Shown here piece by piece: positions 1 through 49,609 of a DNA stretch of 49,609 nt. Numbering within the stretch: position 1 is the first letter of the stretch; every line of letters begins with the position of its first letter. The notes below the pieces were generated by a model. That model was not told the origin of the DNA and searched no databases. It was given only the letters and a program-made list of their open reading frames with translations. This DNA comes from Elusimicrobiota bacterium (GTDB lineage: Bacteria > Elusimicrobiota > Elusimicrobia > UBA1565). The translations under genes and the position numbers were made by a program. The stretch is taken from assembly GCA_016196755.1 (NCBI GenBank), contig JACPXC010000035.1, positions 1 to 49,609 on the forward strand, given 5' to 3'.

Positions 1-55
1 CGAGGGCGACGTCTTCATCGCTGATGATCCGGCCTTGGATGCGACGCGGCTTCAT
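1..55 (-). CDS. 5' end of an unidentified leftward gene (partial)
   Basis: An ATG on the minus strand at 53-55 opens a frame that runs off the left edge, giving 18 residues that begin MKPRRIQGRIISDEDVAL. It is divergent from the leucine-catabolism operon. The pattern of a basic GR motif followed by an acidic 'S-D-E-D-V-A-L' stretch recalls the N-terminus of DUF4338/DruA-like or transposase-associated proteins, but that is only a memory-based resemblance over too few residues. A TAGATT hexamer lies 8 nt upstream of the ATG and no strong Shine-Dalgarno is visible. It could equally be a chance ORF end. Confidence 0.35.
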   Translation of the reverse strand, partial: MKPRRIQGRIISDEDVAL

Positions 56-137
56 GCGTCGTTAATCTACAACAGAGGACGTGAGTTAGTCCAGCAGAAA
101 ATCTATGCGCACGAACCGCGAAGGACCTGAGTAGTTA

Positions 138-162
138 CGATTAGGCACCGATTAGGTATTAT
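138..162 (+). promoter_or_regulatory. Putative promoter with tandem CGATTAGG repeats ahead of the mccB operon
   Basis: Two perfect copies of CGATTAGG (138-145 and 149-156) are spaced exactly 11 bp start to start, about one helical turn. They directly abut a TATTAT hexamer (157-162) placed 6 nt before the mccB ATG. TATTAT fits a -10 element and would put the transcription start at or next to the ATG. A weak -35 candidate TTACGA lies at 135-140. The repeats look like a same-face operator for a regulator of this operon. Function is inferred from position only. Confidence 0.4.
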
Positions 163-168
163 CCGCCC

Positions 169-1788
169 ATGAGCGCAGATTCGGACACCCCCGCCCTCGA
201 GACGCGCGTCGACCCCCGTTCTTCCGACTACAAGGAGAACCTCAAGCACCACGAGAAGCTCCTGGCCGACCTGCACGGGAAGCTCGAGCGGGTCCGCAAG
301 GGCGGCTCCGAGAAGGCGGTGGAGCTCCACAAGAAGCGCGGGAAGATGACGGCCCGCGAGCGGGTCAAGGCCCTCATCGACCCCGGCAGCGACTTCCTCG
401 AGCTCTCGGCGCTGGCCGCCCTCGGCATGTACGACGACGAGGTCCCCGGCGCGGGCCTGGTGACCGGCCTGGGTGTCGTCTCGGGCCGGCTCTGCGTCCT
501 CGCGGCCAACGATGCCACGGTAAAGGGGGGGACCTACTACCCCGAGACCATCCGCAAGCACCTGCGGGCCCAGGAGATCGCGCTCGAGAACCGCCTGCCC
601 TGCGTGTACCTGGTCGACTCCGGCGGGGTGTTCCTGCCCAAGCAGGCCGACGTCTTCCCTGATAAGGAGCACTTCGGGCGCATCTTCTACAACCAGGCCG
701 TCATGTCGGCGGCCGGCATCCCGCAGATCTCGGTCGTGATGGGGATGTGCACGGCCGGCGGGGCCTACGTGCCGGCGATGTCCGACGAGTGCGTCATCGT
801 GCGCGGCAGCGGCACTATCTATCTCGGCGGGCCGCCGCTGGTCAAGGCCGCCACCGGCGAGGAATGTACGGTGGAAGAACTGGGCGGCGGGGAGATGCAC
901 AGCCGCGTCTCCGGCGTCACCGACCACCTGGCCGCCGACGACGCCGAAGCCCTGCGCATCTGCCGGTCCATCGTCGAGAACCTCAACCTTCCGCGCTATC
1001 GCGAGCCCGAAGGCTACGAGGAACCCCTATTCCCGGCCGAGGAGCTCTACGGGCTCGTGAACCGCGACCTGCGCCGCCCGGGGGACGTCCGCGAGGTCAT
1101 CGCGCGTCTGGTAGACGGCTCGCGCTTCCACGAGTTCAAGCGCGCCTACGGCACCACCTTGGTCTGCGGATTTGCCAGGATCATGGGCCGGCCGGTGGGC
1201 ATCCTCGGCAACTCCGGGATCCTCCTGCCGGAGTCCTCGATGAAGGGCGCGCACTTCGTCGAGCTCTGCTCCCAGCGCAAGATCCCGTTGCTTTTCCTGC
1301 AGAACATCACCGGCTTCATGGTCGGGACGGCCGTCGAGCAGGCCGGCATCATCAAGCACGGCGCCAAGATGGTGCAGGCGGTGTCGACCGCCCCCGTGCC
1401 TAAAGTCACCATCGTCATCGGCTCCTCCAACGGGGCCGGCAACTACGCGATGTGCGGCCGAGCCTACGGCGCGCGCTTCATGTTCACCTGGCCCAACGCC
1501 CGGGTCTCGGTCATGGGCGGCGAGCAGGCCGCCCAGGTCATGGTCATCATCAAGCGCGAGCAGCTGGCCCGCCAGCAGAAAGAGCTCTCGTCGAAGGAGG
1601 CCGAGGCCATCGCCGCGCCGGTGCGCGAGCAGTACGAGCGCGAGGGACATCCCTATTACGGCACCGCCCGGCTCTGGGATGACGGCATCCTCGAGCCGCA
1701 CCTGACCCGCCAGGTCCTCGGCGTCTGCTTCGGGGCCGCCTCCCAGGCCCCGGTGCCCGAGCATCGCTCCCCGGTCTTCCGGATGTAG
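169..1788 (+). CDS. mccB: Methylcrotonyl-CoA carboxylase carboxyltransferase (beta) subunit
   Basis: This 539-residue protein is a full-length acyl-CoA carboxylase beta subunit of the crotonase-like carboxyltransferase fold. It moves CO2 from carboxybiotin to 3-methylcrotonyl-CoA to form 3-methylglutaconyl-CoA in leucine breakdown. Visible hallmarks are the N-terminal [16 protein letters not shown] segment, the oxyanion region [16 protein letters not shown] (from residue 192), and [14 protein letters not shown] near 240-253, which is typical of methylcrotonyl- rather than propionyl-CoA enzymes. A second glycine-rich acyl-CoA region, [11 protein letters not shown], is also present. The substrate call is supported by the next two genes, which carry out the following steps. 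The biotin carboxylase/biotin carrier alpha subunit is not in the window, so it must be encoded elsewhere. No Shine-Dalgarno precedes the ATG, but a -10-like TATTAT lies 6 nt upstream. The alternative, another acyl-CoA carboxylase beta chain, is less likely. Confidence 0.93.
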
Positions 1789-1792
1789 GAGG
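1787..1792 (+). promoter_or_regulatory. Shine-Dalgarno AGGAGG for the GTG-started hydratase
   Basis: AGGAGG overlaps the mccB stop codon (TAG at 1786-1788) and sits 4 nt before GTG 1797. This fixes the non-ATG start of the next gene and ties the two genes together translationally. Confidence 0.75.
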
Positions 1793-1796
1793 CCCC

Positions 1797-2582
1797 GTGG
1801 ACTACCAGCATCTCAAGCTCAACGTCGAAGGCCGCGTGGCCTGGGTCACGCTCGACCGCGCCGAGGTCCGCAACGCCATGGACGAGCGGACCCTGGCCGA
1901 GCTCGAGCACTGCTTCACCGAGCTCGGCAAGGGTCGGGCCCGGGTCGCCGTCCTCAAGGCCCACGGCGCCGATTTTTGCGCCGGCGCCGACATCCGCTGG
2001 ATGCGCCGCGCGGCCGACTATTCACCGGCCAAGAACCGCAAGGACGCCGAGCGCCTGGTGCGCGCCATCCGCGCCGTCGACGAATGCCCGGTCCCCGTCA
2101 TCGCGGCCGTCCACGGCGGTGTCTACGGCGGCGGCCTGGGCCTCGTCGCGGCCTGCGACGTCGTGGTGGCCGCGGCCGACGCCAAGATGTGCTTCTCGGA
2201 GTGCCGCCTCGGCATCCTGCCGGCCGTGGTCTCGACCTTCGTCCTGCCCAAGATCGGCATGAGCCATACCCGCCGGCTCTATCTCACCAGCGAGGTCTTC
2301 GGCATGGAGACCGCCCTGGCCACCGGCCTCGTCCACGAGGTCGTGGCGCGCGAGGACCTCGAGGCCCGGGCCCGCAAGTTCGCCGACGAGGTGCTCAAGA
2401 ACGGCCCGCAGGCCTTGAAGCTGGCCAAGAGCTACCTGGCCCGCCTGGGCTCGATGGACCGCTCCGCGCGCATCAAGTTCTCGCTCGATACGTTGGTCAA
2501 GGCCCGCGGCTCCGCGGAAGGCCGCGAGGGCCTGGCCTCGTTTCTCGAGCGCCGGCCGCCCCAATGGCTCAAGGAATGCTGA
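1797..2582 (+). CDS. liuC: Methylglutaconyl-CoA hydratase (enoyl-CoA hydratase/isomerase family)
   Basis: This 261-residue crotonase-fold protein is expected to hydrate 3-methylglutaconyl-CoA to 3-hydroxy-3-methylglutaryl-CoA. The oxyanion-hole motif CAGADIRWM is at residues 61-69 and the second, VHGGVYGGGLGLVAACD, at 105-121. The SE-x-RLG-I-L-P segment with Glu135 is at 134-142. 'GADIRWM', 'LVAACD' and 'SECRLGILPA' follow the pattern of AUH/LiuC-type hydratases rather than generic enoyl-CoA hydratases. Translation begins at GTG 1797, set by an AGGAGG four bases upstream. It lies 8 nt after mccB, and its stop overlaps the start of the lyase gene by 7 nt, so the three are almost certainly co-transcribed. 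A general short-chain enoyl-CoA hydratase is the main alternative, but context argues against it. Confidence 0.88.
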   Translation: MDYQHLKLNVEGRVAWVTLDRAEVRNAMDERTLAELEHCFTELGKGRARVAVLKAHGADFCAGADIRWMRRAADYSPAKNRKDAERLVRAIRAVDECPVPVIAAVHGGVYGGGLGLVAACDVVVAAADAKMCFSECRLGILPAVVSTFVLPKIGMSHTRRLYLTSEVFGMETALATGLVHEVVAREDLEARARKFADEVLKNGPQALKLAKSYLARLGSMDRSARIKFSLDTLVKARGSAEGREGLASFLERRPPQWLKEC

Positions 2583-3493
2583 AGCGCCCCCGCCTGCGCT
2601 TCGTCGAGGTGGGCCCGCGCGACGGCCTCCAGAACGAGGCGCTCGCCATCCCGCTCGAGGACAAGCTGGCCTTCGTCCAGGCCCTGGCCGAGACGGGCGT
2701 GGGGGAGGTGGAGGCCGGGGCCTTCGTCTCGCCGGCCGCCGTGCCGCAAATGGCCGACTCGGAGATGTTGTTTAGGCGGCTTTGGCGCAAGACCGGCGTG
2801 GTCTACTCGGCGTTGGTCCCCAACGAGAAAGGCTTGGACCGCGCCCTCGAGTGCAAGGTCCAGAAGATCGCCGTGTTCACGGCCGCCTCCGAGACCTTCA
2901 ACCGCCGCAACATCAACGCCTCCATCGCCGAGTCGCTGGAACGCTTCCGGCCGGTGGCGGCGCGGGCCAAGGCCGCCGGCCTGCCGGTGCGCGGCTACGT
3001 CTCCACGGCCTTCCACTGCCCCTACGACGGCCCGGTGGCCCCCGCCGCGGCCGTGGGCGTCTGCCGCGACCTCCTGGCGTTGGGGGTCGACGAACTCTCG
3101 GTGGGCGACACGATCGGCCGCGCCGCGCCGCGCGAGGTCCGCGCCTTGCTCGCCGAGCTGCTCAAGACCGTCCCGGTCGACAAGGTCTTCCTGCATTTTC
3201 ACGACACCTACGGCATGGCGGTGGCCAACGCGCTGACGGCCTGGTCGGAGTTCGGCGTCTCGGGCTTCGACGCCTCCGCCGGCGGCCTGGGCGGCTGTCC
3301 CTACGCTCCCGGCGCCGGAGGCAACGCCGCCACCGAGGACCTGGCCTTCGCCTTCGCGGCCGAGGGGGGGGAGACGGGCCTCGACTTGGACAAGGTCCGC
3401 GCCGCCGCCCTGGCGCTGGAGCCGCGTCTCGGCCATCCTATAGGGTCGAAGCTCTGCCGGGTGCGCCCAGGCAGGACTGTTGCAGAGCGTTAG
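2576..3493 (+). CDS. mvaB: Hydroxymethylglutaryl-CoA lyase
   Basis: This 305-residue TIM-barrel enzyme of the HMGL/DRE-metallolyase family cleaves HMG-CoA to acetyl-CoA and acetoacetate, the last step of leucine catabolism. The start EVGPRDGLQNE carries the catalytic Arg15-Asp16 pair. The metal-binding HFHDTYG motif is at His207/His209. The glycine-rich signature GGLGGCPYAPGAGGN carries the reactive-loop Cys241, and VDELSVGDTIG precedes the metal site. Start: the reading frame is open far upstream, but ATG 2576 overlaps the hydratase stop (2580-2582) and places the family N-terminus correctly, so it is preferred. Length and all signature residues agree with an active enzyme. It is followed 28 nt later by the reductase gene. 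Confidence 0.93.
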   Translation: MLKRPRLRFVEVGPRDGLQNEALAIPLEDKLAFVQALAETGVGEVEAGAFVSPAAVPQMADSEMLFRRLWRKTGVVYSALVPNEKGLDRALECKVQKIAVFTAASETFNRRNINASIAESLERFRPVAARAKAAGLPVRGYVSTAFHCPYDGPVAPAAAVGVCRDLLALGVDELSVGDTIGRAAPREVRALLAELLKTVPVDKVFLHFHDTYGMAVANALTAWSEFGVSGFDASAGGLGGCPYAPGAGGNAATEDLAFAFAAEGGETGLDLDKVRAAALALEPRLGHPIGSKLCRVRPGRTVAER

Positions 3494-3510
3494 TGTCGGC
3501 TCTTCGTCCA

Positions 3511-3516
3511 AGGAGG
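3511..3516 (+). promoter_or_regulatory. Shine-Dalgarno AGGAGG deciding the reductase start
   Basis: AGGAGG with a 5-nt spacer to ATG 3522. It favours this start over an in-frame ATG at 3480 that would overlap the lyase gene and add 14 residues outside the family pattern. Confidence 0.75.
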
Positions 3517-3521
3517 CAGGC

Positions 3522-4910
3522 ATGGCGTCGAACGGAACGCGTCCCTTCAGGGTCGTCATCGTAGGCTCCGGTCCGTCGGGTTTCTACGCCGCCGAGGCCT
3601 TGCTCAAGGACGCCTCGGTCCGGGTCGAGGTCGACATGCTCGACCGCCTTCCCGTCCCGTACGGCCTGGTGCGCGGGGGAGTGGCTCCCGACCACCAGAA
3701 GATCAAAGGCGTCATCAAGGTCTATGAGAAGACGGCCTCCTACCCGCGCTTCCGCTTCTACGGCAACGTCAAGGTCGGCGCCGATCTCTCGGTCGACGAC
3801 CTGCGCCGCCTCTACGACGCCGTCGTGCTGGCGGTAGGCGCCGAGGGCGACCACCACATGGACATCCCGGGCGAGGGCCTGCCCGGAAGCCATGCCGCCA
3901 CCGAGTTCGTGGGCTGGTACAACGGCCATCCGGACTACCACGACCGCCGCTTCGACCTTTCCTGCGAGAGCGTGGCCGTGGTGGGCATCGGCAACGTGGC
4001 GATGGACGTCACGCGCATCCTGGCTTCGGACCCCGAGGAGCTGGCCAAGACCGATATGGCCGACTACGCGGTGGAGGCCCTGCGGGCCAGCCGGGTCAAG
4101 GACATCTGGCTCTTGGGCCGGCGCGGCCCCGTCCAGGCGGCCTTCTCGCCGGCCGAGATCACGGAGCTGGGCGAGCTTTCCTCGGCCGACCTCGTCGTGC
4201 GGCCGGAGGACGTCGCCCTCGACGAGGCCTCCCGCGAGGACCTGGCGCGCGCCGACGCCAGCGCCAAGAAGAACGTCGAGTTCCTCCAGAAGGCGGCCGC
4301 GCGCGGCGAGGGGAGCCGCGGACGGAAGGTCCGCCTGCGCTTCTGCGTCTCGCCGGTCGAGCTCATAGGCGAGGGCGGGCGCGTCGGCGCGGCGCGCCTG
4401 GAGCGCAACGCGCTCAAGCGCGACGCCAAGGGCGCGGTCAAGGCGCGCGGCACCGGCGAGTTCGAGACCGTCAAGGTCGGCCTCGTCCTGCGCTCGGTCG
4501 GCTACTTCGGCGTCCCGCTGCCGGGGGTGGCCTTCGACACGGAGCGCGGGGTGTTCCCCAACGCCGGCGGCCGGCTCCTGGAGTCCGCCGGCGGGCCGGT
4601 CATCTGCGGCGAATACGTGGTGGGCTGGGCCAAGCGCGGACCGTCCGGCCTTATCGGCACCAATCGCGCCTGCTCCACCGAGACCGCGGCCCGGATACTC
4701 GAGGACCTCAAGGCCGGCCTCGCGCCGGGGCGCGGGGCCGCCGAGGCCGAGGCCTTCCTGCGCTCGCGCAAGGCCGACCTGGTCAGCTTCGCCGATTGGA
4801 AGCGTCTCGACGCGCTCGAGCTCTCCCGCGGCCAGGCGGCCGGCAAGATCCGCGAGAAGTTCACGACGGTGGGCTCGGCGCTCGAGGCGCTCAAGACCGC
4901 GAGGATCTAG
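3522..4910 (+). CDS. fprA: Ferredoxin/adrenodoxin-NADP+ reductase, FprA type
   Basis: This 462-residue FAD enzyme shuttles electrons between NADPH and a small iron-sulfur protein. The FAD Rossmann motif is GSGPSG (residues 15-20). The family signature LPVPYGLVRGGVAPDH follows. The NADP-binding Rossmann begins VAVVGIGNVAMDV (from about 151), then GRRGPVQAAFSPAEI. The FAD-closing motif KRGPSGLIGTN begins at about residue 371. Size and motif order match mycobacterial FprA and mitochondrial adrenodoxin reductase. It lies 28 nt after the HMG-CoA lyase gene on the same strand, so it is probably the last gene of the operon. Its metabolic link to leucine breakdown is unclear: it may reoxidise or supply reduced ferredoxin for acyl-CoA oxidation steps, which is inference. 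No ferredoxin gene is in the window. Confidence 0.9.
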   Translation: MASNGTRPFRVVIVGSGPSGFYAAEALLKDASVRVEVDMLDRLPVPYGLVRGGVAPDHQKIKGVIKVYEKTASYPRFRFYGNVKVGADLSVDDLRRLYDAVVLAVGAEGDHHMDIPGEGLPGSHAATEFVGWYNGHPDYHDRRFDLSCESVAVVGIGNVAMDVTRILASDPEELAKTDMADYAVEALRASRVKDIWLLGRRGPVQAAFSPAEITELGELSSADLVVRPEDVALDEASREDLARADASAKKNVEFLQKAAARGEGSRGRKVRLRFCVSPVELIGEGGRVGAARLERNALKRDAKGAVKARGTGEFETVKVGLVLRSVGYFGVPLPGVAFDTERGVFPNAGGRLLESAGGPVICGEYVVGWAKRGPSGLIGTNRACSTETAARILEDLKAGLAPGRGAAEAEAFLRSRKADLVSFADWKRLDALELSRGQAAGKIREKFTTVGSALEALKTARI

Positions 4911-4914
4911 CCGA

Positions 4915-5397
4915 TCAAGGCGCCGGCGGCGTCAGCCGCCCTTCCAGCGCGGTGATGCGCCGCGCGTGGGAGCTCAGGCTGCGGCAATGGTCGCCGAACA
5001 TGGCGCCGAAGAGGACGTGGGACTGGCTGTTGTCGAACAGCTCTCCCGTCATGCGGTCCATGACTACCACCAGGCGGTCGACTTTGGCGTCCAGCTTCCC
5101 GATGGCCTCTTGAAACTCGGCGCGCGGAACGCATTTGTCCACCGCGATGGCCAACTTATTGAAGCGCTCATCGAAATGGGTTTTGAGCCCCTGCTGGGAC
5201 TCGCTGAGCGCCTCCCGCAAGTCTTGGCGCATAGCCTCCCGAAAAGTGCGGAGGTCCTCCTTGGCCGCTTCCCTCGAAATGCGGAGGTCCTCGCTCAAAA
5301 TACGGAGGTCCGCCTTGGTCGCTTCCCTCGAAATGCGGAGGTCCTCGCTCAAAATACCGAGGTCCTTTTTGGTCGCCAGCCTCTCCTTGCTCGCCAT
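4915..5397 (-). CDS. Small coiled-coil protein with 18-residue repeats
   Basis: I do not recognise a named family for this 160-residue protein. Residues 1-70 are charged and helical, with repeats of the form 'ISREA(T/A)K-x-DL' and 'ILSEDLR', a pattern that predicts an extended coiled coil. A second helical stretch (DAKVDRLVVVMDRMTGELF, about 105-123) follows. The C-terminus is short and ends TPPAP. There is no signal peptide or membrane segment, so it is probably cytoplasmic. It is convergent with fprA, with 4 nt between the stop codons. A TAAGAT hexamer 6 nt upstream of the ATG could be the -10 of a leaderless transcript. Similar 'KxDLRxLxED' coiled-coil proteins are often annotated as hypothetical or linked to toxin-antitoxin loci, but nothing here shows such a role. 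Confidence 0.7.
   Translation of the reverse strand: MASKERLATKKDLGILSEDLRISREATKADLRILSEDLRISREAAKEDLRTFREAMRQDLREALSESQQGLKTHFDERFNKLAIAVDKCVPRAEFQEAIGKLDAKVDRLVVVMDRMTGELFDNSQSHVLFGAMFGDHCRSLSSHARRITALEGRLTPPAP
4925..4940 (+). terminator. GC-rich hairpin between convergent genes
   Basis: A perfect 6-bp stem, GGCGGC/GCCGCC, with a GTCA loop starts 14 nt after the fprA stop. It lies in the last codons of the convergent coiled-coil gene. There is no T-run after it, so it would be at best a weak or factor-dependent terminator. The stem could also be a chance product of proline/glycine codons in GC-rich DNA. Confidence 0.3.
5268..5375 (-). repeat. Two tandem 54-bp repeats inside the coiled-coil gene
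   Basis: Copies at 5268-5321 and 5322-5375 are nearly identical and encode the 18-residue unit of the coiled coil. The low divergence implies a recent in-frame duplication, and the 18-codon period adds an integral number of helical turns. Confidence 0.8.
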
Positions 5398-5504
5398 AAG
5401 CGTATCTTACCTCTCGCATCCGGCCCGGGCCAGGGTCCATCGGCCCCTTATCCGGTATATACGCTCAACCCCCTCAAAAGGTTCCCTCTCCGAGGATACG
5501 CCTC

Positions 5505-6311
5505 TCAAGACCGCGAAGGGATGGAGTCGAGGAAGGAGCCCAGCGCCTCGGCGCACTCGCGCGGCGCGTCGAGCGTGACGTGATGGTGGGCGCGCGGGAT
5601 CTCCACGCCGCGGGCGTCCGGCAGGGCGTTGAGCACGCTCTTAAACGCGGCCCGCGGCATGGTCTCGCTGGCCTCGCCGCGGACCAGAAGGACGGGGATT
5701 GCGGCCCGCGACGGCTCGCCGGGGTCCCAGTCGACCGCCTGCGAGACCACCCGCCAGTCGAACTTCCACGACCAGCGCCCGTCGGGTCCCTGCCGCACGC
5801 CGCGCCGCGCGAGAGCGCGCAGGCCGGCCTCGTCGAGGAGCGTCCCGGGCGGCTGAAGCCGGAAGCGCGCGACGATGGAGTCCTCGTCGGCGTAGGCTGG
5901 CTGGGAACGCGTCCCTGAGGGCACCGCCCGGCCGGGCCAGTCGGCCGCGTAGAAGTCGAGCAGGGCCGCGGCGTCGAGCGGCGCGCCGTTGGACGCGCAG
6001 CGCAGGGCGATCCGGGCGCCCAGCGAGTGCGCGGCGATGCTGAAGCGCTCCCACCCCAGGCCGCGGCGGACCGCCTCGACGTCGGCGGCGTAGTCATCGA
6101 GGGAGTAACCGTCCGTCCACCCGCTGTCGCCGTGGCCGCGCAGGTCCAAGGCCACGACGCGCCGGCCGCCCAAGAGCGGGGCCACGGGGTCCCACCAGGC
6201 CGTGTTGGCGGCCATGCCGTGGAGCAGGAGCAGGCCGAGGCCCGAACCGCCCCAGTCGACTAAGTGCAGTCGGTTGCCGGCGGCGCCCTCCACGAAAATC
6301 GACGCGTTCAT
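5505..6311 (-). CDS. Alpha/beta-fold hydrolase
   Basis: This 268-residue alpha/beta hydrolase has no signal peptide. The oxyanion-hole HG motif is at residues 31-32 (LLLLHGMAANTAWWDP). The DLRGHGDSG motif is at 56-64. The nucleophile elbow AHSLGAR has Ser96. The acid position falls in VLLVRGEASE, where the RGE-S arrangement suggests Glu rather than Asp. The catalytic His is in the late HHHVTLD segment. This pattern fits the broad esterase/haloperoxidase/lactonase group, and the substrate cannot be told from sequence. The start lies 30 nt after the stop of the upstream ATPase gene on the same strand, so they may share a transcript. No good Shine-Dalgarno is visible. Confidence 0.85.
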   Translation of the reverse strand: MNASIFVEGAAGNRLHLVDWGGSGLGLLLLHGMAANTAWWDPVAPLLGGRRVVALDLRGHGDSGWTDGYSLDDYAADVEAVRRGLGWERFSIAAHSLGARIALRCASNGAPLDAAALLDFYAADWPGRAVPSGTRSQPAYADEDSIVARFRLQPPGTLLDEAGLRALARRGVRQGPDGRWSWKFDWRVVSQAVDWDPGEPSRAAIPVLLVRGEASETMPRAAFKSVLNALPDARGVEIPRAHHHVTLDAPRECAEALGSFLDSIPSRS

Positions 6312-6341
6312 ATCAGGGCCGCCGCCACCCCGGCCGCGCCG

Positions 6342-7553
6342 TCATGCCGCCATAAGCGCTTGGATGACGCCGGGTGCGGATGTCAAAGGCTCAAAGCGGA
6401 CAGTCTTCCCCATGAATGTCTCCGTGCCGACCGTGTTCTCGGAGAATACCACCGCGCCGAGCGTCTCAGGGTAGTGGGAGATAAAGGTCTTCATCGCCGG
6501 CGGGATCGCGCGGCTGGAAAGCGTCGTCTTGACCTCGATGAGGAAGGGTTTTCTGTCCTTTAAGACGACGAAGTCGATCTCCTGCCCCAGCTTGTTCCTC
6601 CAGAATCTGATCTCGGTGTTCGGCTTGAGGGCGTAGGCCAACTGCAGGAAGACGAATGATTCATGGAGCACGCCGAGGTCGCTTCTGCCTCTCAGCGAGC
6701 CGAAGTCTTTCAGGAGGGCGTTCCTGATCCCCAGGTCGTAAAAATAGGCTTTCTTGGATTTTTTAAGCTCGTTGCCCAGGCGGCGGGAATAGGAGTATAC
6801 CGGGTGATAGACGTAGGTGTTCTCCAAGATGGAAAGATGCCTGTTGACCGTGGCGGCGGTCAAGCCGATCTCGCGCGACAGGCTGTTTTCGGACAGTAGG
6901 GAGCCTTGGTTCTCAGCCAGCAGGTAGATCAGGTTGTTGAAGGCCCTGACATTCTCTTCCTTGATCAGGGATTTCACGTCTTTTTGGATATAGGTCGCCA
7001 GCATCTCATCGAGCAGCCTGATCTTGGACCCGGCATCGGGGGCGTGGAGGAGCCCCGGCAAGCCGCCGTAGGTAAGATACTCCGCGGTGCGGCCCGCCGC
7101 CGCGCTCTTCGGCGTCCTCTGGCTGAATTCATCGAAGCTGAGCGGCGCGACCCTGGTCACCAGCCTCCTGCCGGCGAGGCTTTCCTTGAGATGCTTATGG
7201 ATCTCGATGGAGGATGACCCGGAGGCGAAGATCTTGACCTTCTTCCGGCTGTCGAAGATGGCTTTGAATATCTTCGACGCGTTCTTCAGATAATGGAACT
7301 CGTCTATGAAGACGACGTCCACTCCCTTGGTGAGCAGGCGGAAGACCTCGCTGTCGGGCTTGTTGAACACTCGGAGGTCCGAGGGAATCTCCAGGTTGAA
7401 GTAGCGCGTCCGAAGGCCCGCCTTGCGGGCCTGTCTTTGCAGCTCGCGGAGCAGGAAGGTCTTCCCGACCTGACGCGGCCCCAGGAGGATGGATATCTCC
7501 GGCCGCCGGATTTCCTTGACGAGCTCCGCGAAGCAGCGCCGGGTTATCTTCAT
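6342..7553 (-). CDS. AAA_14/DUF4143 ATP-binding protein
   Basis: This 403-residue ATPase has an N-terminal AAA_14 domain with Walker A GPRQVGKT (residues 25-32) and Walker B VVFIDEFHY. A GSSS sensor-like segment follows. The middle holds a winged-helix-like part (ENSLSREIGLTAATVNRHL). The C-terminal DUF4143 half contains YFYDLGIRNALL and EIDFVV..FLIEVKT, which resembles a PD-(D/E)XK nuclease core. The family is widespread and laterally mobile, and its cellular role is poorly defined. Base composition is visibly more AT-rich than its neighbours, suggesting transfer. It has its own promoter just upstream and may be co-transcribed with the hydrolase. It is related to, but clearly different from, the next gene, so the pair is not a recent duplication. 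Confidence 0.88.
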   Translation of the reverse strand: MKITRRCFAELVKEIRRPEISILLGPRQVGKTFLLRELQRQARKAGLRTRYFNLEIPSDLRVFNKPDSEVFRLLTKGVDVVFIDEFHYLKNASKIFKAIFDSRKKVKIFASGSSSIEIHKHLKESLAGRRLVTRVAPLSFDEFSQRTPKSAAAGRTAEYLTYGGLPGLLHAPDAGSKIRLLDEMLATYIQKDVKSLIKEENVRAFNNLIYLLAENQGSLLSENSLSREIGLTAATVNRHLSILENTYVYHPVYSYSRRLGNELKKSKKAYFYDLGIRNALLKDFGSLRGRSDLGVLHESFVFLQLAYALKPNTEIRFWRNKLGQEIDFVVLKDRKPFLIEVKTTLSSRAIPPAMKTFISHYPETLGAVVFSENTVGTETFMGKTVRFEPLTSAPGVIQALMAA

Positions 7554-7590
7554 TTGAACTATTGTATACCACTACTATAAAAAAGTTCAA
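7554..7590 (-). promoter_or_regulatory. Promoter with flanking inverted repeat for the first AAA/DUF4143 gene
   Basis: On the minus strand a TTGAAC -35 (7585-7590) is followed by an 18-nt spacer and a TACAAT -10 (7561-7566), then 7 nt to the ATG at 7551-7553. A 7-bp inverted repeat (TTGAACT/AGTTCAA, 7554-7560 and 7584-7590) spans the promoter: one arm overlaps the -35, the other the expected start site. No Shine-Dalgarno is present, so a leaderless mRNA is likely. The repeat could be an operator. Confidence 0.6.
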
Positions 7591-7623
7591 GATGCCCTCC
7601 GGGATAGCTAAGAAGCGGGGCCG

Positions 7624-8826
7624 TCATGGGGTGAGCCATCGCTCGGGCGGGGAGGAAAGGAAGTCCTCGAGCGGCAGGGCCGCCCCGCCGACGACGAGGC
7701 GCTTGTGGACGTGGAACTCCGCGCTGAAAGCGGCCATGCCGGGCAGAGTCTCGCGCCGGCGCGCGGTGACGACCTCCACGGCGGTGACGCGCCCCTTGTG
7801 CTTGAGGATGTAGTCCACCTCGCGGTTGGCTTCGCGCCAATAGAGGACCGACACGCCGTCCGGAAGGCCGTTGACGAGGTGGGCTCCGACGGCGGACTCG
7901 ACGAGCCGGCCCCAGACCTCGCGGTTCTCGCGCGCCGCCGAGAACGACAGCTCGGAGGCGCTGGTCATGAGCGCGGTGTTGAGCGCGAGCAGCTTGGGGC
8001 TCGAGCCGCGCTTCTTGACCCGCGCGCCGGCGTGCTTCTGCAGGCCGGTCATGAGGCCGATCCCCGACAAGAGGTCCAGGTAATGCGCCAGGGTGACGGT
8101 GTTGCCGGCCCCGGTGAGCCGGCCGAGCATCTTCTGATACGAGAGCACCTCGGCCGAGCGCTCGCAGCCGAGCCGGAAGAACTGGCGCAGGAGGGCGGGC
8201 TTGTCGACCCGGACCTGGAGCAGGATGTCGCGCGCGAGGGCGGTCTCGAGCAGGCCGTCGAGCACCGCGCGCCGCCAGCGTTCCTCGTCGGGGAGCAGGT
8301 CCGCCCCGCCGGGGTAGCCGCCGAAGAACAGGTACTGCTCGAGGTTCCAGCCGAAGGCGGCGCGCATCTCGGGGTAGGTCCAGTGCGGCGCGCGGAGGAC
8401 CTCGACGCGGCCGGGGAGCTGGTCCTGCAGGCATCCTTGGACCAAGGCGGGAGCCGAGCCGAGGACGACGACCTTGAGCGCGGCGCCCGAGGCGGTGTCC
8501 TCGTCCCAAAGGCGCTTGATGGTCTCCTCCCAGCGCTCGACCTTCTGGGCCTCATCGAGCACCAGCACGGCTCCGGCGCGGCCGGCGTCCTTGGCCCGCA
8601 TCCGGCCGACCTCCCATTGCGCGGCCAGCCAGGAGGAATCGCGCAGGGAGGGCTCGTCGGCGGAAGCGTAGTGGTGGGAGATATTGAGCTCCCCGATGGC
8701 TTGGCGGACCAGGACGGTCTTGCCGGTCTGGCGCGGGCCCACGACCGCTTGGAGGGCGCGGCGCGGCTCCCGGAGGCGCTGGAGGAAGACCTTTAGGATC
8801 GGCCGGCGGAAGGTTGGCAGCGTCAT
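7624..8826 (-). CDS. AAA_14/DUF4143 ATP-binding protein
   Basis: This 400-residue ATPase has Walker A GPRQTGKT at residues 30-37, Walker B VLVLDEAQK, and a sensor-like VVLGSAPAL. Its C-terminal DUF4143 region ends with the nuclease-like REVDYIL..VTAVEV core. The GC-rich codon use fits the host, unlike the adjacent paralogue, with which it shares mainly motif positions. It lies upstream of that paralogue on the same strand, with a 70-bp gap holding the paralogue's own promoter. It is divergent from the giant repeat gene. A function in DNA-related or toxin-like stress systems has been suggested for the family, but nothing here proves it. Confidence 0.88.
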   Translation of the reverse strand: MTLPTFRRPILKVFLQRLREPRRALQAVVGPRQTGKTVLVRQAIGELNISHHYASADEPSLRDSSWLAAQWEVGRMRAKDAGRAGAVLVLDEAQKVERWEETIKRLWDEDTASGAALKVVVLGSAPALVQGCLQDQLPGRVEVLRAPHWTYPEMRAAFGWNLEQYLFFGGYPGGADLLPDEERWRRAVLDGLLETALARDILLQVRVDKPALLRQFFRLGCERSAEVLSYQKMLGRLTGAGNTVTLAHYLDLLSGIGLMTGLQKHAGARVKKRGSSPKLLALNTALMTSASELSFSAARENREVWGRLVESAVGAHLVNGLPDGVSVLYWREANREVDYILKHKGRVTAVEVVTARRRETLPGMAAFSAEFHVHKRLVVGGAALPLEDFLSSPPERWLTP

Positions 8827-8835
8827 TTATTGCTC

Positions 8836-8865
8836 ATTGTATTGAGTAATTTCACTCAATGTCAA
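8836..8865 (-). promoter_or_regulatory. Near-consensus sigma70-type promoter with palindromic operator
   Basis: On the minus strand TTGACA (8860-8865), an 18-nt spacer and TACAAT (8836-8841) form a near-consensus promoter ending 9 nt before the ATG at 8824-8826. A perfect 7-bp inverted repeat, ATTGAGT/ACTCAAT (8841-8847 and 8854-8860), fills the spacer. A protein bound there would block polymerase, so autoregulation or a local repressor is plausible. Confidence 0.7.
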
Positions 8866-8920
8866 ATTTCCGTGACTGAATTATCGTCGGGAAACGCTGA
8901 ATATGACGTTGTATGTCTTT

Positions 8921-8998
8921 CCTGACACTACCTGACAACAGTCACCTTTTGGCGACGTCCGTAACATTTAATTCGCGATTAAACACTATAAGGTACAT
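8921..8998 (+). promoter_or_regulatory. Putative control region of the giant repeat gene
   Basis: This AT-rich part of the 172-bp divergent region holds a 10-bp tandem direct repeat (CCTGACACTA/CCTGACAACA, 8921-8940) and a -10-like TATAAG (8987-8992) located 6 nt before GTG 8999. An AAGG at 8990-8993 could act as a weak ribosome site if transcription starts further upstream. No good -35 is visible. The assignment rests on position and on the same arrangement seen at other genes here. Confidence 0.35.
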
Positions 8999-11900
8999 GT
9001 GCGCGGTCGGAAGGGGGCGTTCGCGTCGGGCTATCGCTTTGTGCGCGCGCGCGCGCGAATTTATATATATAGCGCGGCCCTCCTCCTCCTCGCGGCCCTC
9101 CCCCAGGTCCTCCTAGCCGCCGCCTGCGACACGACCAAGTACGTCAAGAAGGCTGCCGGGGCGGGCGACCACCAGAGCATCCAGGCCGCGGTCGACGCCG
9201 TCCCGAGCACGCTGACCGGCAACTACTGCATCTACGTCGACTCCGATACGTACACGGAGGCGGTCTTCATCACCGGCAAGAATCCCACGCCGGCCTACCG
9301 CCTGACCATCCAGTCCGACCCCGGGATGGTCGGTACCTTCACGCTGATCGTCCCCCCGGGGGGCTCGGGTGCCGGCTTCGAGGTCCAAAACGCCAGCGTG
9401 ACGATCGCGAACTTCATGATCCGCGCCCTCAACACGGTGAACTACGGCGTGGTGACGAGCTCGTTTAACGTGGTGCTCTCCAGCGTGAACGTCGACTCGG
9501 CCAACCCCGGCCGGATCCAGGCCGCGGGCATGTCGCTGGCCGGGCAGAACTTCGTGACCAACTCGAGCGTCACGATCCGGACCCTCGACGTCAGCGCCAT
9601 GTACCTGGAGGGCAGCACGGCGACCACCGTGGCGTTCAGCACGGCGCAGAACAACAGCGCCACCGTCTCCGCGGTCTACCTCGACGGCGCCTCCTCGAAC
9701 ACGTTCACCTCCTTCTTGGCCGACAACCCCCTGGCGGGCAACTCCATAAGCCTCACCAACGGCTCCCATTTCAACTCCGTCATCCGCAGCACCATCTCGG
9801 CCAACGACGCGGACTCCTTCCCGCTCTGGATCAACGCCTCCTCGAGCAACACGATCACGCGCTCCTACATCCGCAACCCGGTGGGCTGGGGCGCCTTCAT
9901 CGACGGCGGTTCCGAGTACAACGAGATAAGCGACAGCACGGCCGCCATCACCAACAACAACGGCCGCGCGGCGGTCTACGTGGGAGGGGCCAGCTACAAC
10001 CGGTTCATCCGCGGCTATTTCGTCAACACCACTGGCCACGGGTTCACGTTCGACGACGCCCACGGCAACTCGATCAGCCAGAGCACGATGACCGGAGGCA
10101 CCGCGTACTTCGCCGGCTTGATCTTCGTCACCGGCAGCTCGAGCAACACGGTGACGGACTCCTACATCCAGAACCTGGCCGGCTACGGGGTCCAGTTCGG
10201 GGGCGGCTCCACGCTCAATACCGTCAGCGGGAGCACGATGGTCTCCAAGGGCAACGCGGGCAACGCGGCCCTCCTCGTCGAGGAGGCGTCCTCGAGCAAC
10301 ACCATCACGGGCTCGATGATCGTCAACCCGTTCGGCCACGGCGCTTTCCTGCTGACGGGGGCCCACTACAACACCATCAGCCTCAGCACGATCACCGCCA
10401 ACCACGCGGACTACAACGCCCTCTACCTCGAGGGCTCGGACGGAAACGCGGTGACGGGCAGCTACCTGCAGAACCAGTTGGGTAAGACCATGCGGCTGGA
10501 CGACTCGCATCATAGCCTCATCTCCGGCAGCACGATCATGACGGACCTCAGCTGGGGCCCCGCGCTCGAGCTCTGGGATTCGGACACCAACACCGTGACC
10601 GGCTCGATGATCAAGAATACCGGCTACGACGGCCTGTGGGTCCAGGGCGGCTCCGTGTTCAACACGGTCAGCCTGAGCACGGTGATCGGCACGGGCTCCG
10701 GGGACACCACCGCCGTCTACCTCGACAATGCGTCGAGTACCACCATCAGCGGGACCTACATGTACAACCCGTTGTCGACCGCGCTGGTGCTCCTGAACCT
10801 CTCGAATTACAACTCCGTCAAGTACAGCACGATGGTCTCCGGCTCCTCGGGCGACTCGGCGCTCTACCTCAACAACGCGGACCGCAACACCATCGCCGAC
10901 TCCATGGTCGTCAACCCCACGGGCTACGGCGCCTACCTGGAGGTCGGCTCGAACTTCAACACCATCATCCGCAGCACGATGGCCACCGCTTCGGCGGGCG
11001 CGAACGTCCCGGGCCTCTATGTGATCGGTTCGGACTCCAACAACATCCTGGACTCCTACGTCACGGGCTCGACGGCGGCCATCATCACGAACTCCGACAG
11101 CGTGGTGTTCGGCGGGTCGACTCTGGTGGGCGCCGATATCCACGGCAACGCCCTGTTCTTCGAAAGCGGCACCCACCTGACGGTGACCACCGGCACTCTC
11201 AAGGGCGGCTCCGGGCGCGGAGCGGCGCTGAGCGTCGCAAACGGTTATCTGGGTGCGGTCAAGGTCACGACCACGACCATCACCGGCGGCGGCTCCGGCG
11301 TCTTCATGGGCACGCCCGGGGGCGGGAGCACGCTGTTTATGTCCTCGATCACGCTCTCCGACCTGTCCCCGGCGGCCACCGGGGTGCGCTTCCGGGGCGG
11401 CGTCATCGTGTCGACCCTGGCCGGGTTCGGCTTCAACGACAGCGACATCGACGTGAACGTCAACGGCGCCCTACTGACGGGGGTCTCGCGCGTGACGATG
11501 CGAACCCCCACGGGCGTTCGCAGCGGGGAGGCCTTCGAGGTCGACGCAGGCAACAAGGTCTATTGGCTGGATCCCCTCCAGCCGCCCGGCACCTGCACCA
11601 CGACGAAGTACGTGAAGAAGGCCGCCGGCGCGGGCGACCATCAGACCATCCAAGACGCCGTCGACTCGGTGCCGGCCACCGTCATCGGAGACTACTGCAT
11701 CTTCGTCGACTCGAGCCCCTACTCGGAGAGCGTCGTCATCGCCAACAAGGACACCCGGAACCTCTACCGCCTCAAGATCCTCTCCGACCCGGCGATGCTC
11801 AGCACCGCCACGCCGATCATCCCGCCGGTCAATTCGACGGCGGCGTTCGTCGTCTGGAACGCCAGCGTGACGATCGGCGGGTTCAACGTCATCTCCACCA

Positions 11901-14900
11901 ACTCGGTGAGCTACGGCGTGCTGGCTTCCTCGGCCAATATCTTCATCTCCAGCGTTAACGTGGACTCGGGCGGCAACGTCAAGGTCGCCGGGATGCTGTT
12001 GGGAAGCCACAATACCCTCAGCAACTCCAGCGTCACGGTGCAGGCAGCCCACGGGATCTCGCTGCCGGCGGCAAGCTCGATGACGACGGTCTCTTACAGC
12101 ACCGCGCAGGCCAACGGCGGCGGTACCCGCGCGCTCTATCTCAACGGCGCCGACAGCAACACGGTGACGGGTTCCTACATCCATAGCCTGGCGGGTCACT
12201 GCGCCTACCTGGAATCCGGCGCCGATTACAACCGCATCAGCCAGAGCACCATGGTCTCCAGCGACGTCTCGACTTCCGGGCTTTATATCCAAGCCTCCGA
12301 CAGCAACACGGTGACGGGCTCCTACATCCAGAACCTGGCGGGTTACGGAGCCCGTCTGAACTCCGGCTCCGACTACAACAGCATCAGCCAGAGCACCATG
12401 GTCTCCAACAACTCCACGAATCGCGCGCTTGCTATCCAAAACTCCGCCAGCAACACGGTGACGGGCTCCTACATCCAGAACCTGGCGGGTTACAGCGCCT
12501 ATCTGACCGGCGCCGACTACAACAGCATCAGCCAGAGCACCATGGTCTCCAACGCCGCAGGGGGTTTCGCGTTCTTTCTCCCCGGGGACAGCAACACGGT
12601 GACGGGCTCCTACATGCAGAACCTGGCGGGTTACGGCGCCTATCTGACCGGCGCCGACTACAACAGCATCAGCGAGAGCACCATGGTCTCCAACTCGTCG
12701 AGCCTCTACGCGCTGTATATCAACGCCGACAGCAACATGGTGAGGGGCTCCTACATCCAGAACCTGGCGGGTTACGGCGCCTATCTGACCGGCGCCGACT
12801 TTAACACCATCATCCGCAGCACCATGATCTCCGCCTCCGCCACGGCCGACCGCTACGCCCTCTTCATCATCGCGTCTTCCTCCAACAGCGTCTTGGACTC
12901 CTACATCCAAGGCTCCACCGCCGCCTTCATCTCGAACTCGACCGGCACCGTCATCGGCGGCTCCGTGCTGGTGGCCACCCACACGACGGGTGGGGCGTTC
13001 TACATGAGCGGCGGCGTGAACCTGACCCTGGCCAGCAGCACCCTGCGGGGCGGCACGGCGGGTACGGCGCTGGGCCTCGGCCCGAACGTCGGGCAGATCT
13101 TCCTCTCGACTATCACGGTGGTCGGCGGCGCGCGCGGCCTCGAACTCGCCGCGCCGGTGACCGGACTGGTCCTGGCCGTGACCTCCGTGACCTTGGCCAA
13201 CGTCGAAGCGTCCGGCGTCGGCCTGCGCTTCCTAGGCGGGGTCCACGTGACCACCGTCACCGCGATGGCCTTTAGTGACGCCGACATAAACGTGAACGTC
13301 GACGGCGCCGCGCTCTCGGCCGGCTCGCGGGTGACCATGCGCCAGGACGCGGGGGAGAAGAGGGGCTTCCCCTACGAGGCCGACCCGTCGGGCTACGTGG
13401 ATTGGCCGGATTACGTGCTGGAGCCCCCCGGCACCTGCACCACGACGAGGTACGTGAAGAAGGCCGCCGGCGCGGGCGACCATCAGAGCATCCAGGCCGC
13501 CGTCGACGCGGTGCCGGCGACGGTCTACGGCGACTACTGCATCTTCGTGGACTCGAGCCCCTACTCGGAGACCGTGGTCATCGCCAATAAGAACACCCAG
13601 ACCCTCTATCGGCTCAAGATCCTTTCCGACCCGGCGATGGTCAGCACCGCCACCCCGATCATCCCGCCGCTCCTGTCGACGGCGGCCTTCGTCGTCTGGA
13701 ACGCCAGCGTCACCATCGGGGGCTTCAACGTCATCTCCACCAACTCGGTGAGCTACGGCGTCTACGCCTCCTCGGGCTGGGTGAGCATCTCCAGCGTCAA
13801 CGTGGACTCGGGGGGGAACATCGGCTACGCGGGCGTTAAGCTCTCGAGCTGGTCGCTCATCGAGAACTCCAGCATCACGGTCCAGAACGCGCATGGCATC
13901 TGGCTCGACGCCGCGGCGGCCAACGCGCGGGTCAGGGTCTCGACGGCGCTGGCGGACTCGGGGGCTGCCAACGCGCTGTTTATCAACGGGGCCGATAGCG
14001 GCACGGTGACGGGCTCCTACATCCAGAACCTGGCGGGATACGGCGCCTACCTCGGCACCGGCTCCGATTACAACACCATAAGCCAGAGCACCATAGTTTC
14101 CAACGCCGGCGGCGGCCGCGCGCTCTACCTCTTAGGCGCCGACAGCAACACGGTGACGGGCTCCTACATGCAGAACCTGGCGGGCTACGGCGCCTCCCTG
14201 GACACCGGCTCCGATTACAACACCATAAGCCAGAGCACCATGGTTTCCAACGCCCCCAGCTACCGCGCGCTCTACCTCAACGCCGCCGACAGCAACACGG
14301 TGACGGGCTCCTACATCCAGAACCTGGCGGGTAACGGCGCCTTCCTGACCAACGGATCCGAATACAACACCATAAGCCAAAGCACCATGGTCTCCAACGC
14401 CACAAACATGATGGCGCTTTACTTAAACGGCGTCGACCGCAACACGGTGACGGACTCCTACATGCAAAGTCTGGCGGGTTACGGCGCCTTCCTGGCCAGC
14501 GACTCCGACTACAACACCATAAGCCAGAGCACCATGGTTTCCAACTCCGCAAGCTACCGCGCGCTCTACTTAAATGCCTCCGACAGCAACACGGTGACGG
14601 GCTCCTACATCCAGAACCTAGCCGGTGACGGCGCCTACCTGACCGCCGCCTCCGCCTACAACACCATAAGCCAGAGCACTATGGTCTCCGATGGCGTCAA
14701 CTATCGCGCGCTCTTTCTCACCAACGCCGACGGCAACACGGTGACGGGCTCCTACATGGAGAGCCTGGAGGGTCACGGGGCCTGGCTGGCCAGCGACTCC
14801 AAATACAACACGATCATCCGCAGCACGATGACCTCGGTCTCCGCCACGGCCAATCGCTACGGCCTGCAAATCGTCGCGTCCTCCTCCAACACGGTCCTCG

Positions 14901-17900
14901 ACTCCTACGTCCAGGGCTCCACCGCCGTCTTCATCACCGGTTCGACCGGCACGGTCATCGGCGGCAGCGTGCTGGTGGCGACGAGCACGACCGGCAGCGC
15001 GCTGTATTTCCAGGCCGGCGTGAATCTGACCGTGGCCTCGAGCACCCTGCGCGGCGGGACGGCCCAGCGCGCCCTCGGCATCGCGGCGGGCAATGCCGGC
15101 CGGCTCGAGTTCTCGACGATCACCGTCGTAGGCGGCGGGCGGGGCCTGGAGTTGGGCGCTTTCCTTCCCGGCGCGGATCTGGCCGTCACCTCCGTGACCC
15201 TGGCCGGCGCGGAGCCCACGGGCACCGGCGTGCATTTCCTGGGCGGGGTCGTCGTAGCGACGATCACCGCGGCGGCCTTCGACGACGCGGGCATCGGCGT
15301 GAACGTCGACGGTTCGGCGCTCTCGGCCGGCTCGCGGGTGACGATGCGCGAAGACGCGGGGACCAAGACCGGTCCTGCCTATGAGAGCGACCCCTCGGGC
15401 TACGTCGATTGGCCCGATTTCACGATCGCGCCCCCCGGCACCTGCAACCTCACCCGCACCGTCAAGAAGACCCCGGGGGCCGGCGACCACACCTCGATCC
15501 AGGCCGCCGTCGACGCGATCCCGGCGAACGTCTACGGCGACTACTGCATCCACGTCGACTCGAGCCCCTATTCCGAGAGCGTGGTGGTCGCCAACAAGAA
15601 CACGCAGAACCTTTACCGCATCAAGATCCTCTCCGACCCGGCGATGGTGAGCACCGCCACCCCGATCATCCCGCCGCTCCTGTCGACGGCGGCCTTCGTC
15701 ATCGCCAACGCCAGCGTCACCATCGGGGGCTTTAACGTCCGCGCCGAGAACCCCGTGACCTTCGGGGTCTACGCCGCCTCGGCTAGCATCGTCATCTCCA
15801 GCGTCAACGTGGACGGCTACGGCAACGTCACCGATTCCGGCATGCTGCTGCTCAGCCACGTCACCGTCTCCAGGAGCAGCGTCACGGTGGGCAACGCCTA
15901 CGGCTTCCAGCTCCTGGGCGGAACGCGGACGACCGTCTCCCACAGCACGGCCTTGGTCAACGCGCTCAACCTGGCCGCCTTCAACGTGACGGCCGACAGC
16001 AACACGGTGGCGGACTCCCATATCGAGAACCTGGGGGGGCGGGCCTTGCGCTTCAACGGCGCGGCGGAGTACAACTCGGTCCTACGGAGCACCGTCATCG
16101 CCGCGCACGCCAGCAGGACGGCGTTGGACATCACCAGCGGCGACTACAACTCGGTGAGCCAGTCCTACATCCAGAACCTGCTCGGCAACGCCCTGCAGAT
16201 CATAACCGGCAACGGGAACAGCCTCGTCGGGAGCACGGTCATCGCCCGCGCCGCCAACAAGTTCGCCGTCCGCATCGATGATTCCGACCTCGTCGAGATC
16301 TCGGGCTCCTACGTGGAGAACCTCGACGGCGACGCGCTGAGCCTGGAGAGCAACTCCAACCTCAACTCCATCGTCGATAGCACCTTGGTCTCCGACCAGG
16401 GCGGCTACGCGGCGCTCTACATCACCGCCTCCGACAGCAACACGGTGACCGGCTCCACCATCCGCAACCTGTTGGGCAACGCCGCCCACCTGCGCACCGG
16501 CTCCGAGGCCAACGTCATAAGCCTCAGCACGATGGTCTCGGCCGCCGGAGCTTTCATCGGCTACTATCTCAACGCCTCGCACAACAACACCGTGACGGGC
16601 TCCTACATCCAGAACCTGACGGGTACGGCCGCGGCCTTCCAGAACGGGGCCGACAAGAACACCATCAGCCAGAGCACGATGGTCGCCAACGGCGCGGGCG
16701 ACGTGTGCCTCTACCTCGACGGCTCCGACAGCAACACCGTCACCGGCTCCTACGCGCAGAACCTGCTCGGCGACGGCATCGCGATCTACCTCGGCGCCGA
16801 CAACAACACCATCATCCGGAGCACCGTCGTCACCGATGCCGCCGACCGCTTCGCCATCGTGGTCGCCTCCTCGGCGTATGCCGGCATCTTCGACTCCTAC
16901 GTCCAGGGCGCCTCGGCCGTCTACGTGACGGGCTCGACGGGCACCGTCATCGGGGGCTCCTACCTCGTCGCCGCCAACCCCTTGGGCAACGCCCTCGACA
17001 TGGCCGGCGGCAGCGTCGGCCTGCTCGTGGCGACGAGCACCGTGCGGGGCGGACGGACCGGGCTCGTGATCGAGCCCGGCAGCAGCGGGCAGTTCAGCGT
17101 CACGACGGTGACGGTGGTCGGCGGCGCCCGCGCCGTCGAGGTCGGGACTCCCGGGGCGGGGATGTCGCTGTTTGTCTCCTCGCTGACGCTGGCCGACCTC
17201 GACCCGGCTTCGACGGCCATCCGCTTCACCGGAGGGGTCTACGTCTCCACCTTCTCCGGGGTCGCGTTCGACGACGCGGGCATCGGCGTGAACGTCGACG
17301 GCGCCGGACTCTTGGCGGGCTCGCGGGTGAGCATGCGCGATGACGCGGGGACGAAGACCGGTCCTTCCTATGAGAACGACCCCTCGGGCTACGTCGATTG
17401 GCCGGATTACGTCCCGGCGCCCCCCGGCACCTGCGAGACGACCCGCACCGTGAAGAAGGCCCCGGGCGCGGGCGACCACGCCTCGATCCAGGCCGCCGTC
17501 GACGCCATCCCGGCGACGGTCTACGGCGACTACTGCATCCACGTCGACTCTAGCCCCTATTCCGAGAGCGTGGTGATCGCCAACAAGAACACGCAGAACC
17601 TCTACCGCATCAAGATCCTCTCCGACCCGGCCATGCTCAGCACGGCCACGCCGATCATCCCGCCGGTCATGTCGACGGCCGCGTTCGTCATCTGGAACGC
17701 CAGCGTGACCATCGGAGGCTTCAACGTCATCTCCACCAACTCGGTGAGCTACGGCGTCTTGGCCTCCTCGGCCAATATCGTCATCTCCAGCGTGAACGTG
17801 GACTCGGGCGGCAACGTCAAGGTCGCCGGGATGCAGCTGGGAAGTCAGAACACCCTCAGCAACTCCAGCGTCACGGTCCAGAACGCCTATGGGCTCTATC

Positions 17901-18553
17901 TGGCCAATAGCTCCATGACATCGGTAGCCTCCAGCTCCGCCCAGGCCAACGGCCTGATGATCTCGGCCTGGTATCTCCTGGGGGCCTCGTCGAACGCCTT
18001 CACCCTCTCTTTGGCCAGCAATCCGGCGGGCTCCGCCGCCGTGCTCGACGACGGCTCCACGAACAACGCCATCAGCCTGAGTTCCATGGTCTCCAGCCTC
18101 ACCGGCGACTTCGGGCTCGCCTTGCAAGGCGCCGTCGGCAACACGGTGACGGGCTCCTACATCCAGAATCTGGCGGGCGACGCGGCCTACATGGACAGCA
18201 ATTCCGCCCACAACACCATCAGCCAGAGCACCATGGTCTCCAACGCCGGCGGCTACATCGGGCTCAACCTGTTCGGCGACAGCAACACGGTGACGGGCTC
18301 CTACATGCAGAGCCTGGCGGGCTACGGCGCCTACCTGCAGTCCGGCGCCGACCATAACGTGATCAGCCTCAGCACCATGGTCTCCAACCACGACAGCTAT
18401 CGCGCGCTCTACTTGGGCGGCGCCGACAGCAACACGGTGACGGGCTCCTACATCCAGAACCTGGCGGGCGACGGCGCCTTGCTCAACACCGGCGCCGACT
18501 ACAACACGATCAGCCAGAGCACCATGGTCTCCAACGTCGCGGCCGCGCTTTAG
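8999..18553 (+). CDS. Giant secreted beta-helix repeat protein, N-terminal part (ends at premature TAG)
   Basis: This 3184-residue frame begins at GTG 8999 and stops at TAG 18551-18553. A basic stretch is followed by a hydrophobic core (IYIYSAALLLLAALPQVLLAAA, residues 21-42). This is a Sec signal peptide with an Ala-rich cleavage region directly before Cys43. A second in-frame GTG at 9041 (residue 15) would give a shorter, more typical signal peptide but has no ribosome site. After the signal come modules 1-4 and the start of module 5. Each module is a pectinesterase-like head, tandem 47-49-residue coil pairs, a cap and a linker. The protein is rich in Ser, Thr, Asn, Gly and Ala, and the heads lack recognisable pectinesterase catalytic motifs, so a structural or adhesive surface role is inferred. 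The TAG replaces a Tyr conserved in the repeat, and the repeat continues past it. The ORF is therefore probably a truncated part of a longer gene rather than a complete one. Confidence 0.85.
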   Translation: MRGRKGAFASGYRFVRARARIYIYSAALLLLAALPQVLLAAACDTTKYVKKAAGAGDHQSIQAAVDAVPSTLTGNYCIYVDSDTYTEAVFITGKNPTPAYRLTIQSDPGMVGTFTLIVPPGGSGAGFEVQNASVTIANFMIRALNTVNYGVVTSSFNVVLSSVNVDSANPGRIQAAGMSLAGQNFVTNSSVTIRTLDVSAMYLEGSTATTVAFSTAQNNSATVSAVYLDGASSNTFTSFLADNPLAGNSISLTNGSHFNSVIRSTISANDADSFPLWINASSSNTITRSYIRNPVGWGAFIDGGSEYNEISDSTAAITNNNGRAAVYVGGASYNRFIRGYFVNTTGHGFTFDDAHGNSISQSTMTGGTAYFAGLIFVTGSSSNTVTDSYIQNLAGYGVQFGGGSTLNTVSGSTMVSKGNAGNAALLVEEASSSNTITGSMIVNPFGHGAFLLTGAHYNTISLSTITANHADYNALYLEGSDGNAVTGSYLQNQLGKTMRLDDSHHSLISGSTIMTDLSWGPALELWDSDTNTVTGSMIKNTGYDGLWVQGGSVFNTVSLSTVIGTGSGDTTAVYLDNASSTTISGTYMYNPLSTALVLLNLSNYNSVKYSTMVSGSSGDSALYLNNADRNTIADSMVVNPTGYGAYLEVGSNFNTIIRSTMATASAGANVPGLYVIGSDSNNILDSYVTGSTAAIITNSDSVVFGGSTLVGADIHGNALFFESGTHLTVTTGTLKGGSGRGAALSVANGYLGAVKVTTTTITGGGSGVFMGTPGGGSTLFMSSITLSDLSPAATGVRFRGGVIVSTLAGFGFNDSDIDVNVNGALLTGVSRVTMRTPTGVRSGEAFEVDAGNKVYWLDPLQPPGTCTTTKYVKKAAGAGDHQTIQDAVDSVPATVIGDYCIFVDSSPYSESVVIANKDTRNLYRLKILSDPAMLSTATPIIPPVNSTAAFVVWNASVTIGGFNVISTNSVSYGVLASSANIFISSVNVDSGGNVKVAGMLLGSHNTLSNSSVTVQAAHGISLPAASSMTTVSYSTAQANGGGTRALYLNGADSNTVTGSYIHSLAGHCAYLESGADYNRISQSTMVSSDVSTSGLYIQASDSNTVTGSYIQNLAGYGARLNSGSDYNSISQSTMVSNNSTNRALAIQNSASNTVTGSYIQNLAGYSAYLTGADYNSISQSTMVSNAAGGFAFFLPGDSNTVTGSYMQNLAGYGAYLTGADYNSISESTMVSNSSSLYALYINADSNMVRGSYIQNLAGYGAYLTGADFNTIIRSTMISASATADRYALFIIASSSNSVLDSYIQGSTAAFISNSTGTVIGGSVLVATHTTGGAFYMSGGVNLTLASSTLRGGTAGTALGLGPNVGQIFLSTITVVGGARGLELAAPVTGLVLAVTSVTLANVEASGVGLRFLGGVHVTTVTAMAFSDADINVNVDGAALSAGSRVTMRQDAGEKRGFPYEADPSGYVDWPDYVLEPPGTCTTTRYVKKAAGAGDHQSIQAAVDAVPATVYGDYCIFVDSSPYSETVVIANKNTQTLYRLKILSDPAMVSTATPIIPPLLSTAAFVVWNASVTIGGFNVISTNSVSYGVYASSGWVSISSVNVDSGGNIGYAGVKLSSWSLIENSSITVQNAHGIWLDAAAANARVRVSTALADSGAANALFINGADSGTVTGSYIQNLAGYGAYLGTGSDYNTISQSTIVSNAGGGRALYLLGADSNTVTGSYMQNLAGYGASLDTGSDYNTISQSTMVSNAPSYRALYLNAADSNTVTGSYIQNLAGNGAFLTNGSEYNTISQSTMVSNATNMMALYLNGVDRNTVTDSYMQSLAGYGAFLASDSDYNTISQSTMVSNSASYRALYLNASDSNTVTGSYIQNLAGDGAYLTAASAYNTISQSTMVSDGVNYRALFLTNADGNTVTGSYMESLEGHGAWLASDSKYNTIIRSTMTSVSATANRYGLQIVASSSNTVLDSYVQGSTAVFITGSTGTVIGGSVLVATSTTGSALYFQAGVNLTVASSTLRGGTAQRALGIAAGNAGRLEFSTITVVGGGRGLELGAFLPGADLAVTSVTLAGAEPTGTGVHFLGGVVVATITAAAFDDAGIGVNVDGSALSAGSRVTMREDAGTKTGPAYESDPSGYVDWPDFTIAPPGTCNLTRTVKKTPGAGDHTSIQAAVDAIPANVYGDYCIHVDSSPYSESVVVANKNTQNLYRIKILSDPAMVSTATPIIPPLLSTAAFVIANASVTIGGFNVRAENPVTFGVYAASASIVISSVNVDGYGNVTDSGMLLLSHVTVSRSSVTVGNAYGFQLLGGTRTTVSHSTALVNALNLAAFNVTADSNTVADSHIENLGGRALRFNGAAEYNSVLRSTVIAAHASRTALDITSGDYNSVSQSYIQNLLGNALQIITGNGNSLVGSTVIARAANKFAVRIDDSDLVEISGSYVENLDGDALSLESNSNLNSIVDSTLVSDQGGYAALYITASDSNTVTGSTIRNLLGNAAHLRTGSEANVISLSTMVSAAGAFIGYYLNASHNNTVTGSYIQNLTGTAAAFQNGADKNTISQSTMVANGAGDVCLYLDGSDSNTVTGSYAQNLLGDGIAIYLGADNNTIIRSTVVTDAADRFAIVVASSAYAGIFDSYVQGASAVYVTGSTGTVIGGSYLVAANPLGNALDMAGGSVGLLVATSTVRGGRTGLVIEPGSSGQFSVTTVTVVGGARAVEVGTPGAGMSLFVSSLTLADLDPASTAIRFTGGVYVSTFSGVAFDDAGIGVNVDGAGLLAGSRVSMRDDAGTKTGPSYENDPSGYVDWPDYVPAPPGTCETTRTVKKAPGAGDHASIQAAVDAIPATVYGDYCIHVDSSPYSESVVIANKNTQNLYRIKILSDPAMLSTATPIIPPVMSTAAFVIWNASVTIGGFNVISTNSVSYGVLASSANIVISSVNVDSGGNVKVAGMQLGSQNTLSNSSVTVQNAYGLYLANSSMTSVASSSAQANGLMISAWYLLGASSNAFTLSLASNPAGSAAVLDDGSTNNAISLSSMVSSLTGDFGLALQGAVGNTVTGSYIQNLAGDAAYMDSNSAHNTISQSTMVSNAGGYIGLNLFGDSNTVTGSYMQSLAGYGAYLQSGADHNVISLSTMVSNHDSYRALYLGGADSNTVTGSYIQNLAGDGALLNTGADYNTISQSTMVSNVAAAL
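9043..9071 (+). repeat. Dinucleotide tracts (GC)7 and (TA)5 in the signal-peptide coding region
   Basis: A 15-nt alternating GC tract (9043-9057) is separated by four bases from a 10-nt TA tract (9062-9071). Both lie between the preferred GTG start and the hydrophobic core of the signal peptide. Length change by slippage would shift the frame of the whole protein. Confidence 0.75.
9125..11593 (+). repeat. Beta-helix module 1 (type A head)
   Basis: This 823-codon module begins at Cys43, right after the signal peptide. The head ends with the second Cys of NYC. About nine coil pairs follow, and they are the most divergent in the locus, with few exact copies of the later consensus NTVTGSY. The cap starts near 11040, and the linker is atypical (VYWLDPLQPPGTC instead of DWPD). 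Its divergence suggests the oldest module, or one under separate constraint next to the N-terminus. Confidence 0.8.
11594..13435 (+). repeat. Beta-helix module 2 (type A head)
   Basis: This 614-codon module has the head C-x33-C followed by PYSESVVIANK and NASVTIGGFNVIST. About five coil pairs of consensus NTVTGSYIQNLAGYGAYL / NTISQSTMVSN follow, spaced 141-147 nt. The cap starts near 12885 and the linker reads DPSGYVDWPDYVLEPPGTC. Coil pairs here are close copies of each other at DNA level. Confidence 0.85.
13436..15442 (+). repeat. Beta-helix module 3 (type A head)
   Basis: This 669-codon module has about six coil pairs (13.99-14.82 kb) and a cap near 14885. That cap is the variant reading SALYFQAGVNLTVASSTL, reused almost identically in modules 7, 9, 10 and 11. 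The post-head segment (IGYAGVKLSSWSLIENSS) is shared almost exactly with module 6, showing exchange of sub-blocks between distant modules. Confidence 0.85.
15443..17431 (+). repeat. Beta-helix module 4 (type A head)
   Basis: This 663-codon module has about six coil pairs with more varied sequence (for example NTVADSHIENL, YNSVSQSYIQNL, VEISGSYVENL). The cap starts near 16880. The head has threonine in place of the usual tyrosine (TRTVKKTPGAGDH), a variant also seen in modules 5, 7/8 and 11. Confidence 0.85.
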
Positions 18554-20705
18554 ATCAGCGATTCCGAGAGCAACACGGTGACGGGCTCCTACATGGAGGG
18601 CCTCGCAAACGCCGCCCGCCATGGTCACCATCGGTTCCGACGGCGCCGCGCTTTATATCGAGGGCTCCGACAGCAACACGGTGACGGGTTCCTACATCCA
18701 GAACCTGACGGGTGACGGCGCCGCTATGGTGTCCGGCGCCGACTACAACAGCATCAGCCGGAGCACCATGGTCTCCAACGTCGGCGGGGATGCGGCGCTC
18801 TACATCAACGCATCCGAGAGCAACACGGTGACGGGCTCCTACATCGAGAACCTTGGGGGCTACGCCGCCTACCTTAGCAATGGCGCCGATTTTAACACCG
18901 TCAGCCAGAGCACCATGGTCTCCAACGCCGCCGGCCTCTACGCGCTCTATCTCAACGGCGTCGACGACAACGCCGTGGCGGGCTCCTACATGCTCAACCT
19001 GGCCGGCACGGCCGCGCGCTTGGAGACCGGCTCCGAGCGCAACGCGATAAGCCTCAGCACGATGGTCTCCGCGGCCGCCGGGAAGTTCGGGCTCGACGTC
19101 TTCGCCGCCGCCAGCAACACCGTGACGGGCTCCTACCTGCAGAACCTGGCCGGCGACGCGGTGCTCCTGCACTACGGGGCCGACTACAACACGATAAGCC
19201 TCAGCACCATGGTCGGCGGCTCCTCGAGCTACCGGGCGCTCTATATCCTCTCGGCCGACAGCAACACGGTGACGGGCTCGTTGATGCTCAACCCGGCGGG
19301 CGACGCGGTGTCGCTGGACACCGGCAGCGAGTACAACACGATCGCCCTGAGCACGATGGTTTCTTCCGCCGCCTCCTATCGGGCCCTGCTCATCACCGAT
19401 TCCGACCGCAACGCCGTGGCGGGCTCCTATCTCCAGAACCTGGGAGGCGACGCCGCCATGCTCATCTCTGGGGCCGATGAGAACTCCATCGAAGAGAGCC
19501 GCCTGGTGGCCAGCGGCGACGGCCGGGTCGCCCTCTACGTGATCGGTTCCGACAGCAACTCGGTGACGGGCTCCCATCTCGAGAACCTGATCGGGCACGG
19601 CGCGCGTTTGGAGGGCGGCGCGGAGAACAACGTCATCAGCCAGAGCACCATGGTCTCCGATGCCGCCCCCCATTACGCCTTCTACCTTTACGGGACCGAC
19701 AGCAACACGGTGACGGGCTCTTTCATGCGGAACTTGACCGGCACCGCGGCCCGCCTGGAGTCGGGCTCGGAGCGCAACACCATAAGCCTCAGCACGATGA
19801 TCGCCGCCGCGAGCGGGAAGCTGGCGCTCTATCTCTTCGGCGCAGACAGCAACACGGTGACGGGCTCCTATCTGGAGAACGCGGCCGGCCCCGCCGTCAT
19901 CCTGGCCTCCAACGCCGAGTACAACGCGATCCTGCTCAGCACCATGGTCTCGGGCTCGACCAACGACAAGGCGCTCTATCTCAACGAATCCGACCACAAT
20001 ACCGTGGCGGACTCCATCATGCGCAACACGGCGGGCTCCGGTGCCCACCTCGACACGGGCTCCGACTTCAACGCCGTCATCCGCAGCACCATGAGCTCCG
20101 CCTCCGTCACGGCCGGGCGCTACGGCCTGCATATCGTGGCGGCCTCCTCCAACACGATCCTGGACTCCTACGTCCAGGGCTCGACCGCCGCCTTCATCGA
20201 CCGCTCGACGGGGACCGCCATCGGAGGCAGCGTCTTCGCGGCGACGGCCGTCTCCGGTGGCGCCCTCTTCGTCTATGGGGGGGTCAACCTGACGCTGGCC
20301 TCGAGCACGCTCTCGGGCGGACCCGCGGGCCTGGCGCTGGGCATCGGGGCCAACAACGCCGGACGCTTCGATATCTCGACGATCACGGTGGTCGGCGGCG
20401 CGTTCGGCGTCCAGGTAGGAGCTCCGCTTCCGGCCATGACGCTAGCCATGACCTCGGTGACCCTGGCCGACCAGGAACCCGGCGCGACAGGCCTGCGCTA
20501 TCTGGGCGGCGTCCACGTGGCCACCGTCACCGCGATGGCCTTCGCCGACTCGGGTCTAGCCGTGAACGTCGACGGCGCAGGACTCTCGGGCGGCTCGCGG
20601 GTGACGATGCGCGAGGACGCGGGGGGGAGGACCGGTCCTCCTTATGAGACCGACCCCTCGGGCTTGGTGGATTGGCCGGACTATGTCCCGCCGCCGGCCG
20701 GCGTC
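17432..20705 (+). repeat. Beta-helix module 5, interrupted by stop and frameshift
   Basis: This is the longest simple array, with about fourteen coil pairs and a cap near 20155. Its length of 3274 nt is not a multiple of three, because a deletion near 18620 moves the repeat from the first frame to the next. All other complete modules are multiples of three. Coils before and after the lesion follow the same consensus. Confidence 0.85.
18551..18620 (+). other. Frame lesion: nonsense codon plus frameshifting deletion
   Basis: The codon after 'AAAL' is TAG where the repeat elsewhere has a Tyr codon (ALY-I/L), so one base change explains it. The old frame continues to read ISDSESNTVTGSYMEGLANAAR and then loses the pattern near 18610-18620. 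From 18621 the repeat resumes (MVTIGSDGAALYIEGSDSN) in another frame. Most of one coil (about 18-20 residues between 'NAAR' and 'MV') is missing. The new frame has a TGA at 18579-18581, so the two frames do not overlap usefully. No Shine-Dalgarno at a normal distance precedes ATG 18621. Either the gene is truly broken or the assembly is wrong at a near-identical repeat. Confidence 0.85.
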
Positions 20706-23700
20706 TGCGCCACGACCCGCTATGTGAAGAAGATCCCGGGGGCGGGAGACCACACCGGCATCCAGGCCGCCGTCGACGCCATCCCGGCGACGGTTTACGG
20801 CGACTACTGCATCCACGTCGACTCGAGCTCCTATTCCGAGAGCGTGGTGATCGCCAACAAGAACACGCAGAATATCTACCGCATCAAGATCCTCTCAGAC
20901 CCGGCCATGCTCAGCACGGCCACGCCGATCATCCCGCCGGTCATGTCGACGGCCGCGTTCGTCATCTGGAACGCCAGCGTGACCATCGGCGGGTTTAACG
21001 TCAGATCCACCAACCCGGTGACCTTCGGCGTCTACGCCTCCTCGGGCTGGGTGGCCATCTCCAGCGTCAACGTGGACTCGGGGGGGAACATCGGCTACGC
21101 GGGCGTTAAGCTCTCGAGCTGGTCGCTCATCGAGAACTCCAGCATCACGGTCCAGAACGCGCATGGCATCTGGCTGGACGCCGCGGTGACGCGTTCCATC
21201 GTCCGGGTGTCGACCGCGCTGGCGGACACGCTCTCGACGACCCGCCACGCGCTCTTCTTGGAGGGAGCTGACACCAACACGGTGACCGGCTCCTTCATCC
21301 AGAACCTGTCGGGCTTCGCCGCCCGGCTGGATTCCGCCGCCGATTACAACGCCATAACCCAGAGCACCATGGTGTCCAATGCCGCCAGCAACGCCGCGCT
21401 CTATATATTCGGCTCCGACAGCAACACGGTGACCGGCTCCTACATGCAGAACCTGGCGGGCTACGGCGCCCGCCTCCAGTCCGGCGCCGACTCCAACACC
21501 ATCGCTCAGAGCACCATGGTGTCCAGGGCCGCGAGCGTCTCCGCGCTCTATATGGACGTGGCCGACAGCAACACCGTGACGGGCTCCTACATCGAGAACT
21601 TGGCGGGCTTCGGCGCCTATATCAACACGAACTCCGACTATAACGCCATCATCTTGAGCACGATGGTCTCGAACCAGGCCGGCTTCTACGCGCTGCGGCT
21701 CGGCGCCGCCGACTACAACGCGGTGACCGGCTCCTACATGCAGAACCTCGCGGGTGACGCCGCCTCCTTGACCAACGGTTCCGATTTCAACACCATGAGC
21801 CAGAGCACGGCGGTCTCCAACGCCGCCAACCGCGCGGCGCTGCACCTTCTCAACGCCGCCTCCAACACCTTCAGCGGGTCGATGTTCCAAAACCTCGCGG
21901 GGACCGCGGCCTTCCTGGGCGCGGGAGCCTACTCCAACAACCTCGTCTTGAGCACCATGGCCAGCGCGGCCTCGGGCGGCTACGCGCTCTACGCCCTCAA
22001 CGCCGACACCAACGTGGTGGACGCTTCCTTCCTCTACAACGCCGCCGGCCACGCGGTCATGTTGGACGTGGGCGCCGATAGGACCACGATCATGCGCAGC
22101 ACGGCGGTCTCCGAAGGCGAGGCCTACTCCGCTCTGTACGTGACGAGTTCGGGCAGCGGCACGTTCGTGAACTCGTACTTCCAGAACCTGGCGGGCGACG
22201 GCGTCCGTCTGAGCACCGGTTCGGACTTCAACACCATCTCCTACAGCACCATGGTCTCGATGACCCACCAACGCTTCGCGCTCTGGCTCACGGCCGCCGG
22301 CGGCAATTCGGTGACGGATTCCTTCATCAGCAATCTGGGGGGCCATGGCGCCCTTTTTGAGAGCTATTCCAGCCTCAACTCCATCAGCCGGAGCACGATA
22401 GTCGTCAGCGGCGCGGGGGCCGACCGGGCGCTCTTTCTAAAATACTCCGACAGCAACACGGTGACGGGCTCGTATCTCCAGAACCTGGCCGGCCGCGGCA
22501 TACTCATCGATAGTTCCGCCCATAACACCATCAGTCAGAGCACCGTGGCGACCAACAGCACCTTGAAGGCGATCCAGGTCAACGGCTCATCCCACAATGT
22601 CATCACCGGTTCCTATATCCGCAACCTGGACCGCCTGGCCCTCAGCTTCGAGAATAATTCCGCCTTTAACACCGTAAGCCAGAGCACCGTGGTGTCCAAC
22701 AGCTCTTTGGACGACACGTTGATCATCAAGAACTCCGATTCCAATACGATCACCGGCAGCTACATCCATAACGCGGCCGGCACCGCCCTCCGCCTGGAGC
22801 AGGGCGCCGACCAAAACACGATCAGCCAGAGCACCATGGTCTCCAACGCCTCCGCGTATTCCGCGCTTTCTATCGACGCTTCCGCCGGCAACACGGTGAC
22901 GGGCTCCTGGATGCAGAACCTAGCCGGCGACGCCGCTTCGCTCACCAACGGCTCCGCGAGCAACTTGATAAGCCAAAGCGAGATGGTCTCCAACACCACG
23001 GGCAAGAACGCGCTGGTTATAAGCGACAGCGACTCCAATATCGTCACCCAGTCCACCATCGACAACGGCGCCGGCACGGCGCTCTTTCTCCAGGGAATGA
23101 GCAACACAGTGGCGCGCAGCACCGTGACCAGCCGCTTTGAAGCCGAGCCTGCCGTACGCATCAGCTCGGCGCAGGACACCTGGATCGTCGATTCCTACAT
23201 TCAAGGCTCGACGGCCGCGTGGGTGAGCGCCTCCACGCGCACCACCTTCGGCGGCTCGGTCTTCGTGGCCACGCACGCTTTCGGATACGGCCTCCTGGTC
23301 GTCGCCGGCGGAGAGGATCTGACGGTGGCTTCCAGCACCCTTTTGGGCGGCCGCTTCGCCGCCGGGATCAGCATCCAGCCGGGCTTCGGAGGGCTGATCC
23401 GGATCTCCACCAACTCACTGCTCGACGCGGCCGTCGGCTTCGGCGCCTCCTTCCTGCGCTCCGATGCCCGCCTATGGGTCACCTCCAACACGGTGACCTT
23501 CGCTGAAGAGAGCTTCCAGACTTGGGGCGTCGTCACCGAGGGCTTGACCGGCGGCGCCACGATCCAAAACAACGCCATCACCTTGACTCGCTCGCGGGGG
23601 ACGGGGGCTTACCCCGCCAATATCGCCGTCTACGACTCCCAAGGCTTCGTCATCACCCACAATCGCCTCTCCAATCCGGGGGCCGCCCAGGCGAACTTCA

Positions 23701-26700
23701 TCATCCTGGAATACAGCAACCTGGATTTCGCCAAGAGCGAGTACAACGACATCCATTCGACCGGGACGGGCCTGACCTACGGCCGCCTCGTGCGCTACGT
23801 AAACGGAACCTCCTATGTCACGGGCCGCAACTCGATCTACGCCTCATCCCATACGGCGGCGGATTTTTACTTCGTGGAGATCGACGCCGCGAGCCAAACC
23901 GGGCTCTACGGCGACTACAACAATTACTTCTCGTCGAACTCGACGCGGCAGGCCTTGTGGGGCGCCGCGGTCTGCCAACTCCCGTATTGGACCGGCGCGG
24001 GCTGCCCCGGAGCGGAACCCAACTCGACGACCAACCACCCGCAATGGGCGGCGATGGGCTACGACTTCCATCCCAGATCGGCCGGCGGACGCTGGACGCC
24101 CGGCGGCTTCGTCGCCGACGCGGCGACGTCGTTGACCATCGACGCGGGCGACCCCGCCGACGACTTCTCCGATGAGACCGCCCCTAACGGCGGGCGGGTC
24201 AACCAAGGCTCCTACGGCAACACCGTCGAAGCCAGCCGCTCGATAGACTTCTGCGCCGAGCTCGTCTCAGCGGGAGCCGGTCCGGCCGACTGGTCGGCGC
24301 CGGAATCGTGGGTGCCGGTTTTGACGCCGACGGCCTGCAACGCGGTCACGATTCAGGCCGGCCACCAGATCACGGTGGATACCCTGGAGGCCACGGCCTC
24401 CTCGACCACCATCGAAGGACGCCTTTCCTTCAGCCGCGCCGCGCCTTCCAGCTTCACCGTGGTCGGCGGCTCCATCACCGTGACCCCCACCGGCCACCTC
24501 GACATGGGCACCGAGGCCAGCCCCATCGCCCTGGGGATGACGGCCCATCTGGTCCTGGCCAAGGGCTCGGGCGCCGCGCGCTACGGCTTGACCATTGAAA
24601 ACGGCGGCGCTTTCACGGTGCGAGGCGCCACCAAGACCCCCTACGGCTACGCCACCGAGACGATCCCCGAAGATGCCACGACCCTGAAAGTAGCGCTCGC
24701 TTCCACCGAGAACTGGGGGGCGGGCGATAGCATCACCATCGGCCCGACCGACCGCGCCGTCAACGGCACCGGGCCCTCCAGCGTCTGGCGGGCCACGATC
24801 ACGGCCGTCTCGGGAGCGGACCCCAACGTCGTCACCTTCGCGCCGGCACTCGACACCGCCCGGGTGCTGACGGCCACCAGCCCCATCGTCGTCTCTAACC
24901 TGACCCGCAACGTGCTCGTGCGCTCCTCCGGGACGGATACGTCCTCCGGCGGCGACACGGCCTATGTCTCCAACCTGGCGCGCAACGCCACCAGCTTCAA
25001 CCTGGCCTACGGCGAGTTCGCCCACATCGGCACCGCCGAAAACGTCACTGCCGCCATCGTCTTCGAGGCGGGCTCGCTGGGATCGATTTCGAGCTCCAGC
25101 TTTCGCGAAGGCTACAACGGCGTCCACATCTACGCTTCTTCCAACATCACCGTCTTCGCCAACACCTTCTATTCCAACTCAAACTACGGCATTTCCCTTT
25201 GGGACGGGTCCAACAACGCCATAAGCGCCAACAACTCCCACGCCAATGCAAAATACGGCATCCGCCTCGACGGCGCCTCCGACAACAACGTCTTAAGCGG
25301 CAATAACTCCTACGGCAACGCGAATAGGGGCTTTAGCCTCGGCAACGCCTCCAACAACAACATCTTGAACTCCAACAGCGCCTACGCCAACTCAAGCTAC
25401 GGCATCCACCTCTTCAACGCCTCCGACTACAACACCTTGAGCGGCAATAACTCCTACGCGAACATAAACAGGGGCTTGAGCCTCGAGGACTCCTCCAACA
25501 ACACCTTGAGCGCCAACAACGCCTACGGCAATGACAACGTCGGCGTTTTCCTCATCGACGCCTCCAGCAACATCTTAAGCGCCAATAAGTTCCATGCCAA
25601 TGCGAGCCGGGGGATCGCCCTTACCGACGCCTCCTACAACACCTTGAGCGGCAATTACATCTACGGCAACGCAAGCTACGCCATTCTCCTTAACAATTCC
25701 ATCGACAATGCCATCCTTGGAGGCGCCCTGGGCTATGACGCCGCCGGCAATGCCTCGGAAAACGCGATTACGGAGATATTCTTCAACAACACCGGCGCCG
25801 AGAACCTTGTTCTAAAGAGCGTACGGATAAACCCCGCCAATGGATTCAACGCCACCGGCCTCAACCGCGCCGGAAACCACATCCTGTCCTACGCCCAGGA
25901 CTACGCGAGCGGCACCCTGCGGGTCTATGGCGACTACACCCTCTCAGGCGCCACGTGGACGCTCCAGCACGATGTGCGCGTGAGCACCTCGCTGTTTACG
26001 ACGCCCAAGCTCATGCGCGGCATAGGCGGAGGCCACGGCGCCGCGGTCTGCTCCACCAGCGACGCCGACGCCGTCAGCCAGCTCGTCACTCTCGAGTTCA
26101 ACGGCGCGGACTGGACGGTCACCGGCTCCTCCACCGGGGCCATGGGGACCATCGCGGCCGGCTCCTGCCAAGCCATCGGCGGCGGCCAAGCCTCGGTGAA
26201 CATCACCGGGCTCACGCCTCAAACCGGCGACCGCCTCGACTTCATCCTGATCGCCGCCTCCCCGGCCGCCGATATCCAAAAAAGGCTGCTCTTCGGCCCG
26301 GCGGCGGCGGGCTTTAACGGAGGCAAGTCCAAGCTCACCATCGCCCCGGACGCGGGCATCGTCTTCCAAGGCGCCGAGGGCGCGCATACCTTGATAGATC
26401 GCCTCAACGACGCCTCGACCTACTACACCTTCGTGGCCTCAGGCGCCTTCACCGCCCGCTTCTCGTCCTTCACCAACATGGACTTCGGCGGCATCCAGCT
26501 TGCGGGCGATAAGGGCGTCACCCTCTCCAGCTCCACTTTCGACGCTCTCGGCTTCGCCGCCGGCACCAACGCCTACATCACCGCGCGCGATCTGACCTCG
26601 AGCGGCGTCTTCGACAACGTCCGATTCGGCGTAAGCCGCTCGAGCCACGGCTACGACTCGGCCACCAATGTGCGCGTCGAAAACGGCGACTCGAATCTCG

Positions 26701-29700
26701 ATTGGTTCTTCACCACGGCTTCAAGCGGCCTTTGGGGCGAGGACCATGACGACGAGCTCGGCGCGTCCAACAAGGTGCGCTGGTATCTGGCCGAAGCCCT
26801 GCCGCCTTACTGCGCGAGCGGCTTCAACGTCAGGAAGGACGGCACGCAGGATTACACCGCGATCGGGCCCGCGCTCGACGCCTTGACGAAGGATCTGACC
26901 GGGAACGCCTGCGTGGTCGTGCGCGACGCTGAGACCTACGCCGAGCAGGTGACGGTGGAAGGCTTCACCAACAACGGCTTCCGGGTCTATGTCGAGGCCG
27001 TCGGCGGCTTGGCGCCGACGGTGGCGCCGCCGACGGCGTCGACCGCGGCTTTCGACTTGAAAAACGCCTCGGTCAGCATCGTGAACTTCGCGGTGCGCCC
27101 GACGGTCGATGCGGTGAGCTACGGCGTGCTGGCTTCCTCGGCCAATATCGTCATCTCCAGCGTCAACGTCGATTCCGCAGGCAATATCCGGGTCGCCGGG
27201 ATGAGGCTGGCGAGTTACGTCGCCGTCACGAACTCCAGCGTGACGGTCCAAGCCGCCTACGGGATGGATTTCCTCGCCGGCAGCTCCATGTCCGCCATCT
27301 CCTACAGCAGCGCCCAAGCCAACAGCTCGGTCTTCGCCGCCCTCTACGTCAACAACGCCTCCTCCCATACCTTCGACGTCTTCCTCGCCAGCAACCCGGC
27401 CGGCGAGGCGGCCTTCCTGACCGGGGGCGCCGCGTACAATGCGATCTCCCGCAGCACGATGTCGGCCAGCAGCGCGGGGGGCATCGCGCTGTGGGTCTCG
27501 GGCTCCCACAACAACACGGTGACGGCCTCCTTCATCTACAACCGGGGAGGGGCGGACGCGCTCCGCCTCGACGCGGCGTCTTCCTTCAACGTGATCGCGC
27601 AGAGCACGATGACGGCCAGCAGCGTCGGAGACCTCGCCTTCTTCGCGATCGGGGCCTCCAGCAACACCGTTACGGGTTCGACGATGCGCAACACCGTGGG
27701 CACGGCCGCGCGTCTTGACAGCGCCTCGGACTACAACGCCATCGTCAACAGCACGTTGACCGCCAACGCCGCGGGCTATCGGGGGCTCATCATCGCGGGT
27801 TCGGACAACAACACGGTATCGGCGAGCTACATCCAGAACCTGGCCGGCGACGGGGCCTACCTGGATTCCGGCTCGGCCTACAACAGCATCAGCCAGAGCA
27901 CCATGGTATCGAATGGGACGAACCATCACGGCCTCTATTTGAACGGCGCCGACAGCAACACCGTGACGGGCTCGTATATCCAAGGCCTTTCGGCCGGCGG
28001 GGTCATGCTGGAGGCGGGAGCCGACTTCAATGCGATCGCCCAGAGCACGATGCTCGCCGGCGGGGCCGGTTTCCAGGCGCTCTATATCGACGCCTCGGAC
28101 AGCAACACGGTGACGGGCTCCTATATGCAGAACCTGAGCGGGGAGGCCGTCAACCTGACGGGCGCCGACCGCAACATCGTCTCCCAGAGCACCATGGTCT
28201 CCAACGCCGTCGGCAGCTACGCTCTGCAGCTCAGCGGCGCCGACGAAAATTCCGTGCTCGGCTCCTATATCCGCAACCCCTTCGGGCCCGGCGCCTCGCT
28301 CGTGTCCGGTTCGGACCTAAACGCCGTCAGCCAGAGCACCATCTCCACCAACGGCACGGCGAGCGCGCTCTACCTGGCCGCCTCCGACAGCAACACCGTG
28401 ACCGCCTCCTACCTGCAGGCGGCGGCGGGCTTCGGCGCTTCCATCGACAGCGGCGCCGACTACAACACGATAAGCCAGAGCACCATGGTCTCCAGCGCCG
28501 GGGCCTACAGCGCCCTCTACGTGGCCTCGCAGCGCAACAGCGTCACGGGCTCCTTCATGGCTAGCCTCGCCGGCTACGCCGCGTCCCTGGAGGCCGGCGC
28601 CAACCACAACGCCATCAGCCTGAGCACGATGGTCTCCGGCGGCGCCTTCCCGGCCCTGAACCTCGTCTCCGCGGCCTCCAACACGGTATCGGGCTCCTAT
28701 ATCCAGGGCTCCACCGCCGTCGTCATCTCGCGCTCGACCGGGACGCTCATCGGCGGCAGCGTGCTGGTGGCGACGAGCACGACGGGAAGCGCCCTGTATT
28801 TCCAGGCCGGCGTGAACCTGACCGTGGCCTCGAGCACCCTGCGCGGCGGGACGGCCCAGCGCGCCCTAGGCATCGCGGCGGGCAATGCCGGCAGGCTCGA
28901 GCTCTCGACGCTCACCATCGTGGGAGGCGGCCGCGGTTTGGAGCTGGGCGCTCCCCTTCCCGGCGCGGACCTGGCCGTCACCTCCGTGACCCTGGCCGGC
29001 GCGGAGCCCGCGGGCACCGGCGTGCATTTCCTCGGCGGGGTCGTCGTCGCGACGCTCACCGCCGCGGCCTTCGATGACGCGGGCATCGGCGTAAACGTCG
29101 ACGGCGCGGCGCTCTCGGCCGGCTCGCGGGTGACGATGCGCGAGGACGCGGGGACCAAGACCGGCCCTTCCTATGAGAACGACCCCTCGGGCTACGTCGA
29201 TTGGCCCGATTTCACGCCGGCGCCCCCGGGCACCTGCGGCACGACCCGCACCGTCAAGAAGACCCCCGGGGCGGGCGACCATGCCTCGATCCAGGCCGCC
29301 GTCGACGCCATCCCGGCGACGCTCTACGGCGACTACTGCATCCATGTCGACTCAAGCCCCTACTCGGAGTCGGTCGTCGTCGCCAACAAGGACACCCAGA
29401 CCCTGTACCGCATCAAGATCCTCTCCGACCCGGCGATGGTGAGCACGGCCACGCCCATCATCCCGCCGGTCAAGTCGACGGCGGCCTTCGTCGTCTGGAA
29501 CGCCAGCGTGACGATCGGCGGCTTCAACGTGATCTCGACGAACTCGGTCACCTACGGCGTGCTGGCGTCTTCGATGAACATCGTCATCTCCAGCGTCAAC
29601 GTCGACTCCGGAGGAAACATCGTCACCGCCGGCATGCAGCTGGGGAGCCATAACACCGTCTCGGACTCCAGCGTCACCGCGGTGAGCGCTTACGGATTCT

Positions 29701-32700
29701 CTCTCAACGGTTCTTCCGCGACGAGCATCTCCTATTCCACGGCCCAGGCGGTCTCCACGTTCGCTCTCTTTGTGAGCGCCGCTTCTTCCAATACCTTCAC
29801 TCAAAATGTCCTCTCCGGCACTTATGGCGGGTATTTCCAAACCGGCTCGAACTACAACACGATCCAACGCAGCAGCTTCACCGGCTCCGCGGTCGGCTTG
29901 AATTTTTTCTCCGGGACATCCTACAACACGGTCACCCAAAGTCGCATGTCCAGCCCCGATGGCCGCGGAATGGCGTTCGCCTCTGGCGCCGATTACAACG
30001 ACGTCAGCCTGAGCACCATAACCAGCGCCAACGGGACCAACGCGGCCTTGTTCATCTGGTCGGCGTCGAGCAACAGCGTCAGCCAAAGCTATATCTTCAA
30101 CTCCGCGGGCCACGCCGCCTGGCTGGATAACTCCGCCGCCTACAACAGCATCAGCCAGAGCACCATGGTCTCCAACGGCCCCGGTTATGCCGCGCTCCGG
30201 TTAAGCAACGCGGACCGCACCGCCGTGACGGGCTCCCTCATGCGGAGCATGCCGGGCTATGGCGCCTACCTGGACAACGGCTCCGATCACAACGAGCTCA
30301 CCCAGAGCACCATGGTCTCCAACGCGGCGAGCTACAGCGCGCTCTATATCGGCGCTTCCGCCAGCAACACCGTGACGGGCTCCTACGCCGCCAACCTTGC
30401 CGGCGACGGCGCCTATCTGGCCTCCGGCGCCGATGACAACGCCATCAGCCAGAGCACGGTGGTCTCGGTCAACAGCTACGCGCTCTGGGTCGTGGACGCC
30501 GACAGGAACGTGATCTCGGGCTCCTACATCTTGGGCCAGGAGGCCTTCGGCCTCGTTTTGGACGCCGGCGCGGACGATAACACCGTCAGCCAGAGCACGC
30601 TGACCGTCTTCGGCGGCTACGCGCTCTATCTCGAGAACGCCGACGCCAACGAGGTGACGGGCTCCTACATCGAGAGCCAGGATGATTGGGCCGTCGTCAT
30701 GAGTCTCAGCGACGACAACCTCATCAGCCAGAGCACGATGGTCTCCATCGGCGGCTATGCGCTCGATGTATACGGCTCCGACCGGAACACCGTGACGGGC
30801 TCCTATATCGAGGGCCGGGGCGGCTTCGGCGCCTACGTGGAGAGCGGCTCCGATCTCAACGCCATCATCCAGAGCACCGTGGTCGCTACCGGAGGCGAGG
30901 CGCTGTTCTTTAGCGCCTCCGACAGCAACACCGTGACGGGCTCCTATATAGGCGGGCTGGTCGAGCACAGCGCCAACCTGACCAACGGGGCCGACTATAA
31001 CACCATCAGCCAGAGCACCATCGTCGCCAGCGACGCGGACTATAAGGCGCTCCATATCTTCGCCTCCGACCGGAACACCGTGATGGACTCCTCCATCCGG
31101 CACCTGGCCGGAGACGCGGTTTACCTGTCCACCGGCGCCGACCATAACACCATCATCCGCAGCAGCCTGACCTCCTTGGCCGCGATGGCCGGGCGCTACG
31201 GCCTCTTCTTGCTGCAGAACTCCTCCAACACGGTCCTCGACTCCTACATCCAAGGCTCCACCGCCGCCTTCTTCAAAGGCTCGACCGGCGCTGTCATCGG
31301 CGGCAGCGTGCTGGTGGCTACCCACACGACCGGCGCCGCGTTCTTCATGCACGGCGGCGTGAACCTGACCTTGACCACCAGCACCCTGCGCGGCGGCACG
31401 GCGGGCGTGGGTGTGGGGCTCGGCGCGGGCAACGCGGGCCTGCTCGAGGTGACGACGGTCACCGTGGTGGGCGGCGGGCCCGGCGTCCAGGTGGGGGCTC
31501 CGGGGACCGGGATGACCCTGTTCTTGTCCTCGATCACCCTGGCGGACCAAAGCCCCGGCTCCACGGGCTTGCGCTTCTTGGGCGGCGTCCATGTGACGAC
31601 CGTCACCGCGATGGCGTTCAACGACTCGGGTATCAGCGTCAACGTCGACGGCGCGGCGCTCTCGGCGGGCTCCCGGGTGACGATGCGCTCCGACGCCGGG
31701 CCTAAGACGGGTATCCCTCACGAGAACGATCCCTCGGGCTATGTCGACTGGCCGGACTACGTCGTCCCCGAGGGCGTCTGCGTCACGACCCGCTACGTCA
31801 AGAAGGAGGCTGGCGCCGGCGACCACCAGAGCATCCAGGCCGCCGTCGACGCCATCCCCGCCGTGGTCTACGGCGACTACTGCATCTTCGTGGACTCGAG
31901 CCCGTACTCGGAGAGCGTGGTCATCGCCAACAAGGACACCCAGACCCTCTACCGGCTCAAGATCCTCTCCGCCCCGGCGATGGTGAGCACGGCCACGCCG
32001 GTCATCCCGCCGGTCAACTCGACGGCGGCGTTCGTCGTCTGGAACGCCAGCGTGACGCTCGGCGGCTTCAATATCATCTCGACGAACTCGGTCACCTACG
32101 GCGTGCTGGCGTCTTCGATGAACATCGTCATCTCCAGCGTCAACGTGGACTCGGGCGGCAACGTCAAGGTCGCCGGGATGCTGTTGGGAAGCCACAACAC
32201 CGTCAGCCGTTCGAGCGTCACGGTGCAGGCCGCGCACGGGATGTCGCTGCCGGCATCGAGCTCGATGACGGCGATCTCTTACAGCACCGCGCAGGCCGAC
32301 AGCACCTCTTTTTTCGCTCTCTATCTTAACGGCTCCGACAGCAACACGGTGACGGGCTCCTACATCAAGAACCTGGGGGACGGCGCCTATCTGGTTTCCG
32401 GCGCCGACTACAACAGCATCAGCCAGAGCACCATGCTCGCCAACGCGTCGGGCCGCAGAGCGCTCTATATCAACGGCTCCGACAGCAACACGGTGACGGG
32501 CTCCTACCTCCAGAACCCGGGGACTGGTTACGGAGCTCACCTGTTAAATGCCGACTACAACAGCATCAGCCAGAGCACGATGATCGTCAGCGGCAGCGCC
32601 CGCGCGCTCTATCTCGACGGTTCCGTCAGCAACACGGTGACGGGCTCCTACATCCAAAACCTGGCGGGTGACGGCGCCTCCCTGGCGTTCGGCGCCGACT

Positions 32701-35700
32701 ACAATACGATCAGCCAGAGCACCATGGTCTCCAACGCCTCCGGAGCGGACGCGCTTGTGTTACGCACCGCCGACAACAACACCGTGACGGGCTCCTACAT
32801 CCAGAACCTGGCTGGTGACGGCGTCTACCTGTACAACACCTCAGGCTACAACAGCATCAGCCGGAGCACCATGGTCTCCAACGCCTCCGGGGGGTACGCG
32901 CTCCATATCCTCACCGACAGAAACACGGTGGCGGACTCCTACATCCAGAACCTGGCGGGCTACGGCGCTAGTCTGGGGAGCATTGCCGACTACAACACCA
33001 TCATCCGCAGCACCATGACCTCCGCTTCCGCCACGGCCAACCGCTACGCCCTCTACATCGCGGGGGGCTCGTCGAACACCGTCCTGGACTCCTACATCCA
33101 GGGCTCCACCGCCGTCTTCATCTCGGGCTCGACCGGCACCGTCATCGGCGGCAGCGTGCTGGTGGCGACCAATACCACCGGAAGCGCGCTGTATTTCCAA
33201 GCCGGCGTGAACTTGACGGTGGCCTCCAGCACCCTGCGCGGCGGGACGGCCCGGCGCGCCCTCGGCATCGCGGCGGGCAATGCCGGCAGGCTCGAGCTCT
33301 CGACGATCACCGTCGTCGGGGGCGGCCGCGGCTTGGAGCTGGGCGCTCCCCTTCCCGGCGCCGACCTGGCCGTCACCTCCGTGACGTTGGCCGGCGCGGA
33401 GCCCGGTGCGACCGGCGTTCATTTCCTGGGCGGGGTCGTCGTCGCGACGCTCACCGCGGCGGCCTTCGACGACTCGGGCCTCGCCGTGAACGTCGACGGC
33501 GCCGCGCTCTCGGCGGGCTCGCGGGTGACGATGCGCGAGGACGCGGGGCCCAAGACCGGCCCGGCCTATGAGAGCGACCCCTCGGGCTACGTGGATTGGC
33601 CCGATTTCACGCCGGCGCCCCCGGGCACCTGCGGCACGACCCGGTACGTCAAGAAGACCCCCGGGGCGGGCGACCATGCCTCGATCCAGGCCGCCGTCGA
33701 CGCCATCCCCGCCGTGGTCTACGGCGACTACTGTATTTTTGTGGACTCGAGCCCCTACTCGGAGAGCGTGGTCATCGCCAACAAGGACACCCAGACCCTG
33801 TACCGCATCAAGATCCTCTCCGACCCGGTCATGGTCGGCACGGCCACGCCGATCATCCCGCCGGTCATGTCGACGGCGGCCTTCGTCGTCTGGAACGCCA
33901 GCGTGACGATCGGGAGCTTCAACATCATCTCGACGAACTCGGTGAGCTACGGCGTGCTGGCCTCCTCGGCCAATGTATTCATATCCAGCGTGAACGTGGA
34001 CTCGGGCGGCAACGTCAAGGTCGCCGGCATGCAGTTGGGAAGCCACAACACCCTCAGCAAATCCAGCATCACGGTGCAGGCCGCCCACGGGATCTCGCTG
34101 CCGGCGTCGAGCTCGATGACGATCGTCTCATACAGCACCGCGCAAGCCAACAGCACCGCTTTCCGCGCGCTCTACTTCGACGGCTCCGACAGCAATACGG
34201 TGACGGGCTCCTACATCCAGAACCTGGCGGGAGACGGCGCCTACCTGAACACCGGCTCCGAGTTCAACGTCATAAGCCAGAGCACCATGGTTTCCAACAC
34301 CTCCAGCTACCGCGGTCTCTACTTGAACAGCGCCGACAACAACACGGTGACGGGCTCCTACGTGCAGAACTTGGCGGGGCACGCGGCCCGCTTCGAAACC
34401 GGCTCCGACTACAACACCGTCAGCCAGAGCACCATCCTCTCCAATGCCGCCAACTACCTCGCTCTCTATCTCTTCGGCGCCGACAGCAACACGGTGACGG
34501 GCTCTTATATCCAGAACTTGGCGGGCGACGGCCTCTACCTTTTCAGCGGTTCCGACTTCAACACCATAAGCCAGAGTACCATCGTCTCCAACGCCGGCGG
34601 CGGCTACTGCGCGCTCTACCTGGGCCAATCCGACAGGAACACGGTTGCGGGTTCTTACATCCAGAACTTGGCCAGCTACGGGGCCTGCCTCGGCAACGGC
34701 GCCGATCGCAACACGATCAGCTTGAGCACCATGATCTCCAATTCCGTCATATTCCAAGCGCTCAATCTGGTCGCCGCCGACAGCAACACGGTGACGGGCT
34801 CCTACATCCAGAACCTGGACGGAGACGGCGCCCGCCTGGAAGGTGGTTCCGACTACAACACCATCATCCGCAGCACCATGACCTCCGCCTCCGCCACGGC
34901 CGGCCGCTACGGCCTTCATATCCTCGCGTCCTCCTCCAACACGGTCCTCGACTCCTACGTCCAGGGTTCCACCGCCGCCTTCCTCACAGGCTCGACCGGC
35001 ACCGTCATCGGCGGCAGCATGCTGGTGGCGACCAATACCACAGGAAGCGCGCTGTATTTCCAAGCCGGCGTTAACTTGACGGTGGCCTCCAGCACCCTGC
35101 GCGGCGGGACCGCCCAGCGCGCTCTCGGCATCGCGGCGGGCAATGCCGGCCGGCTCGAGCTCTCGACGCTCACCGTCGTCGGGGGCGGCCTCGGCTTGGA
35201 GCTGGGCGCTTTCCTTCCCGGCGCCGACCTGGCGGTCACCTCCGTGACCCTGGCCGGCGCGGAGCCCGGTGCGACCGGCGTGCATTTCCTGGGCGGGGTC
35301 GTCGTGGCGACGCTCACCGCGGCGGCCTTTAACGACAACGCAATCGGCGTCAACGTAGACGGCTCGGCGCTCTCGGCCGGCTCGCGGGTGACGATGCGCG
35401 AGGACGCGGGGGCTAAGACCGGCCCTTCCTATGAGAGCGACCCCTCAGGCTACGTCGATTGGCCCGATTTCACGCCGGCGCCCCCGGGCACCTGCGAGAC
35501 GACCCGCACCGTGAAGAAGACCCCCGGGGCGGGGGACCATGCCTCGATCCAGGCCGCCGTCGACGCCATCCCCGCAAACGTCTACGGCGACTACTGCATC
35601 TTCGTCGACTCGAGCCCCTACTCGGAGAGCGTCGTCATCGCCAACAAGGACACCCAGACGCTTTACCGGATCAAGATCCTCTCCGACCCGGCCATGCTCA

Positions 35701-38700
35701 GCACGGCCACGCCCATCATCCCGCCGGTCAAGTCGACGGCGGCGTTCGTCATATGGAACGCCAGCGTAACGATCGGCGGCTTCAACGTCATCTCCACCAA
35801 CTCGGTGAGCTACGGCGTGCTGGCCTCCTCGGCGAATATCGTCGTTTCCAGCGTCAACGTGGACTCGGGGGGGAAGGTCGGCTACGGCGGGGTCAAGCTG
35901 GCGGCCTGGTCGGTTCTCGAGAATTCCAGCATCACGGTGCAGAACGCCCATGGCATCTGGCTAGAAGCCGCGGCCGCCGGAGCTCAGGTCAGGGTCTCGA
36001 CGGCGCTGGCTGGCTCGGCGTCGGCCTATGCGCTGTTTATCGCCGGAGCCGACAGCGCCGCGGTGGCGGACTCCTACTTCCAGAACGCGGCGGGTCACGG
36101 CGCCTACCTGGATTCCGGCTCCGATTACAACGCCATCAGCCGGAGCACCGTGGTTTCCAACGCCGTCGGTTACTACGCGTTCTACCTGACGAACGCCGAC
36201 AGCAACACGGTGACGGCCTCCTACATTGAGAACCTGTCGGGATACGGCGCCTACCTGAACACCGGCTCGGATTACAACGCCATAAGCCAGAGCACCATGG
36301 TTTCCAACGCCGCCAGCTACCGCGCGCTCTACCTCAACGCCGCCGACAGCAACACGGTGACGGGCTCCTACATCCAGAACCTGGCGGGCTACGGCGCCTA
36401 CCTGAACACCGGCTCGGAATACAACACCATAAGCCAGAGCACCATGGTTTCCAACGCGCTCAGCTACTCCGCCCTCTACCTAAACGGCGTCGACAGCAAC
36501 ACGTTGGCGGGCTCTTATATGCAGAACCTGTCGGGATACGGCGCCTTCCTGGACAACGGCTCCGATTACAACATCATAAGCCAGAGCACCATGGTTTCCA
36601 ACGCCGCCGGCGGCTACGCGCTCTACCTCGGCTACGCCGACAGCAACACGGTGACGGGCTCCTATATGCAGAACCTGTCGGGATACGGCGCCTACCTGAA
36701 CACCGGCTCCGATTACAACACCATAAGCCAGAGCACCATGGTTTCCAACTACTCCAGCTACCGCGCGCTCTACCTCACCGCCGCCGACAGCAACACGGTG
36801 ACGGGCTCCTACGTCCAGAACCTGGCGGGAGACGCCGCCTACCTGGCCAACGGCTCCGATTACAACACCATAAACAGCAACACGGTGACGGGCTCCTACA
36901 TGCAGAACCTGGCGGGAGACGGCGTCAATCTGGGGAGCGGCTCCGATTACAACACCATAAGCCAGAGCACCATGGTTGGCAATGGCGCCCTCAGATCCGC
37001 GCTCTATCTGGGCGCCTCCGACAGCAACACGGTGACAGGCTCCTATATGCAGAACCTGTCGGGATACGGCGCCTCCCTGGCCAGCGGCTCCGAATACAAC
37101 ACCATAAGCCAGAGCACGTTCGTCACCAACAACGCGTCCTATGCGGCGTTCTATCTGAACAACTCAGACAGCAATACGGTCGCCGGCTCGCGCATCGAGA
37201 ACCTGACGGGAGACGGCGCCTACCTGGTCAACAGTTCCGATTACAACACCATAAGCCAGAGCACCATGGTCTCCAACGCCGCCAGCTACCGCGCGCTCTA
37301 CCTGGCCTCCGACAGCAACACGGTGACGGGCTCCTACATGCAGAATCTGGCGGGTGACGCCGCCTACCTGAACACCGGTTCGGACAACAACACCATCATC
37401 CGCAGTACCATGACCTCAGCCGCGGCCGGTCGCTACGCGCTCTACATCCTCGCCTCCTCCTCCAACACGGTCCTCGACTCCTACGTCCAGGGCTCCACCG
37501 CCGCCTTCATCACCGGCTCGACCGGCACGGTCATCGGCGGCAGCGTGCTGGTGGCGACCAATACCACCGGCAGCGCGCTGTATCTCCAGGCCGGCGTGAA
37601 CCTGACCGTGGCCTCGAGCACCCTGCGCGGCGGGACGGCCCAGCGCGCCCTCGGCATCGCGGCGGGCAATGCCGGCAGGCTCGAAATCTCGACGATCACC
37701 GTCGTAGGGGGCGGTCGCGGTTTGGAGCTGGGCGCTCCCCTTCCCGGCGGCGGCTTGGCCGTCACCTCCGTGACCCTGGCCGGCGCGGAGCCCGGTGCGA
37801 CCGGCGTGCATTTCCTGGGCGGGGTCGTCGTGGCGACGCTCACCGCGGCGGCCTTCGACGCCTCGGCCCTGAGCGTCAACGTCGACGGCGCGGCGCTGGA
37901 CCTCGCCTCGCGCATAACGATGAACGCATACTACGGCGCTCGCGGAGGGCCGGTCTATGAGAACGACCCCAACTCGCTGGTGGACTGGATCTCCGAGCCG
38001 TACCCGGGCTGCGTGGTGGTCCGGAACGTGGGTGCCGGCCAGGACTACCCCACGATATCAGCGGGCGTGGCGGCCCTGCCTACGACCCTGCCCGGCCACG
38101 CCTGCGTGGTCATCCGCGACGGCGCGACTTACGCCGAGCAGGTGACGTTGCAAAACTTCACCAACGCCGGCTCCTCGATCACGATATTCGCGGCGCCGGG
38201 ATTTGCGCCCGTCGTCTCCCCGCCGGCGGCCTCGACGGCGGCCTTCCTCATCGCCAACGCCTCGGTCAACGTCCAGGGCATCGGCATCGTGGCTTCCCAG
38301 AACGTCCCCTACGGTGTCTACGCCTCCTCGAGCTACGTCGCCCTCTCCAGCGTGAGCGTGAGCACGAGCGGCTCCGCGGGAATCTACACCGCCGGCGTGC
38401 GCTTGGGTTCCTGGGGCGCCGTCAGCTACAGCTCCGTGACGGTCTGGGGCGCGCACGGCTTCTGGCTCGACGGCTCGACGATGACCACCGTCTCCTACAG
38501 CAGCGCGCAGGTCAAGAGCGGCTCGTTTTATCCCTTCTATCTCCAGAATGCGGCCGGCAACACCTTTACGCTCATCTTCTCCAGCAACAGCCACGTCTCG
38601 GGCTTCGGGTTCTTTGCCTCTAACTCGGATTCGAACACCGTGACGGAGAGCTATCTCTGGGGCGGCTCTCGCGGGGTCTACCTCTACACCGGCTCGGACT

Positions 38701-41700
38701 ACAACGCCATAGGCCTCAGCACCATGATCGGGAAAAGCGGATACGCGTTCTCGGCCTACACCGCCGACTTGAACACCTTGACAGGGAGCTATATGCAAGG
38801 CGGCCAGCGCGGAGCCTTCTTCGACAACGGCTCTGACTACAACGCCATCGGCCAGAGCACCATGGTTTCCGGCAGCTCCGCCTACGCGCTCTATCTGGAC
38901 GCCTCCGCCAGCAACACGGTGACGGGATCCTACATCCAGAGTTCGGCGGGTTACGGCGTCTACCTGAACGGCGGCTCCGACTACAACGCCATAAGCCTTA
39001 GCACGATGGTCGCCAACCAGCGCGCCCTGCACGTGCGCCAGTCCGTCGGCAACACGGTGGCGGGCTCCTATATCGAAAGCCCGAATGGTCGCGGGGCCTG
39101 GCTGGATACCGGCGCTGACTACAACACCATCAGCCAGAGCACGATGATGGCGGTCTCCCTGGTCGCGCTCTATGTGGGCGGCGCCGAGAGCAACACCGTG
39201 ACCGGCTGCTACGTGCAGAGTTCCAACGCCGCCGCGGCCGACCTGAATTCCGGCGCCAATTTCAACGTCATCAGCCAGAGCACCATGGTCGCCAGCGGCG
39301 CCGCCGGCCGAGCGCTCGACGTAACCGGCGACCGCAACACGGTGTCGGGCTCCTATATGCAGAACCTGGCGGGCTACGGCGCCTACCTCGACAACGTCGC
39401 CAATTACAACACCATAAGCCAGAGCACCATGGTCTCCAACGCCTCGGGGTACCGAGCGCTCTACCTGGCCGGCGCCGACAGCAACACGGTGACGGCCTCC
39501 TACATCCAGAACCTGGCGGGACACGGCGCCCACATCGACACCGGTTCCGACAACAACACCATCCGCCAGAGCACCATGGTCTCGGCCGCGGCGAACTATC
39601 AGGCCCTGTATATCGTCGCCGCCGATTCCAACACCATCCTGGACTCTTACATCCAGGGCTCGACGGCGGCCTCCATCTCCGGCTCGACCGGCACCGTCAT
39701 CGGCGGCAGCGTCCTGGTCGCCACGCACACGACCGGGGCCGCCTTGACCATGGCCGGGGGGAGCGTGAACCTGACTCTGACCACCTCGACTCTGCGCGGC
39801 GGTCCGTCGGGCCCGGCCCTGAATTTCGGGGCCGGCAACGCGGGCGTGGTCACCTTGACGACCAACACCGTCACCGGCGGGCGCTGGGGTGTGGTGATCG
39901 CCACGATGGCCTGCGGCGCCTGCGCGGGGAACGTCTCGATCTCCAGCCTGACTTTCTCCGGTCCCCTGGCCTCGGGCGCCACCGCCATCGAGTTCCTGGG
40001 CGGGACCTTCACCTCCACCTTCGCCGCGGTGGGCTTCGCCGACTCCGGCCTGGCCGTCAACGTCAACGCCGGGGCGCTCAACGCCGCCTCGCGGATCACG
40101 ATGAACAACCCCTCGGGCGTCCGGACCGGGCCGGCCTTCGAGACCGACCCGAACGCCCTCGTCGACTGGGTCGGCTACGAGCCCTTTCCGGGCTGCTCGG
40201 TCACCAACGACGTCGGCGCCGGGGCCTCCTACGCCACCATCCAGGCCGCCGTCGACGCCCTGCCCACCACCCTGACCGGCCATAGCTGCGTGGTCATCCG
40301 CGACGGGGCGACCTATGCCGAGCAGGTCACGGTCCGGAACTTCACCAACAACGGCTCCTCGATCACGATCCTGGGCGACCCGTCCGTCGCCCAGCCCGTC
40401 ATCGCCCCGCCGGCAGCCTCGACGGCGGCCTTCCTCATCGCCAACGCCTCGGTCAACATCCAGGGGATCGGCATCGTGGCGTCCCAGAACGTCCCTTACG
40501 GGGTCTATGCCTCCTCGAGTCATGTCGCCCTCTCCAGCGTCGGCGTGAGCACGACGGGGGCGCTGGGCATCTATACCGCCGGCGTGCGCCTGAGCTCCTG
40601 GAGCGCTGTCAGCTACAGTTCGGTGACGGTCTGGGGCGCGCACGGGATCTGGCTCGACGGCAGCAAGATGACCGTCGTTTCATACAGCACGACGGTAGCG
40701 AATGCCGCAGCATTCTCCGCGCTCTATCTGGTCGGCGCCGACAGCAACACGGTGACGGGCTCCTATATACAGAACCCTGCGGGATACGGCGCCTACCTCA
40801 ACTCCGGCTCCGATTACAACACCATAAGCCAGAGCACCATGGTCTCCAACTCCGCCAGCTACCAAGCCCTCTTGCTGGAGAGCGCCGACAGCAACACGGT
40901 GACAGGCTCTTACATGCAGAACCCGTCGGGCTACGGCGCCTACCTGAACATCGGTTCCGATTACAACACCATAAGCCAAAGCACCATGGTCTCCAACGCC
41001 GCCAGCTCCCCCGGTCTCTCCCTAGTGAGTGCCGACGGCAACACTGTGACGGGCTCCTACATCCAGAACTTGGCGGGATACGGCGCCTACCTGAACGGCT
41101 CCGATTACAACTCCATAAGCCAGAGCACCATTGTTTCCAACGCAGCCGCCTATGCTTCGCTCTATCTCGAGGGCGCCGACAGCAACACGGTGACCGGCTC
41201 TTTCATGCAGAACCTCGCGGGCTACGGCGCCTGGCTGGCTACCGGCGCCGACTACAACACCATCAGCCAGAGCACGATGGTCTCCAGCGCGGCAATCTAC
41301 TACGCGCTCTTGATCGACGACGCCGACCGCAACACGGTGACGGGCTCCTATGCGCAGAACCTGTCCGGACAATCCGCCGTATTGAATGCCGGCTCCGACC
41401 ACAACCTCATCGCCCAGAGCACGATGGTCGCAAACTCTGCAAACCGCGTCGCGCTCTTCTTAAGCGGCGCGGACAGCAACACGGTGACGGGCTCCTACAT
41501 GCAAGGGGGGGGGTACGGCGCCTACCTGGACCTCGGCTCCGACCATAACACCATCATCGGCAGCACCATGGCCGCGGTCGCCGGCACGAATTCCCAGGTG
41601 GGTTTGCAGATCTGGAATTCTTCCTCCACCACGGTCCTGGACTCCTACGTCCAAGGCCCGACGGCCGCCCACGTGACGGGCTCGACCGACACCGTCTTCG

Positions 41701-44700
41701 GCGGCACGGTGCTGGCATCCACCGGGACCTCCGGCAGCGCTCTGGCGGCGCGCCGCGGCAGCGTCAACCTGACGCTGACGACCTCGACCTTCTCGGGCGG
41801 CTCCGACGGCGCCGGCATCCTGCTGGAAGAGGGCAACTCGGGCCTGCTCTCCCTGGCCAGCAGCACGGTGAGCGGCGGCCGCTGGGGCGTCTCGATCGCC
41901 ACGATGAACTGCGGCGGGACGTGCGACGGCAACATCTCCATATCGAGCCTGACTTTCTCCGGCCCGCTTACCGCCGGGGCGACGGCGATCTATTTCACGG
42001 GCGGGACATTCGTTTCGACCTTCACGAACGCGGTCTTCGCCGCCGCCGCGCTGGGCGCCAACGTCAGCGGCGCCGCGCTGTCGGCCGGCTCGCGCGTCAC
42101 GATGCGCGCGTCGAGCGGAGAGATGACCGGTCCGGACTACGAGAACGACCCCAACGGCTATGTGGACTGGGCCGGCTACGAGCCCTATCCGGGCTGCGTG
42201 GCGACCAGAAACGTCGGCGCGGGCCAGCCCTATGCGACCATATCCGCGGGCGTGGCGGCCTTGCCCGCGGCCCTGCCCGGCCATGCCTGCGTGGTCGTCC
42301 GCGACGGCGCGACCTACGCCGAGCAGGTGACGGTACGAAACTTCGCCAACGCCGGCTCCTCGATCACGATCCTGGCGGCGCCCGGCTTCGCGCCCGTCGT
42401 CTCTCCGCCCGCCGCCTCCACGGCGGCTTTCCTTATCGCCAACGCCTCGGTCAACGTCCAGGGCATCAGCGTCGTAGCCTCCCAGAACGTCCCCTACGGC
42501 GTCTATGCTTCTTCGACCTATGTCCGGATCAGCAGCGTCAGCGTCAGCACCAGCGGGGCGCTGGGGATCTACACCGCCGGCGTGCGCCTGGGTTCCTGGA
42601 GCGAGCTCAGCTACAGCTCGATCGCGGCAGGGGCCGGGTCCGGTCTCTGGCTGGAAGACAGCACGATGACGGTGGTCTCATACAGCACCGCGATCGGCGC
42701 CGGGTTCGGCAAGCCCGCCCTCAATTTCATCAACTCGGGCGACAATACGGTGACCGATTCCTATATGCAGAACTTGCCCGGGCCGGCCGTCATACTGACG
42801 AATTCCGACCGGATCGCCATCATCGCCAGTACGATGGTCGGCGATACATACGCTTCCGGCGTCGGGGCGCTCTATTTCAGCAACTCGGACAGCGGCACGC
42901 TCACCGGCTGCTATCTCGAGGACCAGGGCGGCGGACCCGCCGTGGGTCTATCCGGCGGCTCCAGCTACAACCGCCTCAGTCTGAGCACCTTTGTCGGCGG
43001 GGGTGCGTTCTCGAGCGCGCTCTATCTCGCTGGGGGAGGCAATAATGCGCTGCAGGATTCGACCATACGCAGCCTGACCGGTTCCGCCGCCCGGCTGGTC
43101 TCCGGTTCCAACAACAACACCATCATCCGCAGCACGATGACCAGCGGCTCGAGCGCCGTCGACCAGATCGCCCTCTACATCAGCGCCTCTTCCTCCAACA
43201 CCGTCCTGGATTCCTACGGCCAGGGCTACACCGGGGTTTCCTTGGCGGACTCTACCGGCACCGTCATCGGGGGGTCGGCGTTCGTGGGTCTAAACGCCGG
43301 CGGCCACGGCGTCGCCCTCGAGGACGGCAACGTGAACTTCACGCTGACGACCGCCACGCTGCGCGGCGGCAGCGCGGGGGCCGGGCTCTCCATCGCTAAA
43401 GACAACGCCGGCCTCATCGTGTTGACTTCCAATACGGTGACGGGCGGCCTCTGGGGCGTTTCGATCGCCACGATGGTCTGCGGCGGGACCTGCAATGGGA
43501 ACGTCTCCATATCGAGCCTGACCTTCTCCGGCGCGCTGAGCGCCGGGGCCACGGCCGTCCACTTCCTTGGCGGGACCTTCGTCTCGACCTTCTCCAACGT
43601 CGCCTTCGACGCCTCCGGCATCGGGGCCAACGTCAACGCCAGCGCGCTCTCGGCCGGCTCGCGCATCACGATGAACACCCCCTCGGGTGTGCGCACCGGC
43701 CCGGCCTACGAGAACGACCCGAACGGCTACGTGGACTGGCCCGGCTACGAGCCCTACCCGGGCTGCGTGATCACCAACAACGTCGGCGTCGGGGCTCCCT
43801 ACGCTACGATCCAGGACGGCGTCGACGCCCTGCCGACGACCCTGACGGGGCATAGCTGCGTGGTCATCCGCGACGGCGCCGCTTACGACGAGCAGGTCAC
43901 GGTCCAGAACTTCGTCAACAACGGCTCCTCGATCACGATCCTGGCCGACCCGGCCTCGGGCTTGAGGCCGCTGATCGCCCCGCCGGCGGCCTCGACGGCC
44001 GCCTTCCACGTGCTCAACGACAGCGTGGCGGTCGTGGGCTTCGACATAAGACCCGCCGTCTCGATCGGCTACGGCGTGTACGCTTCCTCGGCCTACGTCA
44101 TGTTCAGCTCCGTCAACGTGGATTCGGGCGGGAACATCCAGGCGGCGGGCGTCCGCCTGGGGAGCTACAACACGCTGTCCGCCTCGAGCGTCACCGTCCA
44201 ACAGGCCCACGGGATCCTGGTCCCCGGCACCAGCTCCATGACCGTGGTCTCCCTGAGCTCCGCTCAGGCGGCCAGCGTGGTCTTCTACGGGCTCTATCTC
44301 AACGGCGCCGACAGCGCCACGGTCACGGGCTCCTACGTCCAGAACCTCCCGGGCCGCGCCGTCTATCTCGAAGCGGGTGCGAATTTCAACACGGTGGAGC
44401 GGAGCACCCTCGCCGTCAACTCGTCGCTCGACGGCATCAGGATCAACAACAGCAGCGGCAACCTCGTCACCCAGTCCTTCGTGACCAACCCCGGCGGCTA
44501 CGGTATGGGCTTGGGCGCCGACGCCAGCTACAACACCGTCTCCTACAGCACCTTCGTCGGCTTCATCTACGCGTTCTGGGCCGACTACGGCAACGCCTAT
44601 AACACGATCACGGACTCCTACATCCTGGCCTCCAACGGCTACGCGCTCTCGCTGGTCCAATCCTCCAGCAACACGGTCGCGCGCAGCCGCATCGAGAGCC

Positions 44701-47700
44701 TGTCCGGTCATGGCGCCGAGCTGGGCTTCGGCGCCAACTACAACACGATCAGCGAGAGCACGATGGTCGCCAACTCCGCGGGAGGCTCGGCGCTCTACCT
44801 TGGAAACGCCGATAGGAACACGGTGGCGGGGTCCTACGCGCGCAACCTCCTAGGCCACGCCGTCAGCCTGGAGTCCGGCGCGGATTTCAACGCCATCATC
44901 CGCAGCACCCTGACCGCGGGCGCGGCCGGGTTCTACGGGCTCTATGTCGCCGCCTCCTCCTCGAACACGGTCTTGGACTCCTACGTCCAGGGCTCCACGG
45001 CCGCCTACCTCTCGCAGTCGACCGGCACGATCGTGGGCGGCAGCGTCCTGGTCGCCACCAACACCACCGGCAGCGCGCTGGCGCTGGCGCTGGGGAGCGT
45101 AAACCTGAGCGTTACGACCAGCACCCTGCGCGGAGGCACGAGCGGGGCCGGCCTCGTCCTCTTGGCGGGCAGCAACGGCTCGGTCACGTTGAGCAGCGGC
45201 ACCTTGTCGGGCGGCCGCTACGGCCTCTCGATCGCGACGATGGCCTGCGGCGCCTGCGACGGGAACCTGGCGGTTTCCAACCTGACCGTCTCGGCGCTGA
45301 GCCCGGGTGCTACGGCGGTCCACTTCGAGGGCGGCATTTTCGTCTCGACCTTCGTCTACGCGGCGTTTGACGACGCCGGCATCGGGGCCAACGTCAGCGG
45401 CGCCGCCCTCTCTGCCGGCTCGCGGATCACGATGAGCAACGCCGCGGGCGTCCGGACGGGCCCGTCCTACGAGAACGACCCGAACGGCTACGTGGACTGG
45501 CCCGGCTACGAACCCTACCCGGGCTGCGCGCTCACCAACAACGTCGGCGCCGGCAAACCCTACGCCACCATCCAGGCCGCGGTGGACGCCCTCCCGACTG
45601 CCCTGACCGGGCACAGCTGCGTGGTCATCCGCGACGGGGCTACCTACGACGAGCAGGTCACGGTCCGGAACTTCGTCAACAACGGCTCCTCGATCACGAT
45701 CCTCGCGGCGCCAGAATTTGCGCCCGTTGTCTCCCCGCCGGCGGCCTCGACGGCGGCTTTCCTCATCGCCAACGCCTCGGTCAACGTCTCGGGGATCAGC
45801 GTGGTGGCGTCGCAGAACGTCCCCTACGGCGTCTACGCTTCTTCGGCCTATGTCCGGATCAGCAGCGTCGGCGTCAGCACCAGCGGGGCGCTGGGGATCT
45901 ACACCGCCGGCGTGCGCTTGAGCTCCTGGAGCGCCGTGAGCTACAGCACGGTGTCGGTCTGGAACGCCCACGGCGTCTGGCTCGACGGCAGCACGATGAC
46001 GTTCGTGTCCTACAGCACGGCGGTGTCGAGGGGCGGCGGCTCCGCGCTCATGCTGTCCGGGGCGGTCGGCAACACGGTCTCCGGCTCCTACATCGAGAAT
46101 ACGTCGCGCTTTGCGGCGGAACTGCTGGGGTCCTCATACAACACGATCAGCCAGAGCACGATAACTTCCGGCGCGCTGGCTTTCGAGGCCCTCGCGATCT
46201 TTGACGGCGATTGGAACACGGTGACGGGCTCGCATATCCAGAACCCGGAGGGCAACGCGGCGACCTTGGGAAGTGGATCCGACAACAACACGATCAGCCA
46301 GAGCACTGTCGTCTCCAACGGCACGGGCTTCGTGGCGCTCTGGCTCAATTCCGCCGACAGCAACACGGTGACGGGCTGCTACGTCCAGAACCTCGCGGGC
46401 CTAGGCCTTTATCTGAAATCAGGATCCGACTACAACAGCGTCAGCCAGAGCACCATGGTCGGAGCGTCCAACAACGCCGCGCTGCGCATCGAGGACAGCG
46501 ACCTCAACTCGGTGACGGCTTCCTATATCTCCAACACCGGCGCTTATGGCGTCTATATGATCTCCGGGTCGGATAACAACAGCCTCGCTCAGAGCACCGT
46601 CGTAGCCCAGGGGGCGGCCGGCAACGCCCTCTACATCAACTTCTCCGACAGCAACACCGTGACCGATTCCTACATCCAGAACCTGGCGGGCAGCGGCGTC
46701 ATCATCATCACCGCCGCCGACTACAACGCCATAAGCCTCAGCACCATGGTTTCCAACGCGGCGGGCTACCGGGCGCTGTGGGTCTCCAACAGCAGCGTGC
46801 GCAACACGGTCACGGGCTCCGTCATGCGCAACCTCCTGGGCGAGGCCGTCCGCCTCGAGACCAACGCCGACCACAACAGCATCAGCCTGAGCACGATGGT
46901 GTCCAACACGGCCTCCTATCAGGCGCTCTACATCGGGAATTCCTCCTCAAACGTCGTCTTGGGCTCCTACGTCCAGGGCTCGACGGCCGTCTTCGTCACG
47001 GGCTCGACGGGCACGGTCATCGGCGGCTCGGTCCTGGTCGCCACCCATACGGGCGGAACCGCGCTGGCGCTGGTTAAGGGGAGCGTCAACCTGACCCTGG
47101 CCACGAGCACCCTGCGCGGCGGCTCGGGCGGCGCCGGGCTCCTCATGAGCCCGGGCAACTCGGGCCTGGTGGCCCTGAGCAGCAGTTCGGTCTCCGGCGG
47201 ACGCTTCGCCCTCTCCATCGCGACGATGAACTGCGGCGCCTGCGCCGGGAATCTTTCGGTCTCAAGCCTGGTGTTCACGGGCGATCTGGCCTCCGGCGCC
47301 ACGGCCGTGCACTTCACGGGCGGCATCTTCGTCTCCACCTTCACCAACGCTGCCTTCGACGGCGCGTCCATCGGCGCCAACGTCAGCGGCGCCGCCCTCT
47401 CGGCCGGCTCGCGGATCACGATGCGCACGCCCTCGGGCCCGCGCACCGGCCCGGCCTACGAGAACGACCCGAGCGGCTACGTCGATTGGCCGGGCTTCGA
47501 GCCCTACCCGGGCTGCGTGGTCACCAACAACGTCGGCGCGGGCGCGCAGTACGCCGCGATCCAGCCCGCCGTCGACGCGTTGCCGGCCGCTTTGACCGGG
47601 CACAGCTGCGTCGTCATCCGCGACGGCGCGACATACCCTGAGCAGGTCACGGTGCAAAACTTCATCAACGCCGGCTCGTCGATCACGATATTCGCGGCGC

Positions 47701-49609
47701 CGGGCTTTGCGCCCGTCGTCTCCCCGCCCGCCGCCTCGACGGCGGCCTTCCTCATCGCCAACGCCTCGGTCAACGTCCAAGGGATCAGCGTCGTCGCCTC
47801 CCAAAACGTGCCCTACGGCGTGTGGGCGTCCTCTTCGTATGTGACGCTCTCAAGCGTCGCGGTCAGCACCAGCGGGAGCCGCGGCATCTATACGGCCGGC
47901 GTGCGTTTAAGCTCGTGGAGCGCGGTCTCCACCAGCTCGGTGACGGTCTGGGGCGCGCACGGCTTCTGGCTCGACGGCTCGACGATGACCACCGTCTCCT
48001 ACAGCAGCGCGCAGGTCAAGAGCGGCTCATTTTACCCGTTCTACCTCCAGAACGCGTCCGGCAACGCCTTCACGGTCGTCTTCGCGAGCAACAGCCACGC
48101 CTCGGGCTACGGGTTCTATGCCCTGAACTCGGACTCGAACACCGTGACGGAGAGCTATCTCTGGGGCGGCCAGAGAGGAGCCTACCTCCAGACCGGCTCG
48201 GACTACAACACCATCAGCCTGAGCACCATGATCGGCAACAGCCAATACGGGCTCACTGCCTCCGGCGCCGACTCGAACACGGTGACGGCGAGCTATCTCT
48301 GGGGCGGCCAGCAGGGGGCCGTCCTGACGACCGGCTCGGACGACAACGCCATCAGCCTGAGCACCATGATCGGCAACAGCCAATACGGACTCCTTGTGCA
48401 AGACTCGGAGACGAACACCGTGACGGAGAGCTATCTCTGGGGAGGCTCTTACGGGGCTGAGCTCAACACCGGCGCGGACTACAACACGATCAGCCTGAGC
48501 ACCATGATCGGCAATACCTTCTACGCGCTCTATGCCTATGGCGCCGACTCGAACACCGTGACGGAGAGCTATCTCCGGGGCGGCCTAGGCGGGGCCCTCC
48601 TCAACACCGGCGCGGACTACAACGCGATCAGCCTGAGCACCATGATCGGCGATGGCTTCAACGGGCTCTATGCCTTCGGCGCCGAGTGGAACACCGTGAC
48701 GGAGAGCTATCTATGGGGAGGCACCCGCGGGGCCTACCTCGACGCCGGCGCGGACCACAACGCGATCAGCCTGAGCACCATGATCGGCAACGGCGGCTAC
48801 GGGCTCTACGCCGTGGGCGCCGACTCGAACACCGTGACGGAGAGCTATCTCCGGGGCGGCACTCGCGGGGCCTCCCTGAACACCGGCGCGGACTACAACG
48901 CCATCAGCCTTAGCACCATGGTCAGCGACAGCGCGGGCAACCCGGCCCTTTACATCTTCCAGGCCTCCTCCAACACGGTCCTCAACTCGTATGTCCGGGG
49001 CTCGACGGCCGCCCTCATCTCGGGTTCGACGGGAACTCTCATCGGCGGCACCGTCTTCATCGCGACGAACACCGCAGGCGCCGCGCTGGCGCTCTCCAAC
49101 GGCAGCGTGAACCTGACGCTTGCCACGAGCACGCTCGACGCCCCATCGCTGGGCCGCGGCCTGGCGCTCGGCTCGGGCAACGCCGGCGTGGTGAGCCTGG
49201 GCAGCGTCACCTTCACCGGCGCGGGGCGCGGCATCGAGATCTCCACGCAAGGGGCCAACTTCAGCCTGGCGGTGGACTCCGTCACCTTCCGCGGCCTCGC
49301 CTCGGGGGCGACGGCCATCCACTTCTTGGGCGGCACCTTCGTCTCCACCATCAATTTGGCCGGCTTCGAGGACGGCCTGCTGGGCGCCAACGTCTCGGGC
49401 GCTGCCCTGGACTTGGCCTCGCGCATCACCATGCGCAGCCATTCGGGTCCCAGGACGGGCCCCGCTTTCGAGAACGACCCCAACTCGCTGGTGGACTGGG
49501 CCGGTTTCGAGCCTTATCCGGGCTGCGCGCTCACCAGCAACGTCGGCGCGGGCCAGCCCTATGCCACCATATCCGCGGGCGTGGCGGCCCTGCCCGCGAC
49601 CTTGCCCGG
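18621..49609 (+). CDS. Giant beta-helix repeat protein, downstream part (open to window edge)
   Basis: This frame is open from 18582 to the end of the window, and from ATG 18621 it encodes at least 10,329 residues with no stop. All module heads from 20706 to 49524 fall in this one frame. It completes module 5, contains modules 6-17 and begins module 18. It has no signal peptide or ribosome site of its own, so it is best read as the rest of the gene that starts at 8999, separated by the lesion at 18551-18620. Coils of about 24 residues with N-T-(V/I)-(T/S) turns and Asn/Ser/Thr ladders fit a right-handed parallel beta-helix. Folded continuously, such a protein would be a filament hundreds of nanometres long (inference from 24 residues per roughly 0.48-nm coil). 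Likely location is the cell surface or outside the cell. The C-terminal anchor or secretion domain lies beyond the window. Confidence 0.85.
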   Translation, partial: MVTIGSDGAALYIEGSDSNTVTGSYIQNLTGDGAAMVSGADYNSISRSTMVSNVGGDAALYINASESNTVTGSYIENLGGYAAYLSNGADFNTVSQSTMVSNAAGLYALYLNGVDDNAVAGSYMLNLAGTAARLETGSERNAISLSTMVSAAAGKFGLDVFAAASNTVTGSYLQNLAGDAVLLHYGADYNTISLSTMVGGSSSYRALYILSADSNTVTGSLMLNPAGDAVSLDTGSEYNTIALSTMVSSAASYRALLITDSDRNAVAGSYLQNLGGDAAMLISGADENSIEESRLVASGDGRVALYVIGSDSNSVTGSHLENLIGHGARLEGGAENNVISQSTMVSDAAPHYAFYLYGTDSNTVTGSFMRNLTGTAARLESGSERNTISLSTMIAAASGKLALYLFGADSNTVTGSYLENAAGPAVILASNAEYNAILLSTMVSGSTNDKALYLNESDHNTVADSIMRNTAGSGAHLDTGSDFNAVIRSTMSSASVTAGRYGLHIVAASSNTILDSYVQGSTAAFIDRSTGTAIGGSVFAATAVSGGALFVYGGVNLTLASSTLSGGPAGLALGIGANNAGRFDISTITVVGGAFGVQVGAPLPAMTLAMTSVTLADQEPGATGLRYLGGVHVATVTAMAFADSGLAVNVDGAGLSGGSRVTMREDAGGRTGPPYETDPSGLVDWPDYVPPPAGVCATTRYVKKIPGAGDHTGIQAAVDAIPATVYGDYCIHVDSSSYSESVVIANKNTQNIYRIKILSDPAMLSTATPIIPPVMSTAAFVIWNASVTIGGFNVRSTNPVTFGVYASSGWVAISSVNVDSGGNIGYAGVKLSSWSLIENSSITVQNAHGIWLDAAVTRSIVRVSTALADTLSTTRHALFLEGADTNTVTGSFIQNLSGFAARLDSAADYNAITQSTMVSNAASNAALYIFGSDSNTVTGSYMQNLAGYGARLQSGADSNTIAQSTMVSRAASVSALYMDVADSNTVTGSYIENLAGFGAYINTNSDYNAIILSTMVSNQAGFYALRLGAADYNAVTGSYMQNLAGDAASLTNGSDFNTMSQSTAVSNAANRAALHLLNAASNTFSGSMFQNLAGTAAFLGAGAYSNNLVLSTMASAASGGYALYALNADTNVVDASFLYNAAGHAVMLDVGADRTTIMRSTAVSEGEAYSALYVTSSGSGTFVNSYFQNLAGDGVRLSTGSDFNTISYSTMVSMTHQRFALWLTAAGGNSVTDSFISNLGGHGALFESYSSLNSISRSTIVVSGAGADRALFLKYSDSNTVTGSYLQNLAGRGILIDSSAHNTISQSTVATNSTLKAIQVNGSSHNVITGSYIRNLDRLALSFENNSAFNTVSQSTVVSNSSLDDTLIIKNSDSNTITGSYIHNAAGTALRLEQGADQNTISQSTMVSNASAYSALSIDASAGNTVTGSWMQNLAGDAASLTNGSASNLISQSEMVSNTTGKNALVISDSDSNIVTQSTIDNGAGTALFLQGMSNTVARSTVTSRFEAEPAVRISSAQDTWIVDSYIQGSTAAWVSASTRTTFGGSVFVATHAFGYGLLVVAGGEDLTVASSTLLGGRFAAGISIQPGFGGLIRISTNSLLDAAVGFGASFLRSDARLWVTSNTVTFAEESFQTWGVVTEGLTGGATIQNNAITLTRSRGTGAYPANIAVYDSQGFVITHNRLSNPGAAQANFIILEYSNLDFAKSEYNDIHSTGTGLTYGRLVRYVNGTSYVTGRNSIYASSHTAADFYFVEIDAASQTGLYGDYNNYFSSNSTRQALWGAAVCQLPYWTGAGCPGAEPNSTTNHPQWAAMGYDFHPRSAGGRWTPGGFVADAATSLTIDAGDPADDFSDETAPNGGRVNQGSYGNTVEASRSIDFCAELVSAGAGPADWSAPESWVPVLTPTACNAVTIQAGHQITVDTLEATASSTTIEGRLSFSRAAPSSFTVVGGSITVTPTGHLDMGTEASPIALGMTAHLVLAKGSGAARYGLTIENGGAFTVRGATKTPYGYATETIPEDATTLKVALASTENWGAGDSITIGPTDRAVNGTGPSSVWRATITAVSGADPNVVTFAPALDTARVLTATSPIVVSNLTRNVLVRSSGTDTSSGGDTAYVSNLARNATSFNLAYGEFAHIGTAENVTAAIVFEAGSLGSISSSSFREGYNGVHIYASSNITVFANTFYSNSNYGISLWDGSNNAISANNSHANAKYGIRLDGASDNNVLSGNNSYGNANRGFSLGNASNNNILNSNSAYANSSYGIHLFNASDYNTLSGNNSYANINRGLSLEDSSNNTLSANNAYGNDNVGVFLIDASSNILSANKFHANASRGIALTDASYNTLSGNYIYGNASYAILLNNSIDNAILGGALGYDAAGNASENAITEIFFNNTGAENLVLKSVRINPANGFNATGLNRAGNHILSYAQDYASGTLRVYGDYTLSGATWTLQHDVRVSTSLFTTPKLMRGIGGGHGAAVCSTSDADAVSQLVTLEFNGADWTVTGSSTGAMGTIAAGSCQAIGGGQASVNITGLTPQTGDRLDFILIAASPAADIQKRLLFGPAAAGFNGGKSKLTIAPDAGIVFQGAEGAHTLIDRLNDASTYYTFVASGAFTARFSSFTNMDFGGIQLAGDKGVTLSSSTFDALGFAAGTNAYITARDLTSSGVFDNVRFGVSRSSHGYDSATNVRVENGDSNLDWFFTTASSGLWGEDHDDELGASNKVRWYLAEALPPYCASGFNVRKDGTQDYTAIGPALDALTKDLTGNACVVVRDAETYAEQVTVEGFTNNGFRVYVEAVGGLAPTVAPPTASTAAFDLKNASVSIVNFAVRPTVDAVSYGVLASSANIVISSVNVDSAGNIRVAGMRLASYVAVTNSSVTVQAAYGMDFLAGSSMSAISYSSAQANSSVFAALYVNNASSHTFDVFLASNPAGEAAFLTGGAAYNAISRSTMSASSAGGIALWVSGSHNNTVTASFIYNRGGADALRLDAASSFNVIAQSTMTASSVGDLAFFAIGASSNTVTGSTMRNTVGTAARLDSASDYNAIVNSTLTANAAGYRGLIIAGSDNNTVSASYIQNLAGDGAYLDSGSAYNSISQSTMVSNGTNHHGLYLNGADSNTVTGSYIQGLSAGGVMLEAGADFNAIAQSTMLAGGAGFQALYIDASDSNTVTGSYMQNLSGEAVNLTGADRNIVSQSTMVSNAVGSYALQLSGADENSVLGSYIRNPFGPGASLVSGSDLNAVSQSTISTNGTASALYLAASDSNTVTASYLQAAAGFGASIDSGADYNTISQSTMVSSAGAYSALYVASQRNSVTGSFMASLAGYAASLEAGANHNAISLSTMVSGGAFPALNLVSAASNTVSGSYIQGSTAVVISRSTGTLIGGSVLVATSTTGSALYFQAGVNLTVASSTLRGGTAQRALGIAAGNAGRLELSTLTIVGGGRGLELGAPLPGADLAVTSVTLAGAEPAGTGVHFLGGVVVATLTAAAFDDAGIGVNVDGAALSAGSRVTMREDAGTKTGPSYENDPSGYVDWPDFTPAPPGTCGTTRTVKKTPGAGDHASIQAAVDAIPATLYGDYCIHVDSSPYSESVVVANKDTQTLYRIKILSDPAMVSTATPIIPPVKSTAAFVVWNASVTIGGFNVISTNSVTYGVLASSMNIVISSVNVDSGGNIVTAGMQLGSHNTVSDSSVTAVSAYGFSLNGSSATSISYSTAQAVSTFALFVSAASSNTFTQNVLSGTYGGYFQTGSNYNTIQRSSFTGSAVGLNFFSGTSYNTVTQSRMSSPDGRGMAFASGADYNDVSLSTITSANGTNAALFIWSASSNSVSQSYIFNSAGHAAWLDNSAAYNSISQSTMVSNGPGYAALRLSNADRTAVTGSLMRSMPGYGAYLDNGSDHNELTQSTMVSNAASYSALYIGASASNTVTGSYAANLAGDGAYLASGADDNAISQSTVVSVNSYALWVVDADRNVISGSYILGQEAFGLVLDAGADDNTVSQSTLTVFGGYALYLENADANEVTGSYIESQDDWAVVMSLSDDNLISQSTMVSIGGYALDVYGSDRNTVTGSYIEGRGGFGAYVESGSDLNAIIQSTVVATGGEALFFSASDSNTVTGSYIGGLVEHSANLTNGADYNTISQSTIVASDADYKALHIFASDRNTVMDSSIRHLAGDAVYLSTGADHNTIIRSSLTSLAAMAGRYGLFLLQNSSNTVLDSYIQGSTAAFFKGSTGAVIGGSVLVATHTTGAAFFMHGGVNLTLTTSTLRGGTAGVGVGLGAGNAGLLEVTTVTVVGGGPGVQVGAPGTGMTLFLSSITLADQSPGSTGLRFLGGVHVTTVTAMAFNDSGISVNVDGAALSAGSRVTMRSDAGPKTGIPHENDPSGYVDWPDYVVPEGVCVTTRYVKKEAGAGDHQSIQAAVDAIPAVVYGDYCIFVDSSPYSESVVIANKDTQTLYRLKILSAPAMVSTATPVIPPVNSTAAFVVWNASVTLGGFNIISTNSVTYGVLASSMNIVISSVNVDSGGNVKVAGMLLGSHNTVSRSSVTVQAAHGMSLPASSSMTAISYSTAQADSTSFFALYLNGSDSNTVTGSYIKNLGDGAYLVSGADYNSISQSTMLANASGRRALYINGSDSNTVTGSYLQNPGTGYGAHLLNADYNSISQSTMIVSGSARALYLDGSVSNTVTGSYIQNLAGDGASLAFGADYNTISQSTMVSNASGADALVLRTADNNTVTGSYIQNLAGDGVYLYNTSGYNSISRSTMVSNASGGYALHILTDRNTVADSYIQNLAGYGASLGSIADYNTIIRSTMTSASATANRYALYIAGGSSNTVLDSYIQGSTAVFISGSTGTVIGGSVLVATNTTGSALYFQAGVNLTVASSTLRGGTARRALGIAAGNAGRLELSTITVVGGGRGLELGAPLPGADLAVTSVTLAGAEPGATGVHFLGGVVVATLTAAAFDDSGLAVNVDGAALSAGSRVTMREDAGPKTGPAYESDPSGYVDWPDFTPAPPGTCGTTRYVKKTPGAGDHASIQAAVDAIPAVVYGDYCIFVDSSPYSESVVIANKDTQTLYRIKILSDPVMVGTATPIIPPVMSTAAFVVWNASVTIGSFNIISTNSVSYGVLASSANVFISSVNVDSGGNVKVAGMQLGSHNTLSKSSITVQAAHGISLPASSSMTIVSYSTAQANSTAFRALYFDGSDSNTVTGSYIQNLAGDGAYLNTGSEFNVISQSTMVSNTSSYRGLYLNSADNNTVTGSYVQNLAGHAARFETGSDYNTVSQSTILSNAANYLALYLFGADSNTVTGSYIQNLAGDGLYLFSGSDFNTISQSTIVSNAGGGYCALYLGQSDRNTVAGSYIQNLASYGACLGNGADRNTISLSTMISNSVIFQALNLVAADSNTVTGSYIQNLDGDGARLEGGSDYNTIIRSTMTSASATAGRYGLHILASSSNTVLDSYVQGSTAAFLTGSTGTVIGGSMLVATNTTGSALYFQAGVNLTVASSTLRGGTAQRALGIAAGNAGRLELSTLTVVGGGLGLELGAFLPGADLAVTSVTLAGAEPGATGVHFLGGVVVATLTAAAFNDNAIGVNVDGSALSAGSRVTMREDAGAKTGPSYESDPSGYVDWPDFTPAPPGTCETTRTVKKTPGAGDHASIQAAVDAIPANVYGDYCIFVDSSPYSESVVIANKDTQTLYRIKILSDPAMLSTATPIIPPVKSTAAFVIWNASVTIGGFNVISTNSVSYGVLASSANIVVSSVNVDSGGKVGYGGVKLAAWSVLENSSITVQNAHGIWLEAAAAGAQVRVSTALAGSASAYALFIAGADSAAVADSYFQNAAGHGAYLDSGSDYNAISRSTVVSNAVGYYAFYLTNADSNTVTASYIENLSGYGAYLNTGSDYNAISQSTMVSNAASYRALYLNAADSNTVTGSYIQNLAGYGAYLNTGSEYNTISQSTMVSNALSYSALYLNGVDSNTLAGSYMQNLSGYGAFLDNGSDYNIISQSTMVSNAAGGYALYLGYADSNTVTGSYMQNLSGYGAYLNTGSDYNTISQSTMVSNYSSYRALYLTAADSNTVTGSYVQNLAGDAAYLANGSDYNTINSNTVTGSYMQNLAGDGVNLGSGSDYNTISQSTMVGNGALRSALYLGASDSNTVTGSYMQNLSGYGASLASGSEYNTISQSTFVTNNASYAAFYLNNSDSNTVAGSRIENLTGDGAYLVNSSDYNTISQSTMVSNAASYRALYLASDSNTVTGSYMQNLAGDAAYLNTGSDNNTIIRSTMTSAAAGRYALYILASSSNTVLDSYVQGSTAAFITGSTGTVIGGSVLVATNTTGSALYLQAGVNLTVASSTLRGGTAQRALGIAAGNAGRLEISTITVVGGGRGLELGAPLPGGGLAVTSVTLAGAEPGATGVHFLGGVVVATLTAAAFDASALSVNVDGAALDLASRITMNAYYGARGGPVYENDPNSLVDWISEPYPGCVVVRNVGAGQDYPTISAGVAALPTTLPGHACVVIRDGATYAEQVTLQNFTNAGSSITIFAAPGFAPVVSPPAASTAAFLIANASVNVQGIGIVASQNVPYGVYASSSYVALSSVSVSTSGSAGIYTAGVRLGSWGAVSYSSVTVWGAHGFWLDGSTMTTVSYSSAQVKSGSFYPFYLQNAAGNTFTLIFSSNSHVSGFGFFASNSDSNTVTESYLWGGSRGVYLYTGSDYNAIGLSTMIGKSGYAFSAYTADLNTLTGSYMQGGQRGAFFDNGSDYNAIGQSTMVSGSSAYALYLDASASNTVTGSYIQSSAGYGVYLNGGSDYNAISLSTMVANQRALHVRQSVGNTVAGSYIESPNGRGAWLDTGADYNTISQSTMMAVSLVALYVGGAESNTVTGCYVQSSNAAAADLNSGANFNVISQSTMVASGAAGRALDVTGDRNTVSGSYMQNLAGYGAYLDNVANYNTISQSTMVSNASGYRALYLAGADSNTVTASYIQNLAGHGAHIDTGSDNNTIRQSTMVSAAANYQALYIVAADSNTILDSYIQGSTAASISGSTGTVIGGSVLVATHTTGAALTMAGGSVNLTLTTSTLRGGPSGPALNFGAGNAGVVTLTTNTVTGGRWGVVIATMACGACAGNVSISSLTFSGPLASGATAIEFLGGTFTSTFAAVGFADSGLAVNVNAGALNAASRITMNNPSGVRTGPAFETDPNALVDWVGYEPFPGCSVTNDVGAGASYATIQAAVDALPTTLTGHSCVVIRDGATYAEQVTVRNFTNNGSSITILGDPSVAQPVIAPPAASTAAFLIANASVNIQGIGIVASQNVPYGVYASSSHVALSSVGVSTTGALGIYTAGVRLSSWSAVSYSSVTVWGAHGIWLDGSKMTVVSYSTTVANAAAFSALYLVGADSNTVTGSYIQNPAGYGAYLNSGSDYNTISQSTMVSNSASYQALLLESADSNTVTGSYMQNPSGYGAYLNIGSDYNTISQSTMVSNAASSPGLSLVSADGNTVTGSYIQNLAGYGAYLNGSDYNSISQSTIVSNAAAYASLYLEGADSNTVTGSFMQNLAGYGAWLATGADYNTISQSTMVSSAAIYYALLIDDADRNTVTGSYAQNLSGQSAVLNAGSDHNLIAQSTMVANSANRVALFLSGADSNTVTGSYMQGGGYGAYLDLGSDHNTIIGSTMAAVAGTNSQVGLQIWNSSSTTVLDSYVQGPTAAHVTGSTDTVFGGTVLASTGTSGSALAARRGSVNLTLTTSTFSGGSDGAGILLEEGNSGLLSLASSTVSGGRWGVSIATMNCGGTCDGNISISSLTFSGPLTAGATAIYFTGGTFVSTFTNAVFAAAALGANVSGAALSAGSRVTMRASSGEMTGPDYENDPNGYVDWAGYEPYPGCVATRNVGAGQPYATISAGVAALPAALPGHACVVVRDGATYAEQVTVRNFANAGSSITILAAPGFAPVVSPPAASTAAFLIANASVNVQGISVVASQNVPYGVYASSTYVRISSVSVSTSGALGIYTAGVRLGSWSELSYSSIAAGAGSGLWLEDSTMTVVSYSTAIGAGFGKPALNFINSGDNTVTDSYMQNLPGPAVILTNSDRIAIIASTMVGDTYASGVGALYFSNSDSGTLTGCYLEDQGGGPAVGLSGGSSYNRLSLSTFVGGGAFSSALYLAGGGNNALQDSTIRSLTGSAARLVSGSNNNTIIRSTMTSGSSAVDQIALYISASSSNTVLDSYGQGYTGVSLADSTGTVIGGSAFVGLNAGGHGVALEDGNVNFTLTTATLRGGSAGAGLSIAKDNAGLIVLTSNTVTGGLWGVSIATMVCGGTCNGNVSISSLTFSGALSAGATAVHFLGGTFVSTFSNVAFDASGIGANVNASALSAGSRITMNTPSGVRTGPAYENDPNGYVDWPGYEPYPGCVITNNVGVGAPYATIQDGVDALPTTLTGHSCVVIRDGAAYDEQVTVQNFVNNGSSITILADPASGLRPLIAPPAASTAAFHVLNDSVAVVGFDIRPAVSIGYGVYASSAYVMFSSVNVDSGGNIQAAGVRLGSYNTLSASSVTVQQAHGILVPGTSSMTVVSLSSAQAASVVFYGLYLNGADSATVTGSYVQNLPGRAVYLEAGANFNTVERSTLAVNSSLDGIRINNSSGNLVTQSFVTNPGGYGMGLGADASYNTVSYSTFVGFIYAFWADYGNAYNTITDSYILASNGYALSLVQSSSNTVARSRIESLSGHGAELGFGANYNTISESTMVANSAGGSALYLGNADRNTVAGSYARNLLGHAVSLESGADFNAIIRSTLTAGAAGFYGLYVAASSSNTVLDSYVQGSTAAYLSQSTGTIVGGSVLVATNTTGSALALALGSVNLSVTTSTLRGGTSGAGLVLLAGSNGSVTLSSGTLSGGRYGLSIATMACGACDGNLAVSNLTVSALSPGATAVHFEGGIFVSTFVYAAFDDAGIGANVSGAALSAGSRITMSNAAGVRTGPSYENDPNGYVDWPGYEPYPGCALTNNVGAGKPYATIQAAVDALPTALTGHSCVVIRDGATYDEQVTVRNFVNNGSSITILAAPEFAPVVSPPAASTAAFLIANASVNVSGISVVASQNVPYGVYASSAYVRISSVGVSTSGALGIYTAGVRLSSWSAVSYSTVSVWNAHGVWLDGSTMTFVSYSTAVSRGGGSALMLSGAVGNTVSGSYIENTSRFAAELLGSSYNTISQSTITSGALAFEALAIFDGDWNTVTGSHIQNPEGNAATLGSGSDNNTISQSTVVSNGTGFVALWLNSADSNTVTGCYVQNLAGLGLYLKSGSDYNSVSQSTMVGASNNAALRIEDSDLNSVTASYISNTGAYGVYMISGSDNNSLAQSTVVAQGAAGNALYINFSDSNTVTDSYIQNLAGSGVIIITAADYNAISLSTMVSNAAGYRALWVSNSSVRNTVTGSVMRNLLGEAVRLETNADHNSISLSTMVSNTASYQALYIGNSSSNVVLGSYVQGSTAVFVTGSTGTVIGGSVLVATHTGGTALALVKGSVNLTLATSTLRGGSGGAGLLMSPGNSGLVALSSSSVSGGRFALSIATMNCGACAGNLSVSSLVFTGDLASGATAVHFTGGIFVSTFTNAAFDGASIGANVSGAALSAGSRITMRTPSGPRTGPAYENDPSGYVDWPGFEPYPGCVVTNNVGAGAQYAAIQPAVDALPAALTGHSCVVIRDGATYPEQVTVQNFINAGSSITIFAAPGFAPVVSPPAASTAAFLIANASVNVQGISVVASQNVPYGVWASSSYVTLSSVAVSTSGSRGIYTAGVRLSSWSAVSTSSVTVWGAHGFWLDGSTMTTVSYSSAQVKSGSFYPFYLQNASGNAFTVVFASNSHASGYGFYALNSDSNTVTESYLWGGQRGAYLQTGSDYNTISLSTMIGNSQYGLTASGADSNTVTASYLWGGQQGAVLTTGSDDNAISLSTMIGNSQYGLLVQDSETNTVTESYLWGGSYGAELNTGADYNTISLSTMIGNTFYALYAYGADSNTVTESYLRGGLGGALLNTGADYNAISLSTMIGDGFNGLYAFGAEWNTVTESYLWGGTRGAYLDAGADHNAISLSTMIGNGGYGLYAVGADSNTVTESYLRGGTRGASLNTGADYNAISLSTMVSDSAGNPALYIFQASSNTVLNSYVRGSTAALISGSTGTLIGGTVFIATNTAGAALALSNGSVNLTLATSTLDAPSLGRGLALGSGNAGVVSLGSVTFTGAGRGIEISTQGANFSLAVDSVTFRGLASGATAIHFLGGTFVSTINLAGFEDGLLGANVSGAALDLASRITMRSHSGPRTGPAFENDPNSLVDWAGFEPYPGCALTSNVGAGQPYATISAGVAALPATLP
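23510..26810 (+). other. Non-repetitive insert with G8-like and NosD/PbH1-like segments
   Basis: This part of the giant frame has no NTVTGSY coils. Its first part (to 24.25 kb) resembles the end of a polymorphic beta-helix protein, with DPADDFSDETAPNGGRVNQG-type text common near the end of such proteins. A segment starting W-x-APESWVP..NAVTIQAGHQITVD then EGRLSFS (24.29-24.45 kb) resembles the G8 domain. From 25.08 to 25.72 kb a series of 21-24-residue repeats (G-I-x-L-x-x-ASNN-x-LSGNNSYGN) matches NosD/PbH1 coils. The last kilobase is unassigned beta-rich sequence. Domain names are by eye only. Confidence 0.6.
25084..25720 (+). repeat. NosD-like PbH1 coil array
   Basis: About nine coils of the type YGI-x-L-(x)2-AS-x-N-x-LS-x-NNSYGNA are rich in Asn and aromatic residues. 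They are distinct in sequence from the Ser/Thr-rich 47-49-residue pairs elsewhere in the locus, and they are the only such array in the window. Confidence 0.75.
26811..29234 (+). repeat. Beta-helix module 7 (type B head, type A cap)
   Basis: This 808-codon module has a head of type B (NACVVVRDAETYAEQVTV), the first in the locus and otherwise found only from module 12 on. Its post-head block (SYGVLASSANIVISSVNVDS) and cap near 28680 are type A. About nine coil pairs lie between. It is a head/cap hybrid and evidence for recombination between the two families. Confidence 0.85.
29235..31778 (+). repeat. Beta-helix module 8 (type A head)
   Basis: This 848-codon module has about ten coil pairs with varied turns (VTGSLMR, VISGSYIL, EVTGSYIE). 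The cap near 31220 differs from the SALYFQAG type of its neighbours and resembles that of module 2 (GGAFYM / GAAFFM, ATHTTG). Confidence 0.85.
31779..33629 (+). repeat. Beta-helix module 9 (type A head)
   Basis: This 617-codon module has about five coil pairs close to consensus and a cap near 33075. The cap reads SALYFQAGVNLTVASSTLRGG with ARRALGIAAGNAG, almost the same DNA as in modules 3, 7, 10 and 11. Confidence 0.85.
33630..35492 (+). repeat. Beta-helix module 10 (type A head)
   Basis: This 621-codon module has about five coil pairs and a cap near 34935. In size, coil number and most of its DNA it mirrors module 9 immediately upstream, so the pair looks like a tandem whole-module duplication. 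Confidence 0.85.
35493..38009 (+). repeat. Beta-helix module 11 (type A head, mixed linker)
   Basis: This 839-codon module has about ten coil pairs, one of them a hybrid (see 36861-36890), and a SALYLQAG-type cap near 37460. Its linker switches to the type B form (YENDPNSLVDWISEPYPGC), marking the transition to the type B modules that follow. Confidence 0.85.
36861..36890 (+). repeat. Hybrid coil junction from an in-frame deletion
   Basis: The text runs YNTINSNTVTGSY: the usual second coil (SQSTMVSN...ALYLNAAD) is absent and two first-type coils are joined directly. The frame is kept. This is a clear example of unequal recombination between units, in contrast to the frame-breaking event at 18.6 kb. 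Confidence 0.8.
38010..40193 (+). repeat. Beta-helix module 12 (type B head)
   Basis: This 728-codon module has a head of type B with GHACVVIRDGATYAEQVTLQNF and ASQNVPYGVYASSS. About eight coil pairs follow, the first ones of the SYLWGG variety shared with module 17. The cap near 39630 gains a CGAC motif (MACGACAGN). Confidence 0.85.
40194..42194 (+). repeat. Beta-helix module 13 (type B head)
   Basis: This 667-codon module has about six coil pairs, close in DNA to the type A consensus (SNTVTGSYIQN), and a type B cap near 41625 with CGGTC (MNCGGTCDGN). The coils and the head/cap thus have different nearest relatives. Confidence 0.85.
42195..43763 (+). repeat. Beta-helix module 14 (type B head)
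   Basis: This is the shortest complete module (523 codons), with only about three degenerate coil pairs between the head and the CGGTC-containing cap near 43195. It shows the minimum the architecture tolerates. Confidence 0.85.
43764..45524 (+). repeat. Beta-helix module 15 (type B head)
   Basis: This 587-codon module has a type B head but a type A-like post-head segment (YVMFSSVNVDSGGNIQAAGVRLGS). About five divergent coil pairs follow, with a cap near 44965 containing CGAC. It is another head/post-head hybrid. Confidence 0.85.
45525..47513 (+). repeat. Beta-helix module 16 (type B head)
   Basis: This 663-codon module has the head C-x30-C. About six coil pairs, one with VTGCYVQ that adds a free Cys, precede a cap near 46945 with CGAC (MNCGACAGN). 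Confidence 0.85.
47514..49523 (+). repeat. Beta-helix module 17 (type B head, SYLWGG coils)
   Basis: This 670-codon module has about seven coil pairs, most with the turn NTVTESYL(W/R)GG and partner NTISLSTMIGN, a variant otherwise seen only at the start of the module 12 array. The cap near 48965 lacks the CxxC found in modules 12-16. Confidence 0.85.
49524..49609 (+). repeat. Start of beta-helix module 18 (type B head, cut by window edge)
   Basis: The first Cys and NVGAGQPYATISAGVAALPA of a type B head are present, closest to module 13. The sequence ends before the second Cys, so the locus continues beyond the window. Confidence 0.8.

What the first reader, a model, noticed from the sequence alone, without database searches (positions are those of the whole stretch)
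8999..49609. Giant modular beta-helix locus with over 13,500 codons in the window
Two adjacent frames of 3184 and at least 10,329 codons carry the same repeat system, and the second is still open at the window edge. Even alone, the second frame would be among the very large bacterial ORFs. A signal peptide at the start and the non-enzymatic, Ser/Thr/Asn/Gly-rich content suggest a surface filament, adhesin or sheath. I know of no described system with exactly this head-coil-cap-linker architecture, but I cannot search.
Basis: partly seen in the sequence, partly recalled or inferred. Interest (0 to 1): 0.9.

Follow-up and report, generated by a model that had tools for sequence, protein, structure and literature searches.

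The report
Giant beta-helix surface protein of Elusimicrobia
An uncultured Elusimicrobia bacterium carries one of the larger bacterial genes on record, roughly 19,000 codons over two contigs, for a secreted chain of about 24 beta-helix rods whose tail domain and two small neighbouring genes resemble, in layout but not in sequence, a cell-surface display system known from Gram-positive bacteria.

Summary
The two frames (3184 and 10,329 codons) are one gene. The second starts mid-module without head, signal peptide or ribosome site, just after a Tyr-to-TAG change and a frameshift within 70 bases (true lesion or assembly error; not decided). The window is a whole contig of an Elusimicrobia genome. 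I found the missing C-terminus on another contig (C64, 5483 codons, natural stop). Its edge overlaps the window edge (282 bases, 94%), giving about 18,900 codons, 1.9 MDa and 24 modules, or more if modules are missing between the contigs. AlphaFold2 predicts a right-handed beta-helix (24-25 residues per coil) with a flexible linker before the next module. Close module pairs evolve under purifying selection. The module head occurs in 37 of 57 genomes of the order, often in ORFs of 4000-12,000 codons. New here: the protein ends in a ~150-residue domain found at the C-terminus of other large Elusimicrobia proteins. Next to it lie a small secreted protein homologous to that domain and a ~300-residue secreted partner with no Pfam family. 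This layout mirrors WxL clusters, without detectable sequence homology. Best reading: a very long, non-enzymatic surface fibre/adhesin displayed by a WxL-like three-gene system. Function is inferred.

The parts
8999..9124 (+). GTG start, basic n-region and hydrophobic signal-peptide-like stretch (VRGRKGAFAS...SAALLLLAALPQVLLAAA/C)
   Evidence: read from the translation; no signal-peptide program was available
9125..17431 (+). modules 1-4 (head, beta-helix coils, cap, linker), K-type heads
   Evidence: Pfam Beta_helix/NosD/Pectinesterase
17432..20705 (+). module 5, interrupted: head and first coils in ORF 1, remaining coils and cap in ORF 2
18551..18621 (+). lesion: TAG (18551-18553) in place of a Tyr codon, then a frameshift with loss of about 15-17 codons; joins ORF 1 and ORF 2 as one gene
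   Evidence: three-frame translation
20706..26810 (+). module 6, enlarged (2035 aa): beta-helix, G8 domain (about 24318-24632) and a second, NosD-type beta-helix (about 25044-25730)
   Evidence: Pfam G8 E 3.8e-8, NosD 1.8e-26, Beta_helix 1.4e-29; TIGR03804 7e-18
26811..38009 (+). modules 7-11, K-type heads (module 7 hybrid)
33630..35492 (+). module 10, modelled together with the next head
   Evidence: AlphaFold2 mean pLDDT 88.6, pTM 0.74; Foldseek hits are beta-helix proteins
38010..49523 (+). modules 12-17, G-type heads
49328..49609 (+). contig edge (end of cap, linker and first 28 residues of the next head) that dovetails with the open edge of contig C64 (L009, reverse strand), which carries 7 more modules, a LamG3 domain, two FN3-like domains, the C-terminal domain and the stop
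   Evidence: 282 nt end to end, 94% identity; LamG3 E 2.3e-23

Best explanation
One gene, about 18,900 codons or more, encodes a Sec-exported surface fibre. Each of about 24 modules has a disulphide-capped head (two invariant cysteines), a right-handed beta-helix rod of many 24-25-residue coils, a conserved cap and a short flexible linker, so the mature chain is a string of rods that would be roughly 300 nm long if extended. G8 and LamG3 insertions, and the large exposed Ser/Thr/Asn faces, make it a multivalent binder of polysaccharide or particle surfaces rather than an enzyme. The ~150-residue C-terminal domain (CTD) holds the chain at the cell surface, together with two proteins encoded just downstream: a small secreted protein homologous to the CTD, and a ~300-residue two-domain secreted partner. 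The division of labour would be like large WxL / small WxL / WxLIP in Gram-positive bacteria. Shown here: gene continuity up to the lesion and contig gap, predicted fold, module system, CTD position, gene neighbourhood, selection on modules. Inferred: export, disulphides, length, binding role, and docking by CTD and partner.
For: Modules and heads: (invariant C1/C35). Fold. C-terminus found. The C-terminal 350 aa are 43-51% identical to the ends of other huge ORFs with the same heads in six genomes. In every locus examined the CTD match ends within about 0-22 residues, mostly under 12, of a stop codon. Giant gene, small CTD-like protein and partner lie next to each other in G000, G025, G028, G032, G048 and G055. 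CTD and small protein are homologous (hhalign probability 94%, E 1e-7). 30 of 49 partner loci in 57 genomes have a CTD-type hit within 3 kb, 29 on the same strand, against about 0.003 expected per locus; without the 11 seed loci, 19 of 38. Purifying selection: the closest module pairs have dN/dS 0.14-0.31. No motifs of pectinesterase, C5-epimerase, PL1 or GH28 active sites. Host is diderm (Omp85). Phylum from named relatives.
Against: The gene as assembled is broken at 18551-18621, and no reads were available. The C66-C64 join is not proven; the overlap is 94%, not identical. The C-terminal model is weak (mean pLDDT 58.6), so the CTD fold is uncertain. The partner's two-Ig nature is read from sequence only (no Pfam or PDB match). 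The export route across the outer membrane is unknown: SprA_N and usher were not found in G000. The nearest structural matches include polysaccharide lyases and epimerases, so an enzymatic role is not excluded.
Confidence: 0.62

Rival explanations
1. A giant secreted carbohydrate-active weapon: some modules are polysaccharide lyases or epimerases that degrade the wall or slime of prey or plants, as proposed for giant proteins of related phyla.
For: Foldseek top hits are PL6 alginate lyases and mannuronan epimerases; the head profile matches pectinesterase N-termini (Pfam; PDB 1xg2 E 1.9e-4); LamG3 and G8 domains; giant PVC-group proteins have been read as predation weapons (PMC12057145, PMC10066038).
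Against: No catalytic motifs of pectinesterase, C5-epimerase, PL1 or GH28. The pectinesterase match covers only its first ~50 residues. Invariant residues of the coils are structural (Gly, Ser, Thr, Asn, hydrophobic); charged invariants sit in head, cap and linker.
Confidence: 0.17
2. A decaying or mis-assembled locus: the array is a pseudogene or a chimera of several shorter genes joined by repeats.
For: TAG plus frameshift within 70 bases; contig break inside a near-identical repeat.
Against: No other stop or frameshift in the rest of the array on the two contigs; dN/dS 0.14-0.31 between the closest modules; relatives carry long intact arrays, e.g. frames of 7410 and 12,133 codons; one signal peptide and one CTD for the whole array.
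Confidence: 0.13
3. A structural coat or sheath: the rods pack side by side into an S-layer-like or fibrous cell coat without a specific ligand.
For: Repetitive, acidic, lysine-poor composition; a giant coat protein is proposed for Velamenicoccus (PMC10066038).
Against: Only 37 of 57 genomes of the order carry the heads and copy number varies from about 1 to about 24 modules, odd for an essential coat; binding-type insertions G8 and LamG3.
Confidence: 0.08

Closest known systems
Huge proteins (>5000 aa) of Elusimicrobiota, Omnitrophota and related phyla (PMC11573180, PMC10066038, PMC12057145)
   Same: size class, phylum, secreted repeat-rich adhesin-like content, LamG3 and beta-helix domains
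   Different: this one has a regular head-coil-cap-linker module repeated about 24 times, and a conserved CTD with two partner genes that I did not find described in the held papers
WxL protein clusters of Gram-positive bacteria (PMC10599100)
   Same: three-part layout: large protein with C-terminal domain, small protein made of that domain alone, adjacent secreted partner of two (here inferred) Ig-like domains; an Enterococcus gilvus WxL cluster fetched here even has a pectate-lyase-like adhesin
   Different: no detectable homology (hhalign 2.2% partner/WxLIP, 0.1% CTD/WxL); no conserved W-x-L pair; partner has no C-terminal membrane helix; host has an outer membrane
Right-handed beta-helix adhesins and enzymes (PfbA, Ag43, pertactin, PL6 alginate lyases, tailspikes)
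   Same: predicted fold
   Different: about 24 rods in one chain; no autotransporter barrel; no enzyme motif found
Pectinesterase (PF01095)
   Same: the head resembles its N-terminal ~50 residues
   Different: active-site region absent

Membership tests
Huge (>5000 aa) secreted repeat protein of Elusimicrobiota | length above 5000 residues in one frame | tested here: met
   10,329-codon uninterrupted frame; 5483 more on C64
Huge (>5000 aa) secreted repeat protein of Elusimicrobiota | phylum | tested here: met
   named relatives of the head are Elusimicrobia MAGs
Right-handed parallel beta-helix | coil repeat and fold | tested here: met
   24/25/49 periodicity, Pfam PF13229, AlphaFold2 pLDDT 88.6, Foldseek; no experimental structure
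Pectinesterase PF01095 (enzyme) | catalytic GxVDFIFG-type segment | tested here: not met
   motif absent; match limited to N-terminal ~50 residues
WxL cluster | large protein with a C-terminal domain that also occurs alone in a small secreted protein | tested here: met
   CTD/small protein hhalign E 1e-7; position at stop codon
WxL cluster | adjacent secreted two-Ig partner | tested here: inconclusive
   partner adjacent; Ig fold not modelled
WxL cluster | sequence homology to WxL and WxLIP (DUF916/DUF3324) | tested here: not met
   hhalign probabilities 2.2%, 0.1%, 0.07%; no Pfam WxL hit (one CTD-family member hits WxLIP_PGBD at E 0.005 only)
WxL cluster | two conserved Trp-x-Leu motifs; C-terminal transmembrane helix on the partner | tested here: not met
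   two invariant Trp but no conserved W-x-L; partner ends without hydrophobic helix
Type IX secretion cargo | TIGR04183/TIGR04131 sorting domain and SprA in the genome | tested here: not met
   no NCBIfam match of the C-terminus; SprA_N absent in G000
Two-partner secretion (TpsA) or autotransporter | N-terminal TPS domain or C-terminal beta-barrel | tested here: not met
   no such Pfam domain in ORF 1 or in the C-terminal 2020 aa
Chaperone-usher system | usher PF00577 | tested here: not met
   none in G000

The most novel reading that the evidence does not exclude
Elusimicrobiota have a phylum-wide, undescribed surface-display system for giant proteins: a shared C-terminal docking domain, a small protein made of that domain, and a two-domain partner. 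It would have evolved independently of (or be extremely diverged from) the Gram-positive WxL/WxLIP system, and it would carry beta-helix fibres of megadalton size.
Probability: 0.4. Interest if true: 0.75.

Novelty: new variant of a known kind. Interest (0 to 1): 0.58.

Why it matters
How bacteria hold megadalton proteins at their surface is largely unknown, and the giant proteins of Elusimicrobiota and Omnitrophota have almost no annotated handles. A C-terminal domain shared by many such proteins, with two conserved neighbour genes, gives a testable handle: bind the three parts together, and use the domain to list the phylum's giant surface proteins. The parallel with WxL clusters would be a case of the same surface-display layout in monoderm and diderm bacteria.

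Tried and rejected
Independent second gene at 18621: rejected (starts mid-module, no signal peptide or Shine-Dalgarno). Pectinesterase or other beta-helix enzyme: motif search negative. T9SS, chaperone-usher, TPS, autotransporter: tested, not supported. Homology of CTD/partner to WxL/WxLIP: sequences fetched from Enterococcus plasmids (found with a 38-residue probe that I composed around the NQIDK...YFDLK motif given in PMC10599100), profile comparison negative. Partner vs PDB and Pfam: nothing. CTD vs PDB: only marginal hits. Structure of the C-terminal 350 aa: low confidence; Foldseek hits are FN3 tandems, used only for the two FN3-like domains. First alignment of all 24 heads was too divergent for the genome-contig scan; a K-type subset worked. 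Counting heads with the head HMM over-counts because its last coils match other coils, so motif-based counts were used.

Full report
WHAT WAS CHECKED. The window is the whole of contig C66 of a 4.59-Mb genome in 67 contigs, so the array ends at an assembly break. Chance frames at 65% GC reach 861 aa here, far below the claimed sizes. Pfam recognises right-handed beta-helix repeats (PF13229, 16 stretches), NosD repeats and the N-terminus of pectinesterase in ORF 1. Residue classes autocorrelate at 24, 25 and 49 residues: pairs of 24- and 25-residue coils.

ONE GENE, NOT TWO. ORF 1 ends inside its fifth module. Its stop is a TAG where the repeat has a Tyr codon. The repeat continues in frame past it for about 20 codons, then a frameshift with loss of about 15-17 codons leads into ORF 2. 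ORF 2 begins at an internal Met of the same module, without head, signal peptide or Shine-Dalgarno. Whether the two changes are a real null allele or an assembly fault cannot be decided without reads.

THE MISSING C-TERMINUS. A search of the own genome with the last 4.6 kb found the same repeats in contig C64, mostly at 65-75% identity. C64 (17,640 bp, L009) carries on its reverse strand a 5483-codon frame that is open at the contig edge and ends at a natural stop. The last 282 bases of C66 align end to end with the first 282 bases of that strand at 94%. The first ~80 bases of the overlap differ too much for simple strain variation, while the last ~165 are nearly identical. Either the edges truly overlap, or they are two near-identical copies of one repeat with at least one module lost between. 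The joined frame is about 18,900 codons and 1.9 MDa (masses), or more. All listed head matches in this genome lie on these two contigs.

ANATOMY. Signal-peptide-like N-terminus (42 residues), then modules that start with a ~190-residue head containing two invariant cysteines (alignment of 24 heads). Two head types occur: K (VKKxxGAGDH) and G (VGAGxxY). Most modules are 520-850 residues. Module 6 (2035 aa) contains a G8 domain and a second, NosD-type beta-helix; on C64 a LamG3 domain with adjoining unassigned sequence interrupts the module row. After the last module come two FN3-like domains and a ~150-residue C-terminal domain (CTD). AlphaFold2 on module 10 plus the next head gives mean pLDDT 88.6; coils mostly score above 95, and confidence is lowest at the module boundary (residues ~590-620), so the chain looks like rods joined by short flexible linkers. 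Foldseek against the PDB returns PL6 lyases, epimerases, tailspikes, Ag43, pertactin and PfbA, all beta-helices. About 650 coils at 0.48 nm would make a chain of about 300 nm (inference).

EVOLUTION. The closest head and cap pairs have dN/dS 0.14-0.31, so the modules are under purifying selection as protein. More distant pairs are uninformative because synonymous changes saturate in this GC-rich gene. Nearest neighbours of heads and of caps are often different, non-adjacent modules (caps of A2, B1, B3, B4 and C2 are 90-92% identical while their heads differ); head and cap distances correlate only at r 0.40. The array is therefore a mosaic, not a simple tandem duplication series.

DISTRIBUTION. 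Heads occur in 37 of 57 genomes of the order and in 45 of 295 sampled across the phylum at E 1e-10. Named relatives are Elusimicrobia MAGs. Frames holding heads reach 7410 (5'-truncated), 7510 and 12,133 codons. CTD-ended relatives that are complete on their contigs are shorter, with about 1 to 4 modules, so this gene is the extreme of an order-wide family.

THE C-TERMINAL DOMAIN AND ITS NEIGHBOURS. The last 350 residues are 43-51% identical to the ends of other huge head-bearing proteins in G048, G025, G055, G032, G034 and G028. Wherever examined, the CTD sits at the very C-terminus. Directly downstream of the giant gene lie a ~300-residue secreted protein (here L009:286-1191, reverse) and a small secreted protein (here L009:2-286, cut by the contig end). 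In G025, G032, G048 and G055 the order of the two is reversed; G028 has the same order as here. The small protein is homologous to the CTD (hhalign probability 94%, E 1e-7). Of 49 partner loci in 57 genomes, 30 have a CTD-type hit within 3 kb (29 same strand). Excluding the 11 loci from which the profile was built, it is 19 of 38, against about 0.003 expected per locus; several of the rest lie at contig ends. The partner is found in 69 of 295 genomes across the phylum. Neither protein belongs to a Pfam family, the CTD family has no NCBIfam match, and neither has a convincing PDB relative.

WHAT IT WORKS LIKE. WxL clusters have a large protein with a C-terminal WxL domain, a small protein that is only that domain, and a partner (WxLIP) of two Ig-like domains thought to hold WxL on the wall (PMC10599100). 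The layout here is the same. I fetched WxL and WxLIP proteins from Enterococcus plasmids and compared profiles: no homology. The dual W-x-L motif and the partner's membrane helix are missing too. It may work like a WxL cluster, but it is not a member. The host is diderm (Omp85), so the CTD and its partner would act at the outer surface or in the periplasm; how the chain crosses the outer membrane is unknown. T9SS and usher are not found in this genome.

FUNCTION. A very long multivalent adhesin or surface fibre is the best reading (0.62). An enzyme or weapon (0.17) is not excluded, because beta-helix enzymes are the nearest folds, but the sequence lacks the motifs tested. A broken or mis-assembled locus (0.13) is limited to one spot and one contig join.

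KNOWN CONTEXT. Elusimicrobiota are known to be rich in proteins above 5000 aa (PMC11573180); 39,678 aa is reported in Omnitrophota (PMC10066038) and up to 85,800 aa in the wider group (PMC12057145). Size alone is therefore not new. The regular module, the CTD and the three-gene layout are not described in the papers I could search; preprints and most subscription journals were not searchable.

Noticed in passing
window 6342-8826 (-): Two neighbouring AAA_14/DUF4143 ATPases lie just upstream of the giant gene, on the opposite strand.
   Followed up: no
window 169-4910 (+): Carboxyltransferase, enoyl-CoA hydratase and HMGL-like genes: looks like a branched-chain acyl-CoA degradation cluster.
   Followed up: no
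G000 contigs C33, C43, C3: More very large ORFs in the same genome (6006, 4641 and 2673 codons); C43 and C3 carry the same C-terminal domain.
   Followed up: partly
L047/L048 (G005:C40): A 12,133-codon frame with a few heads and FN3-like repeats in a relative of the same family.
   Followed up: partly
one search hits, e.g. G058, G074, G206, G219, G249, G260: The ~300-aa partner also occurs as ~170-aa half-length proteins and as matches inside 770-860-codon frames in other Elusimicrobia families, so its domains are mobile.
   Followed up: no
G013, G016, G024, G025: SprA_N-like ~1860-codon frames (possible type IX secretion) occur in some relatives but not in this family.
   Followed up: no
L074 (Enterococcus gilvus plasmid pCR1A): A Gram-positive WxL cluster also contains a pectate-lyase-like adhesive protein, another pairing of such a domain with this kind of display system.
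   Followed up: no

Follow-up and report, generated by a model that had tools for sequence, protein, structure and literature searches.

Huge proteins have already been reported to abound in Elusimicrobiota (PMC11573180), and giant β-helix proteins of related phyla have been described (PMC12057145, citing West-Roberts et al. 2023 bioRxiv 10.1101/2023.11.21.568195). The gene analyzed here belongs to this known kind. It shares with the giant genes of Elusimicrobiota and Omnitrophota (PMC11573180; PMC12057145) a phylum enriched in huge proteins, great length, repetitiveness, probable secretion and β-helix domains, but the present copy is interrupted. We found no Elusimicrobiota β-helix gene with such a split in the literature. 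The break itself is ordinary unless mixed alleles exist. A second comparison is with truncated pseudogenes of bacterial surface proteins, which likewise carry a nonsense codon and a frameshift early in a large repetitive gene for a secreted protein. The present gene differs from these in having no other decay and in the unusual closeness of its lesions.

The window, meaning the entire 49,609-nucleotide stretch of DNA that was analyzed, is one whole contig (C66) of a draft genome of 4.59 Mb in 67 contigs. The β-helix gene extends from about position 8999 to the contig end and occupies more than 13,500 codons within the window. Its upstream open frame (8999..18553, plus strand, 3,184 codons) begins with a hydrophobic signal-like segment, continues through five capped right-handed β-helix modules and closes inside a coil at an in-frame TAG. 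The remainder of the same gene lies in the +1 frame as a downstream open frame of 10,342 codons (18582..49609, plus strand), which contains zero stops and runs off the contig. One flanking gene encodes a carboxyltransferase that shares 88% identity with a copy from an Elusimicrobia groundwater MAG, and its next best matches are also from Elusimicrobia, which places the genome in the phylum Elusimicrobiota. Two neighboring AAA_14/DUF4143 ATPase genes, with a mutual identity of about 25%, lie beside the giant gene on the minus strand (6342-8826).

Both sequence profiles and a structural model place the gene in the right-handed β-helix family. The upstream frame matches the Pfam profiles Beta_helix (PF13229; 1.6e-78, 262 bits against a cut-off of 25.9) and NosD (PF05048; 2.6e-62, 210 bits against a cut-off of 23.6), each above its curated threshold, and its modeled fold is a solenoid of stacked short parallel strands. 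AlphaFold2 models the 317 residues just upstream of the break as a regular right-handed β-helix of short strands, with a mean pLDDT of 89.4 and about 24 residues per helix turn. Foldseek identifies AlgE epimerases and Pel9A with E-values of about 5e-5; among solved structures, those of alginate epimerases, pectate lyase and phage tailspikes come closest in fold, at roughly 10% identity. The gene thus shares Pfam families and a confidently modeled β-helix with these proteins, but it is far longer and is built of 49-residue, two-turn units rich in Asn, Ser and Thr. The Pfam scan of the upstream part recognized no degradative domain besides the β-helix fold.

The 3′ end of the giant gene is probably carried by another contig of the same assembly, C64, as judged from sequence comparison. 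C66 breaks off within a module, and its final 282 bp (49328..49609, plus strand) match the start of reversed C64 in register with 93.3% identity; the next best matches to this segment reach about 78-88%. The differences within the overlap (49328-49609 against positions 1-282 of L011 reversed) are clustered, and the two copies may reflect strain variation at a single locus or a pair of neighboring modules. The C64 frame comprises 5,483 codons (16.4 kb) with no stop, and over its last 250 residues it is similar to the C-termini of five related genes (E-values of 1e-48 to 3e-66). Taken as one gene, C66 and C64 would perhaps encode about 19,000 codons. A gene for a small secreted-type protein follows the C64 frame (L011, reversed, from about 17336) and is also present at four of the five related loci, which suggests a conserved neighborhood of giant gene and small secreted-type gene; the loci with this arrangement are L011, L053, L064, L078 and L088.

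Two lesions within 70 bp split the giant frame, as the original prediction had described. The in-frame TAG (18551-18553, plus strand) closes the upstream frame at a position where other units most often have Tyr. The stop itself is confirmed, while the predicted change from Tyr to TAG stands only as an inference because the equivalent position varies among units: Tyr occurs in 38 of the 71 scored units, and Phe, Leu, Ala, Trp, Gln and others are also found. A Tyr codon is therefore the likely but not certain ancestor. The other lesion is a shortened unit (18572..18674, plus strand) of 103 bp. Unit spacing, taken between NTVTGSY-type anchors, has a mode of 147 bp (49 codons), against which the shortened unit is a net 44 bp short; among the 111 spacings measured, the interval 18572-18675 alone is not divisible by three. 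In an alignment made by eye against the 49-residue unit, residues 1-15 and 32-49 are retained, with 4 bp standing in place of about 16 codons (48 bp). The loss of "most of one coil" is likewise borne out, the net 44 bp being set against a helix turn of about 24 residues. The approximate deletion junction maps to 18611..18625 (plus strand), where words of at least 12 bases (around 18596-18640) are unique within the giant gene. Roughly 60 bp separate the TAG from the deletion, and this intervening sequence is a normal in-frame coil. The probability that two independent lesions would fall within 70 bp of each other is 0.0034 over 40.6 kb and drops to 0.0025 when C64 is included (57 kb). With clustering this tight, one complex event or one local error is likelier than two independent mutations.

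On the sequence, the upstream stop is a truncation rather than a gene boundary. In the assembly the frame is interrupted relative to intact homologs, as expected of a truncated gene. The upstream product has 0 residues beyond its last coil, against 327 to 4,320 in stop-ended relatives (two broken segments of the related stretch L067 are excluded from this comparison). We detected no promoter-like site in 18300-18900, nor an internal terminator. The first downstream ATG (18621) is not preceded by a Shine-Dalgarno-like motif, and the sequence beyond it is mid-coil. Neither a signal peptide nor a start site with a Shine-Dalgarno-like motif is seen in the downstream frame.

The two sides of the break are evolutionarily alike. 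Module pairs mostly have dN/dS values of 0.3-0.5, whether both members lie on one side of the break or the pair spans it. The halves also share exact repeats, the longest of 120 bp (13786/21056) and another of 92 bp (17624/20898). Together, the similar dN/dS values and the shared exact repeats indicate that both halves evolved as a single gene under selection. With two further pairs (35235/37761 and 38436/47940), the exact repeats between modules of the giant gene span 89-120 bp and point to recent duplication or gene conversion. At third codon positions, G+C amounts to 0.93 upstream of the break and to about 0.89-0.91 beyond it, and neither relaxed constraint nor further decay was found in either half, with both this measure and dN/dS being normal. 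Such a state is compatible solely with a very recent break. The repeat is otherwise free of stops, as predicted: there are none in the 31 kb downstream within the window or in the 16.4 kb C64 frame. For each 1% of neutral divergence, and assuming a transition bias of 4, about 5.8 stops are expected in the former and 3.15 in the latter. Neutral divergence since the break is thus bounded at roughly 0.35% or less (Poisson 95%), an estimate that rests on these assumptions; it would be nearer 0.1% if indels are counted at 5% of substitutions. Within this range, the prediction of a very recent break agrees with our results.

We lean modestly toward one very recent truncating mutation in what was formerly a giant secreted right-handed β-helix gene with a single frame. 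One local event would have produced both the stop codon and the 44-bp frame-shifting deletion about 60 bp away, the two lesions perhaps arising together through error-prone or template-switch repair. The 3,184-residue remnant might then be exported without its C-terminal region, or degraded, and the remainder of some 10,000 codons would not be produced as a secreted protein. The junction words are unique in the giant gene, so a de Bruijn assembler would have needed reads containing them. In the search for a donor template, only a weak 17-nt inverted match (18457/18610, 82%) was recovered, which is not convincing. A consensus or gap-closing error would give the same appearance, and this counts against a single mutation. 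Such an error, in which a false join, gap closure or low coverage introduced a wrong base and dropped 44 bp from a gene that is truly intact, is the main rival and a serious possibility, albeit one we judge somewhat improbable. It fits a 67-contig draft in which the gene also runs off into a contig end, the clustering of the lesions as at a poor contig end, and the lack of other decay in 47 kb of frame. It fits less well with the unique junction, with nearby exact repeats of at most 49 bp when repeats of up to 120 bp were assembled elsewhere in the gene, and with the normal in-frame coil of about 60 bp between the lesions. Read errors do not usually take the form of a 44-bp deletion. Other sampled genes of the genome are also unbroken, with an internal stop in none of 45 ABC_tran matches. 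As for the form of error originally proposed, an assembly collapse between near-identical repeats, it is not supported by the lengths of the exact repeats, those near the break being no longer than 49 bp and longer ones having been assembled elsewhere. A collapse of this kind would require long words in common, whereas the words at the junction are unique, and if in register it would leave the reading frame unchanged.

Explanations that place the break further back in time, or make it functional, fare worse. An older, decayed pseudogene that acquired its lesions independently would account for their being of different kinds, but independent lesions rarely lie so close, no additional stop or frameshift occurs in the 31 and 16 kb of frame, and codon-position G+C remains strong on both sides; we regard this history as quite unlikely. 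Repeat-rich bacterial surface proteins are often phase variable, and the intact frame on either side of the break could suggest programmed recoding or a phase-variable switch between short and long forms, as the original prediction had entertained. However, the upstream stop at 18553 and a stop of the downstream frame ending at 18581 mean that both read-through and a +1 shift would be required. Bypass by a single frameshift is thereby excluded; the upstream and downstream frames do not overlap. The break contains no simple tandem repeat, only weak inverted matches, and no stimulatory RNA structure (fold z-score of 0.08 against shuffles). Nor is it conserved: in 40 stretches from relatives, covering 371 kb of coil-bearing frame outside the present genome, the only other broken β-helix array is L067 (G053:C348), which comes from a fragmented genome and has one frameshift and one run of N at sites unrelated to the present break. 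These sites lie on the reversed strand around 13690-13710 and 8620-8630. A programmed or switchable break is accordingly the least probable of all the readings, and that proposal is not supported. No clear orthologous locus was recovered from genomes of the genus or family by means of the flanking ATPase gene and the N-terminal module.

A further and improbable reading is that giant repeat genes of this kind remain intact over 30-57 kb because recombination among neighboring units purges lesions, with the present break being a fresh lesion in a living population whose broken and intact alleles coexist. More generally, caution is needed before a giant frame that is split in a draft genome is taken as biology. 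Our survey indicates that the giant β-helix frames of the phylum are otherwise almost never broken, implying that selection normally acts along their entire length. If the break described here is real, it would put a date on the loss of one of the largest genes in bacteria.
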